From positions 23,746,001 to 23,810,000 of the forward strand of contig CM034546.1 of NCBI GenBank assembly GCA_020055645.1: a stretch of 64,000 nucleotides of DNA, in the 5' to 3' direction. Source of the stretch: Tomocerus qinae (taxonomy: Eukaryota; Arthropoda; Collembola; Entomobryomorpha; Tomoceridae). The stretch's first letter is position 1. Every line of letters starts with the position of its first letter. This document shows positions 1 through 64,000 of the stretch, in pieces. The notes beneath the pieces were generated by a model that saw only the letters and a program-made list of their open reading frames with translations, ran no database searches and had not been told where the DNA came from. Both the position numbers and the translations under genes were made by a program.

Positions 1-74
1 CAGGCTGAATAATTTATAACATATATATAACCTAGTTAAATCGCAAAGCTGGGAGCAAGGTATAAACAAAATTG

Positions 75-352
75 CACACAGTAACAGATACTCGCCTGAG
101 TAAATTATTGAGCTGTGTAACTTTGGCAGAATAACATGAGAAATTGATTCAGTATGACTTAAATGTATTAAAAAGTAGAGTAATAATTATCAAAACCAAT
201 AGAATTTTTTAAGTAGATTAAAGTATAAACATAAAACAAAACGGTAATTTAAAACTTTATTCAAATTATTAAAATTAACTGCCATAATGTATATAATTTC
301 AATGCAACAGGCTCAGCGGTTCTATAAGCTCACTTCTTCATGCAAGCTAACA
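75..352 (+). repeat. Divergent short copy of the 'gctcgcctgag' interspersed element
   Basis: The left part contains actcgcctgagtaaa and the right part ends in ggttctataagctc followed by gcaagctaac. These match the two ends of the better preserved copy at 6812-7851. The internal minisatellite is absent. The copy is diverged, so its limits are approximate. Confidence 0.4.
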
Positions 353-869
353 AAAGACAGGCATTTCTTAGTAAACTGAATATTTAATTACTTCCTTATA
401 ACAAACTTGAAAGGCAGAATACTTTTTACATTATGTTGGGTATGTTTCTGCAGTATTTAAATGCTATATGATATTCCAATAATATTTTAAAGTTTTACAG
501 TCTGCACTAGTTTGTTCGATTCCTTCTGTCCACCGTGTGAAAGATTCTTCCGTGTCCTATTTAGTTTTCACTTGTTTTTTCATAACGAAATAGAGAAATT
601 TTTACATTGTTCAAAAAACGACAAAAATCCGACTAGCTGTAATTTATATTTTTAAAGGTTAGGTACCCTTTCGGCTTATACTGTTGGGTGGTACTAGGTG
701 TTTTGTTTTATCTGTTAACTTATGGATTTTAAGTCAAAGGACAAAATTATTTTATATTTTGAAATGAAAAGCTTTTAAGTCTGAGTAAGTAATATGAATT
801 GGTAGAGTGCTGAAAAGGTAATCACAAAGCCAATCATGTAAAAAATATTTCTATAAAATAGTAAGCATA

Positions 870-1015
870 TAGCACGCTTAGGATATAACAATTTATTGAT
901 TATTGATAATATTACTGAAGTTAGGGGAAATGTATTCTCCATTTATTGAATGAAATTTCGGTTTGCGTTTAATAGAGTTATAACAACGTACTGCTGATAT
1001 AAAGTTTATAATCAA
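870..1015 (+). promoter_or_regulatory. Conserved upstream block of receptor-like gene 1
   Basis: This stretch just before the start codon is alignable by eye with 6205-6361, in front of the second gene. Shared words include actgaagtta, tattctccattta and gaatgaa. It probably holds the promoter and 5' UTR copied with the gene. No individual promoter element could be assigned, and recent duplication alone could explain the similarity. Confidence 0.4.
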
Positions 1016-2580
1016 ATGGAGGAAGAAATAATATCGAACGTTCTTTCAACATCAGAGCAACCAAATTCTTCCAGACCAAGAAGTAGGAAAAAAGTGCATT
1101 CAATTTCTGAAGAGGTTTTTCAACATTTAGAGGACATTTGTAAATTGGGCTCCTTACTAGGAGTATTTGACTATTATTGGTGTAGCAATGACTATTCTTT
1201 GAAGAAAAGGAATAACAAAGCCAAGAAATACTTTCTTGTTATCCACACAATTTTATATTTCACATTTGCAGTATTTTTCACAGTCCAGTTTGCAAGATTT
1301 TCTAAGAATGGTGATATCTCGTTTTCATGCATACTTTCAATGATATGTAGCATTGGATGCTCACTTTCTTTTTTTGTGGATATGGTTTTGCCAAACCTAT
1401 TTACATCCATTTCTGTGATTGTTAATGATGGATTAAACATTTTTCGTGACTTTGAAGGTAAGTAAAGCATATACTGGAAAGAGTCGTATAATTGCCGATT
1501 CCTAACAACCTAGTCAATATAATCAAACTTATCCTAACAATCCGCTGGGTGGATTTCAATCTTACTTGTATATAAATTTTATCAAACAAAATATGCTGAG
1601 GACTCCGATAATAAATTTAGAAAACTAATACTAAGTTTTACTGTTTCTGCAGAGAACTACATGGAAAACAAAAGTCTAGTGGAAGATAAATATATTACAA
1701 AAATATTATGGGCTAGCAAATCGTCTCCAATATTTGTTTCACTCACATGGTCATTCTTATACTTATTTTTCTACAAAGATCCTGCCTTACTGTTTTCAGA
1801 ACTCCCTAAAGAGTACCAATACTTTTCGTTTGTAATTGTCATAGCTGTAATTATTTTTTGGATGGCTGCTGTACTCATCGTTTTGATCACAGTTACCTTG
1901 GACATAATATTGGTTGGGTATAAAATCGTCACCATTATGACGAATGAAATTCGGTGAGTAAATTTTGTTAAATAATTTTGCTCCGTTAAAATTCTGATTT
2001 CCCGAAAATCTATTGTACATATAGAAGGTTATAAATTCGTTTACCATTTTACAGCCTTGGAGAACCAAAGTATCGATCAAATGACGTCGTTCGAAAAACT
2101 CCAGAGATCATAGGGAAATATTTAAACATTGGCAAATTCATCATACAGTATTTTCAGGAATACGGATTCATCTTCGTCCCTATTCAATCATTAACCACTA
2201 GAGTAATAATTGCCATTTTTGTGGCTATTATAAAATACAACAGAATACTTCCCACATCGGTTTTAATTGGCATGGTATGTATTTCATTAATATACACTTT
2301 TCTATGGTGTACATTTTTAACTACGATAAACAACATGACAGAAATTTACAACCATGTTGTAAAGACATTGCCCCTTTTCACTTCCCGGAACAAAATCGAT
2401 ATTGCATACATGAAGAAGTACAGACGTACCGTTAAGGATGCACATATTAGAATTGGGTTGGACGAACCTATTAACAATAAAAGTGTACCACGATTCTTAT
2501 TTAGTGTAACCAAGGGTGTTATGAAACTACTAGCTATGAATACCAATGAGATGGGAGCGATTTTATTCGATTTCGTCTAA
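1016..2580 (+). CDS. Multi-pass membrane protein, chemoreceptor-like tandem family, copy 1
   Basis: Three exons, 1016-1457, 1653-1953 and 2055-2580, give 422 residues. Donors are gtaagt and gtgagt, acceptors end in cag, and intron phases are 1 and 2. The start is the ATG aligned with copy 2. A polar N-terminus of about 70 residues includes the motif DYYWC. It is followed by hydrophobic segments near residues 71-93 and 100-122 (exon 1), two in exon 2 and at least two in exon 3. The C-terminus carries RIGLDEP and then SVPRFLFSV. Length, topology and tandem arrangement resemble arthropod gustatory/odorant receptors, but the usual TYxxxxxQF motif of gustatory receptors is not visible. It probably sits in the plasma membrane, possibly as a chemosensory channel. 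The family could be unrelated to insect receptors. The gene model is strong; the function is inferred. Confidence 0.8.
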
Positions 2581-2859
2581 CATCTTATTGTGATAAATTT
2601 AAATATTTGAGTACATGTACAAATTATAAATGCATGAGGAAAACTTGTTTGTATCAGAAATTATTCAAAATTTTAAATACAAAGCTTTAAATTAAATTGT
2701 AGTACTCTAATCTCTTTAATGAGTATTTTAACTATTTTCTATGAGTTTTTGTAATTGTAATTGTAATTGCTTTATTGTCAGACACTATACAGATTCAATG
2801 TTACATGATACTGATTTCCAATAGAGGACAAAAGAAGAGTTTTTAGAAGTTTCTGCCTT

Positions 2860-3743
2860 CCTTAATTTTTTTTGGGCACAAAAGGCAATGTTGAATGTCT
2901 TTTGAAACATGTTTAGTGTATTTAAATGTCAAAGTGAAGGTTCAAATGTAGAGAAGATGGAAAATAAATTACGTAAAGTGAATTGAACAAGATTTGGGCG
3001 TGACAGTGTTTACTTAAAAGCACCAGCAACAGTACATATATATATGTTACATGTAATATAAGACTATAGCTCTACTTCAATACTGTGAAGTAACCTACAA
3101 TTCTATGGAAGCAGGTTTAACATATTCACATCATTCTATTAGAAAATTAAAATGTAACCGAAGAAAGTATGGATAGATTTGTATCATAAATGCCGCCTGT
3201 AAATATTTGTACTAAACCTCTTGGACATAGTTTAAATTCCGATCACATTAAACACTTACTGTTTACGAAATTAATCGTTGGATAGCTTTTTGAATTTCAT
3301 GGAGACAGTAGTTGTCCAGTCGTATGTAGGTAGATGAAGCGAATAAACACTTTAATTTGAACTTGTTAACCATTGTATTGAGTAAAATTTATATAAAAAT
3401 TTCAATATGAAATTGAAGGTTTAAAGATAAAGAAGATAACCACCGAACCACAGAAATTAAATTTTATACAAGGCATGGGCATGAAAATAATTTCCGAAAA
3501 GCATTAGCAATGTATATGTAAATAAATAGTTTTATTCTGATAATATGGAGGCAGTCAGCAACAATTCTATAGAAATAAGTTTAATATTTTTTCTTTATAT
3601 CATTCCATCATCAAATTTTAAACATAAGAATGTATGTACGGATTGATGGTATAGCCTGTCACTATGCTGCCTGTAAATAATATTACTCAACCCGATATAG
3701 CTTGTAAATCATCTGATAACAATAAACATTACTGTTTATGGAC
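2860..3743 (+). repeat. Two tandem copies of a receptor-spacer block
   Basis: The segments near 2870-3360 and 3395-3743 are diverged copies of one non-coding block. Shared words include tgtatttaaatgtcaa, agcaccagcaa, catcattc and cattactgttta. Related copies lie near 8985-9240 and 10470-10960, downstream of receptor copy 2. The block contains no reading frame and seems to have been duplicated with the receptor genes. The second copy is interrupted by the hAT-like element that starts at 3744. Confidence 0.6.
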
Positions 3744-4379
3744 CAAGGTATCGAAAAACCCGGGTTTTTTAGGAAAAAACCCTCGACCCCGGGTTTTTTG
3801 GGTTTTTTAGGGTTTTTTGGGTTTTTTGGGTTTAAGGGTTTTTTATATAACTATAGGTAAAAATACAAGCCTATACTATACCATATATGAAAACTACAGC
3901 TGACAACAACAACAACCGTGTCAACTTTACTTACGTCAATGAAAAGAAAAATTAATGCATAAATAGTTTAATTTTATTATGTTGTAAGTTGTAACGTAGC
4001 AAATGCAGTAATGAATATGTAAGTGATAAATTGAAATTATGATTACAACAATATTATAAAGATAATCTTTACAATGCAATGACTAAGGTATACATAAAAT
4101 TAATATTATTATAGTCCTCACATTACGGTACATTAATTTCGCGTAGAAGTGTAGAAGCTATAATATTTGTTCCCACCTGATTATGCATTTGTTTACATTT
4201 TTGAATAGAAATTAGTATGTATTGCGTATCTAGATGGATCTGTAGTGCACATTTTTGTATGTTTTGTAAAAAACCCAAAAAACCCAATAAACCCGGGGTT
4301 TTTTAAGTAAAGCGGGGTGGGTTTTTTGCCAAAAAACCCAAAAAACCCCAACCCATAAAAAACCCGACCCACAACCCTG
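3744..4379. mobile_element. Non-autonomous hAT-like transposon, 636 bp
   Basis: The element is bounded by a perfect 8-bp duplication, ttatggac, at 3736-3743 and 4380-4387; 8 bp is the hAT signature. The left end begins CAAGG and the right end reads CAGGG on the other strand, both fitting the hAT CA(A/G)GG terminus. Each end has subterminal runs of gggtttttt (left) or aaaaaaccc (right) that would form an imperfect hairpin. No transposase frame is present, so it would have been mobilised in trans. It sits in the second spacer block and is therefore younger than that duplication. Confidence 0.85.
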
Positions 4380-4387
4380 TTATGGAC

Positions 4388-6204
4388 GTATGTTGATTGG
4401 CTTATCAGGACGACTCCTGCTACCATCCACCATCTATTATGAAATTCCACCCACGGTCCTATCTAGCCAGCATTTCGGCGTTGTATCGACAGTTGGTCGA
4501 AAGCCGTGGGTGGACTAGTCGCACTGGAGGTCAGAGTCCAGTCTCATTTAAATTGGGAATTTAGACTTATTTAGACTAGAGTAAACCTGGTCAGTACATA
4601 ATATTTCAGTAGTAATAATAAACTTATACATTAGCCTGAGCCAAATCCTATTGTTCTATCGTGCAATCATTTCTTCCCATTTCCGATCACAATCGTGGCA
4701 TAAAAGGTGACCGAGTTTTGATCCCGGGTAGAGCAAGGGTATTTGTCATCCATTTCAGTCTAATTCGCTATTTGGTTCTCCTAACCTTTTTCGGTTTTAG
4801 ATCGCTTTGACAAAAGTCAATTTGGCAAAACCTATTTTTTGAGTTGGATAATTTGGCAAAATCCTGCGAATAATTTGAAAGACGCTGTGGATAATTTGGC
4901 AAAATGCTGTTGCAAAAATACAAAACAAACAAAAATGTGTTACTAATGTTCGTTATATTTATTATAACTTTGTAGGTCAACAATCAATCGTCATTATCGA
5001 GTGATAAATTGTAACCACCTAGGCCAATAGGCAACAGCGATGAGTACCGTTGAAGTAAAAGTATTGCAGAGTATCATTAACACGTCGTAGTTAAAATTTC
5101 TGTAACATTATTTCAAGTTCATGGCAACAATTTTTATAATTTGTTTTGAAAAGGGATTCCTTTTGAAACATGAACAGCCATCTCATTAGGTACTGAATCT
5201 AGCATAACATATTTTCTATTATGTTCTGTTCTGCAGCGTCTTACACATAAGTGCTGTTGAAGTATAAACCATATTATCCGGCACGTTTTATCACGTTTTG
5301 CCAAATTAACCAAAGTGGTTAGGTTAATATGGGAATAGATTTTTTGCCAAATTGACCAACCACCTGAATAATATAATCGTTGTTCAGACATGGAATTAAT
5401 TTCTTATTTTAAGGAATTTTTCATGAAAAATGAAACAATTGAAATAAATGAAATAAATAAAATGCGCATGTGTACACGAATACGCGCTCTACTTATTTAT
5501 TTTTATTATTTGTAATCGACAGCTTCCCCCGGTTGGGGGCCCTCAAACTGCCAATCACACTTTATTGTTCACTTCAGTTTCACATAAATAATACAAATCA
5601 TACGAGCGCATACAGGTACATATTATTATCGTCACACATATATTTATCAAATATTACGAAGAGTTAGTAACTGACAATATACACGAATAGTCACAAATGT
5701 TATTTAACACTTCAGCTTGTAGGGAGTTTTCTGTTTCTTGTTTTTGTAATAGATAATCTCTATAATGTAAACTTATTCCAAGTGGAATTTATTGGAATTT
5801 TTGAAATAAATCCTTTATACCCTACTTATTTCATTTATTTCAAATATTTCATTTTTCAATAAAAGCGAAACATTTCAAAAATTTCGCCTATTTATTTCTG
5901 AGAAATATTTCAAGAGCAATGTCTGTGGGCAGCTATTCGTTTATATGTTGACAAACTGAATCAAACACATAATAATATGTATAACATACTAAAATCCTTA
6001 AAGGAATAGAGAGCAAAGCATAAACCAAAAGACACACCTTAGCAGAAACTCGCCTTTCTCGTAAAAAATATTTTGAAATTAAAAGCTTTTAAAAATACGT
6101 GTGATAATAATTAGTGTTTATTTCTTAAGTGGAAACTACATTCAATGCCGGAAATTTGAAAACTAGATCATGTGAATGATTTCCAAAAACGAATAAGCAT
6201 TAGT
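4388..6204. other. Intergenic region without a recognisable gene
   Basis: The region is AT-rich with only short shadow frames. Several copies of tttggcaaaa or its complement lie between 4810 and 5360. A short minus-strand frame at 5134-5391 has a spaced W/C/H pattern vaguely like a FLYWCH finger, but too weak to call. The 5395-5925 stretch is listed as a repeat. Around 6000-6060 is sequence resembling 40-110, the upstream region of gene 1. Confidence 0.5.
5395..5925. repeat. Interspersed repeat with inverted A/T-rich ends
   Basis: The left part (attgaaataaatgaaataa) is roughly complementary to the right part (ttatttcatttatttcaa), giving an imperfect foldback of about 530 bp. The left end is repeated near 24675-24800, where atttcttattt, aaggaatttt and cacatgtgt recur in the same order. 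It is probably a MITE-like family. No clear target duplication was found. Confidence 0.4.
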
Positions 6205-6361
6205 AATTAGTAGGCTTAGGGTATAATATTTCACTTGTTATACATAGTACTACTGAAGTTATAGAGCTAAAGGTGAAGTCTATTCTCCATTTAACGAATG
6301 AAGTTGTTTTTAAAGTTACATAGAATTGGTGCAAAGTGCTACTGATAAAAATTTTATTCAA
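6205..6361 (+). promoter_or_regulatory. Conserved upstream block of receptor-like gene 2
   Basis: Counterpart of 870-1015: similar order of ggcttagg, actgaagtta, tattctccattta and gaatgaa, ending just before the ATG at 6362. It probably represents the promoter and 5' UTR inherited from the duplication. Confidence 0.4.
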
Positions 6362-6811
6362 ATGGAGGAAGAAATAAAACCGTACCTCCTTCCGATATCG
6401 GAGAAACCAAATTCTTCCGGCGCAAGAAGTAAGAAAATAGTGCACTCAATTTCTGAAGAGGTTTTCCAACATTTAGAAGACATTTGTAAATTTGGATCCT
6501 TACTAGGAGTATGTGATTATCATTGGTGTAGCAATGACTATGTTCTGAAGAAAAGGAATAACAAAGCAAAGAAATGTATTCTTATTATCCATACCATTCT
6601 ATATTTTATAATGGCAGTAGTTTTCACGGCCCAATTTGCAAGATTTTCTAGGGATAGTGATGTCCCGCTCTCATACATACTTGCTTTGGTATGTAGTGTT
6701 GTATGCTGGCTTGCTTTTTTATTGGATATCATTTTGCCAATACTGTTGGAATTCCTTTCTGCGACTGTTAATATGCTATTAAGCATTCTTCGGGAATTTG
6801 AAGGTAATTAA

Positions 6812-7851
6812 AAAACCTACAGCAAGCCGTAACAGAAGCTCGCCTGAGTAAAGGGGATCCTGTGTACATTTTTGGTAGAAAATAGAAGAAATAGATCTAT
6901 TTTGATTGTTAAAATGAAAAGTGTAAAATAGGCAATATTAAGTTGTCTAAATAAACAAAAATTTAAAGTGTGGTAGTGTATTAACCATCAAATCAACAAA
7001 AAATCAAAATTAAATAATATTGAGTATCAAAATCAACAGTAAATCAAAATTGATTAAAGTTGACTATGAAAATCAACAGAAAATCAAAATTGATTAATGT
7101 TGACTATCAAAATCAACAGAAAATCAAAATTGATTAATGTTGACTATCAAAATCAACAGTAAATCAAAATTGATTAAAGTTGACTATGAAAATCAACAGA
7201 AAATCAAAATTGATTAATGTTGACTATCAAAATCAACAGAAAATCAAAATTGATTAATGTTGACTATCAAAATCAACAGAAAATCAAAATTGATTAATGT
7301 TGACCATGAAAATCAACAGATATTTAATCTTGATTGATTATGAGTATTAAAATCTACAGAAAATTAAAATCGGTTTATAATGATTATTTAAATTTAAAGG
7401 AAATCAAAAAATGGAAATTCTACTATAAAATGGAATAAAAATCCAAAATAGATTTTTTCCATCGTCTAATAGTTATTTTCCGGTTTAATTGGCTTTATAA
7501 TAAAATATCAAATTTGGTAGAAGCGGATTGAAACATTTTATACTATCCCTCTAACAATTTATAGGAAACGCCATTGAACTTTTTAATGCCCATTTAATGC
7601 CAAATTTTCACTTTGACTATCAAAATGAAGACAAAGTGAGCGCGCGTTATCTCAGTAACCAATAGACCGATTTAGCCCCAATTCAATAGGGATCGTCAGT
7701 GGTCTATAGGCATTGTTTTTGCCAAGTTTGGTCAATATCCGTCATTGCTTTCGAAAGTTATCGTGGGGACGGACGGACGTACGGACGGACGGACGTACGG
7801 ACAGACTGTTCGGTTCTATAAGCTGCCTTATTCAGGCGAGCTAATAAAAAC
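6812..7851 (+). mobile_element. Non-autonomous element with internal 40-bp minisatellite (copy A)
   Basis: The left end reads ctacagcaagccgtaacag and then agctcgcctgag. The right end reads ggttctataagctgcc and then caggcgagct, so agctcgcctga recurs as a subterminal inverted repeat. Between them lie a 40-bp tandem array, a moderately conserved core and a run of cggacgga units. The same organisation appears reversed at 33490-34862, partly at 32835-33120 and at 48064-49765. No protein is encoded. It lies wholly inside intron 1 of receptor copy 2. Exact termini and target duplication were not determined. Confidence 0.65.
6970..7330 (+). repeat. 40-bp tandem repeat inside element copy A
   Basis: About nine imperfect units are present, each containing tgactatcaaaatcaacag followed by aaatcaaaattgattaatgt. 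The spacing is regular at 40 bp, and some units carry gactatgaa instead of gactatcaa. Confidence 0.85.
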
Positions 7852-8882
7852 GGACCACTCATACTGAAATTAGCCGTACGTACGAATTCCTAACCACCTA
7901 ATCTAACTCATCTCAGTAAATAACTCACTCATCAAGTTTTACTCTTTTTGCAGAAAGCTACATGGAAAAGAAAGGTGAAGTGCAATACAGATATTTGTCA
8001 AAAATTATATGGGCAAGCAAATCATTTCCCATACTTTCTTCAATGGCATGGACATCCATTTTTTTCGCTTTCCACAAAGACCGCGTCTTCTTGTATGCGG
8101 AACTCCCTAAAGAATACCAACACTTTTCGTTTGTCATTGTCGTGTTTGTAATCATCTTTTGGCTGACTGCTGGAGTCTTGTTTTATATCACATTTGCTTT
8201 GGACATAATATTGGTTGCGTATACAACCGTCAAAATTATGGCCAAGGAAATACGGTACGTTCTTTTTGTTCTAGAAAAATTTTACACCGATAAATTCTGA
8301 TTGTTTGAAGTGCACATAGATAAAGATGATTATGAATTAGTTATTAACGTTTTACAGCCTTGGAGAATCAAAGTACCGATCAAATGACGTCATTCGAAAG
8401 ACCCAGAGATCCTGGTGAAATATTTAAGCATTAGCAAATACATCCTGCAGTATTGTCAAGAATACGGATTAATGTTCGCCCCTATTCAATCATTGACCAC
8501 TAGAGCAATAATAGTCATGTTTGTTGCTCTTATAAAACACAGTAACATATTTCCCCCGTTGATTTTGATTTGCTTTACATGCTCAGCATTTTTATATTGC
8601 ATTCTATGGTGCACATTTTTAATTACGATTAACACAATAACAGAGTTGTACAACGATACTGTAAAGACATTACAACTTTTCACTTCCCGAAACAAAATCG
8701 ATGTTGCATTTATTAAAAAGTACAGACTTTCCCTTAAGGATGTACATATTAGAATTGGGTTGGACGAGCCTATTACCAATGATAGTGTACCACGATTCGT
8801 ATTTAGTGTAAGTAAGGGTGTTATGAAACTACTAGCTATGAATACTAATGAGATGGGGGCGATTTATTTTGATTTTGTCTGA

Positions 8883-11193
8883 TCTGATTATGATCATTGT
8901 GAATATCTGAAAACCTGCTGTACGAATAAAAAATTTATGTATGAAAATTTGTGTGCATCAGAAATTCAAATTCGATAATAATATTAAGTCACCAACAACT
9001 CTATAGAAATAAGTTCAATATATTTGTATCCGTCATTTCATTATGTTAAAATTTTAGCCTAAGCAAGTATGAATGAGTGGATTGACTTATTATAGTCTAA
9101 GCTACTGGTATATAGTAATACTCAACCTCTAGCTTAGTATAGCTTAATAATTCTCTGATCTCATTAAACATTTACTTTAACGACTTATTCGTTGGATATT
9201 TGAATATAGCAGACAGTTATTCCTATATAGGTAAACAAACAATAATATTGGTAATTTCCAATGTAATAGATTGTATTACGCAGTGCAGGAAGAGCTTTTT
9301 GTGGGTTTCCGGTTCTCAAAGGTTTAAAAGACTAGTGGGTCATTAAATACGAATATATTATAATATTCATAGGATTTTTTTATATTTAAGCTTGTTATTG
9401 GTGTGGAGACTTGAGAAAAAGAAAATTGTTCAATTGTGTTTCAATATTTGCGGTTATTTACTTCGTACAATGTAACATATTACATAGATCACACTAATTG
9501 CAATACAGTATTGGTTCTATTGAACTACTGCTTCTATTTCTATTGAAATAAATAAATTTATTGGACATGAAAAAATAGACAGAAGTCACATACATTCTTG
9601 GAGTTAATTTGATTTTAAACCAATAAAGCTATAAATCAAATTTAATTAAAACAAAACTAAATAAATGTTTAGTATTCTAATAATGTTAATGAGCATTGGA
9701 TTTGTATTAGTGTGTTTCGCAGTTTATTCATGCTTTACTTAAACTTAAGGTAAGGAAGAAGGGCAAAACATTACGTATTGTTCGAATTGTTCCGTATTAA
9801 AATGAACAATCGAAGGCTTGAAGGTAAACAGGAATAATATGAATTATAAACAATATAAGCAAAACAAGAAATAGGCGTGTGGTTTATTTTTCAAAGCACT
9901 ATTCCGGCTACCAATTGTGCCATAATATATACATATATGTAAGTCTATAAACGAAGAAAACTTGGACAGAAAGAAGTCACCAACACCTGAATTGCTAAAT
10001 TTTCCACATTTCTCTACATTCTCATTCCATTATGAAATTAAACTACTTGCGCAAGACAGTATTAACTCATATGGGCCATACAGCCACATACAATATCATT
10101 CTAAATCTTATACAATGTTATTTGGAAATATTTGGAAGTGTGTCTGCAAAACTTGGTATGTTAAATAACATTGAGTGCTTTATGGATTTATATTCATGAG
10201 CAAGACAAAAATTTAATCCCTTTGTTCGTATGTAGACAAACTTAAAAGAACTCAAGTCTTAACGTCATTGTCAAACTACATAAGCTGAGGCTTTTCTTCA
10301 GTATGACAGACATAAAACGGGCCAGCATTATTCAACATCCTTTCAACAAATTTGGAAAGCAAAAGTATGCACAGTTTAGTCGAGTAATATAATCTATTTC
10401 TCAAACACCATTCCAGGAATTTTATTATATGAGTATTTTGTAGTTCGTATAGGCTCGTGCTTGTGTATTTGGGCAGAAAGGGCAATGTAATGTAGTTTTA
10501 AGCATGTTAGTGTATTTAAATGTCAAACTGAAGGTTTAAAGGCAGAGACGATGAAAAATGAATTACCTATTGAATCGAACAGGACGTGGGCGTGAAATTG
10601 TTTTCTTAAAAGCACCAGCAAAAGTTCCTATAGTCGCTATATATGTGATAATGTAAGTATATAGCTCTACTTCGATAAAGTGAAGTTACCAACCATTCTA
10701 TGAAAATAAGTTACATATTATATTTCTTTACATCATTCCATTACAAAATTGAAACTTGGCTCGAAGAATGTACGTATGGATTGATTCGTATCATTTATGC
10801 TGCATGTAAATAGTTGTACTCAACCTATTGCATATAGTTGAGAATCCGATCACATTAAAAAGTTACTGTTTACGAAATTTTTCGTTGGCTAGCTATTTGA
10901 ATTTAATAGAGAAAGATACATAGTCGTAGATGGGTAGACAAACCGAATAGACACTTTAATGAGAAATATTCAAATTCTACAAAGCTTTCTTTTATTTGCT
11001 ATAAAACTCCTAACATTGTATCGAATAAAATTTATATAATTGCTTATGTATTATATTGTATTATCCTGAGTGCAGGAAGCTCTTGTTATTATCCTATCCG
11101 ACTATCATTAAGTCTTAAAAGAATAGTGAGAAATTAAATACAAATATATAGTCAAAATATTAAGGAACACTTTCCATCTTTAAGATCATTGGT
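8883..11193. other. Intergenic region with two receptor-spacer repeat copies
   Basis: Diverged spacer blocks lie near 8985-9240 and 10470-10960. The latter aligns with 2870-3360 over nearly 500 bp, for example tgtatttaaatgtcaa, agcaccagcaa and gtttacgaaatt. The intervening DNA is AT-rich with only short shadow frames. No gene was recognised. Confidence 0.5.
8925..8930 (+). terminator. Polyadenylation signal of receptor copy 2
   Basis: AATAAA lies about 43 bases after the TGA at 8880-8882, at a normal distance for the 3' UTR of a short transcript. Confidence 0.5.
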
Positions 11194-12700
11194 ATGGAGA
11201 AAACGAAAGTAATTTATTCAATTCCAAACAAGGCTTTTCGCCAATTGGAGATGTCCTTCGCATTTGGATCTGCATTAGGAGTATCATCTTACTATTGGTG
11301 CAGAAAAGACAATGCAGTGAAGTGGACAAAACACAAATTTGAAAATATAATTTTTTATCTCTATACATTATTTACATTAGTATTGGCAGTATTTTTTACG
11401 ATACAATTTATAAGATTTTCAAAAAATAGACACATGCAAACTTCTTCCATCTTTTCTTTGATTTTTGCAAATTCATGTTGGTTATATATCCTGATAGCAA
11501 TATTTTGGAGAAAGTTAAATAGAGAGTTCTTTGTATACGCCAATGATGTATTACGAGTACTTTGGAATTTCGAAGGTATGTATTTAATTTTTAACTGTAA
11601 ACTATTTTCTTGAGATTTCTGCTTTTTAAAACCATTTTTATTTGAATAACAAAATTTTCAATTTACGATTTTAAAGACAACTATATTCCACTCAAAAATA
11701 AAAGGGAAATCGAAAATCCGATAGTAATAAATCTGCTACGAGCTTGTAACATGCTGCCGTTCATATTATCATTTCTGGCAACATCAGTGGTAATAACTTT
11801 TCATGACGAACCGGTATTTCTTTTCGGCGAACTCCCAAAAGACTATCAACATTTTTCCTTGATCATTTTGATGGCAATCTTATCCATTTGGATTACCGCC
11901 ACTAATGCTTGTATCTGTGCAATAGTGGGGAATGTACTATTGATTATGTATCAAACTGTTGCTGTTCTTCAAAAGGAGCTGAAGTAAGTTAAGCTACGTT
12001 TTTACCATTTTTTCAAGTTTAATGGCAGATAGTTAAATTTCTATGTCTTGCTTTAACATTTATAATTATGTCAGTTCGACATTTTTTAATTGAGTTACAT
12101 AATATAAGGCATAATATATATTTATATTTAAGGCAATAATAAACCGCCAACCTTAAAATGAAATAATTTTGTTATAGACTCGGAGAGGAACATTATAGAT
12201 CAATTGACGCCGTCCGCCAATCTCCAGATATCCTTATAAAACATGCCGATATTTATAAATACTACTTGAATTATGTCCAAGAAACATACATTATAATACT
12301 GGCGCCAATTCAATCATTAACTACCAGACTTCTTATGATTGCTGTCGCCAGCAGTATAAAATACTACAACGAATTTTCTCCATTCATCCTTATTATCTTT
12401 ATATTGTTTTCAATATCCTTATGTTTAGCCTGGTGTACTGTTTTAAAAACAGTACATAAACTTTCGGAGATGTACAACAATGCTATTAATTCAGCATCTC
12501 TTTTCACTTCCAAAAGCCCTATGGATGTGATGTACGTTAAAAAATATAGAAAGGCTCATAAACTAATGCATTTAAGAATCGGGTTGGATGAGCCTGTCAC
12601 TATCCAAAGTGTACCCAATTTTATATTGAGTGTGAGCAGAGGGGTGATGAAAATGCTTAATATGTCTACTGGAGAAATGACTGTTTTAGATATTATATAA
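11194..12700 (+). CDS. Multi-pass membrane protein, chemoreceptor-like tandem family, copy 3
   Basis: Exons 11194-11575, 11677-11983 and 12178-12700 join in phases 1 and 2 to 403 residues. Donors are gtatgt and gtaagt; acceptors end in aaag and atag. The N-terminal tail is shorter than in copies 1 and 2: the ATG is followed almost at once by the conserved YSIPNKAFRQLE stretch. SYYWC precedes the first membrane segment and QFIRFSKN follows it. Exon 2 carries GELPKDYQHFS and a long hydrophobic stretch. Exon 3 carries LAPIQSLTTR, RIGLDEP and SVPNFILSV. It is intact, moderately diverged from copies 1 and 2, and shares the architecture. Function is inferred as a membrane receptor or channel. Confidence 0.8.
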
Positions 12701-13544
12701 CACTAATATTTTAAAACTGGTTGAGCTTGAGACTATGCCCAGAGTAAGCTAGTACAATTTTCAAGCAGGCTAGGTGATATAATAGAGTGATAGCGAAAAG
12801 GACGTAAACGTAAAAACTGTACGTGTTTGTCAATATATAAATCGTTTTAACATTAAAGCCCAAAGTTGGTGCTTCTAGCGACGTACAAATAATTTTGAAG
12901 TGAGTTTTATGGGAATCAGTTGGAGTTTGGTCAAAATTCACGAGGAGATAGTATAGCAATTTTATATAGCTTTTTATTTTGAAAATTAGGGACAATTCTA
13001 AAAGATTCAGGATTTAGTTCACATTGCACACATTTACGGACCTATTTTTGCACTAACGTTAGGAAAATGTAAAACTTGCCTAATTTTACGTCTTAAATGT
13101 TATGACTTACGTTTACTCTCTGCACAAACATTCTAATGTAGTTTAGCCACTAATATCTTGATACTAGTAATAGGCCCGTTCTCCGAACGGGAAATGGGTA
13201 ACCCCTTAATGATCATGAGTATGCATTATGCATTAAAAAAGTGTGAAAATTAACATGTTAAAAAATTAACAGATTAAAATGTTAAAAAATTAACAGATTA
13301 AAATGTTTAAAAAATTGCTTGCTGCATTGCTACACCATTTTACGGACGGGGAACCAAATACAATCGAATCAACATAATAATAGTGAACCAAATTCAACAT
13401 CATTTAACTAAACAGCGAAATTAAAGTTTGAAGTCCTTTCATCAGCACCTGATTTTCATTATATTATCATTAATAGTATATGGACATAATATATAATTTT
13501 AAGTCATCCCGTCATTTTACATCACCAAGAGTCATTTTACATTT
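12701..13544. other. Intergenic region, no gene seen
   Basis: AT-rich. Contains short local repeats (ttaaaaaattaacagatt, twice near 13255-13310) and a small palindrome, cccgttctccgaacggg, near 13173-13190. Nothing codes here. Confidence 0.4.
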
Positions 13545-13935
13545 CCCCATCATTGTAAATAGACGTCATTTTAAATAACCCCGTCATTTTAAATAACCCC
13601 GTAAATTTAAATAACCCTGTCATTTTAAATAACCCCGTCATTTTAAATAACCCCGTCATTTTAAATAACCCCGTCATTTTAAATAACCCCGTCATTTTAA
13701 ATAACCCCGTCATTTTAAATAACCCCATCATTTTAAATAACCCCGTCATTTTAGATAACCCCATCATTTTAAAAAACCCCGTCATTTTAAAAAACCCCGT
13801 CATTTTAAAAAACCCCGTCATTTTAAAAAACCCCGTCATTTTAAATAACCCCGTCATTTTAAATAACCCCGTCATTTTAAATAACCCCGTCATTTTAAAT
13901 AACCCCGTCATTTTAAATAACCCCGTCATTTTAAT
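13545..13935. repeat. 18-bp minisatellite ccccgtcattttaaataa
   Basis: About 21 near-perfect 18-bp units. A subset around 13760-13840 reads aaaaaa instead of aaataa. Because 18 is divisible by three, the reverse strand is open as a long repeat of KMTGLF, which is a by-product and not a gene. Degenerate units (gacgtcattgtaaatgacc) continue at 14100-14160 and 14350-14470. Confidence 0.95.
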
Positions 13936-13953
13936 AGACTTCATTGTAAACTA

Positions 13954-14093
13954 CAGTGCCGCAGCCAGGGGACAGGGACCCGCCTCCCCCCGAAATCGAA
14001 GAATAAAATGGAATTTATGCCTTAAAACCCAAAAATTTCTCATATTTTCACTGATAATTTGTCGCCCCCCCATTTTTTCTGGCTGCGGCCCTG
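13954..14093. mobile_element. Short hAT-type MITE, 140 bp
   Basis: Begins cagtgccgcagccag and ends ctggctgcggccctg, an imperfect terminal inverted repeat. The 8-bp flanks gtaaacta (13946-13953) and gtaaatca (14094-14101) agree at six of eight positions and come from a minisatellite unit, so they look like a decayed target duplication. It belongs to the same family as 18947-19122. Confidence 0.65.
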
Positions 14094-14163
14094 GTAAATC
14101 ACCCCGTCATTTTAAATAGACGTCATTGCAAATGACCCCGTTTTTTAAATAGACGTCATTGTA

Positions 14164-14350
14164 TTATCGTTCCGCTGCCACAGTTCTCTCTTTGTATTCG
14201 AAAGACAATGGGTCATATGTTGCAATACAAAGACTTAACTTCAGCGCAAACTTCGAGTCGAGCAAATCAACGTGGGAGGTCCATTGTAATGCAACATATG
14301 ATCCATTGTCTTTCGAATACAAAGAGAGAACTGTGGCAGCGGAACCATAA
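14164..14350. mobile_element. Foldback MITE flanked by TA
   Basis: The two arms of about 60 bp are almost perfectly complementary: left ccgctgccacagttctctc, right gagagaactgtggcagcgg. They are separated by a loop of about 60 bp. The ends TTAT...ATAA are flanked by TA on both sides, which fits insertion by a Tc1/mariner-type transposase. It lies inside the decayed part of the minisatellite. The open frame through it arises only from the symmetry. Confidence 0.7.
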
Positions 14351-14470
14351 TAATTGACCCTGTCATTTTAAATAGACGTCATTGTAAATGACCCCGTTTT
14401 TTAAATAGACGTCATTGTAAATGACCCCGTCTTTTTAATAGACGTCATTGTAAATGACCCCACATTTTAA

Positions 14471-17215
14471 ATAGTAGTCGTTTTAAATAATTTCGTCGTT
14501 TAGCACCCATTTATTTTGCATAACCCCGTTGTTTTAAATCCATAAAAGTCATTTTTTTTAAATCTCGGCCTTTTAAACAACCTCGTCATTTTAAATGACA
14601 TCTTTATTTTAAATATTCCTGTCATCATAAATAATCAAGTCATTTTCACCTCTTCATTTTAAATGGCTCTGTTATTTTAATTAGCTACAACTATTTAAAT
14701 CGTCCTCGTTATTTCTGTCTATTTTCTACCTACCCCGTTACATTTATTAACCAATCCGATGTCAAGTCAAGTCAACCTATTCATTCAATCCACTACCAAG
14801 TGATACTAACTATAACGTTGCCTTGCTTATTAATAGTTTGACTCCGCTGCGGTCGCCCCGTTCGAAGTGAAAGGGACACTAATCCCTTTACATGGCGGAG
14901 GCCTGCCTGCTTAAAGAGTAGGACTTTGTCAAATTTTTGAAATTCACTGGCAAAATATTTTCTACTAAAAAATAAAAAACTGGAGTCGCTACCGTCTTCT
15001 TTATTAAGTCGAGTAGGTCAGGAAAAAGTTTGGTAAAGATCTGATGAAAACTGTAGGAGGAGTATTTGGACAAAGCGTGACAGATCGGAGCGTTTTCTCC
15101 CACTCCTTCAATGTTAAAATTCGAAATTCAAAAAATCATAAAACGATTTCTATGAAAGATATCGTTTTGAAACTCGAAATTTGGGGTTCTGACTATGATC
15201 TGCCTATGCAGTAAAAATTTGAAAGTCGTACGTTGATGTTAAAGGACATTTGTGCAGCTATTATTATATAGATACAGGAATTTAAAGTGAAACATGATTT
15301 GGGTGGTTACTATAATTTCTATTAACATTGACTTACTCCTTAGCATTGGCCAATGAAATAACCTTATATAACCAAAACATTATAATAATATATATAACAT
15401 TTATATAACATTTAGAAAAATCCCTTGCTTATAAGAAACAGGATTAAGGTAGTATATAAACAGAGAGTTAAATAAAATATATACCTTGAACTTGAATATT
15501 CCTTATGGTTGCGAAATGTAGATCAATATTCGACTTTCCTAACTTATATACGTCTTAAGTTCTACGACTTATGTTTATTCGCAATCACTTTATTATATCT
15601 TAACCACAAATATTTGACATTAGGTAATTTAAAGTTAAACATAATTAAGGATGTATGTTCGCTTAATTCCTATTATTAACATTGACATAATGTTTGTGGA
15701 AATGAGCAGGGTACATATACTTTTGTCTTCATGTATATAATAAAATAACTAATAACATATCATTATATCTCGAGAAGAATACTACTTGTGATGGACTTAA
15801 GATAGATAATCGTGAAAGGTAAAATACACAAAAGTATACTAGAGAAATATCAAATGAAAAGCAATAAAGGGACATGTACATATTACGGCTGCTATTTAGA
15901 AGTGCAGAAGTACGGAAAAGCAAACAATCTAAGAATGTTTGAAGACGGAGGTGCAGTGTTTCTCTCTTTAAAGATATGCAAACTGATCTACTACTTTTTA
16001 CAAGGTTTTATCTGAATTGATGTGCGATTCCGGACGATGAAGACCTGGCTGTCAGGATTCACAAAACATGGATAGGTACGGCTTTTCCATAAGTTCACGA
16101 AAATAGTCACAATATCTACGTACACGTTGTGATTCCAGACAGCCAGATCTAAATTTCCCGGAATCTCACATTACAATGCAATTACATTTTTGGACGGATA
16201 CACAAAAAGACACCTCCCTTACTCAATCCCAAAACCCAATGTAAAGGGGGCCAGAAAATATAATTATTTTGACTGACTAGGGTGTCAGCCACCTTTAGTG
16301 CCTTTTAGTGTGACAGAGATTTTGAATAGTATATACTATTAAAATTGACATGTATTTTATTAGGAATGTCCTAGCATTAACTTATCTATTACAAACTAGG
16401 TGCTATTGTGAACTTTTTTATAAACTGTAATTCCGGTGGAAATTGTCATTTTAATTTCATTTTTAAAGATGAATCTCTACTATGTGGTGTGCCTTCAAAT
16501 ACCTTAAACGAATATGAATAAAATTAAAATTTTCGTTTAAAATTTCTGTTGTTTTGAATTTGTGTGCGTTTTGTTATTGTGCACGGTAATAGAGGTGAAA
16601 GGAATGAAAGGATACTCAATATTAACAAGTTAGCAAACAACGGGAGTACGGGAGATGACAAAGTCAAAAATTTGGCGAAATTCTGAGACATCATGTATAC
16701 TTGATCCATAATATTTATACATATTTTTGATATATGTATAACTTTATACAACCCACATATTTAGAAAAAATCTATTTTGTAAGAAACATGATTAAGGTGG
16801 TTTCCATATTGCTATAAACAGAAAGTTAATTACAATTTATATCTTAACCTTGAATCTCCTTTACGGTTGGTTGCTAAAACAGATCAATATAGAGGCTATA
16901 GAAATAAATAAAAATAAAATGCCACCCATCCACGACTTCATGTATCGTCATCGTCTATTCTTCTCTCAAGTAACACAAAATCTAATCCTAGAGTCATTTC
17001 CTTTAGACTAGCACTGAAGTTTGTTTAGAAAAAGCAAATTAAATCTTTGAAAACTCGTAGGTAGCATTGTTCTGGAGTATAGTTAAGCGAAATTAAATTT
17101 TTAGCATTAAGCTACGTACATCCAAAAATAAATCGGTTTCAAAAAACAAACTATTTTATGAAAATTAGGCAGTAGCAGGGAACAATTTATTTAAAATCAA
17201 ATTGTACATATATCT
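14471..17215. other. Intergenic region without a recognisable gene
   Basis: AT-rich, with a more GC-balanced repeat-like stretch at about 14830-15270 (ccgctgcggtcgccccgtt, aaagatctgatgaaaact). Part of it resembles 25690-25740 (aaagatccgatgaaac), suggesting an old interspersed repeat. Only short unsupported frames occur. No exon of the receptor family was found here. Confidence 0.4.
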
Positions 17216-18731
17216 ATGAGAAACGTCCGATTGAAAAATTTTAGCTTAGCACGAAGATCCATCTCACTTGCAATGAGCATACCTAAACAATTATCGTGTT
17301 TGGTTTCAATTCCAACTACTCCCACAAAAACTAATAGAGGAACAATCGATTCAATTCCAGAAGAATTATTCATCCAAGTCGAATCGATTATTAATTTGGG
17401 GTACCAATTGAAAGTGTCTCCCTACTACTGGGACAAAAAGAACAACTCAATAAGAAAGAGAGAAAATAAATTTCAAAATGCTCTAGTTCATTTTATTACA
17501 TTTTTGTTCGCTCTATGTTCCCTTTTCTTTACCATTCAATTCGTGAGATTTTCCAGAAAAGGTGATGTATCACTTTCTTACATCATTTCAGTGATCGCCA
17601 TGATTATTGATTTCTGTTGTGTCCTTATTTCCATCACTTGGATAAAATGCTCTAGTGACGCAGTAATAATTACAAACAACCTGGTATGCATTTTGAAAGA
17701 CTTTGAGGGTAAGTTTTCAATTTTGCCCGCTCTTTTATAGATAATGTAAGTAACGAAAAAATAATTATTTGTGTTTATCTAGAGAATTACATAAACTTGA
17801 ATGCAAAACCTCGATGGTTTCCTCTGCTAAAGCGGCCATTGTCATCTACAGTTCCTTTCGTCGCCGCTTTAGCTTCTACAACATTCTACTTGTCATTCTA
17901 TAACGAATCTGTATTTATCTACGAGGACCTTCCTAAAGAATTTCAAAATTTCGTTTTCGTAATTTGTATAGCAACCACTTTCTTTTGGGTTTTGAGCACT
18001 ACAGTTTGTTTAGGCTTAATGCTATTGGCACTGCTACTCCTTTCGCATAAAGTATTTGAAGTATTGGGGAAGGAACTAACGTAAGTGTAAAACCATGCTC
18101 ATTTAAAAATGAATAATTTAAAATACACAAGAAAAAAAGGATATTTTTGGTATAAATTCTATGTAACCTACTAGCAAACTTAAATTATCATTAATGTTTT
18201 TTCAGACATGGAAATCAAGAATATATTTCCAAAGATATCATTCGCCGTTCCCCGGAAATTGTGGCGAAGTATTGCAATATAATGAAATATATTCTGCAGT
18301 TTATTCAGGATTCGTTTGGCTACATCCTGGCACCCGTCCAATCTATGTGTTTGAGATATCTAATAATCATTAATGTCATAATTGTTGAACATCACCAGCA
18401 ATTTCATGCATTTATTCTAGTCCAGCTTCTTTTCGGAGATTTATTCTGTATTTTTATGTCCTGTACAGCGTTGACAACATTTAACAAAATTACATCTATG
18501 TATAATAACTCGATTCACTGTTTGGACAAATATTCTTCAAGAAATTTAGGAGATATCAAATACATCAAGAAGTTCAAAATTGCCAGCAAACCTATGAATT
18601 TCAGAATCGGACTGGATGAGCCTGTGACAATTCAAAGCGCACCGAACTTTGTGTTGAGTCTTAGCAGAGGAGTTGCAAAATTACTTTCAATGTCTGTTGG
18701 TCAAAAGGAAGGAGTATTTGATTCAATATGA
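17216..18731 (+). CDS. Multi-pass membrane protein, chemoreceptor-like tandem family, copy 4
   Basis: Exons 17216-17708, 17783-18080 and 18206-18731 join in phases 1 and 2 to 438 residues, with gtaagt donors at both introns. The N-terminal tail is the longest of the family. The first ATG is used here, but an in-frame ATG at 17273 is an alternative. PYYWDKKN precedes the first membrane segment and QFVRFSRKGDVSLSY follows it, aligning closely with copies 1-3. Exon 3 holds LAPVQSM, then RIGLDEPVTIQS and APNFVLSLSRGV. The introns are short and free of elements. This is the most diverged of the four; the reading frame is intact. Confidence 0.8.
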
Positions 18732-21700
18732 ATGGAAACTACACTACAAAAACGTTTTGGGACGTTTACAGAAGATGTACTTTAACTTTTGATAGTTGAA
18801 AGTCGAGATTAATCTAAGATGATCATTTAACCTATTTAACATATAAATAATTCAAAACATATAATATTTGCTACTTAAAAGTTGCTTGCTCAAATCGGAA
18901 TGAATTACCCCATCATGCACCATTTTCTTATATAGTTATTTACTACCAGGGCCGCAGCCAGAAAAAAATTTCGGAGGGGGCCCGACAAACAAAAATGGAA
19001 AATATATACTATATTCGCGCGAAGCGCGAAAAATTTTTGGGTTTTAAGGCAAAAATTCCTTTCTTTTCTTCGATTTCGGGGGGGGCCCGGGCCCCCGGGG
19101 CCCCCCCCTCGCTGCGGCCCTGTTTACTACATATTAGCTATATCATCATGAAAACCGCTTCTGCTCTGGTGCCCGTACATTAAATAGAATTGGTATTGTC
19201 TTATGCTGCATTGAGTTATAGTCATAACCGTTTAGCATGACGTAATTAGTATGCCCTTCTTGGCTACTAAGCTACTAACGTAACTCCGTAAGATATAATT
19301 TGGTTGGCATTTACAACCCAACTGTGGTACATTTGTACATATACAGCCTAAATACTTAACTAGCTATAAAAAATCTTCTACATACTTAAAATTTTGGTAT
19401 AAACCCAAACACTTAATAATTTAGTGCTGTAAGCCAAAGTTGTGTAAGTTTAAGAAATGACAATAAATCAAATAATAAATAATACTAAATTAATAGTTTA
19501 TAACTAGAAATAAGTTGACAACTGGTCTGAACTTCCTTTCTGACATCACTTTTACTTCCATATAAAATGGATTTGAATATTTACTTAATAATTTTACATT
19601 TCGATGTTTAGTGATTATAAACTTCACATGCATATATCGTTAACACATAATTAATAATTAACATTGAAACATTCAATAGCCTGCTTAACTGTAAGCATAA
19701 TATGATCAACTCTAACATTACACGTGGGTCTATTTTATACAATTAATACCTATTATAATTTTAACTACATATTAGTGTACAAAAGAGAAGACAGATAAGT
19801 ACAAACATCTTAACGGATGTTTTAAAAATGTACTGAAGTCATGCTTACAATAATTTATAATTACCATAAGTACAAATAATTATTTAAAATTAATAGCTTT
19901 GGAAGGTGGAAGAAGATGTCTTAATGATGGGGATTGGAATTGAAAGCTATGGGTTACAAGCATCTTAAAATAAACCATTGCATCTTCTGTAGGCTAAAAA
20001 ATAACCAACTCACTCAAAATAATCAATACGAAATGACTACCAAGAACAACAAAAAATACGAGTTATATTCGAAAATTAAATCATAACACATGCTTATAGG
20101 ATAATGTAAACAAATATTATACAACATTCGTTACAATAATTAAATCTTAAATCTAATTTTTAAGCAATACCAAAAATACGAATTATATTCAAACATTGAA
20201 TCATTACACATACTCATAGAATAATGTAAACAAATGTTATGCGACATTGGTTACAACAAGTACCTCATAAATCGAATTTTTTGTGTAAAACGAATTTTGT
20301 AACTCATTTGTAACATGAATTTCTAGCAGATAGGATTACTAAGACACTTCTTCAGCCTTACGAATTAATGTACTTTCAAAAAATGATTGCACGTGATTAT
20401 AATCATTTAAGATACACTTACACGATATTGGATATACAAGTAGAAACGGTTCAATATAATCAAAACTAAATCTAAAAATTGAAATAAGCACAGTTAAATT
20501 TAAATCTATTTAAATTCTTATCCCAAATGAGACCCTGAGTTTTTAACTACAAAAAATATTAAAATTAATGTAATCAGATTACATCAAATCGGGTAAACGT
20601 GTTCAATATTACTGAAAAAGAGTCTTTGAATTGGTTCATCTGTGTTGATACCAAAACACACAATCTAATGGTTGGACTTAGTTACTGGTGGGTCACCTGG
20701 TATTCGCTGAGGACAAGAAATCACATTTTTAAGCGTCTGCAAATAATTCTCAAAATTATAAATTTTGATCGCAAGAAAGAAATGTATGGGGTTAATTATA
20801 GTGTATGATTTTAGAATCTTATTCGATTCGACTGTACACAGTAACAAATTCCTGATAATGAAAATATTTTTTGGAGATTTACCGAATATCCAATACCCTC
20901 AAAAGCCCTTAATTGATATATTACATACTATGATACAAACTGGTACAAAAATGGTTTCCCTAATACAACATTTGACTAAAATTAATAACTAATACAACTC
21001 TATTACAATAAATAACATAATAACATTACACTAATACTTTTTAGTGTACAATAACCTACCTCGACACTTAAACAAATTCAGTTAAATAAATATTGACACT
21101 TTTCTTATTTTACTAACCTAAATATCAAAATATCTGATTTGCAAATTCCTATTATACTTCACAAGATTAGGCCAAAGGCAAACTATTAGTATTTCCAACA
21201 TTGTGTTACAGATTCGTGAAGATTATCCATAAAATGATTCGTGAAATATTTTTGAAATAACTATAAACCAAGAGAAAGAAAGCCTAAAACTAAAAATCAC
21301 AATCATTTACAGATAATATACTGAATGATAATAGTTGTAAACTGTGGCATTAGCTGCAGGTATTAAAAATTAACATGTTTTAAACCAAATTAAAAACCAT
21401 TAAAATGTTTAAATACTACAAGTTGATCTACAATGAACTATTTTAAGGTGTTTCAAATAATTGGTATTTAAATTGCAATTTAAAACGGAGGGTTTCAGGT
21501 ATTTAGTTTACAATTGGAGAGATAGAGGAGAAAATGTTACATATCATAGCAAAAAATGGTACATTGAACGAATTATACCTTTACGAGCTGAAATTGGGAT
21601 AAGATTTACTGGTACATAGGGTTCGAACGTGGAAGTGAATCACGTGGGGGCAAAATGTGGTCTTATGACAACGATATTGACAATACAAAAGAGATGACGA

Positions 21701-22089
21701 AAGTCTTTTTAAATTATTCACCTGGGTTACAATGCCTAGAAAAAATAAACCAAACTTTTTTACGAAAGCTAGTCTTACAAATCAAGATTTTATACATTGG
21801 TAGGTTGTGTTACACTTACGTTAAGCCAATGTACGATTTTTAAATATAATATGTAACAGTTTTTCGTAATTCTGACAATAGATTGTCCCTTGTAGTAACG
21901 AATTACAGTTACACAATGATCAAACCTATATTTAATAATTATGTATACAGAATTCTGCCTGTAATGATTAATCTAAGTCAACTTAAAAAGTTTTGTGAGG
22001 ATTTAAACAAAAGCTAACTAAAGTATTCCTCGTTATCATCCTGTATCCTGAGGGTACTATTTTGAAGTAGATGTTAGCGCCCGGCGTAT
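18732..22089. other. Long AT-rich intergenic region
   Basis: Apart from the MITE at 18947-19122, the region holds no recognisable gene. Two related segments near 20040-20120 and 20165-20250 (aaaaatacga, attatattca or ttatattcg, ataatgtaaacaaat) form a local direct repeat. The part next to 22089 may be 3' UTR of the minus-strand ZAD/bZIP gene. Short plus-strand frames at 20599-20992 and 21655-21843 have no recognisable features. Confidence 0.4.
18947..19122. mobile_element. hAT-type MITE, 176 bp, with exact 8-bp duplication
   Basis: Bounded by tttactac at 18939-18946 and 19123-19130, a perfect 8-bp duplication. It begins cagggccgcagc and ends gctgcggccctg, a perfect 12-bp terminal inverted repeat. 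The interior has runs of G and C and the palindrome cgcgcgaagcgcg. Its ends match those of the MITE at 13954-14093. No coding capacity. Confidence 0.85.
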
Positions 22090-24122
22090 TTAGCGGCGAG
22101 ATGATCTTGTATTCCCATTTTGTTTAAAGGCTTGTAGCTGGGCTTTTAGATTAGCAATATCTGAATGTAATTTCCCGATGGTCTGCTCGGCTTCACGTTT
22201 CTTCTTCAGACGATATCTATAACAATTAAGGGCCTTTTGCACTCGTCTTCTATCTCGTCCTGGTTGAACACTTTTTGGGTCTAGATGGTAGAGTCTTTTG
22301 GCCACCTTCTCTTCTGCATTGCTATAAAAATATTAAATAAATAAAATAATTATTACAAAATGAAATGAAATTATTATTAAGTTGTCTGCAAATAAAATTA
22401 TATCAATAAAAACCTTTCTGCGGTGCTGGAATTACTCTCTTCAGCAATTTCAATTGGAACTAATTTTGTTTTTCTTCTATTCTTCGTCTCTACTGGAGGG
22501 GGTTCTGAAAGTACAGGTTGGCCACTGGATCCACTTCTGAGAACCACTAAAGAAAATAAAAATTATCATTAAATTGGGTTTAAACCTGACAGATGTTAGC
22601 AACCGCGCATTCACTAGACATTAGACATAATGCAAAATATGACACTGTGTCATTTCTCAAAATATCAACCAATCAGCTGTTAGATTTTATGCTATGACAA
22701 TAACATAAGCAATAACAATGTAACATTAAATAAACAGTGCTAGCTATGCTAGTGCTCTATCACGGAATAATTGGGGAAATTATTATTATTTCAATATAAA
22801 TGAGTAAAATACCTGTTTTATGCATAGGAGGAGGCACATTGTTGATGTGAACTACTGGCGGCATTTTAGAATCGTTTTCAGTAGTAAAATAGGCAGCAGA
22901 CGGAAAATAAACAGGAGATTTTGTGGGTTTATCAGCTGTATCGAAATCGTCGTCATCCATTTCATCACCCTGCTTGTTCATTTCCATGTAGCTGTCTTCA
23001 TCCTCGTCAATACCATAAAGGGGATCTTCGTATTCATTTGTTTTACTGTCACTCAGACCAACTGCCAATTCTAAATACGGTTCTTTTGTTGGAAGTCTGG
23101 ATGTGGACAATGATCTATTCCAAGAGCCACATTCAGTTAGACCGGTACAGTCCATTTCTATTAATTTCTTGCTAACTTTTCCGTCCGAGTTGACTTTCCC
23201 GTTAGGATTCGTTGACGTACTTCGTCTGCTCAGAATCCCCATTGAAAACATCAATGTCAACTCGGATATACTTTTCTGGAGAAATTCCATCTGCTCTGTG
23301 AGGTCATTTAATTCAACAGCTGACTCGAAACAGTTTTGACAAAACTGCACTAAGCTGTCTTCTTCTGATATATCCCATTTGGCAGCTAGTGTTTCCTGCA
23401 ATTTACAATATACAAGTCACACCACAATTAAACTAAAAATAAACGAACTTATAAATAAGAGCTCCTAAGAATTAACGAACGAAATTATAATTACATAGTT
23501 ACTAATTAATTACCAAAACAATTACAGTGCTCAATTGTAGTTTCAAATGTGATAAAAACCATAAGATAAAAATATATTTCCAAAGCAGGAAAAGTACATT
23601 TCCCACTGATTTTTGTAATAAAATGGAAGTAGAATAGAAAACAATTAGAAAAATAAGAAAAAAGAAATATTGATAATAAAACAAAAATACACAATACTGT
23701 TTTTTCTCTTTCCCATGCCTGCCTGTTTAACAAAATAACAATCCCGTTTCTTTCACTTTTGTATCAGTCATCAGCTGATCCATCATACTTTGCATTATTG
23801 GGTTGGTTCGGTGAGTATGAATGTTAGTTGTTAGTCATTAGTGTGAACTTGTCCGTTGTTAAAAAGTGAAAATTTATCAGGTAAAAAATAACTCACAAAA
23901 ATCATATTATTAGTTTGTGACTTCCCGCGAAAATATGCTGTAATATTGTTTATTGAATATTCTATATTTTATCAAACATACCTTCATTATGTCTGAATGC
24001 AAATACTTTCTGCAGAGTTTGAACATCTTCAGTGATACATTTGGAGGAGTGGTGTTTATTTTGAATTGGTTGTAGCAAATCACACACTGATTGGTAATAT
24101 CGATTTTAAGTGAGGGATTCAT
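22090..24122 (-). CDS. ZAD zinc-finger-associated domain plus bZIP-like transcription factor
   Basis: Four exons read on the minus strand: 24122-23982, 23395-22813, 22546-22414 and 22321-22090, with phases 0, 1 and 2, giving 362 residues. Residues 13-90 form a ZAD: cysteine pairs C13-x2-C16 and C66-x2-C69, the latter followed by a helical stretch. ZADs bind zinc and dimerise arthropod transcription factors. The middle is acidic and Ser/Pro-rich. The C-terminus has a basic region (RDRRRVQKALNCYRYRLKKK, residues 308-327) and then a short leucine zipper (L337, L344, with I341 and L348). The invariant Asn of the bZIP basic region appears as Val, so DNA contact may be altered. No C2H2 fingers are present, unlike typical ZAD proteins. 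It is probably a nuclear DNA-binding dimer. The exon 3 donor (gttttt) is weak. Confidence 0.75.
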
Positions 24123-26726
24123 TTTTTTTCACTATTTCGTACGACAGCGATAACTTTACAAAGGATGTGAATCGATTAAACAAAATAATGAGGTACATAA
24201 AATCCGAAAAATAAAAACAAATTGTAAAATTTTAGGGCACAACTTTGCAGTGTGATTATATTTAAAAGTAGCGCTAGATAATGATTGCCGACAGGTGCCG
24301 GGAGCCGGATAACTCAAAATGGTTCGGTGAGTGAATGTTTCCATATCTTCGTAGCCTCGCTTCTAGTTTCGAGTTCTATTATCTACCAACAAAAAACCAA
24401 CATCAACAACAAGCAAGTATTCAGTAGGGGGGCGGAGGGGGGAGGCGCAGCGCACCCCCTAAATCTAAGAAAAAGAGGGGATTTTTTCCAAAAAATTGTA
24501 AAAAATTTGTGTTTATATGTGAATGTCTTATTTTTAACATTATATTGTTGTGCTGCATGCTGAATGTGCTGAAATGAACTGTTGTATAAAATGCAAGTAG
24601 CAAAACATCCACCAAAACAACATTTTTTCTCGATATCGCACACTGTTCGATGTTCCTGCATTAAAACCAGACATGACATTAATTTCTTATTTCAAGGAAT
24701 TTTCTTGAAAAACGAAATACTTGAAATACATGTAATATAAGAAATTTTTGAATAAATAAATAAGTACAATACACATGTGTAGGACGCATGCGCGTTTTAT
24801 TTATTAGTAAAATTTATTTCTCGAAATATTTAAGCAAAACAGTCTAGTCTAAAGAACCTAACCTCTGTCTAACACCTCAACTCCTCAACACAAACTGTCG
24901 GGGTAAAATGAAATTATCAACCTCCAATTAACATAACATTAAAAATCAGGAAGTCAAAGGCCAAGTTCCCATGTTAAAAGTCTCAACTAATCAAATAAGC
25001 ACGCAATTCCTTATTTAAGTGCAGGTTGAGAACCAATTGCAATTGCAACCAATTAATTGGTTGGGTTGCAGTTGCAGCAAACGCACACGGTGCGCTAATG
25101 GCTGTCCCACCACACACCCATATCTCTGAATATTTGGACGGGACTACGTGACCCATCAACCATTGTTCATCGGATATTAGCCATTCGTAGTCAGATAAGA
25201 TATGACCTTGAGGGTAGGTTAGTACATTCCCACCCACAACATCCCCAGGAGGGGTATGGGGCGCTTGAGATTCTGCCGGATTTGGACACAAATTGACCTC
25301 CCGAACATATCCCTTATCGGTCCCACCCCTCCTACCCCCTATCTTAATGGTGATACTAAGCAAAGTGGAAATTAAGCAATAAATCATAACAGATATGACA
25401 AACCTAAATAACATGAACAAACTTGACAATTTTTATATTGAGTTATCTAGACAATATCTTGACGGTTATATTATATCCATAAATATTATTCAGTTAAGTT
25501 TGTTATATTAAAAAGCAGGAATTTAATTTTTATGGCATATATGCATAATTTGCAGATTTTTTCAAAGTACCCCTCTTAGGTGGGGTCAGACGGGTGAGGA
25601 AGGGTAGGGTTTTATTGGGGGCATCAATATGTCTCCATGCAAATTCAAAATCTCAATGCTCCCCAGACCCCTCCTGGGAGTGTTGAGGGTCGAAACGTAC
25701 CCTGCAGGTAATCTCCGGTAAAGATCCGATGAAACATTAGTGGGTCACATCTTATTATACCACTTTATAGGAAATGACCAATCTGTCTGCCCGTCCGTCC
25801 GTCTGGTAACACGATAACTTTTGAGCGGACTATAGTGCGGATCATCGGTTTCAACTTTTTTGTCTACTTTGACAAAATGTATTACAAAACTGGCTGTACT
25901 TCCTGGCAGGGGAGGGGTTTAAAATTCAAAAATAGCTAAAAATCGAGTAAATTCGGCTGTAGTCATCGTGCAAAGTCAGATAATAGCTTATTCGATAGCA
26001 AAACTTTCTTGGACACTATAGTATATATGAGTGTCCAAGAAACCTAATTTTAGGTCGCCCCTGATGACAGGCTAGCTGGGTAAAAGACAAAAAAGATATA
26101 TAATTGAAGACTACCGTTTTATTCATTGTACAAATGCGTGTAATTCTTCGTTCGAAAGGGGATAGACCATGTTAAAGATCAAGCCTTTCTTTTTTGAGTG
26201 TTTAACTAGTTGATTTATTAATTTCCTATTCAATTGGTTTCTAATATCTGAATGTGAATGTCATTCAAGGTTGTTGTCATTTTATTGATATGCACAGGGT
26301 TATTCAGAACTATGTAGTGATAGTAATAACATGTAATAAGTCTGCATTATGTGTTTAATACATATACTACGTTACGTAACAGAGGAAAATAGAAATATCA
26401 GTGGAAACGACATTTAATTTTTACATGAAAATGGAATTCATTAAAAAATGTATTAAAATGACTATCTTTCTCGCGCGCGCTCACCTTGAAGTTGGAGTAA
26501 TTTATTATTCATAGAATTTTTGCTAATAATGGCCCGAAATATAATTATTAGTCTGATACATGACATTTATTTTTCCAGTATTCGATTTGACAATAAGCCA
26601 ATTACATTATTTTTGGATTGCAATTAATCGTATTTCTCTTCTCAGTATGAATGCTCCTTGGGAAAATTCGATGCTGCATCATCGCCACCAACCTCTAAAC
26701 ATTTTTATCCAATTTTTACATTGATA
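24123..26726. other. Intergenic region with repeat fragments
   Basis: The region includes a G-rich segment at 24425-24470 reminiscent of the G/C-rich MITEs, and a copy of the 5395-type repeat at about 24675-24800. At 25750-26050 is a repeat-like stretch with cgtccgtccgtctg and local palindromes such as tcttggacac paired with gtgtccaaga. A minus-strand frame at 24983-25429 (148 codons) starts with a hydrophobic segment but has no paralogue or recognisable domain, and I do not count it as a gene. Confidence 0.4.
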
Positions 26727-27620
26727 CTACACATGTCTGTACTTTTGGTAATAATTTATTGAAAAACAAGAACAAAAGGCTTCATACCCAACACCAGATC
26801 TGCCCCCACATATTCCTCGTCTCCCATCCGTCATGCAGTCAAGGCTGCAACACTGAGAATTGACCGCACATGGCATTCCGGGGCCAACACACTGTCGAAA
26901 TATAATTAACCCAATTTTGACCTTTTTAAATCTGCTAATTTAATGGAATAGATAATAATTGGTAGATAATCTACTATTTAACGTTGTCTACCATACAAAA
27001 GAGTATATAATTAAATACGGGAAACATCACAATACATATACATCTTTAGGTTCTTGCACCTTGGATGGTAGTTAGCTATTGTCTAATGTCACATTGTTAC
27101 TAAAAATCCCATTTAAACTCAGAAAAATATGATTTTTTCTGTTTTTGTGGCCGACGGCAATTTTAATTAAGGTAACTCAAAACTTTTGACTTTATTTTAT
27201 TACTATACTACCGTTTTTGAAATTACTCTCTTAAAATTTCTGACTGAAATAATAGAGAATTTCTTAAATTCCTATCCCCGAAGAATTTTTCTGTTCATAT
27301 AACTATGGGCTGCTGGAAATAAAAAGTTCAAACCAAAATCGAATATTATTTTGAAATTATTATGGCAAACCTTCATCATCATCACTTACACGAGCACGTC
27401 GTTTGACACGAGGAAATCCGTCTGAACCGACAATTGTGTTTTCCAATCCTTCCTGGCTTTCTTCTTAAACGGAAAATGGTAATTTTCAATTATTTTTCTT
27501 GTGCATACAGCATTTGCACAGTTTTAAAATGTTCAATAAATTCGGAGTAGCCTCACCTGTAAGGACTAGAAGAATTGCCAGTACATATCCGAACGTTAAG
27601 ACTGCAAATATTCCACGCAT
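26727..27620 (-). CDS. Secreted cystine-knot (knottin-like) peptide precursor 1
   Basis: Three minus-strand exons, 27620-27557, 27463-27390 and 26891-26727, join in phases 1 and 0 to about 100 residues. Exon 1 encodes a hydrophobic signal peptide beginning MRGIF. Exon 2 encodes an acidic propeptide ending in RVKR plus RAR, a furin-type site. Exon 3 starts exactly at the first cysteine and has spacing C-x6-C-x5-CC-x3-C-x8-C, the inhibitor cystine knot pattern, followed by a longer tail with C-S-C. The tail has no equivalent in the other copies, so the true stop or a further intron is uncertain. Family members include venom toxins, antimicrobial and regulatory peptides; which applies here cannot be told. 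It is the first of a minus-strand cluster. Confidence 0.7.
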
Positions 27621-29267
27621 TTTTGACTCCTTCAAACTTTTAGTTCGCTAATATTCTTCAAATATGTCGATTACTTCTAATAAATAATGCCAATTTCTTA
27701 TTAATACTTTTATTTTTTATTTTTTATTATCTTCCAATTTTTTAATTTCTGGAATTTATTTAACCCCAAACAACTTAGATTCAAACACATTCTAAATACA
27801 ATACTAAGTTATTTACTTACGTGTTTGGTCAGTTAATCGGTTAACCACAGATTGTTTAAAATTTGCTTCTATTTCTCCAAAAATATGCTGGTTTCATTTA
27901 ATGCAACGCCAATTGTTCAATACTACTTTTATTTTCTGTTTTGATCTCCGAATTCTTAATTTCTGCGATTACCTTACTCACTTTAATTCAAAAACACTCC
28001 AAGTGCAAGACTAAATTATTTACTAGCTCGGTTGCTCACAATTAACTGTTTAAAATTATTTCGCCAAACTTTTGAAATTAGGGTGAACGTTGGACGTTGA
28101 TTCTCAACGTAGTAACTTTGGAGTGACACTGATACAATAATTTGCAACTCATCCATTTTAAGTCCTTCTTTTCGATTGTATAATGTTTTAATGACTACTT
28201 ATAATACTATTAATTGTGCTAATAGTAAGAAATACAGTAGGTAATAGTAAACATGACGCATAAATCTAGCTACACGTATTAAATATGATTATGAATTTGT
28301 GTTCTAACTGGATTTAAATTTGTACCTATAATTCTGATATATACACTAACCACATGGGGATAGGATTAGGATGGAGAAGGAGCTCATTGACATTGACCCT
28401 TCATGAGGTTACAGTGATAGTCAATTTACAATACCGAATATAAACTTAACAACCGCCCCGAAACATCATATTTTTAACATCTTTGATGTTTTTAGCACAG
28501 TGAATAGTATAATGAGTAATGAGATTAATATTTCAGGGTTTCTAGGGTTAGTTTCATTCGGTTGGCTTATAGTTGGCTAGCATCCAATATTTATACTATG
28601 ATAATTGCCATAATAAAGGTCACACCACTAGGTTTGGGTAGTAGTTATTTTCTCCCCTGCAGAACTAAAGGATTTTACCTCGGTTACCAGAATTTGCATA
28701 TAAAATATGATTTTCCAAATTTGGAAACTTCGGAAAAGCTTATAGAAATGTAATAATAGACTGATTATTTATCGGACCTTAAGTCTTTTTGATTTTCAAC
28801 ATATAAAATTAAAATACTCTTTAATTAAAAGTTATATACTCGTATTTGTTTAAAAGAATTAGGTCTACATCTTCGCTTGGATTAAATTACTACTATATAA
28901 GGCCAATTGCTACAGCCCATCGTTGAGTCCATTGCTTTATGAAATATGTTTACGTTTGTTTGACAGCCCCGTAAAATTAACCCATTTTGGTATATAGACA
29001 TGTGGTTAAATTTATTACCTTTTTCAGATTGTAGTTATAATATAATGTAGAGATATATATGGTTACAGTAACATTAATTTTAGCTGTGACTGACAATAAA
29101 TTAAATATAATCTTCACATATATTTTGTATGGTTAGTATTGTAATCCCCTTTAGTTCAGGTCATGCTTGAATTAATCTCATCCCCTAAAAACACAATGCA
29201 ATATTATTTTGTATGAACATTTAGTACGCATTACATTTTTTTAGAACACCGATGAGATGCATTATTA
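27621..29267. other. Spacer between knottin-like genes 1 and 2
   Basis: AT-rich, with two diverged tandem segments near 27660-27830 and 27880-28020 (each with gccaatt, ctttta and ttaatttctg). These probably belong to the upstream region of gene 1. No further signal or cysteine-rich exon was found on either strand. Confidence 0.35.
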
Positions 29268-30459
29268 TTACCAATTCCCTGCACAGATCATTGAGTGTGG
29301 ACCCGAAAAACAATACCCGGTGCAACATTGGCGATTTGAAGTACACGGCAAACCCCTCAATACACACTGTGGGACAAAAAATGATTTAATAGAGAAAATT
29401 ATGCAGTTTTAACTTTCAAAAAGATACTGATAATCTACTCTAGTTGGTAAGGCTGATTTTCTGTGAATTTAATAATTATTATATAAATCAATTTGCCAAC
29501 CTATCTATGTTTGGAAGGAGATTCTGGGAAATCTGCATAAATTACGTAACACAGACCCGCCCCACCTTATGTGTAACTCAACAAGGACAGACTGTTAACA
29601 CTTTTACACCCTCACTGAAAATTTACTGCGATGGGAACAAAAAAGGATTATTTTTGCTTTTTATATCTTATGTACGAATTCACCGGATACCAGGAGTGAC
29701 AGTTACAACGAATACCGATGATATTTTGTAATTCTTTTTATTACTGTGATGGGTGGCATGCTGAATTTCTCTTGAATGCTATATAGGTTCTCCTCTTAGC
29801 TGGGTTAACTAGTGTTCTAATAAAATTCAATTAACTATTTATTCCAATTCTTCTTCCCTCAAAAAAATCTAGTTAGTTAGACTAACCATTGCACAACATT
29901 TGCATCCGGAGTTATTTGTATCTTTTGTAGAGTAAATATGAATTGGTTTACAAAATCTCGCCATTGTTTGACTCGAGCTTTTCCCTATGACTTACTACAA
30001 TTATTGTTACTGACTTTCCACTGTCAATATAATTTTATTTTAGTTTTGACAAAATAAAATTTGCTTTTGTGGTATGGAATTTAGTACTCGTCCAATAATA
30101 ATTCTTTTTACAACTTTATAATGCGTCAAATGCATATATGACCCTTTTTACCTAGGTCCAAATGCCGCTTTTAAGAAAAAATTACCGCTTTTATAGTTCC
30201 AAAAAGGTCTATACCCATTCTCGTTCTCGTTTGACACGACCACTTCCGTATGACCTGAATACACCATTTCCCGATTCATCCAGATTTTCTTCTGAAAATA
30301 AAAGATAATTTCTAATAATTATAAGTATTTATAAGTACATTGTACTTGCATTGTTGAAAAAGGTTGAAATAAAATTTTTATTTTCCTACCGCAGTTTGCT
30401 TGAAAAAGAAGAATAGCCAGAACAAGGCCAAGAAGGAAGTTTACTAATATTCCACTCAT
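29268..30459 (-). CDS. Secreted cystine-knot (knottin-like) peptide precursor 2
   Basis: Minus-strand exons 30459-30390, 30291-30215 and 29366-29268 join in phases 1 and 0 to 81 residues. Exon 1 encodes a signal peptide beginning MSGIL and contains a cysteine near its end. Exon 2 is an acidic propeptide with RVKR followed by EREW; the donor ggtata is weak. Exon 3 begins at the first cysteine, shows C-x6-C-x5-CC-x3-C-x8-C and stops four residues after the last cysteine. The exon 1 length of 70 bp and the cysteine in it are shared with gene 4, placing these two in one sublineage. The long second intron (29367-30214) contains repeat fragments related to those at 52145-53130. Confidence 0.72.
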
Positions 30460-31844
30460 TTGTGTAAGAATTAAGGTTAAACAATCCTGAATTTGTTCTC
30501 TTACCTCTTGTTGTCATATAATACAGTTTGTAACGTTTTTATAAAGATTTCTGAAGGTTATTATTTCCGTTTTAATGATGTCTACTGCGATTTCTAGAAT
30601 CACTTTAGTTAGAATTAAAAAATTTATTTAATTGGAACATCAATCTCTTAAGCCACAACCATAACTATTACCACATTTTAATTCGAGTAATTCAATTGGT
30701 AATTTAGAAAGCTGGAGTTAATTGAGAATGCCATTTGGTTTCGATTTGAGTATTCCATTATGATTTTAGAGCTTCATTGTTATTATTATTTTTTATTTGT
30801 TTTCAATTTTTGATAATTACTACAACGTGTACATCTGTATAATTACATAATTATTATTATTGACTTGCTTTACTGAGTGCATCATGTGTTCGTATAACCT
30901 TCATAAGTTTCTTGTTTTACTTTCTGATATAATTACTACCATACTGCTTCTTACTTCAGATGAGTATGCATTGTTAATGTTACTACGCAAAGGTATAGTA
31001 TGGTGCCATCGGATCTATGAATTGAGATGTACAGGTGTAAAGACAAAGAAAGTAGATAAGAGAACAATAGGAACTTATAGATAGCCTTTGCTCGCTTATC
31101 TACTTTCTTTCACAAAAAGTCTCAAATTCATTCCAGTAAAATATGCAAAAATAATTATTTGTTATTATTATTATTATGAATAATGACTATTATAGATAAC
31201 TATTAAAAATTCTGTAAGACATGCGGCATGGTTTTAATCTTTAAGCAAGTAGAAATACATTTAATTTGATTTTAAGTGGTAATTTTTGTCGCAGAGTGAG
31301 CCGAATGGAAACAGGTTGTTTTGGAAGGTGTAAATCTTGTAAAGAGAAATTATAATACATTAGGGAGCTTATTATAAAGTATTCCAATGTTGGTCGTCAT
31401 TTTGCTGATAATGTCATAATACAATTGCTTCTTGTAAACCAGTAATAGGAGGACATCCGATAGGTTTTCCGAGGCTGACAGCTTACATCATCCCCAAAAC
31501 CTTAACGTGATATTACATTGCTTAGTAATAAATATAGGAACGTATGTACTTTTTGTTTACGTTTTCTAGACCATTATTGTTTCGGAAATTCCCATTTCCC
31601 AATCAACTTTACTGGACTTTGGGAAAAGGGGAATTACTGGAAATAGGACAAATGGAATATAGATATATAGCCATCACGCGAAGATTATTTCAGTCAGTTT
31701 TTCTGATGATCCCCATTTTTCTGCACGCAGTTGGCCATTTTTTATTAACACTTTTCCTTTTCCACTGGGGAATAAGAAACTTTCTTTCATTTCCCCCTCG
31801 AAACCATGTTCAGAACAGGGGAAAAGGATCCAATTATAAATACG
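30460..31844. other. Spacer between knottin-like genes 2 and 3
   Basis: No gene seen. The part 30713-30960 is duplicated near 49765-50010 (attgagaatgcca, tattccattatgatttt, actttactgagtgcatc). The part 31340-31830 is duplicated near 58270-58790 (taataggaggaca, acatcatccccaaaacc, cggaaattcccattt against cggatattcccattt). So the flanks were copied along with the peptide genes. The plus-strand frame at 31544-31954 overlaps this duplicated DNA and the antisense of gene 3, and is not considered real. Confidence 0.5.
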
Positions 31845-32485
31845 CTACCTTCCACAAACCCCTTCTCTTCCAGTCAATTCACAAACACCATTACAACATT
31901 CCGCGTCAGAAAAGCAAAGGTACCCGTTGGGATAACACTGTAAAGGTCAAATAAGTTAAATTGTGTTAACGATAAAGTTAGTAACATTTTAAATTTTTTT
32001 AAACGATTTTAATGCTTCCATATTACCTGGACTCTATTCATTTACATTTTTCACCTACTAATTTAATGGATTTAAAAAGATAATTTTTGAAGTTGCACAC
32101 TAAATTGTTAAAATAATAGTGAATTTCTTAAAAACTTACTCCAGAAGAATTTCACTATACGATACCACATGCAAATATGGACTGAATATAAAATGTTGGA
32201 ACCAAGATCGAATATTATATTGTAAGATTATAGGTAAACCCTTTATCACTTACACTAACACGTCGTTTCACTCGAACTGATCCGTCTGAACCGAAAATAG
32301 TGTTTTCCAATCCTCCCTGATTTTCTTCTTAAAAGAATAATGGCAATTTTAAATTATTTTTCAAATTTATCTGTACTTTCAGAGATTTAAAAAAGGTTCA
32401 ATAAATTCAGAGTTGGCTCACCTGATAGAACGAGAACAATGGCCAGGACAAACACAAACATTAAGGCTGCAAATATTCCACGCAT
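31845..32485 (-). CDS. Secreted cystine-knot (knottin-like) peptide precursor 3
   Basis: Minus-strand exons 32485-32422, 32327-32254 and 31937-31845 join in phases 1 and 0 to 76 residues. Exon sizes 64 and 74 bp equal those of gene 1, and the signal (MRGIF start) and propeptide are close to gene 1. The propeptide ends in RVKR followed by RVS. Exon 3 starts at the first cysteine and has C-x6-C-x5-CC-x3-C-x8-C with only two residues after the last cysteine. This is the cleanest copy: donors gtgagc and gtaagt, acceptor tttacag at exon 3. The mature peptide of about 30 residues would be secreted and disulfide-stabilised; the target is unknown. Confidence 0.75.
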
Positions 32486-33489
32486 TTTTGAAAAACTGCT
32501 TCGTCCAACTTTTATTTCGCTTCTATTTCTCCAAGTATGAGGGTTTCTTCTAAAAACAAATTGTTTAATAATAGTTTATTATGGGCTTATTTCTAGCATG
32601 AAATAACTACCAGACCGATTTGGATGCAAATTGGAACATAAATGATCATAGTAGTTCACAACATTAAAATACACATGTAAATGTAACTAACAATGTCCGT
32701 ACTGCAGAACTATTTTTTGGATTTCAGTGATTTCACTATATCAAATAATTTCTATCTAAAAACTATTTACCATAATTTATTTTATGTGGTAATTAAATTG
32801 TCGGCAGTTGAATATTCAATTTGTAATTTAAAAACATACAGCAAGCCGTAGCAGAAGCTCGCCTGAGTAAAGGGGACCGTGTGAACATTTTTGGTAAAGT
32901 AGTAGTGAAAAATATTTACTTTGATTACTAAAGGAATATTAATTCAAAACATATCAATACTGACTATTAAAATCAACAGAGAATCAAAAAAAATTATTGT
33001 TGACTACAAAAATCAACAGAAAGTCATAGCAGATCAATATTTACTATTAAAATCAACAGAAAATCCATATAGACTAATGTTGGATGTCAAAATCGACAAA
33101 AAATCAATATAGGTTATTATTGACTTGAATCATTCTGTTTTTATTCTTAAATATCATTATAATAGTTGTTTTTACGTCTGACGCGGTTTACCATTTTAGT
33201 TAGCGTATTAGAATTTTTTGACATACTTTACCTGTGCATCAAAATGTTATTGTATAATGCTGTCGTGTAAAATTTGATTCAGATCAACTTTCTCTTGCAA
33301 TCTGTTTGTGGACCAAAAGTATTGCATTGGTAAGTGGAACCCGTTTTTGTGTTCTAAAAATGCGTTGATTGAAATATCCACCCAGTATATTAAGTACAAG
33401 CAATAAAATTTTCAACCGTTATTACTACTTGGAACTGTGGCTCTCTTCCTTCTGTAAAATGCATATGTGAGAATTTTGAATCATTCTGT
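32486..33489. repeat. Repeat block: element fragment C and first copy of a ~350-bp unit
   Basis: From about 32835 the sequence matches the left end of the 'gctcgcctgag' element (cagcaagccgtagcag, ctcgcctgagtaaagg) plus about four degenerate 40-bp units to about 33125. From 33127 to 33489 follows the first copy of a ~350-bp unit (aatagttgttt, gtctgacgcggtttacc, gctgtcgtgtaaaatttg, ggaacccgtttttgtgttc). No gene was seen at 32486-32835. Confidence 0.6.
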
Positions 33490-34862
33490 TTTAGCTCGCC
33501 TGAGGAAGCGAGCTTATAGCACCGCACAGTCTGTCCGTGCGTCCGTCCGTCCTCACGATAACTTTCGAAATCAATGACGGATATTGACCAAACTTGGCAA
33601 AAACAATGCCTATGGACCACTGACGATCCCTATTGAATTGGGGGTAAATCGGTCCATTGGTTGCCGAGATACTGCGCGCTCACTTTGTCTTCATTTTGAT
33701 AGTCAAAGTGATAATTTGGCATTAAATGGACATTACAAAGTTCAATGGCGTTTCCTATAAATTGTTAGCGATATAGTATAGAATATTTCAATACGCTTCT
33801 ACCAAATTTTAGATTTTATAATAAAGCAAATAAAACCGGAAAATATCTGTTATACGATGGATATAAATCTATTTTGGATTTATATTCAATTTTATAGTCA
33901 AATTACCATTTTTCGAATTCCTTTCAATTTTTATCGTAATTATTAGCCGAATTTAAATTTCTGTAGACTTTAATACTCATAATCAATCAAAGTTGAATAT
34001 CTGTTGATTTTCATAGTCAACATTAATGTGCTTTGATTTTCTGTTGATTTTTATAGTCAACGTTAATGTAATTTGATTTTCTGTTGATTTTTATAGTTAA
34101 CATTAATGTAATTTGATTTTCTGTAGATTTTTATAGTCAACATTAATCAATTTTGATTTTTGGTTGATTTTTATAGTCAACATTAATCAATTTTGACTTT
34201 CTGTTGATTTTTATAGTCAACATTAATCTACTTTGATTTTGTGTTGATTTTTATAGTCAACATTAATCTACTTTGATTTTGTGTTGATTTTTATAGTCAA
34301 CATTAATCTACTTTGATTTTGTGTTGATTTTTATAGTCAACATTAATCTACTTTGATTTTGTGTTGATTTTTATAGTCAACATTAATCAATTTTGATTTT
34401 CTATTGATTTTCACTGTCAACATTTATCAATTTTGATTTTCTGTTGATTTTCACTGTTAACATTAATCAATTTTGATTTGCGGTTGATTTTCACTGTCAA
34501 CATTAATCAATTTTGATTTTCGGCTGATCTTCACTGTCAACATTAAATCAATTTTGAATTTCTGTTGATTTTCATAGTCAACATTAATCAATTTTGATTT
34601 TCAGTTGATTTTCATTGTCAACAATCATCAATTTTGATTTTTTGTTGATGTTTCAAATGATATAGCTTCGTTTCCTTACGATATCAATGTCTGAATTTTT
34701 AATATGTTGTAGCTACATACATAAAGACTCAATTCTGAAAGTTTGATCAAAATCCGTACGTTTGATTTTGTGTTACCTACTTGTGGGTACTTTTCGTTTA
34801 CCAAAATGTGTACACGGTAACCTTTACTCAGGCGAGCTTCTGTTACGGCTTGCTGTAGGTTT
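33490..34862 (-). mobile_element. Non-autonomous minisatellite-bearing element (copy B, reversed)
   Basis: Reverse-oriented homologue of 6812-7851. It begins agctcgcctgag, followed by a gtccgtccgtcc run and the conserved core (tcaatgacggatattgacca). Then comes a 40-bp array at about 33980-34655, ending in ctcaggcgagcttctgttac and ggcttgctgtagg. It splits two copies of the 350-bp unit, so it inserted into that repeat. No coding capacity was seen. Confidence 0.7.
33980..34655 (-). repeat. 40-bp tandem repeat inside element copy B
   Basis: About 17 units with 40-bp spacing, each containing tttttatagtcaacattaat and then ttgattttctgttga or a variant. Four successive units near 34210-34370 are nearly identical (ctactttgattttgtgttga), showing recent local amplification. 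Confidence 0.9.
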
Positions 34863-34865
34863 TAA

Positions 34866-35565
34866 TCTTATATATCATCATTATAATAGTTGTTCTTGCG
34901 TCTGACGCAGTTTACCATTTTAGTTAGCGTATTAGAATTTTTTGACATATTTTACCTCTGTATCAAAATGTAATTGTATAATGCTGTCGTGTAAAATTTG
35001 ATTCAGGTCAACTATCTCTTGCAATCTGTTTGTGAACCAAAAGTATTGCATTGGTAAGTGGAACCCGTTTTTGTGTTCTAAAAATGCGTTGATTGAAATA
35101 TCCATAAAGTATATTAAGTACAAACAATAAAATTTTCAACCGTTATTACTACTTGGAACTGTAGCTCTCTTCCTTCTGTAAAATGCATAAGTGAGAATTT
35201 TGAATCATTCTGTTTTTATTCTTATATACCATTATAATAGTTGTTTTTACGTCTGACGCGGTTTACCATTTTAGTTAGCGTATTAGAATTTTTTGACATA
35301 TTTTACCTCTGTATCAAAATGTTATTGTATAATGCTGTCGTGTAAAATTTGATTCAGGTCAACTATCTCTTGCAATCTGTTTGTCAACCAAAAGTGTTGC
35401 ATTGGTAAGTGGAACCCGTTTTTGTGTTCTAAAAATGCGTTGAGTGAATTATCCATAAAGTATACTAAGTACAAACAATAAAATTTTCAACCGTTATTAC
35501 TACTTGGAACTGTAGCTCTCTTCGGTCTGTAAAATGCATATGTGGGAATTTTGAATCATTGAGTA
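34866..35565. repeat. Second and third tandem copies of the ~350-bp unit
   Basis: Segments 34866-35212 and 35213-35565 repeat the 33127-33489 unit with few differences (gtctgacgc, gctgtcgtgtaaaatttg, gtaagtggaacccgttttt, cttggaactgtagctctctt). No reading frame is conserved. The 80 bases that follow are degenerate 40-bp-type repeat into which the Gypsy element inserted. Confidence 0.8.
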
Positions 35566-35644
35566 TCAAAATCAAAATAAATCAAAATAGATTAATATTG
35601 AGGATCCAAATCAAAAGAAAATCGAATTGATTAATATTGAGTAT

Positions 35645-36074
35645 TGTAGTAATTGTAGAGACTCTAATGTAGAGAGTCATAGAGTAAGTTATGCTGTAGC
35701 GGGTTATTGGGATATTTAAATTTGTGTCAGCCAATCAGCGAGAGTATAGAGAGGGACGCACATCGCACATTCTAATGTGGGGATAGTTAGAGTAGAGAGC
35801 AGAGCGGAAAGAGTGGCATTCTGTTTCTGGGCTTGAGTCGTGCGGGTTGGTTGATGGGCTAATAAAGTGGGATTGGATCTGGACTTCGGATTGGTTTCCT
35901 TTGTGGCATCCAGCATACGGGCATTCAAGCATACGGACATTCAAGCATACGGACATTCAAGCATACGGGCATTCAGGACGGGCAATTCAGGACAAATCGG
36001 GTATCCCTGGTTCGGTCGACTCTGACAACGTGCAGGCTTACCGTCTGAGGCGCATCCACCGTAGAACCAGCACA
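35645..36074 (+). repeat. 5' LTR of the Gypsy element
   Basis: 430 bp, TG...CA. Contains a 15-bp tandem motif (cattcaagcatacgg, three units near 35922-35970), one unit more than in the truncated LTR that follows. The word aataaag occurs at about 35860 and could serve polyadenylation. Confidence 0.9.
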
Positions 36075-36853
36075 GATATTTAAATGTGTGTCAGCCAATC
36101 AGCGAGAGTATAGAGAGGGACGACCCAGCCACGTTGGCTTGGTGGAGTACTCAGTCGTCTGACTAATCAATGTGTGCTTCCACTGCCAGTACGATTCTTT
36201 GGCTGGGTGAAATGGCCGAGGGCTGTTTAAAGGCGAGTGTTTGAGTTGTCAATGTGGAATTAAGACAAAGGTTAAGCACGAACCCGCAATTACAAGGGCC
36301 GTCCTATTGATACCTCGTATGTCCTGTGTACGTAGAGTAGCTTTGGATAACCTGTCTTTGTTGGGCTAGTAGACTTCCGATAACAGTCCCACGACAGTGA
36401 CTCGTAAATGACAGCCTTAGGCTTCTCGGGTATTAATTAACAACAATACCAGTGTTGAGGGAGTTGGCAATAGGCCCGTATTGAGGCCTGCGCCCAGTAC
36501 TATCACTTTGTAGTGAGGCAGTACACCCCATATAACATACATAGAGAGGGACGCACATCGCACATTCTAATGTGGGGATAGTTAGAGTAGAGAGCAGAGC
36601 GGAAAGAGTGGCATTCTGTTTCTGGGCTTGAGTCGTGCGGGTTGGTTGATGGGCTAATAAAGTGGGATTGGATCTGGACTTCGGATTGGTTTCCTTTGTG
36701 GCATCCAGCATACGGGCATTCAAGCATACGGACATTCAAGCATACGGGCATTCAGGACGGGCAATTCAGGACAAATCGGGTATCCCTGGTTCGGTCGACT
36801 CTGACAACGTGCAGGCTTACCGTCTGAGGCGCATCCACCGTAGAACCAGCACA
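36075..36853 (+). repeat. Second, 5'-truncated LTR carrying a SINE-like insert
   Basis: Starts directly after the CA of the first LTR, at the LTR-internal word gatatttaaatg, so about the first 64 bases are missing. It runs to the same ccagcaca end at 36853. A 418-bp insert plus a 13-bp duplication lies inside. It has two 15-bp units instead of three. The head-to-tail LTR arrangement is unusual for an intact element. Confidence 0.85.
36123..36540 (+). mobile_element. SINE-like retroposon in the truncated LTR
   Basis: Flanked by a perfect 13-bp duplication, atagagagggacg, at 36110-36122 and 36541-36553. This length variety is typical of target-primed retroposition. Near the left end tggcttggtgg resembles a polymerase III A box, and gtacgattct about 50 bases further weakly resembles a B box, suggesting tRNA derivation. 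The right end is A/T-rich (tataacatac) rather than a long poly(A). No protein is encoded. Confidence 0.6.
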
Positions 36854-37654
36854 GAAGATTCGGGGTAAACTCTTGTCGGAGGAAGGACAGGATTCAGGGA
36901 CTTTTTTTTGAAGAAGGACAACGAATTCACGTAAGTCAGTTATCATATTTTATAAAATGGGGCGAAATTTTTTTTTGGGATTATTTGCGAAGCGTATATA
37001 AAATGTCTGTAGAAAGGGAAAGTGATGACTGAATACTGACTTTTTGGGGAACTGAGTAGTGACACAGTGTCGCAATAAATTTTTTTCGGTCAATATAATG
37101 TTTGGGGAATGTTTAAAAATATATCTATATTTATTTTGGGCCTGAAATCTGCGAAAAAACGGGTTTTTTTTGGGTCGCTATTGCGTAGGTACTGTTCGGA
37201 GGACATTTTGGGGGCGTTAGGGAATTATTTCGACAAAATACCTTTACATTTCTTATTTGTAATACTATTTCTGAATTACTGGGCAATTAAAAGTCAGTTT
37301 TAAAATGATTTTTTCAAATTTTTGGTATATATGGGTACGTATACAGTTCCAGGGTTTCCTGGGCTGACATTTTTTTTATGGGTTGGATAATTGGGGTAAA
37401 ATTCATTAAATAAATTGAGAAAAATTACTTTAAGCCAGGATTTCATAGGAACGTCTATTACCGAAAATCTGAAATTAAAATTAGGGTGAATTTTGTGGAA
37501 ATTATTTTTTCTAATTAGTCGGTCAGCATTTTTCCATCGTATGAACCCTGGTATTTGACTTCATAGTGAGACTACTATAAAATTATGTCATTTATTTTCG
37601 GATAAAGCCTAGAATGTTTAAAATTGAATTTTAAGATTTACTTTAAACTTGAAA

Positions 37655-37918
37655 ATGTCGTTATTATTAATACCAGTCACGATTCAGCAGTTATTTCAAG
37701 CGCCTATGGTGACTTACGCATTAATTCAAGTTTATGCTGAACAATTGCCAATGACTGAATGGGATAATAATATGTGCATAGTTATTGCGTCTTTCTATAA
37801 TAATCGTAATTTCATTGAGCATCCTTCATTAATGGCAGTCTTTATGCAAGTCGCAATGCAACGTAACTACAGATTTTTCTTAGTGAACATGCAACATGTC
37901 AATGCAGATTTGATTTAA
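37655..37918 (+). CDS. Small leader ORF of the Gypsy element
   Basis: 87 codons from an ATG preceded by aaa, ending TAA at 37918; two codons upstream is another in-frame ATG at 37649. The product has no recognisable domain: it is hydrophobic at the start (SLLLIPVTIQQLF) and otherwise mixed. It lies in the long leader between the LTRs and gag. It might be an upstream frame affecting gag translation, or chance. Confidence 0.3.
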   Translation: MSLLLIPVTIQQLFQAPMVTYALIQVYAEQLPMTEWDNNMCIVIASFYNNRNFIEHPSLMAVFMQVAMQRNYRFFLVNMQHVNADLI

Positions 37919-38357
37919 TTATTCTTATATGGTAATACAATTTGTAGTAAATTTTTCTTTATTTGGGTGGTAGCTGCGGAGCGATACTAAAATCTCTCAT
38001 TGCTAAGCGATAATTTATGCAATTTATGTTGATAAGTGGCGACAGTCTAGCACGTCCGACTCCAACATTATCTTTCGTATAACTTTGTTGGAAGTCAGAT
38101 AACAAGGAGGATGAATACTTAATTAAGTTAAAGGACGCTATTGGAGGTGAATGTCTGGCCACATGTTAATTCTTTTCGACTTTATCAGTCAATTGAGTTG
38201 AATGTTTAAATTTTTGGTGGTCATTTACGCATTAGGGATAGGAAGTATTTAGAATATTATAATTTAAGGGGGAGTTTTCTAGAAGTTAAGCAAATAAATT
38301 TCTGTTGGATGTTAATTCAATCTTGTTTCTTTGAGTTAATCTTTGTTCTGAGACAAG

Positions 38358-39743
38358 ATGAGTGACGAAGAAATGTTTGGGAATGCTAATGTCGGGGGAG
38401 ACGAGGGTCGAGACAGAAATGAAAGGCGACAGCAAGAAATAATTGGGAATGCTAATGTCGGGGGAGACGAACGTCGCGACGGCAATGAAAGGCGACACGA
38501 TGATGATGCACACGCTGAAGGGAATAACGAAGCAGCTCGAGCTAATCCCTTGCGTCCTAATCTCGAATACGTGGCTTTACTTGAGGAGGAATTGGTAGAA
38601 CTCAGGACTCGTTTGCGTAATAATGCTGGACAAGCGGGTAATGACATTCCAAATATTAACGTAACCAGACCGGGCGATGCTAATGTAGTGGTAAACCCTA
38701 ATTTGTTTGCACATCATCAGGCAATTCAGCAGTTAAGGCATTACGATGGTAAGGCCGACGCCGAGGAGTTTTTGCTTAAATTCCAGAATGATTTAAATTT
38801 TATTGGTTTGTCGCCTGCGTGGGCAATTCACAACTTCGACAGAGTATTGGATGGCGATGCAAAGAATTGGTGGACTGCAGAGTATCCAATAGTCAGTCGA
38901 GATTTGAAAGAGGACAATCCAGACTTTGCTGAAATCTGGAAAGGGATCATTGATAGATTTTTGAAATTTTTTGATCATTCTTCTCAAAAGACAATCTATC
39001 GCATGCAAAATAAGGCTCTTGTTTATAAAATTGGCGAAGATCCACAAAAATTTGTTGCTAGTAAACTTGAACTTTTAAGACATATTGATCCTAAAATGTC
39101 TGATAAACGTAAAATTGAGCAATTAACTAAGGCCTTACCATTCGATTTTATGAAAGCGCTAGTTGGCCAAGATTTTAGTTCCACTGGGGAATTTCTTGAC
39201 AAGCTGAGGAAAATGGCTGAGATTTATGCAATGAAACAGCCTACTAGTAATTCTGAGAAGAATAGGGATGCGACTTCAAGTAGTACGTTTGTACCTGGGC
39301 CAGTGAATTCAAATTCACGTTATTCTGGTGGTCGCTCCCAAAGATTTAACAGCTTGAGGGATTCTCGAAATGCATTTCCACCTTGTGGAGTATGCGGCAG
39401 AACTAATCACGAAGAGAGGGATTGTTATTTTAAGAATCGTTCTTTTCAAAATTCGAGAAATCCGGGGCCAAGTAATTCCAATCGGGGCAATAATAGAGGG
39501 AACTATTATCAACCTCGAAATACCGAAAATAGCGGGGGAAATAATACTGTTACTTGCTATGGTTGTGGAAAATCTGGGCATATTATTAGATTCTGTAATG
39601 AACTACCTAATAATGCAACGGCTAGTAATAATGCACAATTAGCGGCAAACGCGCCACAAAATGCCAATCAAGGGGGGCAATCGAATGCAAATCCGATTCT
39701 TCCTCCACAGAATTTAAACCACAACTCTGTACAGCGCCAGTAG
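38358..39743 (+). CDS. gag: Gag protein of the Gypsy element
   Basis: 461 codons from ATG to TAG. Residues 1-60 are charged with a duplicated stretch (GNANVGGDE, twice). The middle resembles the Ty3/Gypsy capsid (retrotransposon gag) region, with W-W-T-A-E-Y around residue 170 and an RIDRFLKFF-like stretch after it. The C-terminal third has two zinc knuckles of CX2CX4HX4C type: CGVCGRTNHEERDC and CYGCGKSGHIIRFC. An N/Q-rich tail follows. Gag packages the element RNA into virus-like particles. The stop is followed 15 bases later by the pol ATG in another frame, so pol may need reinitiation or frameshifting. Confidence 0.9.
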   Translation: MSDEEMFGNANVGGDEGRDRNERRQQEIIGNANVGGDERRDGNERRHDDDAHAEGNNEAARANPLRPNLEYVALLEEELVELRTRLRNNAGQAGNDIPNINVTRPGDANVVVNPNLFAHHQAIQQLRHYDGKADAEEFLLKFQNDLNFIGLSPAWAIHNFDRVLDGDAKNWWTAEYPIVSRDLKEDNPDFAEIWKGIIDRFLKFFDHSSQKTIYRMQNKALVYKIGEDPQKFVASKLELLRHIDPKMSDKRKIEQLTKALPFDFMKALVGQDFSSTGEFLDKLRKMAEIYAMKQPTSNSEKNRDATSSSTFVPGPVNSNSRYSGGRSQRFNSLRDSRNAFPPCGVCGRTNHEERDCYFKNRSFQNSRNPGPSNSNRGNNRGNYYQPRNTENSGGNNTVTCYGCGKSGHIIRFCNELPNNATASNNAQLAANAPQNANQGGQSNANPILPPQNLNHNSVQRQ

Positions 39744-39757
39744 GGCCAACGTGTGAA

Positions 39758-42700
39758 ATGAATGTTCGATCTGGTTCTGGTAATATTATTAATAAACATT
39801 TGGGATATAATATGAATGGGAAATATATGTATGGGTTAGAAGTAAATAATAGCAGGGGTTATAATAATAATATGGGAAATACTCAATTTAAAGATGGAAA
39901 TAATTTAGTTGATAATAATATGGGAAATGATGTGTGTGTTGAGGATAATAGTATGTGTGTTAATAATGGGACAATGAATGAGAGTCATGATCTAAGGAAA
40001 AGAACTTTAGTGTTCACTAATTCTAATATGGGAAAGGACAATGTGCAGGAGGAAAGGAAGTTGTATTCTTCGGTTGTTAAAAGTGGCATTGAGGGGAATC
40101 CATATCTGCCTAGTACAGATATGCATAACAGGCTTCGTCGAAATTTATTTAAAAATTGGCAAATTCGAAATAAGGGGAATGAATATTATTCGGAAAGTAA
40201 AAGTGGAAAGGCATTGAATAGGATAATTGGAATTGAAAGTAAGGAGCCTAAAAATTATAGTAATGTTGATTGTGGGGATTCTATTTTCATGAATGTTGTG
40301 AATTCTGAGTTAGGAAGTCATGATGTTCTTACATGTGGAAGTAATGTTAAGGGTGTTGCGATTGGAAAGAAAAGTAAGGAATTGGGGAAGAATGAAAAAT
40401 GCATAAAAAAGAGTTTAAAAAGTAAAAATGATAAAATGGCCATAAAAAGTAAAAGTGAAGTTGAGTTAAAGAATAGGTATTGTATGTTGGATGATGATAC
40501 TAGCTGGGATGCTAGCAGTGAAAATGAGAGTTCATTGGAAGGAAGGTTACAGGAAAGTTATGAAGTTACATTAAGCGACATTGACAGGAGTTTACGGAGG
40601 AAAATAAATTGTCGGAAGGTAGCTCATGATTATCAGACGAGTGCAACGGTAGGTAGTTCTGAGGAGACGTCTGAGGACACTATCTATACAAAAACTCCGT
40701 TTGGCATGTTTCCTACTAGATATCGCATGATGAATTTTCGGTTTAAACGGAATTTAAACTTACGCATAAATGGGAAATTCACTGAGGTCATGGTAGATAC
40801 AGGAGCTAACATTTCGGGAATCAGTGAATGGTATTTTAAGAATACTATTGAAAATTCTTGTCATAAGCAGTATGTGCATAAATGTAACGATGTTGAACCT
40901 TTCACGGTTGGACTTTCAATTGAGGACGCGGGTGACTACTACGTCAGTAAAGAAGTAGAGATGTTTTTGGAGATAGACGGTTATAAGATCCTATGGCGTT
41001 TCTTTATAGTACCAGGCTTGTCTAATAACGTTGTATTGGGTAAAGATTGGATGGTGGCTTATGGTGTTAATCTCAACTACGGTAAAGGACCTAATCTTTT
41101 CACGTATGGTGTGAATATCGCTGAAGAGTCAATCAGATATCTTAAGGGTGTACCAAACTTTTCTCAATTCACTGACTGGGCAACGACCTTACTACCTAAT
41201 GTTAAAGCTTACAAAAATCTAGTACCAGCAGAGATAGAGATCCCTGGGGTAAAAATCGGTGTTGATTCGCCACACCCTACGGTTACTTTGTGCAAAGTTG
41301 CGGGAAGGAATTCCAAGGGCAAAGCACGTGCTAGTAAGCAAAAGGTCAGAACACAACTGGGTATTGATTTACCATGTTCCCGTGGCCATACTAACATATT
41401 AGATTCTCCAACTAGTACTAATACTGAAAGCAGTCATGAATTAAAATCTAACGACACACCTAACAATGACATCAGATTGACTAAGAATGTGATAATTCCT
41501 CCTAACTATGCTAAGAGGGTACATTTTGCAATGAAGGCTGAGATTGACAATATCATAGTCATAACACCTAGGCATCAATTACAAAATACAAAGCGTGTTT
41601 CTATTGGGAATACAATTGTTGATGTTAAAGAGGGAAAGGGATGCACTTTTATTATCAATCCTACTATCAAGCCTATACTACTTAAGAAGAGTACATTAAT
41701 TGGAACTTATGACATTCTTGAACCGGAAATGATTGTGTGTAATGCTGACGAAGTAGAACAAACCATAAAATCAGAGAAAGCAGCATCTGTTAAAGAGGGT
41801 AAAACTAATAGCAAAGGACAGAAAATTCGCATAGAAAAGTTAGAGTCAGTGGAACCTGAGGCTAGAGAATTTCTAGAAAAGATCACATTGGGAAATGACT
41901 TGACTAATGATCAGCGAGATGAGGTTTACAACTTACTCTATAAGTACAGGGACGTGTTCACAAAAAATGCTTTGGACTTAGGTCTATGCAATTTCGTTCA
42001 GCATCACATTGATGTACAAGGCGCACAGCCAGTAGCACAGAAACCATATAGGTGCTCTTTTGCAGAACGAAAGGAAATCTCTAAACAAGTGGCAGACTTA
42101 TTAGCAAAAGGAATCATTACACCTTCTGATTCACCTTGGTCATCTCCAGTAGTTTTAGTTAAGAAATCAGATGGTTCAATGAGATTTTGTGTTGATTTCA
42201 GAGCAGTAAATGCACTTACTAAAAAGAACAGCTATCCATTACCGAGGTTAGATGATGCATTAGATCGTTTTGCATATAGTAAGTATTTAAGTACTATGGA
42301 TTGTGAATCAGCATACTATCAGGTACCAATGGATCCTGAATCGAAGGATAAAACTGCTTTTGTATGTCCGGACGGACTATTCGAATGGAATGTCATGCCT
42401 TTTGGACTCTGTAATGCACCAAGTAGTTTTCAACGGCTAATTGACGCAGTATTAGGGGGTTTAAAATGGACTATAGCGTTAGCGTACTTGGACGATATCA
42501 TAGTTTTTAGTCGTGACTTCGAATCTCACTTAGAACATCTTGAGTTAGTCTTCGAATGCTTAAAAAAGGCAGGTCTGAAGCTGAAGCCAGCTAAATGTAC
42601 GTTTGGGGACAATAAAATAAAATTTCTAGGGCATATTATATCAGCTGAAGGGATTTCACCGGACCCAGCTAAATGTCGTGCTGTAAACGACTTCCCTAGA

Positions 42701-45700
42701 CCAACTTGTGTAAAAGACATTTTATCATTCGTCAATTTTTGTGGGTATTACCGTCGTTTTATTAAGGGATTTTCTAAGATCGCAAAACCATTAACAGCAC
42801 TTACGTGTAAGAATGTTCCTTTTGTTTGGGGCGAAGAGCAAGAGAAAGCATTCTTAGATTTAAAGGCGGCATTGGTTTCACCACCAATCATGGCACATCC
42901 ACAGGACGATGCACCAACGAGAATTTGCACGGACGCTAGTTACACAGGTTTAGGAGCTACGTTAGAACAGGAACATGTAGAACGCACAGGAGTACGTATT
43001 TCTCATTTGAGCCGGGCTATGTACTCATGGTTTTAAAGTACATTCAAAAGTGGCAGAAAGAATGTCTTTCATCCCAAAAGCAACAAAAATTAAGTTCAAA
43101 AAAATCCCAAAATCCATGGTCAACTTCCACGGGCTGGGGGACTCCCAACTTTGGATGCAAATTACAGCCGAACCCTTTGAGCTACGAAGTCAAATTTTTT
43201 TTCAAAAACATTAGAAAACAAAGCCTGACACCGGCAAGAAACAAATTCACCATTTGAAACTTTTGGCGGGATATTTTAAAGTTTAATTTATATGGCAGAT
43301 TTGTCTCCAAAACTTTAAAGCTCCAAAGCTACTAGGCAACTTAAGACTTTAAAAATCCCGCCAAAAGTTTCAAATATTGGTAAATTTGTTTCTTGCCGGT
43401 GTCAGGATTTATTTTCTCTTATTTTTGAAAAAAAATTCCACGCCGTAGCTCAAAGGGTTCGGCTGTAATCTGCATCCAAAGTTGAAAGCCCCCCAGCCTG
43501 TGGAAGCGACCCATGGATTTTGGGATTTTTTTGAACGAAATTTTTGTTGATTTTGGGATGAAAGACATGCTTTCTACCCCTTTTGCATCTATTCTAAAAC
43601 CATGAGTACATAGCCCGGCTCAAATGAGAAATACGTACTCACAGTTGAACAGCAGGGAAAGGACGGCCAATGGAAAGTAGTCGCATACATATCTCGAGCA
43701 CTAAAACCGCATGAGAAAAAGTATAGCGTGACGGAAATAGAATGTTTGGGAATTTTATATGCAGTGGAGGCATTTAGACCATATATACATGGCAGAAAGT
43801 TCATTATAATAACGGACCATTGTTCATTGTGTTATCTACTTAAACTTAAAGATCCACAGGGTAGACTTGCAAGATGGGCATTGAGGCTGCAACCGTATTA
43901 TTTTGACATTCAGTATGTCTCGGGCAAAAGTCATGGTCATGTAGATGCACTTTCACGATATCCATTAGCATTGAGTCAAGTAACATCTGTTTCTGATCCA
44001 TTAAATTTTGGTGATCATTTGTGTGGTCTTGATAAATCGGATGAATGGGAGAGTCGACAGAAAGCAGATCCAGCGTTAAAGGATATTATCTCTGATTTAA
44101 TTCAAGCGAAATGGAATGATTTACATGAAATCGATCCTAAACACGATAATTATACATTAATTGATGGGCTATTGTATAAGGCAGGTCTGACTGAAGATGA
44201 AAATCTTTGGAGGTTAGTTGTACCACAGGGTCTGAGGAAGGAAGTACTGAAAGAAGTACACGAGAATAATGCGATGCATTTGGGTTTCTTTAAAACTTGG
44301 TGTCTTATAAGATCTAGGTATTATTGGGCTAAAATGTATAAGCATACTCGACAGTTTGTACTTAGTTGTCAAATCTGTCAGCAGTATAATAGAAGTGTGG
44401 GTGCAGCACCTGGTCCAGCACAACCAATACCAACTCCAGATTATCCATACGATCGGTTAGGCATAGATTTAATTGGGCCATTTCCAGCTACTCCTTTTCC
44501 TAGACAGAATACTTATGCTTTAGTCGTAATAGATCATTTGACGAGGTTTGTAGACTTATTTCCACTTAAGGGGACAGATACAAAACATGTTATTAAGGTT
44601 TTGACGGAAGGAGTGATATATTCTAGCCATTATTCGTGTCCTAGAGAGATTTTGACAGATAGAGGTTCTAATTTTATGTCTAAGGATTTCAGGGATTTTT
44701 GTGATAAATTCCATATAAAACTAATACATACATCACCATATAATCCGCAGACTAACGGTATTGTAGAACGGTCAAATAAGGTTATAAAAAATATTCTAGC
44801 TAAGCATGTCAACGAGCAAATGAATGATTGGGACAAGTACCTCAATAGAGTAGCTTATGCTTTGAATAATACGACTCATGTAGTGAATCAATATTCGCCG
44901 TATTTTCTTTTAAATGGTAGGGATCCAAGATTGCCTTGTGACGCAATAACTCCGACCATATTAGAAAAGGCAGGTGACGGAGAGCCTAATATAATCATGA
45001 CGAGAGCACGGCGTGCTCAGCAGATAGCAAAAAATCGCACGGACAAATTCCAAGCAATGCAAAAACGCCGATGGGATGAAAAGCATAAGGTCCAACATTA
45101 TTTACAAGGTGACAAAGTTTGGTTAGCTAACTTTGAAAGAATTCCGGGCAGAGTAGCCAAGTGGTTAGTTCACTGGAAGGGACCTTTTATTGTTGTTCAA
45201 AGAACGGGACCTATAACTTATCAGATTAAGGATGAACGCGAAAAGTCTAAAGGGCAGCTTAGAATTGAAAATGTACGGCATTTGAAACCATATTATACCG
45301 AGTTCACGTCGGACTCAGATTCCGAATACGACTTCTATGAAGAAGACGAACTTCCGGTAGAAATCACGTCTCTTTTGCCTAAAACTTCATCTGAGAACTC
45401 TACAGCATCTAAATTTTGTTTTAGGGACGCTTCCTTAGATTTTAGCGAAAGTAGAAAAAGTATGAATGAAGATGATGTCAGTGATGCTACTATTTGTACG
45501 GAAATAGCTCGATTGTTGTATACTGATGACGTAAATACTATAAATGAAACGGGAAATATCAGCGATGCTACGGTATACACTGAAATTTCACATTTTAATT
45601 ATAACGGGGAAAATTTGGGTCATGGAGATAGTAAATTACCATCTACTATAAATTCATCGAGCATAAATAGTACGGAAACTTCTGGGGAAAATGCACAGGA

Positions 45701-46316
45701 AAATATCATGTCTGAAGCTATGAACAGTAGCGCTGAAAGAATTAGTACGGGGAGTTTAGATCGAGAAAATGTGAGTGTGAATGTGTCAGAGAGTGTACAA
45801 AGTGATGACATTAATTTAGAAAATGTGGTGGGCCGTAATTTTAGTTCTAGTATAAGTTCAAATAGTCAAATTATGGCTGGGGATAATGATACAAGTATAA
45901 GTAATAATTCTAATAATGAATCTAGCATGTTTATTACTCCTAATGATGAGTCGAGTGTAAATAATGACGTTAATATGGAGGACGTAAGTGAACATCGTGC
46001 TGAAAGTGATGGACGAAGTCATAAGAGTCCAGAAAGTGGTCCAGAGCAGTTTGGAACACCATATGGTAGTCCTTCGGTAGGTACCTCCACACAGGCTGTC
46101 GAGGACAGTTCTGTTCCAGAAACATCCACAGGGGTAGTCGGGGAAAGTTCTGTGGTGGAAGATTCCGAAAATACTGGTAGGCATAGTACTCGTTCTACGA
46201 AACCTATAGATCGGTTTGGTTTTTCGGTACCTTCGAGTATGATTGGGCGACGTGGTAACCTAAAGAAACTGCAAAGAATGGCAGGCGCGGTTCAATTTAT
46301 TTGTTCTCTGTATTAA
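39758..46316 (+). pseudogene. pol: Pol polyprotein of the Gypsy element, interrupted by a foldback insert
   Basis: Open from 39758 to the insert at 42990 and again from 43641 to the TAA at 46316, in a frame that matches once the insert and one copy of its 4-bp duplication are ignored. Domains in order: a long N/S-rich N-terminus; aspartic protease (VDTGA near residue 347); reverse transcriptase with SPWSSPVVLVKK and the catalytic YLDD near residue 909; RNase H (TDAS, split by the insert; later TDHCSL and DALSRY). Integrase follows with an HHCC zinc site (CQICQQ) and the D, D, E residues (GIDLIGPF, TDRGSNF, NGIVERSNK). A GPF/Y-type motif near 45170-45240 is followed by a Ser/Asn/Glu-rich tail of about 330 residues, which is unusually long. 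As it stands, translation would end in the insert at 43036, leaving RNase H incomplete and no integrase. Confidence 0.9.
42990..43640. mobile_element. Long-inverted-repeat (foldback) element inside pol, 651 bp
   Basis: The ends are perfect inverted repeats for more than 40 bp (gagtacgtatttctcatttg at the left). The complementarity continues imperfectly for roughly 280 bp per arm around a central 100 bp. The flanking acag at 42986-42989 and 43641-43644 is a 4-bp target duplication. No transposase is present. The sequence is coherent with non-autonomous elements of a superfamily giving 4-bp duplications; I cannot name it. Confidence 0.8.
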
Positions 46317-46341
46317 ATTGTATATTTTTCTGCTGTATAGA

Positions 46342-47085
46342 ATGGCTGAGAGGAGAAATGAGCCTAATGAGTGGGGCGTGACTGAGGACGAGTGGAATGT
46401 GGCTCCACCAAGAGACGTTCCTGTAGAGGAGGTTGCGAACTCGTTGCAACGACTCAACTACGATGAGGAAAATGGTGAAGGTGCATGGGAGGACAATCAA
46501 GTAGTCGATAGAGCTGTTGAAGGAGTACCAGCGGCAGGAGTCCCTAATGGGGAGGTTGTTGTGAATTTTCGGGCTGTTGGAGTTAATATTCCAAACGTCG
46601 GCACTGCAAGTGTGCAGGAGAACTCGGTGACTTATCGCCAGAACAATTCCTTTACCACATGGCGTAATGGTGGTGATGAAGGTCGAGTCTTGAGAGACAG
46701 AGAGCGTGCTAGAGACAATCGTGGTGGTCGATCAGATCGCGTTGGGGGCGATAGTCGACGAGGCTCCCGGGGCCCTAATCAAAGGTCCGAGCCACAAGGA
46801 GGTGGGCGATACGGGGCGAGGCGTGAAATTCGCAAAGAAACTGGAGGAATTTCGCGAAATAAGGCTGGGCGGATGGCTTGGCTTCATAGCAATCAGCGGG
46901 GACAAAAAATGTGCTACGTATGTAACTCTACATCTCATGAGATGTTTCAATGTGAAAAGTACCATTTATTGCTGATTGAACGGGCTAAACAGGCTGAGGC
47001 ACGTTGTGTGTCTTGTGGCAAGGTTTTGGGTCGGCCAGGTCAACTTTGTCGTGATTGTGTGGGTAGATACGCCAAAATCTTTTGA
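46342..47085 (+). CDS. Third ORF of the Gypsy element: RG-rich zinc-knuckle protein
   Basis: 247 codons from the ATG at 46342 to TGA, starting 25 bases after pol. The N-terminal half is acidic. Residues of about 110-170 are Arg/Gly-rich with repeated RGG/RGS-like motifs. The C-terminal part holds a CX2CX4HX4C zinc knuckle (CYVCNSTSHEMFQC) followed by two CX2C pairs (CVSCGK, CRDC), probably another zinc site. There is no signal peptide or membrane segment, so it is not an envelope protein, although it sits where env would be. Nucleic-acid binding is likely; it could be a second nucleocapsid-like protein or a captured host RNA-binding fragment. Confidence 0.75.
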   Translation: MAERRNEPNEWGVTEDEWNVAPPRDVPVEEVANSLQRLNYDEENGEGAWEDNQVVDRAVEGVPAAGVPNGEVVVNFRAVGVNIPNVGTASVQENSVTYRQNNSFTTWRNGGDEGRVLRDRERARDNRGGRSDRVGGDSRRGSRGPNQRSEPQGGGRYGARREIRKETGGISRNKAGRMAWLHSNQRGQKMCYVCNSTSHEMFQCEKYHLLLIERAKQAEARCVSCGKVLGRPGQLCRDCVGRYAKIF

Positions 47086-47629
47086 CATTCTTGTGCAACG
47101 GAAAGTGAAGTGGCTATTTTGTGTAAAAATTAATTGATTTTTGTTATCTCTATCATTTAGTTATTTTTGGTTGATGCTATAATAGTTTTGGAACTTTTGT
47201 TATACCAATATTTCTTGTATAATTAATTTTGGAACTTTTGTAATACCATTGGTTTTTGTATAATTAATTTGGGAACATTATATTTTATGTGTTATTTTGT
47301 CGTAGACTCTACTTTGCTGTTAGGTAACAATATATTTTTGATGTTGTTTCTTGTATAATTGATTTGGGACTATATGATTTATATATTATACTGTATTCGC
47401 CTTTACTTTGCTGTTAGGTAATAATTTCTTGATGTTGTAATACATACATATTTTTGTTGAGGATATTTAATATTAGTGTTATGATGTATTATTGCATGGA
47501 ATTATGTTGTTATAGCTAAGATTTGGATACTGTGTACTAGAATTAATTTTGATTCATTCGGGGAATCACCTTCTTTTTCTTGGTAGGGGGGAAAAGCTGG
47601 GGACAGCTTTAAAATAAAAATGGGGCATA
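47086..47629 (+). other. 3' untranslated part of the Gypsy element
   Basis: T-rich, with repeated gtataattaatttggaac-like words near 47215-47275. A purine run, ggtaggggggaaaagctggg, lies at about 47583-47602 and atggggcata touches the LTR; either could act as polypurine tract. Confidence 0.5.
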
Positions 47630-48059
47630 TGTAGTAATTGTAGAGACTCTAATGTAGAGAGTCATAGAGTAAGTTATGCTGTAGCGGGTTATTGGGATAT
47701 TTAAATGTGTGTCAGCCAATCAGCGAGAGTATAGAGAGGGACGCACATCGCACATTCTAATGTGGGGATAGTTAGAGTAGAGAGCAGAGCGGAAAGAGTG
47801 GCATTCTGTTTCTGGGCTTGAGTCGTGCGGGTTGGTTGATGGGCTAATAAAGTGGGATTGGATCTGGACTTCGGATTGGTTTCCTTTGTGGCATCCAGCA
47901 TACGGGCATTCAAGCATACGGACATTCAAGCATACGGACATTCAAGCATACGGGCATTCAGGACGGGCAATTCAGGACAAATCGGGTATCCCTGGTTCGG
48001 TCGACTCTGACAACGTGCAGGCTTACCGTCTGAGGCGCATCCACCGTAGAACCAGCACA
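47630..48059 (+). repeat. 3' LTR of the Gypsy element
   Basis: 430 bp, TG...CA, identical by eye to the 5' LTR except t against g in aaatttgtg/aaatgtgtg. Three 15-bp units, as in the 5' LTR. Followed by gtat, the target duplication. Confidence 0.9.
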
Positions 48060-48063
48060 GTAT

Positions 48064-49765
48064 TCGAATGTAAAGAAAGACAAAATTGATAAATATTGAG
48101 TATCAAAATGAAAAGAAAATCAAAACAGATCAATATTGACGATCAAAATGACAAGAAGATCAATATTAACTATCAAAATGAAAAGAAGATCAATATTGAC
48201 TATCAAAATGAAAAGAAAACAATTTCAAAATTAATTAATATTGACTATCAAAATGAAAATAAAAGAAAATCAAAATTGATTATATTGAGTATTAAAATCA
48301 AAATTGATTAATATTGAGTATTAAAATCAAAATTGATTAATATTTAGTATTAAAATCAAAATTGATTAATATTGAGTATTAAAATCAAAATTGATTAATA
48401 TTGAGTATTAAAATCAAAATTGATTAATATTGAGTATTAAAATCAAAATTGATTAATATATTGAGTGCTAAAATTAAAATAAAATCAAAATTGATTAACA
48501 TTGAGTACAAAACCAAGTCAAAATCGGTTAATATTGACTATCAAAATGAAAAGAAATTTGACAATTAATTTCTCATTTCTCCCCGAATAGTGATTTTTTG
48601 GTTTTATTTGCTTGTTTATAAAATCTCAAATTTAGTAGAAGCGGAGTGAAATGTTTTATACTATCTCGGTAACAACTTATAGGAAACACCATTGAACTTT
48701 TTAACATCCATTTAATGCCAAATTTTCATTTTGACTATCAAAATGGAGATAAAGTGTGCGTGCGGTATCTCAGCAACCAATGGACCGATTTACCCCAAAA
48801 TCAGTAGGAATCGTCAGTGGTTCACAAGTATTGTTTTCACTTTGTTTGGCTAATATCCGTCAAAAAATATGGTCAAAAACATTCCACATTGCCTTTACTG
48901 ACGTACGGAAGCAATATAAAATTTGGCGGAAACATACCAACATGATTTATTACAAACACCAAAAACAGATATAAATCTCATAAATTAATCATTGGGTAAA
49001 TGATAAAACTGGTGTTAAATCACCAGTATGCGGTAATCAATATTTACCCCGAATTGGGAAAAAACTGAATTAAAATAACACTTTGGCACATTAATTCCTA
49101 TAATTATGGTTAATTTTTAGAAATCTATTCAAAAAGCTGAGTCCAAGCATATGATCAAAAACATTCCACACTGCCTTTACTGACGTTCTGAAGCTATATA
49201 AAATTTGGCGGAAACATACCAACATGATTCATTACAAACACCAAAAATTTAGAAACCTTCAAATGTTTCTATCACCATTTTTGATTTCCACTAACAGGAT
49301 CATTTTTAAGTGGAAACGTTTATTGCGACCATAAAAATATGTATTAGAAGCAAGCAGAATAAAGTGGACAATTTGAACGTAAAGATACTGCATGTTATTT
49401 AAGAGCAGAAATTCATGTTCCACAAGCATACAAATTTATTTTGGTCTGTGTTTAACAACCATTACCAATATTTCAACACGTTTTCAATAAAAGCGGCACT
49501 ATTCCAATCAACAGTAAAACCAAAGATTATATGTAAATAACAAATTTTTCTGCTGTTATTTGCGAACTGTTGGACATATTTTTTCAACAATCCAAAGAGA
49601 TCGTTACACGCACATAGACGACGTTTTTTGCCAAGTTTGGTCAAATTTTGTCAATTCCTTCGGGAGTTATCGTGAGGACGGACTTAGGGTAGTGTCATAG
49701 TGTCTTCGCGCGGACGGACAGACTGTGTGATTCTATATAGCTCGTCAGGCGAGATAAAAACTGGA
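48064..49765 (+). mobile_element. Minisatellite-bearing element copy D, disrupted
   Basis: An array of degenerate units (gattaatattgagtatta plus aaatcaaaatt) spans about 48090-48545. The conserved core follows (tagaagcggagtgaaatgtt, aatcgtcagtgg, tttggctaatatccgtc), then the right end (cggacggacagactgtg, agctcgtcaggcgag). Core and right end are separated by about 760 bp of extra sequence (48862-49622) carrying a direct repeat. The left part lies next to the Gypsy insertion, which landed in this array. Confidence 0.6.
48870..49247 (+). repeat. ~96-bp direct repeat, 48870-48965 and 49152-49247
   Basis: Both copies read ggtcaaaaacattccacattg or a one-base variant, then cctttactgacgt, then atataaaatttggcggaaac, then taccaacatgattcattac with small differences. 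They bracket about 190 bp inside element copy D and may be the ends of another inserted element. Confidence 0.75.
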
Positions 49766-51123
49766 ATGAATTGAGAATGCCAAGCGGCTTTGTCAATTGG
49801 TACCGTTTTAAGTATTCCATTATGATTTTGGAGTTTTATCGTTTTCTAATGTTGGTTTTGTTTTCAATTTTTGTTATTTACTATGACGCACACATAAGTG
49901 CAATAAAATAATAATTACTTACTTTACTGAGTGCATCTTGCATCACTAATTAATGTTTTCATATGGCCCTCGTAAACTTGTAATTATTTTGCTTCTGATG
50001 TAATAATCCCCAAGCACGTATCCAGGAATTTGACCAAGAGTGGATCTACCAAAAAATATTGGCAAAATTGGATGATTTTTGAGCTTTGCTATTTATTGTT
50101 TCAAATCTTTCCTGGGCCAGTTTTTCTGCCATTTTATTTTTCCAGTAACTTCAAAATAGTTTCAACATTTTCATTTCGAAGACAACAATTCTTATTTGAC
50201 CATAAAAAACCCGATCTGGATGTCATACTCTGACTTATATGGTGCATCGCATGAAAAATGGAATCCTCTTTAATATATTGTCTTTTTCCACCGTCGTATT
50301 CTGTTGTAACTTCATGTAATCGTTGTACATAATCCATAGATGGAATTCTACATCGCTGCTTAAACTTCTCTTTAAAGCTAACTTCCGTAAGGGTTGATTT
50401 AAGTCAATTTGAAGTCAAGATGGGGACGGTATTCATAAAAAATTCGGAATAAAATATAATTTCACGGAAAGTTTCATCTAAGGAGATTACTTTATGCAAG
50501 ACTGTATTTAGTGGGGGCATTGGGGGGAAATGCCATCCCTTCGAATTCCAGGATATAAAATTTTTTTCTCGAATTACCAAAAAATTTCGCGCTTCAATTT
50601 TATGTGATTTTAAGCCAATTTTGTTTACTTTCGACAAAAAGAGCCTAAATTTTTTGCGCCTAGCGCTATTATACATAATACGTATGGCTTATGAATGACG
50701 TCCTTGCCCCTCAAAAATTGACTTCCAAATACGGTCGTGAATTTATGCGATAAAGGCTTAGTATGATCCGAATCCCGATTCCGATTAGCGATCAAGAGTT
50801 TTTGAATAATGTGTCCACAATACGAATGACATTTTAATTTTTCCATATAGCCGAACATTAAATAAGCAATTTGGTGATTTTAGCAATTAAAGTTACACAA
50901 AGGTTTAGGTTTTTAAATTAAGTTTAACTATTTTAAAGTTACAATTACACAATCAGAAGTTTAATATGGTCTTCAGTATTCTTTTGTATCGTTGACCGAG
51001 TATGATTTGATCACCAGAGGATTCCATCATCCAAGTAACCCTCTAAACATATTCAAAAATTGTTCATTAATTACAGACCTTTTGTGTCTTTTAATTGCTA
51101 AAAGAAAGAAACCATATAAACAG
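49766..51123. other. Intergenic region before knottin-like gene 4
   Basis: 49766-50010 is a diverged duplicate of 30713-30960. The remainder is AT-rich with only short unsupported frames. Confidence 0.4.
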
Positions 51124-51737
51124 TTATCGATACCCAATCTTCTCGCATCTCCCTATTCTTCCGGTCGACCTACATAACCGGGAGCAACATTGTGAATCAA
51201 TAGCACACGCTCCTCCTTTTCCAATACACTGCAACCCAAAAAATAATTCATAAAATAAAAATAGGCATTATTTTAAGTGAATTGTATTGACCGAACACTG
51301 ATCTTCTCGTTGGTTTGAAGTGTTGCCTTTATTGCTATTATAGATTATTATTTTTTCTAGTTTATGGTGATATTAAATGGCCTCCAGCGTTTTGCCACGA
51401 CAATAGCATTTGGTAACAAAAATTTTCAGATAGACAATACGTACAAAATTAACTGGGCTTTGATATTTATTTTAAAAACATTAAAAGAGTGAGCACAATG
51501 GCTCTTACATTTCGTTTGACACGAGATTTTCCATGTGAATCGATATTTTCCAGTTCTTCCCAGTTTTCCTCTATTAAAATTAAATATTAATTATTTTTAA
51601 TGCGTCAACATGCATTAGAATGTGACAGTTCGAAAGAAATATAAATAATTTGTTTTAATTGTCTTACCACACTTTGCTTGAGAGAGAATAGTGGCCAGAA
51701 AAAACCCAAAAAGAAAGATTGCTAATATCCCACGCAT
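51124..51737 (-). CDS. Secreted cystine-knot (knottin-like) peptide precursor 4
   Basis: Minus-strand exons 51737-51668, 51570-51509 and 51228-51124 join in phases 1 and 0 to 78 residues. Exon 1 (70 bp, signal starting MRGIL, cysteine near its end) resembles gene 2. The propeptide is shorter (62 bp) and ends in RVKR plus Asn. Exon 3 starts at the first cysteine with C-x6-C-x5-CC-x3-C-x8-C and a six-residue tail. Donors gtaaga (both) and acceptors aatag and tgcag are good. It is separated from genes 1-3 by the Gypsy element and repeats, but shares duplicated flanks with gene 2. Confidence 0.73.
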
Positions 51738-54331
51738 TTTTAATAAAACTGGCTTTCAAATTATATTTGCTCCTTGTTCTTAAACCTTCTTAGTTTTGAT
51801 GTATCCCAATATTATTTTCTACGTTTTTATAGATATCTGAAGGTTATTACTTTCTACTTTAAGTACAACTAGAATAAATTCAGCTTAGTCTCAAAATACC
51901 TCACAGATTTCGAGGGCATCCAGAACTTTAATGTCGCGAGGTCAATTTGTTTTAGCACTTTCTAATCATAGAGCATTAAAGATTACAAATAGTGCAATTT
52001 TTATTTCAATACAGAATAACCTTGAAATGAGTTGAAATAAATTTTAAGCAATCAATTTCTATTTCTAAGTAGTCTATTATGATTTGTATTTATTACTTTG
52101 CATTGTGTTTTAGATTTTTCCATTTTCACTTCTTAATTCTAATATATAACCACAGACTGAGATAACGCAATAAATTTACCTACCTATCTATCTATATATC
52201 TATCTATGTCTGGTAGGAGTGCTTAGGGAACCTGCACATATTACGTAACGCAAAACCCACTCCCCCGTGTCTAACGCCAGTGCTGACTGTAACTCTTTTG
52301 ATTGCCTTCTCCTCCCATCAATTGCACACATAATATATGCATGTTCCTTAAGCAAAATGCGCAAGCCCAATTCCTCTAAACCACCGAAATAAGTCGTTGC
52401 ATTTTATTATTACATCAAAACAATAATAGAAATTTACATAATAAGGCTGAATGGTGAGTGGTGATTGAATGGAAATGATTAGCGAAAGGGGACATTGAAA
52501 TTTGGTAATGATCGTAATGTGCGTATTAACTAGCATTTTAAAACTTCTAATCCCAATATAGGCTTCCCACAATTGGTGACCGATCAAATTAACATGAATG
52601 ACTCCAATACCTGTGTGTGTTATCCTGGAATTGTGGGAAACGTCTATTGGTTCTGCTATATGAACAAACTTATTTAACATTTTTAGTAAAGTTGGAATTA
52701 ATTTTTTACTACCCTCTTGATTCCTTTGTGCCAGTTGCCACGCCTTTTTGTATAATTAAATATCTGTACTGGGAGCCATTATTTATTCTTTAAAAATATT
52801 TATTGGTAAGCAGTACTTATGGGATTCTTATTTTTCTGATTTTAAAAGGGAGCTTTTTGATGATTTTGTGGATTTTTTTCAAAAATGCATCTTTCAACTG
52901 TTTCCTTTATTTGATGCTAAGATCTACAGTTATTATTTTGGTTTAGGAAATTCGTTTTTATCAGGAAGTTAGGGTTGAAGCAAAATATACTTTGTAATTA
53001 CAATGTTAACACAATTAACTATACGGGATCTGTTCGAAATTGTTTTATAAATTACTATGTTCCGTAGCCTGCCGAATTTCTCTTGAGTGCAAGGCTTGCG
53101 CCTTAGCTGGGTTCACTAGTTTATATATAAAGACATTTGTTTTGTTTTTTATTTTTCTGACCCAATTCAGACATTTTAACATACAATTTATACGATGCGA
53201 TGTATCATGCGATCACGGTGTACAATATTATATTTAGTACAGGTAAATAAGTAAGAAATTATTTAAGGGACCATTATTTTTAAGACTTAATTGTTTTTTC
53301 AATTGTTAGTTACCTAATTTTTTATGGGCTGGAATAATCACATGCATTTGATGCATTTCTATTAACAATGGTAGGTATATATCCATTTATGATGTCATTC
53401 TTGAAAAATATGATGTAGTCGAGTATATAAATCCTAGGGAGGCATGTCTCCAACGATTTGGCGTAGGGTTAATACATCAAAATCAAAATATAAGATTGGT
53501 AAAAACATAAAAAAATTGCAGGTTTTTAGTTTTTGACCGAAACAAATGTCCCATGGAGGGCACGCGTTGCTCCTAGAAATAAAATCTAAGATTTGTGTAA
53601 AGGGTTTTGTAGAGAACATTACAATCACAAATTGCGGAAGTTGGCACGACTTTCCAACTAATGATTATTACTCATAAATGATGCTGGCTCTTGTTTCTAA
53701 ATTTCGATAAACAAAAATTTTCCATCAAATCAAACAGGTACAGGTCCATATTAAACTAGAAAGGCGAAAATGCATATATGGCACCCAGCTACGACGCTAG
53801 AATTTTGTTTATGTAATTCCAGTACATATTTATGATATCCCTATATCTGTACCTACAAAATGGTCTGCAGCTGTTCTTTATACTTACATTTTTGTATAGC
53901 GAAATGTTGTAATGGGACGGAAGGTTACATGACATTTTGCAATTAAATCTTCCAGGAAATACATTTATTCGTTTAAAGTCAATACTTTTAACTTTTGGGT
54001 AATAACTATCTTATTTTACAGTTGCATCATTTTTACTCATCGCTATAAATGCAATGTATAAACAAATTTTGGTATACAACACCAAATAGTACTTTCCATA
54101 CCTTAAAATACGGAAAAACGTTTATGCATAAAATGACTTATGTATATAGGTGCTACTAATGTGTCATATATATTTAGAGTGCTAGAGACCCTCCAAAAAC
54201 AAAACAAAGAAATCCTCCAGAAACATTTATTTCTAACTATCTGGCCAAATAAAACGTTGAAATATATGCTGTGACAATTTGTCCCGCAGAACTTCTTTGG
54301 TTTCATCAAACACTATTTTGGAAACCTTATC
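51738..54331. other. Intergenic region with repeat copies
   Basis: 51820-51870 resembles 30545-30590 (tctgaaggttatta), the matching upstream flank of knottin-like gene 2. The repeat at 52145-52690 is listed separately. At 53066-53115 the words tgaatttctcttgagtgc (against tgaatttctcttgaatgc at about 29765) and cttagctgggt recur. No gene was recognised; the 110-codon minus frame at 52348-52680 is within repeat. Confidence 0.4.
52145..52690 (+). repeat. Interspersed repeat 'ataaccacagactgagata', copy 1
   Basis: Shares with 63438-63770 the order ataaccacagactgagata, tatctatctatgtctggtag, agggaacct, acgtaa, agtgctgac and gcaaaatgcgca. A partial, more diverged piece lies at about 29500-29625. No coding or terminal structure was clear. 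Confidence 0.65.
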
Positions 54332-57300
54332 ATGGGGTTTCTAATCCATCTAGCCACTGTGACCTATTTTCTAAAAATTACATTTGTATTTGCAATTCTG
54401 GTCATATTTTACACATTTTTTTATTTTCATTTATATTTTACCAACTCCAACAAAGATATGCATAATCATGTTGTTACCCAAAGCCTGCCTTCTATTACCC
54501 CTAAAAATTCTTCAAAAATTCATATTACTCGTTCTAATATTCCTTCAATTAATACTACTACTCCTTCCTCCACTAATTTGACTACTACTCCTTCCTCCAC
54601 TAATTTGACTACTACTCCTTCCTCCACTAATTTGAATACTACTCCTTCCTCCACTAATTTGACTACTACTCCTTCCTCCACTAATTTGACTACTACTCCT
54701 TCCTCCACTAATTTGACTACTACTCCTTCCTCCACTAATTTGACTACTACTCCTTCCTCCACTAATTCGACTACTAGAATTCTTTCCATCACTAATTTTA
54801 CTATTTCTACTCATTCAAATAATTCTTCTACAACTTCAAATACTGCTTCCACTCATTCACTAATTACTGGCTCTACTACTTCCATTTCATATTATTATAT
54901 TACATCTGAAGGTAAGTTAAACTATTAATTTTGAAGTAATAACGTATTTACGCAATTCTTAAAATTATTTGAATTGATCATTGTAGAAAGAGAGAATATC
55001 ACTACACAAGAACGAATAATACGTTTTAATTACGACCTCAGAAACATGGGACTCGCTAAATCCAATGCAGAGCTGGAGTTTTTGCTAAACATAAGAAAAT
55101 TAATTATATTCTCAGTGCACGAGTTAAACAAACCTTTGAGACATACAAATTGTGTGAGATGGTGGGCAAATCCTTTAGAGCTAATATACCATGAAGTTGT
55201 ATTACAGACAAAGACCCATTTAATTCATGAGATACAATTTAAAGTCCACCCAGGGAGTTTCCGACTTAAAACGACAATTATTCAAATACTTCCACCGGTA
55301 AAAATTACTGAAAATGAGCTAGAGATTTTAATTCCATTGGAAATCTTGGATGAAATACCAATTTCTAAGCTGTGTGGTGAAACCGTAGAATTGACCATCG
55401 CTATTCGTAAAACTTGTCTCTGTCGCTATACAAAAGAAACTGGAAACTTTCAAAAACAAAGTGATGAACTTCGAAAGAAATGGGACTTGCTCGACAAAGA
55501 ATGTATTTCTTGGCCCCCATCAGCATCATTTTCAATTCCTGACTACATAAATTTCACTGATTATCAATCATTTATTATTTCTCCTGGTAAAAATAAAGGT
55601 CATTACTGTGAACGAAGAGCAGAGTATTGTGGACCTGAAGTGAAATTGCTAGTTATGATTAGTTCAGCCCCTCGTAACACAAGACAGAGAAAAATAATTC
55701 GAGAAACGTTTGGAAATCCATCATATCTAAAAGGAAAAAATGCCAAGGTGGTATTTGTTATGGGGAAACCGCTCAATGAAACTTTAAATGTGCGTAATTT
55801 AATTATAATAAAATGAATATTAGGTAATTATTGGTCAAATATTCATGAAACTTGCATATAATTATCTCTGTAAATATATCCTTAAATCAATACTGTTGAT
55901 CAAAGGCATTTCAAATGTGTTGCATACTAATTCCAGTCAAATATGGTATTTTCAATTTCCAATATTTCACATGAACTTCAAAGTCTAGCATTCAATATAA
56001 TATTGTACCTATGTTGATATACAAATTGAAATACGAAATTTTGTATAAGAAACATAAAATATTATACATAGCCATTTATGCGTTTAACTAGTCTTTGCAA
56101 TTGCAGATATTTTTTTGTTAATGTACTATTTATAAATAATTGTAATGGCTAATTTATAAAATTATTATGGTATTACTAAATAGTATGAATATTATATTTA
56201 CAGAAGGACGTCATTAATGAAGCTGAAAAGGAAAATGACATCCTCCAAGTAGATTTCGTGGACTCTTATCATAACTTGACATTGAGTCATCTTTCAATGC
56301 TTAAATGGGTCCATCTGACATGTGGACAAGGGAAGTACATTCTCAAAGTGGATGACGACTTTCTATTAAACATCGAGCTTGCTTTAAAAATAGCAGAAAA
56401 CAACTCAGACATTGAAATGATGTAAGATAAAATAAATATTTTATATATAAAATTTTGCTCTACATCAATCTTCGAACATAATAATCAAAAACTAAACTAA
56501 TTACTTAACTCAATCATAGCTTATTTATATATTTTATATTTATACCGGATTTTGAGTGATATTTCAGATTCATCAATGTTTTGTCATTAAAATATTCCAT
56601 TTTTTGAATTCCCATTTTTTCCCTTCCTTCCAAATATCGTCCTTTAAGGAACCAAATAGCCTATCTCCACTTTTCGTTTTGTGTACGAAATAGCCTAAAT
56701 CCATTTTTCGTTTTGTGGACGAAATAGCCTATCTCCATTTTTCGTTTTGTGGACGAAATAGCCTATCTCCATAGCCTAGACACTCTCTACATAGCACCTA
56801 TACATGGCGCAGCATTTAGGCTCCTTGGCGTTTAGGCTATTTCGTCCACAAAACGAAAAATGGAGATAGGCTATTTCGTCCACAAAACGAAAAATGGAGA
56901 TAGGCTATTTCGTCCACAAAACGAAAAGTGGAGATAGGCTATTTGGTTCCTTAAGGGACGATATATTATATTCATTACAAAAGTACAGAACACACATTTA
57001 TTTTCTTATGGAGGACTCTGAAGATTTCAATGCTTTAAACTGTAAATTAGTTTGTTAAACCATTGGTATAATTTATGTTTGCAGAGGGTGCCATTTCTGT
57101 GGAAACAAGCCAATAAGGAATGTAAATTACATGAATAAATACTACACTCCTCGATATATGCATATCTCAGAATCCTATCCTGGCTTTTTAAGCGGAGTGG
57201 CATACATGTTGAAATCTGATTTTATTCCATTGCTGCTTCACATGGCCATAACTACACCACTGATTCACATGGACGATGTCTACGTCACTGGATTTCTACC

Positions 57301-57613
57301 TAGGCAACTTAAAATTTATCCTCGGAGATCACCTTTGTTTACTTATGGCAGAATTGAACCTGATGCATGTAAATCTAAAAGGATGGTCAGTTAAATATAA
57401 AAACATACTAACTGAAAAATATTAAATATTATGTTACATTGTAATTTTGATTACGATTTACAGGCAGTATCTTACGTCTTGAACCCAGACGATATGATCG
57501 TACAGTGGAAAGAATTTGTTAAACCAGCCCCTTCAAATTGTTCATTGAATGATTTACCACTGAAAGTACTATCTCTTAATACAGGCGATAAAACAGCTTG
57601 TTTTTTCGAATGA
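54332..57613 (+). CDS. Beta-1,3-galactosyltransferase-like (GT31) type II membrane protein A
   Basis: Five exons, 54332-54911, 54987-55789, 56204-56421, 57085-57385 and 57464-57613, join in phases 1, 0, 2 and 0 to 683 residues. Residues 12-36 form a membrane anchor and the protein is probably Golgi-resident. A Thr/Ser/Pro-rich stalk with eight TTTPSSTNL repeats follows. Exon 2 gives a ~200-residue region I do not recognise, then the start of the GT31 fold (RQRKIIRETFG, VVFVMGKP). Exon 3 has VDFVDSYHNLTLSHL and the metal-binding KVDDDF. Exon 4 has GVAYML and HMDDVYVTG. Together these are the GT31 landmarks: the enzyme would add a sugar in beta-1,3 linkage from a UDP-sugar. Donor substrate and acceptor cannot be told. 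The exon 2 donor (gtgcgt) is the least certain border. Confidence 0.82.
54554..54769 (+). repeat. 27-bp coding minisatellite in the GT31 A stalk
   Basis: Eight units of actactactccttcctcc plus actaatttg, in frame, encode TTTPSSTNL (one unit NTTPSSTNL, the last ending TNS). Near-identity of the units implies recent expansion, so length may vary between individuals. Confidence 0.9.
56634..56964. mobile_element. Foldback element with internal tandem repeats, in GT31 A intron 3
   Basis: The ends atatcgtcc and ggacgatat are inverted. The arms, each with about three units of roughly 34 bp (cgttttgtggacgaaatagc plus ctatctccattttt), are nearly perfect complements around a ~75-bp centre. No coding capacity. 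It sits on a possible atat target. Confidence 0.75.
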
Positions 57614-58787
57614 TATGATTGGATTTTATTATTCGAGTTTTGTTTATTTACCACGAAATGGTAAGCATTAATGAAATCCAACTTTTTATACGCTAAATAT
57701 CATTACATTATGTCTAGTAATCAGGGCATTGCATACAAATACAGGATTAGTGGTCGCCTTTGATATTAACACAAGAATTCGAATTACACAACAGATCTTT
57801 ACACAGAGAGAGCATTAGTTGTAATACGTTGTAAATTTCGGTGGCGTATATCATGAGGACAAGTTACGAATAAACATTTTCGTAGAACAAAAAATATGAA
57901 TTATGTTTTCATCGCCCACTCAGCATTAACTGATCTCAGCATGCCAAATATCATCCAGTGACAATTGATATTCTTTGGAGTAGAATTTTGAATACCTTTA
58001 AAACATTAGAATTTGCTCTACCCGAAAGTAGGCGGGGTTTTAAGAATATGTTAAGATTTTGGTTTCTATACCGAAGTAATTTACTATGAAAGTCACCCGC
58101 TCACCTTAACTATGTGTATGTTATGCATTTCTAATGGCAACATGCCTCATCAGGAAAAATGCTATTTGTGGTTCAAATTCTGAATAATTTATTCGTGCTT
58201 ATCTGAACAAAACCGTAAAGACATGTTTTGTATTGTAATTGCATTTTTAAAGAAAAGTAATTCATAATAATAATTGGGGAGCTTAAGGTATTTAAATGTT
58301 GCTCACTATAATGCTGGTAATATCATAATATTGTAGCTTCATAGTTTCTTCTTGTAAACTAATAATAGGAGGACAAGCGATACATTTTCCATAGCTGGCA
58401 TCTTACATCATCCCCAAAACCTAAACATATGTACAAAATTGTAAAGTAATTACATGAGTGTCTGTAGTCTGTACTTTGGATTTAATTTTTCTGAACCATG
58501 GTTTCGGATATTCCCATTTTCCACTCTAATTTATTGTACTTTGAGAAAAATGGGAATTACCGGAAAGTAGGAAAATGGAAAATAGATGTGACCACCATAC
58601 AGAATTAAGGTTTATTTCCTTGTCGACGGGGCTTGGGGTTATAACATTATAAGCGAAAACCAGTCAGATTTTCCATTACCCGTTTTCCCACCCACTTGAC
58701 CATTTTGTTTTCCACTTTTTCCATTGAGAAATCAGAAACTTTCTTTCATTTCCCATTCGAAACCATGATCTCAATAGGGGAAAATAA
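57614..58787. other. Intergenic region; 3' flank duplicated from knottin-like gene 3
   Basis: 58270-58787 is a diverged copy of 31340-31830. The rest is AT-rich with no gene. Confidence 0.45.
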
Positions 58788-58895
58788 TCAGTTATAAGTA
58801 GGGTACCTCCCACATATCCCCTCTCTTCCAGATAATTCACAAATACCGTCGCAACAATCACTATCTGAAAAGCAATGTTCCCCCTTGCCATAACA
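58788..58895 (-). pseudogene. Orphan mature exon of a cystine-knot peptide (copy 5)
   Basis: Reading the minus strand from the tccag acceptor at 58896-58897, the exon begins at the first cysteine. It shows the family spacing C-x6-C-x5-CC-x3-C-x8-C with a seven-residue tail before TGA. It is closest to gene 3, and its downstream flank is also a copy of gene 3's. No signal or propeptide exon was found upstream within about 2 kb (to 61 kb). The copy is therefore probably a 5'-truncated pseudogene, unless a distant or diverged first exon exists. All six framework cysteines are intact. Confidence 0.65.
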
Positions 58896-61208
58896 CTGGA
58901 AGTCAAATGAATTATAATGTGTTAAAATGTAAGATAAGTAGCATTTTAAATATTTTGAATGCTTCCATATAATACTAGTGCACACGTACGTCTCTAGGAG
59001 CTTCAGTAATACCATTATTGATGGGGACATTTTTAATTAGATATTTAAATTTATTTATTTATTATTTGATTATATTAAAAAGTACTACCCATAATGCCTT
59101 CATGTCAATGTGTGTGACTCATGTAAATTATAAAATACCCATGTTACTCATATTTTAAAAGTACTATTTTATTACCTATTTTCTGTAATTTATTCAGGAT
59201 TAGCTCCGCTAAGCGTCCAGAGGCATTATCTTCCAATGCAGTCAATAAGAATGGTAAAACGTAGTAATAGATTTGGTTGCGATGGACGTGTAGAATACAG
59301 TGTTTCTTTCGAACCGTGTACGTTCCGATTTCTTTATAATATATTAATTCACGAATTAGAGGTTAAAAATTTTAGAAGAAAAGTCAAAGAAAAGAAAATC
59401 AAGAAAATCATTATTTTCTCAATTTAATAATTATGTTGTTGGAAACCAGTGAACAATTAACTTACAATATACTCCACGTCATTTTCTGTTAAGTTATTTT
59501 TGGATATCATATGAACACACAAAGTAGACAGGCACGCGTGAGTTGTACCATCAACCAAACGCGGAAGTAAAGTTTTGATAACTGTTTGAAAATTTTGCTG
59601 ATTCCAATTGTTAGATTGTATTTCCTTTTTGTATTCTTCTGCTCTACGATCCACGTAGTCTGACATCACAAGATTATTATTTGATCATAAATATAATCTT
59701 TAACTCTCCAAGCTATTTTATGTCAAAAATATTGCGGAAAATTTGGTCACTATTAAATTTCGAGGGAGCAGTAAATTGATCACAGTTAATGTCTTATAGA
59801 TGTAAAATTAAAATTAAATGTTACTGAAACAGGCTGAAACAATACAATATTATTACTCTTTATCCATCAACTTTTATTATGGCGTTTGAAATGTAAAATT
59901 TAACTGCAAGTTCAGAAAACTGGTTTTATCAGTGTACATGAACGATTTACGGTCGGCTTATCTAACCAAGATAAAAACTAAATCCAAGCTTAATGAATAT
60001 GTGTGCAAACTATTAAAAAGATTTAGATTACGCATTATAATACGCTTATAAGCCTAATGCATACATTGTGGAGAACCGTATGTTGTTTAGAAATGTGAAC
60101 CAGGAGTGTAAGTCTTTCCCTTGCCATTCAAGCTAATTATTATTTGCTGTATGGATTTCAGTTCATAATTACATCGTTTTCTTCTGTTCCTGCGTAATTC
60201 TTTCGCTCGCTATGCCAAGTGGTTAAGTACACGTAGATTTCAATTGATAATTACATCAGTATGGTTTTATCATATAGAAATTCAATAACGTACACCATTA
60301 AACACGCCAATGGCGTACATAATTGTTTACTTTGTCCCATATAATCTAAGTTTATAGCAGATAAACAATGCCAAAAATGCTTCCTGTGAAATGTGGGGCA
60401 ATTTAACTAAATCGATAAAATCTATTGTGCTAATTGCTAATAAATCAATAAGTAAGCCGTAACAGGAAGCCTTCTCAAGTTTGTGAACTGTATTTTGCAT
60501 AATATTTATGCGAGTTATTAATTTGACATACTTCGTGTTTCGAAATAAACATGAATTAAAAGAGAGTAAGATGGTTTATGAATTTTGTTGCTCTTAATTT
60601 AAACAACCAAAAACTATTTTTAATTCATAATAATACATATAATCAGCGCATAAATAAGATTCCAAGTTTGTTTATTTTTGAAGATTTACTAAATGCGTCT
60701 GTAATAACTATTAAGTGGCTTCGAAGGCTTTGTTTGACTCTACGATTTATATTTTCCTAACATTGTATCCGAATTGAAAGATAAACATAGTTGGCAATTC
60801 CACAAGCTCTTACCTCCTATGTTTAATAAAAATAGGTTACGGTTGTACAAAAATAATATTGACAATAGTTCCAATGAACTGTTTAATTTAAGTGTTATTA
60901 TACAATCTGTATTAGTTGATCAAATAGCCTTACCAAATATCAGTTTGTGACGATTAATAGTTAATCTAGAGAGATAAACCATTTCTTATGGTTACAAAAT
61001 TGCTGAAAACCATCAAAAACAATGAATAAAAAATTCACAACTTTACTAAAGCAAGCTAAAATATTTTGCAAGTGAACAATTTATTTACAAGTACACTAAC
61101 CTATACCTGTAATTGACATTTTTGGTTAAATATGTAGGTAAATTTTGCAAATACTACTAGGCGAATGAACAAAGTTGTGAATGCATACAATAGAATCAAA
61201 GTGCAAAA
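58896..61208. other. Intergenic region between knottin fragment and GT31 B
   Basis: AT-rich. A candidate minus-strand exon at 59457-59666 is listed separately. Near 60455-60510 a fragment (taagccgtaacaggaag) resembles the left end of the 'gctcgcctgag' element. Nothing else was recognised. Confidence 0.4.
59457..59666 (-). CDS. Possible exon of an unrecognised gene
   Basis: The minus frame from the ATG at 59666 runs about 66 codons of non-repetitive, codon-balanced sequence (QNFQTVIKTLLPRLVDGTTH within it) to a good donor, gtaagt, after TATATT. Further along, near 59180-59260, the minus strand is open with a plausible continuation (ALEDNASGRLAELILNKLQK) ending at ggtaat. I could not find a fully convincing acceptor joining them. 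No domain was recognised. It may be an unrelated helical protein or a remnant. Confidence 0.3.
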   Translation of the reverse strand: MSDYVDRRAEEYKKEIQSNNWNQQNFQTVIKTLLPRLVDGTTHACLSTLCVHMISKNNLTENDVEYIVS

Positions 61209-63405
61209 ATGAACCTACTATACTTCATAGACACTTCCGTCCTAAATCTTTCGAGGTTAAAATATTTGTGTTTATTATTTACATCAGTTTATATATTGGG
61301 ATTTTTAGGAATGCTAACATTAAAATTTTCAATTACTCCTTATCCGGTTACTAAAACGGATTTCAAAGAACAAATTAGTAACTCAACTTCAATATCAACT
61401 ACAATTTTAATTTCAACCTCAACTACAACGTCAACAACGGGTTCGTACTTTAAAATCACTACTTTGATTAATTAAGTAAATAAATATTAAATGACAATAT
61501 CAGTAGTTAATTATTATTATTAAATTTTTGTATTCAGAACCTCCAGAAGTTGAAGTTATTTCACAAAAAAATGAGGATGACATCGATCTATTAAAAATGG
61601 GGTCAGGAAATTCAAAAGAAGAATTGGATTTTCTTTTAAATATTAGAAAACTGATTTCATTTGCTGTTTACGATTTAAACGAACCTTTTAAATCAATGAG
61701 CTGTGTCAAATGGTGGGCCAATCCTATGGATATATTTTTCTACAAAGTTCTAGTAAAAACAGATTCTTACATTCAACAAGAAATGAAATTTAGAGTGCAT
61801 CCTGGATACTTTAGATTCAGAGTGGTACTTATTCAAAAACTTCCTCCCTTAGAAACTTATGATGACGAATTTCAAATCGTCAGTCCTTTGGAGCCTTTGG
61901 ATAAATTTCCTTTTGCGTATTGCAACGGTGCCGATGAATTTATAAATACCGTTCGCGCAACTTGTCTTTGTTCGTCGGTTGCTGAAATGGATGATTTTCA
62001 AAATGTAACTGCAGTTCATCGTTCAAATAGGAACTTATTAGACAAAGAGTCTGTTTCATGGCCTCCTAATGCTTCACTTTCAATTCCAGACTATTTAAAC
62101 TTTACTAACTATAAGTTTTTTCACATTTCCCCCGGCAAAGAAGATGTTAAGCATAGTAATTACAGTAAAAATTACTGTGGACCAGAAGTAAAACTGTTAA
62201 TCATGATTAGCTCTGCTCCGGATCGTGTAAAACAACGAAAATATATTCGCAGAACATTTGCAAATCTAGAATATTTGAGAGAAAAGGGAGTCAAAGTGGT
62301 TTTTCTAATGGGCCAACCAAAAACGAGAACAGCAAAAGTAAAGCAATTTTTTTCAATTATAGATTTTCTTACTAAAAGTTTTAAATGTATCTATTTATAA
62401 AACACAATTTGCAATAAAAATATTAATTATGATGTCTTATTAGGTATTTCGTATTTATAAAGTAGAAACAGTGTTTGTTTCATAAGTCCATAAATGGGGT
62501 ATTCATCATACCTGTAAATGTGATTTACTAATTTATAATTTTTCCCTATTCAGAATTTACTCCTCAAGGAGTCTAAAAACTGGAATGATATCATCATGGC
62601 AAATTTTGTGGACTCGTATCATAACCGGACATTGAGTCACCTTTCAATGTTTCAATGGGCATACTTGACATGTGGACAGGGAAATATCGATGGTATTTCT
62701 ATGCCTAAACACATTCTCAAAGCCGACGACAATGTTGTACTGAATGTTGATCTTGCACTCCAAGTTGCCGAAAATAACCCAGATGTCGAATTTATGTAAG
62801 ACCTCTCTTAATACTATAAGGCTGATACAAATCATTTTAAATACTGAATAATAAATTGAAAATGAATTTTGTATTCCTTTTAAAATCTATTCACCCTTAG
62901 TCTTAAAAAGATACTATCAGTTACTGTACTGAAACATTTGCCATCAAAGCACAGATGGCTTTGTCTTTTTTACTATAGTGTGAATTGCTTGATATAATTA
63001 AAGTATAGTCCTTTGCCAATTTATTTGACTGACCTAATTAAAAATTTGATTATTCTCAATCTTTAATCTTAGTTTACTACATTTAATTTTAATGATTGCA
63101 GTGGCAGACTTTTATGCGGCAAAAAAGTTAACCGGGATTTCGAGAGTAGTATGGATAAATTCTACACCCCCCGTTACATGCATCTTGCAAATTATTATAG
63201 TGGCTACTTGAGTGGCACTGCTTATCTAATGAGATCTGATGTCATTCCTCGTCTACTGCATATAGCCACTAACACTCCATTAATCCACTTGGACGACGTT
63301 TATGTGACTGGCATTCTTTTAAGACAGCTCAAAATATACCCACGGCATTCACCATTATTTTCGAACAAAAGGGTTAAGCCTCATTCTTGTTTGACTAAAA
63401 AGAAG
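61209..63405 (+). CDS. GT31 galactosyltransferase-like protein B, 3' end outside window
   Basis: Exons 61209-61440, 61538-62337, 62554-62795 and 63102-63405 have the same phases (1, 0, 2, 0) as GT31 A. The last exon is not found before 64000, so the gene is partial here. The N-terminus has a membrane anchor (about residues 19-40) and a short Thr/Ser-rich stalk without the minisatellite of A. Exon 2 repeats the unrecognised ~200-residue region (KWWANPMDIFF against RWWANPLELIY) and RQRKYIRRTFA. Exon 3 has VDSYHNRTLSHL and KADDNVVLN: the third Asp of the metal motif is Asn. It also carries 24 extra bases, encoding eight residues, just before that motif. Exon 4 has GTAYLM and HLDDVYVTG. The first donor (gttcgt) is weak. 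It is probably a paralogue of A with shifted or reduced activity. Confidence 0.75.
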
Positions 63406-63437
63406 GTCAGTATACTTATTTATCTTATAAATAAGTA

Positions 63438-63770
63438 TATAACCACAGACTGAGATAAAGCATTTACCTATAATATATCTATCTATGTCTGGTAGGAGAG
63501 CCTAGGGAACCTTCCTATATTCAGTAACGTAAAACCCCCTCCCCATGTGTGACGCAAGTGCTGACATGTAACACTTTTGGGCATCGCCACCTTCCATCAA
63601 CTGCACACTTAATATTGTCACCTTCATTGGAAGCAAAATGCGCATGCCATTGCTCAGTCCCTCTAAACCAATGAGATTGTTTCATAAGATGATTATTGGT
63701 GATTAAACCGAGATAATTAACTAAATGGGACAGGGCATCTCATAATGACTAATTCCAATAAAGTCCAATT
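63438..63770 (+). repeat. Interspersed repeat 'ataaccacagactgagata', copy 2
   Basis: Homologous to 52145-52690 over the words listed there. It lies directly after exon 4 of GT31 B, within the presumed intron 4. Confidence 0.65.
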
Positions 63771-63888
63771 AAGTCCAATAAAGTCCAATGCGGTCCAATT
63801 AAGTCCAATTCGGTCCAATAAAGTCCAATAAAGTCCAATTCGGTCCAATTAAGTCCAATTCGGTCCAATAAAGTCCCATTCGGTCCGA
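63752..63888 (+). repeat. 10-bp tandem repeat (aagtccaata / cggtccaatt)
   Basis: About 13 units of ten bases with the core gtccaat. Two unit types, aagtccaat and cggtccaat, alternate irregularly. Confidence 0.85.
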
Positions 63889-64000
63889 ATGGTAAATTAT
63901 TTCGCATGAAAGTCCGGTGCATAAATGAAAGATTCTTTAAACATTTTACAATATATTATCTAGTAATATATTGAATCCATTTCTGGTATATCTTAATAAA

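Follow-up and report, generated by a model that had tools for sequence, protein, structure and literature searches.

A probable cluster of secreted knottin genes in the springtail Tomocerus qinae, with evidence for a mosaic of leader and mature halves

The window analysed in this study is a 64,000-nt stretch of Tomocerus qinae contig CM034546.1 (assembly GCA_020055645.1, positions 23,746,001 to 23,810,000 of the forward strand). As the original prediction had proposed, exon borders and profile searches revealed four complete genes (A–D) and one orphan mature exon (E), all located on the minus strand. Each gene consists of three exons with GT/AG borders, namely a signal-like exon, a propeptide exon containing RVKR and a mature exon. 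Gene A contains a signal-like leader exon with a phase-1 donor (27557..27620), a propeptide exon with RVKR and a phase-0 donor (27390..27463) and a putative knottin exon (26727..26891, including the stop codon) that continues for 26 codons beyond the sixth cysteine and encodes two additional cysteines in this C-terminal extension. The corresponding signal-like, RVKR-containing and mature exons are located at 30390..30459, 30215..30291 and 29268..29366 (including the stop codon) in gene B, at 32422..32485, 32254..32327 and 31845..31937 in gene C and at 51668..51737, 51509..51570 and 51124..51228 (including the stop codon) in gene D. The mature exon of gene C ends with Cys-Gly-Arg-stop, which may represent an amidation signal. 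In addition, a block upstream of gene B (30533..30575, minus strand) recurs at gene D (51821-51862; 84% over 44 columns) and contains TATAAAAACGT, a possible core promoter.

All 12 exons of genes A–D are 62–165 nt in length, within the predicted limit of 170 bp, and are separated by short introns (93–848 nt). The intron phases are also equal among the genes, as had been claimed: phase 1 after exon 1 and phase 0 after exon 2 in all four. A hydrophobic N-terminal leader was recognized by inspection in every gene, and the leaders are more alike between copies than the mature exons. One detail requires correction: RVKR does not end the propeptide exon but is followed by one to four further codons (N, RVS, RAR and EREW). 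Profile searches recovered five mature, four signal and four propeptide exons, and the next best hits (E = 0.34, 0.79 and 0.11, respectively) were at noise level; as the profiles were built from the very exons recovered, this result argues only against overlooked copies.

The DNA pattern encoding C-x6-C-x5-CC-x3-C was found five times in the window, always on the minus strand. In 100 dinucleotide shuffles, the mean number of matches to this first-five-cysteine pattern was 0.00, and none of the shuffles reached five. A relaxed six-cysteine search in six frames recovered the identical five exons and no others, with loops of x6, x5, x0, x3 and x8 in every case. The proposed common framework, C-x6-C-x5-CC-x3-C-x8-C, is thus present in all five mature exons and unique in the window. 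The cysteine order (C-C-CC-C-C) is that of the inhibitor cystine knot (ICK) in all five. The predicted mature peptides of A, B and D have neutral to basic pI values (8.7, 7.9 and 9.2), and those of C and E have acidic ones (4.9 and 4.6).

Exon E (58788..58895, minus strand) has an AG acceptor and a frame that is open to the stop codon. Neither exon inspection nor the signal and propeptide profiles detected leader exons for E in the window. Fusion of E to minus-strand frames just upstream (~59.1–59.7 kb) was considered and rejected, because the second frame, judged by eye, ends in phase 1, whereas the acceptor of E is in phase 0, and because the profile search yielded no leader-like exon.

An AlphaFold2 model of the gene D mature exon resembles knottins; the Foldseek and VIA matches are short and weak, with low scores that are usual for 34 residues and indicate the fold class at most. 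The modelled fold is compatible with knotted C1–C4, C2–C5 and C3–C6 disulfides, a pairing that is itself predicted. The best solved-structure match to the mature profile was U3-scytotoxin-Sth1a (PDB 5fzv; E = 3.7e-5), which VIA superimposed on the D model at 0.5 Å over 25 residues. A likeness to spider knottins is seen in both structural and profile matches; the U3-scytotoxin-Sth1a match spans 20–25 residues and is owed largely to cysteine spacing. Single mature exons did not match a PDB entry significantly by sequence (best E: 0.27 for D and 0.14 for C), and the profile alone reaches significance. Among Pfam families, Conotoxin (PF02950; cut-off, 25.1 bits) was passed by precursor D (27.3 bits), and precursors A, B and C remained below it (13.1, 16.4 and 18.6 bits). 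For the PhTx neurotoxin family Toxin_29 (PF08116; cut-off, 25 bits), the best score among the mature exons of B–E, which were scanned without that of A, was 23.5 bits (gene C); precursors B and C were under the cut-off, and precursor A was absent from the list. A search of 5.8 billion proteins with the four-gene precursor alignment drew 194 candidates, not one of which reached E ≤ 1. The collection includes eukaryote proteins (ncbi, uniref and nr), as is evident from the retroelement search, but requires shared 5-residue words, so that distant knottins may be missed. A search of viral contigs with the mature profile yielded 32 pattern stretches and no relative.

The exons, the signal-like leader, RVKR, the cysteine framework and the predicted fold are best read as genes for secreted cystine-knot peptides, in agreement with the original prediction, and this same-strand cluster very probably represents an animal ICK (knottin) family, a type of peptide that also occurs in venoms and immune defence. 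Exon 1 would encode the signal peptide, exon 2 an acidic propeptide with a furin-type RVKR site and exon 3 the three-disulfide mature peptide. After splicing and entry into the secretory pathway, the precursor would be cut after RVKR to yield a knotted peptide of ~33–57 residues that acts outside the cell.

Comparison of the copies with each other points to a further feature that the original prediction did not include. The leader half of gene C (32111..32556, minus strand; exons 1 and 2 and the start of intron 2) aligns with gene A (27247..27683, minus strand) at 74.8% identity over 456 columns. In C, this block begins 71 nt before the ATG and reaches 143 nt into intron 2. The mature half of gene C (31349..32002, minus strand; the end of intron 2, exon 3 and downstream DNA) instead matches the region around E with 68.9% identity over 723 columns. 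Exon E thus lies within a second copy of this mature half (58264..58959, minus strand), a position that had likewise gone unreported. The switch between the two relatives falls in a 108-base interval of intron 2 (32003..32110, minus strand). Between A and C, exon 3 has a pS of 0.86 (saturated) and a pN of 0.46, whereas the pS values of the leader exons are 0.41 and 0.25, and the similarity is also lost in non-coding DNA, both at the end of intron 2 and downstream. Because the exon-3 tree by itself rejects no topology, the mosaic rests on block similarity and not on tree conflict. To judge from these alignments, gene C is very likely a mosaic of an A-like leader half and an E-like mature half, which recombination inside intron 2 would have linked. 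The alike leaders and unlike mature peptides of A and C would then be due to recombination and not solely to fast evolution of the mature peptide.

A less likely alternative, to which we nevertheless give appreciable weight, is gene conversion. Here, A and C would be ancient paralogues that differ in their mature halves, a tract of ~450 nt would have homogenized only their leader halves and E would have arisen independently as a partial duplicate of the C mature half. The strong A/C block is indeed of limited length, with an end on either side (at 32556 and 32111 in C), as a conversion tract would be, and upstream of it there is only weak similarity (z = 4.7 over 300 nt, including 71 nt of the block). 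The contrast in pS between exon 3 and the leaders likewise indicates that the two halves differ in age. In data from a single genome, conversion and crossover look alike. However, conversion requires a separate event for the C/E block that ended within the same ~100 nt of intron 2, whereas one crossover with E-like DNA would account for it directly. Rapid substitution in mature exons is the usual description for conotoxins and mussel CRP-I peptides, and diversifying selection alone could have left conserved leaders and hypervariable mature exons here. Only the six cysteines and one glycine are invariant in the five mature copies, as this would predict, and the leaders are more similar. Nevertheless, we regard selection alone as improbable, because the A/C likeness is also lost outside the coding sequence and because pS rises together with pN, which is not expected from selection on the peptide.

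That the copies are non-functional relics of a decaying family appears very improbable. One of the five copies does lack a leader in the window, and the stretch between genes C and D harbours a young LTR element. Furthermore, 30% of simulated copies kept the frame and six cysteines after five random changes and 9% did so after ten, so that the intactness of E proves little. Against decay, all four full copies retain open frames, GT/AG borders, intron phases, RVKR and six cysteines despite exon 3 pS values of 0.51–0.86 (six A–D pairs). The C/E mature exons show a pN of 0.20 versus a pS of 0.47, and only 0.6% of simulated copies survived 21 random changes, the number of differences between C and E.

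With regard to function, the chances seem about even that the family supplies diversified secreted effectors, either toxin-like or antimicrobial, that target other organisms, and not conserved hormones. The acidic C and E peptides argue against a simple cationic antimicrobial role. A role in innate immunity as antimicrobial or antifungal knottins, like the springtail and beetle Alo peptides, is possible, though somewhat doubtful. The Alo peptides, as described in PMC10051947, are secreted single-domain knottins with an equal first loop (x6) and an equal x3 from the CC pair to the fifth cysteine, and the pI values of A, B and D are in the neutral to basic range. On the other hand, the Alo framework (C-x6-C-x7-9-CC-x3-C-x10-C) differs from the x5 and x8 loops of all five exons here, C and E are acidic, and the precursor search brought up no Alo peptide (0 of 194 candidates at E ≤ 1). 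The comparison with the Alo peptides is one of cysteine spacing, as the main text of PMC10051947 mentions neither exons nor introns. Taken as a whole, a knottin cluster that diversified by duplication and intron 2 recombination and has an effector-type role is a likely explanation of the locus.

Four known families were compared by their descriptions, namely the Alo peptides, as above, and three others. Each departs from the present one either in the length of a loop or in the phase of an intron. The ICK toxin genes of the mygalomorph spider Hadronyche cerberea, according to the account in PMC13172734, resemble genes A–D in their signal, propeptide and mature exons, phase-1 first intron, expanded family and nearby transposable elements. 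However, these three-exon genes have intron phases of 1 and 2 and introns described as long, in contrast to the phase-0 second intron and the short introns found here. Conotoxin genes mostly contain three exons that correspond roughly to signal, pro and mature regions (PMC3862624, PMC8152183), and intron 1 is in phase 1, as here, in those other than I2 and T (PMC3862624). Their second intron is described as being in phase 2, except in I2 and T, where it is in phase 1 (PMC3862624, PMC8152183), unlike that of genes A–D. In a cone-snail genome, 72 single-exon loci were reported, some of which the authors suspect to be assembly artefacts (PMC3862624, PMC8152183). The mussel CRP-I genes, as presented in PMC10138031, share three coding exons with signal, dibasic propeptide and knottin, together with a conserved leader and variable mature region, but their array, C(X3-6)C(X1-7)CC(X3-4)C(X3-5)C, does not accommodate the last loop of eight. 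Two further candidates were set aside from published descriptions: the remipede xibalbin ICK scaffolds, in which the spacing differs (x6, x6 and x4; PMC5577568), and the two-finger-fold conotoxins, in which the gene structures differ (PMC12236594).

The present genes would form a new family within a known kind, accompanied by a clean case of probable exon swap. The family, with four genes and a distinctive pair of intron phases, was identified here from raw sequence, and such small secreted knottins are easily overlooked because every exon is shorter than 170 nt. The A/C/E trio provides a compact, readable case of a mature exon probably joined inside intron 2 to the leader of another gene, and warns that leader-to-mature contrasts may be mistaken for positive selection. 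Recombination of a mature exon with another leader has been proposed for conotoxins (PMC3862624), and a comparable joining, there at the signal-peptide intron, has been proposed in scorpion venom genes (PMC5308243); the CRP-I authors, in contrast, did not find it plausible that exon shuffling accounts for how many arrays there are (PMC10138031). A bolder reading, which we consider unlikely, is a working two-module system with recombination at intron 2 between leader cassettes, which would span promoter-proximal DNA, the signal and propeptide regions and 5' intron 2, and mature cassettes, which would span 3' intron 2, the knottin exon and the 3' UTR; it is similarly unlikely that leaderless E-type exons serve as a donor stock for new secreted knottins. 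If the two-module reading is true, the pattern of conserved leaders and hypervariable mature regions in such peptide families would be partly due to recombination.

Rfam searches of the window yielded no family at the gathering score, and no tRNA gene was found in it. For an exon of a galactosyltransferase gene, 494 candidates were obtained, but E ≤ 0.001 was not reached by any. The window is AT-rich, has short introns and may also encode multi-exon membrane proteins that resemble chemoreceptors, a combination suggestive of an arthropod; a Pfam scan of six such exons gave no chemoreceptor match. Among the 120 matches listed for the retroelement reverse transcriptase, which give no firm indication of the host, many of the named relatives are from the pseudoscorpion Cordylochernes scorpioides.

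The cysteine framework C-x6-C-x5-CC-x3-C-x8-C is present in five minus-strand exons of the window, the GC content of which is about 31-40%. A relaxed search for six cysteines, covering the six frames of the window, yielded no framework beyond these five, and the pattern of the first five cysteines gave a mean of 0.00 matches by chance in 100 dinucleotide shuffles. Four of the five exons belong to complete genes with three coding exons (A, 26727-27620; B, 29268-30459; C, 31845-32485; D, 51124-51737), and the fifth is an orphan mature exon (E, 58788-58895). In A-D, exon 1 (21-23 full codons) encodes a hydrophobic core and has a phase 1 donor, and exon 2 contains an acidic stretch and ends in phase 0, so that the intron phases are shared, as proposed. 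Exon 2 had also been thought to end at RVKR, but 1-4 residues follow this motif; exon 3 starts exactly at the first knot cysteine. The first intron measures 93-98 nt, the second 280-848 nt. Gene A extends 26 codons past the sixth cysteine, with two additional cysteines. Its upstream region is duplicated within itself (27905-28024 versus 27686-27817, 70%).

A part-by-part gene comparison was scored as z against shuffles, because AT-rich parts without significant similarity still align at 56-71% gapped identity. Genes A and C are similar through exons 1 and 2, intron 1 and the initial 200 nt of intron 2 (z 12-16, 76-82%), and in the 300 nt upstream (z 4.7). This similarity does not extend to the final 90 nt of intron 2 (z -0.9), the core of exon 3 (z 1.9) and the 200 nt downstream (z 1.7), three parts in which C instead resembles the E region (z 8-12, 75-81%). 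In a scan of C by 80-nt blocks (12 shuffles each, hence rough z values), A scored 9-32 over the stretch 32585-32106, then 4.6 and 3.8 in the two following blocks. E stayed at background in all of these blocks (z ≤1.6), and weaker matches to B and D were seen over the exons. From 32025 to 31746, E scored at least 13 with A at background, and E remained at least 3 in the blocks below. Gapped blastn aligned C 32556-32111 with A 27683-27247 (74.8% over 456 columns; E-value 4e-80) and C 32002-31349 with the E region 58959-58264 (68.9% over 723 columns; E-value 1e-73). Both blocks had the same ends when the whole window was compared with itself, a setting in which they are not bounded by the ends of a query. 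The switch between A-like and E-like DNA thus lies at C 32003-32110, within intron 2.

Across A-D, the leader halves (exons 1-2 and the start of intron 2) favour the topology (A,C),(B,D), the two others being rejected (p-AU 0.005-0.006), whereas none was rejected for the 84-nt exon 3 core. Fast peptide evolution alone does not account for the contrast between A and C, because their similarity is also lost in non-coding DNA and they have diverged more at synonymous sites of exon 3 (pS 0.86) than at those of the leader exons (0.41 and 0.25). Crossover or gene conversion may have been responsible, and in this comparison within one genome the recombinant may be A or C. Such leader/mature recombination is known in principle, because earlier reports propose that mature exons recombined onto other leaders in conotoxins (PMC3862624) and, at the phase-1 signal intron, in scorpion venom genes (PMC5308243). 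A dispersed repeat of a type that could favour unequal exchange occurs upstream of D (52143-52383), in intron 2 of B (29501-29581) and near the window end (63436-63670). Downstream of D, 49757-49940 is 71% identical to 30708-30886 upstream of B and is possibly a remnant of another duplicated unit.

Exon E retains an AG acceptor, an open frame and the full set of six cysteines, and differs from C with pN 0.20 and pS 0.47. Frame and cysteines were kept in 30, 9 and 0.6% of simulated copies at 5, 10 and 21 random changes, respectively; constraint on E is only suggested, because the 21 sites at which C and E differ may have changed in either lineage. Neither blastn nor profiles detected a leader exon for E in the window, the edge of which is ~5.1 kb upstream of E.

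By established secretory biology, signal peptidase would remove the exon 1 product and a furin-type convertase would cleave after RVKR, upon which the knotted peptide would be released. Gene C ends in Cys-Gly-Arg-stop, and its peptide could carry a C-terminal amide. An upstream block common to B and D (about -74 to -125 relative to the ATG), which contains TATAAAAACGT, is a possible core promoter. Because the predicted pI ranges from 4.6 to 9.2, a single cationic antimicrobial role common to all peptides is unlikely; our best estimate, an evenly balanced one, is that they are diversified outward-acting effectors, toxin-like or antimicrobial.

Genes A-D work like four known families, yet miss a tested defining feature of each, as the sources describe them. 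Mygalomorph spider ICK genes share the signal/pro/mature layout and the first phase, but have phases 1 and 2 (PMC13172734), as do most conotoxin introns (PMC3862624), in contrast to phases 1 and 0 here. The final loop is 3-5 in mussel CRP-I (PMC10138031) versus x8 in the window's peptides, and springtail Alo peptides have loops of x7-9 and x10 (PMC10051947) versus x5 and x8. A precursor search with A-D found no relative.

Between C and D lies a Ty3-type LTR retrotransposon (35645-48071); its RVT_1 and RNase H matches pass the cut-off, whereas its protease-like ones fall below it. Its LTRs (35645-36087 and 47630-48071) are 99.1% identical, and the insertion is therefore recent; among the matches listed, many named relatives of its reverse transcriptase are pseudoscorpion proteins. 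A long palindrome (42990-43640, about 86% self-complementary) is located at the break between its two long pol frames. A family of multi-exon genes for hydrophobic membrane proteins was recognized by eye in four plus-strand copies (998-2580, 6314-8882, 11164-12700 and 17195-18731), the first two with 78% DNA likeness. They are reminiscent of chemoreceptors, but Pfam chemoreceptor models matched none of the six exons scanned. Two plus-strand galactosyltransferase-like genes (54275-57394 and 61194-63453) passed the Galactosyl_T cut-off in their last exons, the earlier exons being below it. The region of the first contains a second long palindrome (56634-56964) with 34-nt repeats in each arm, and a 27-nt tandem repeat (8.3 copies) in this gene encodes a Thr/Ser-rich stalk.
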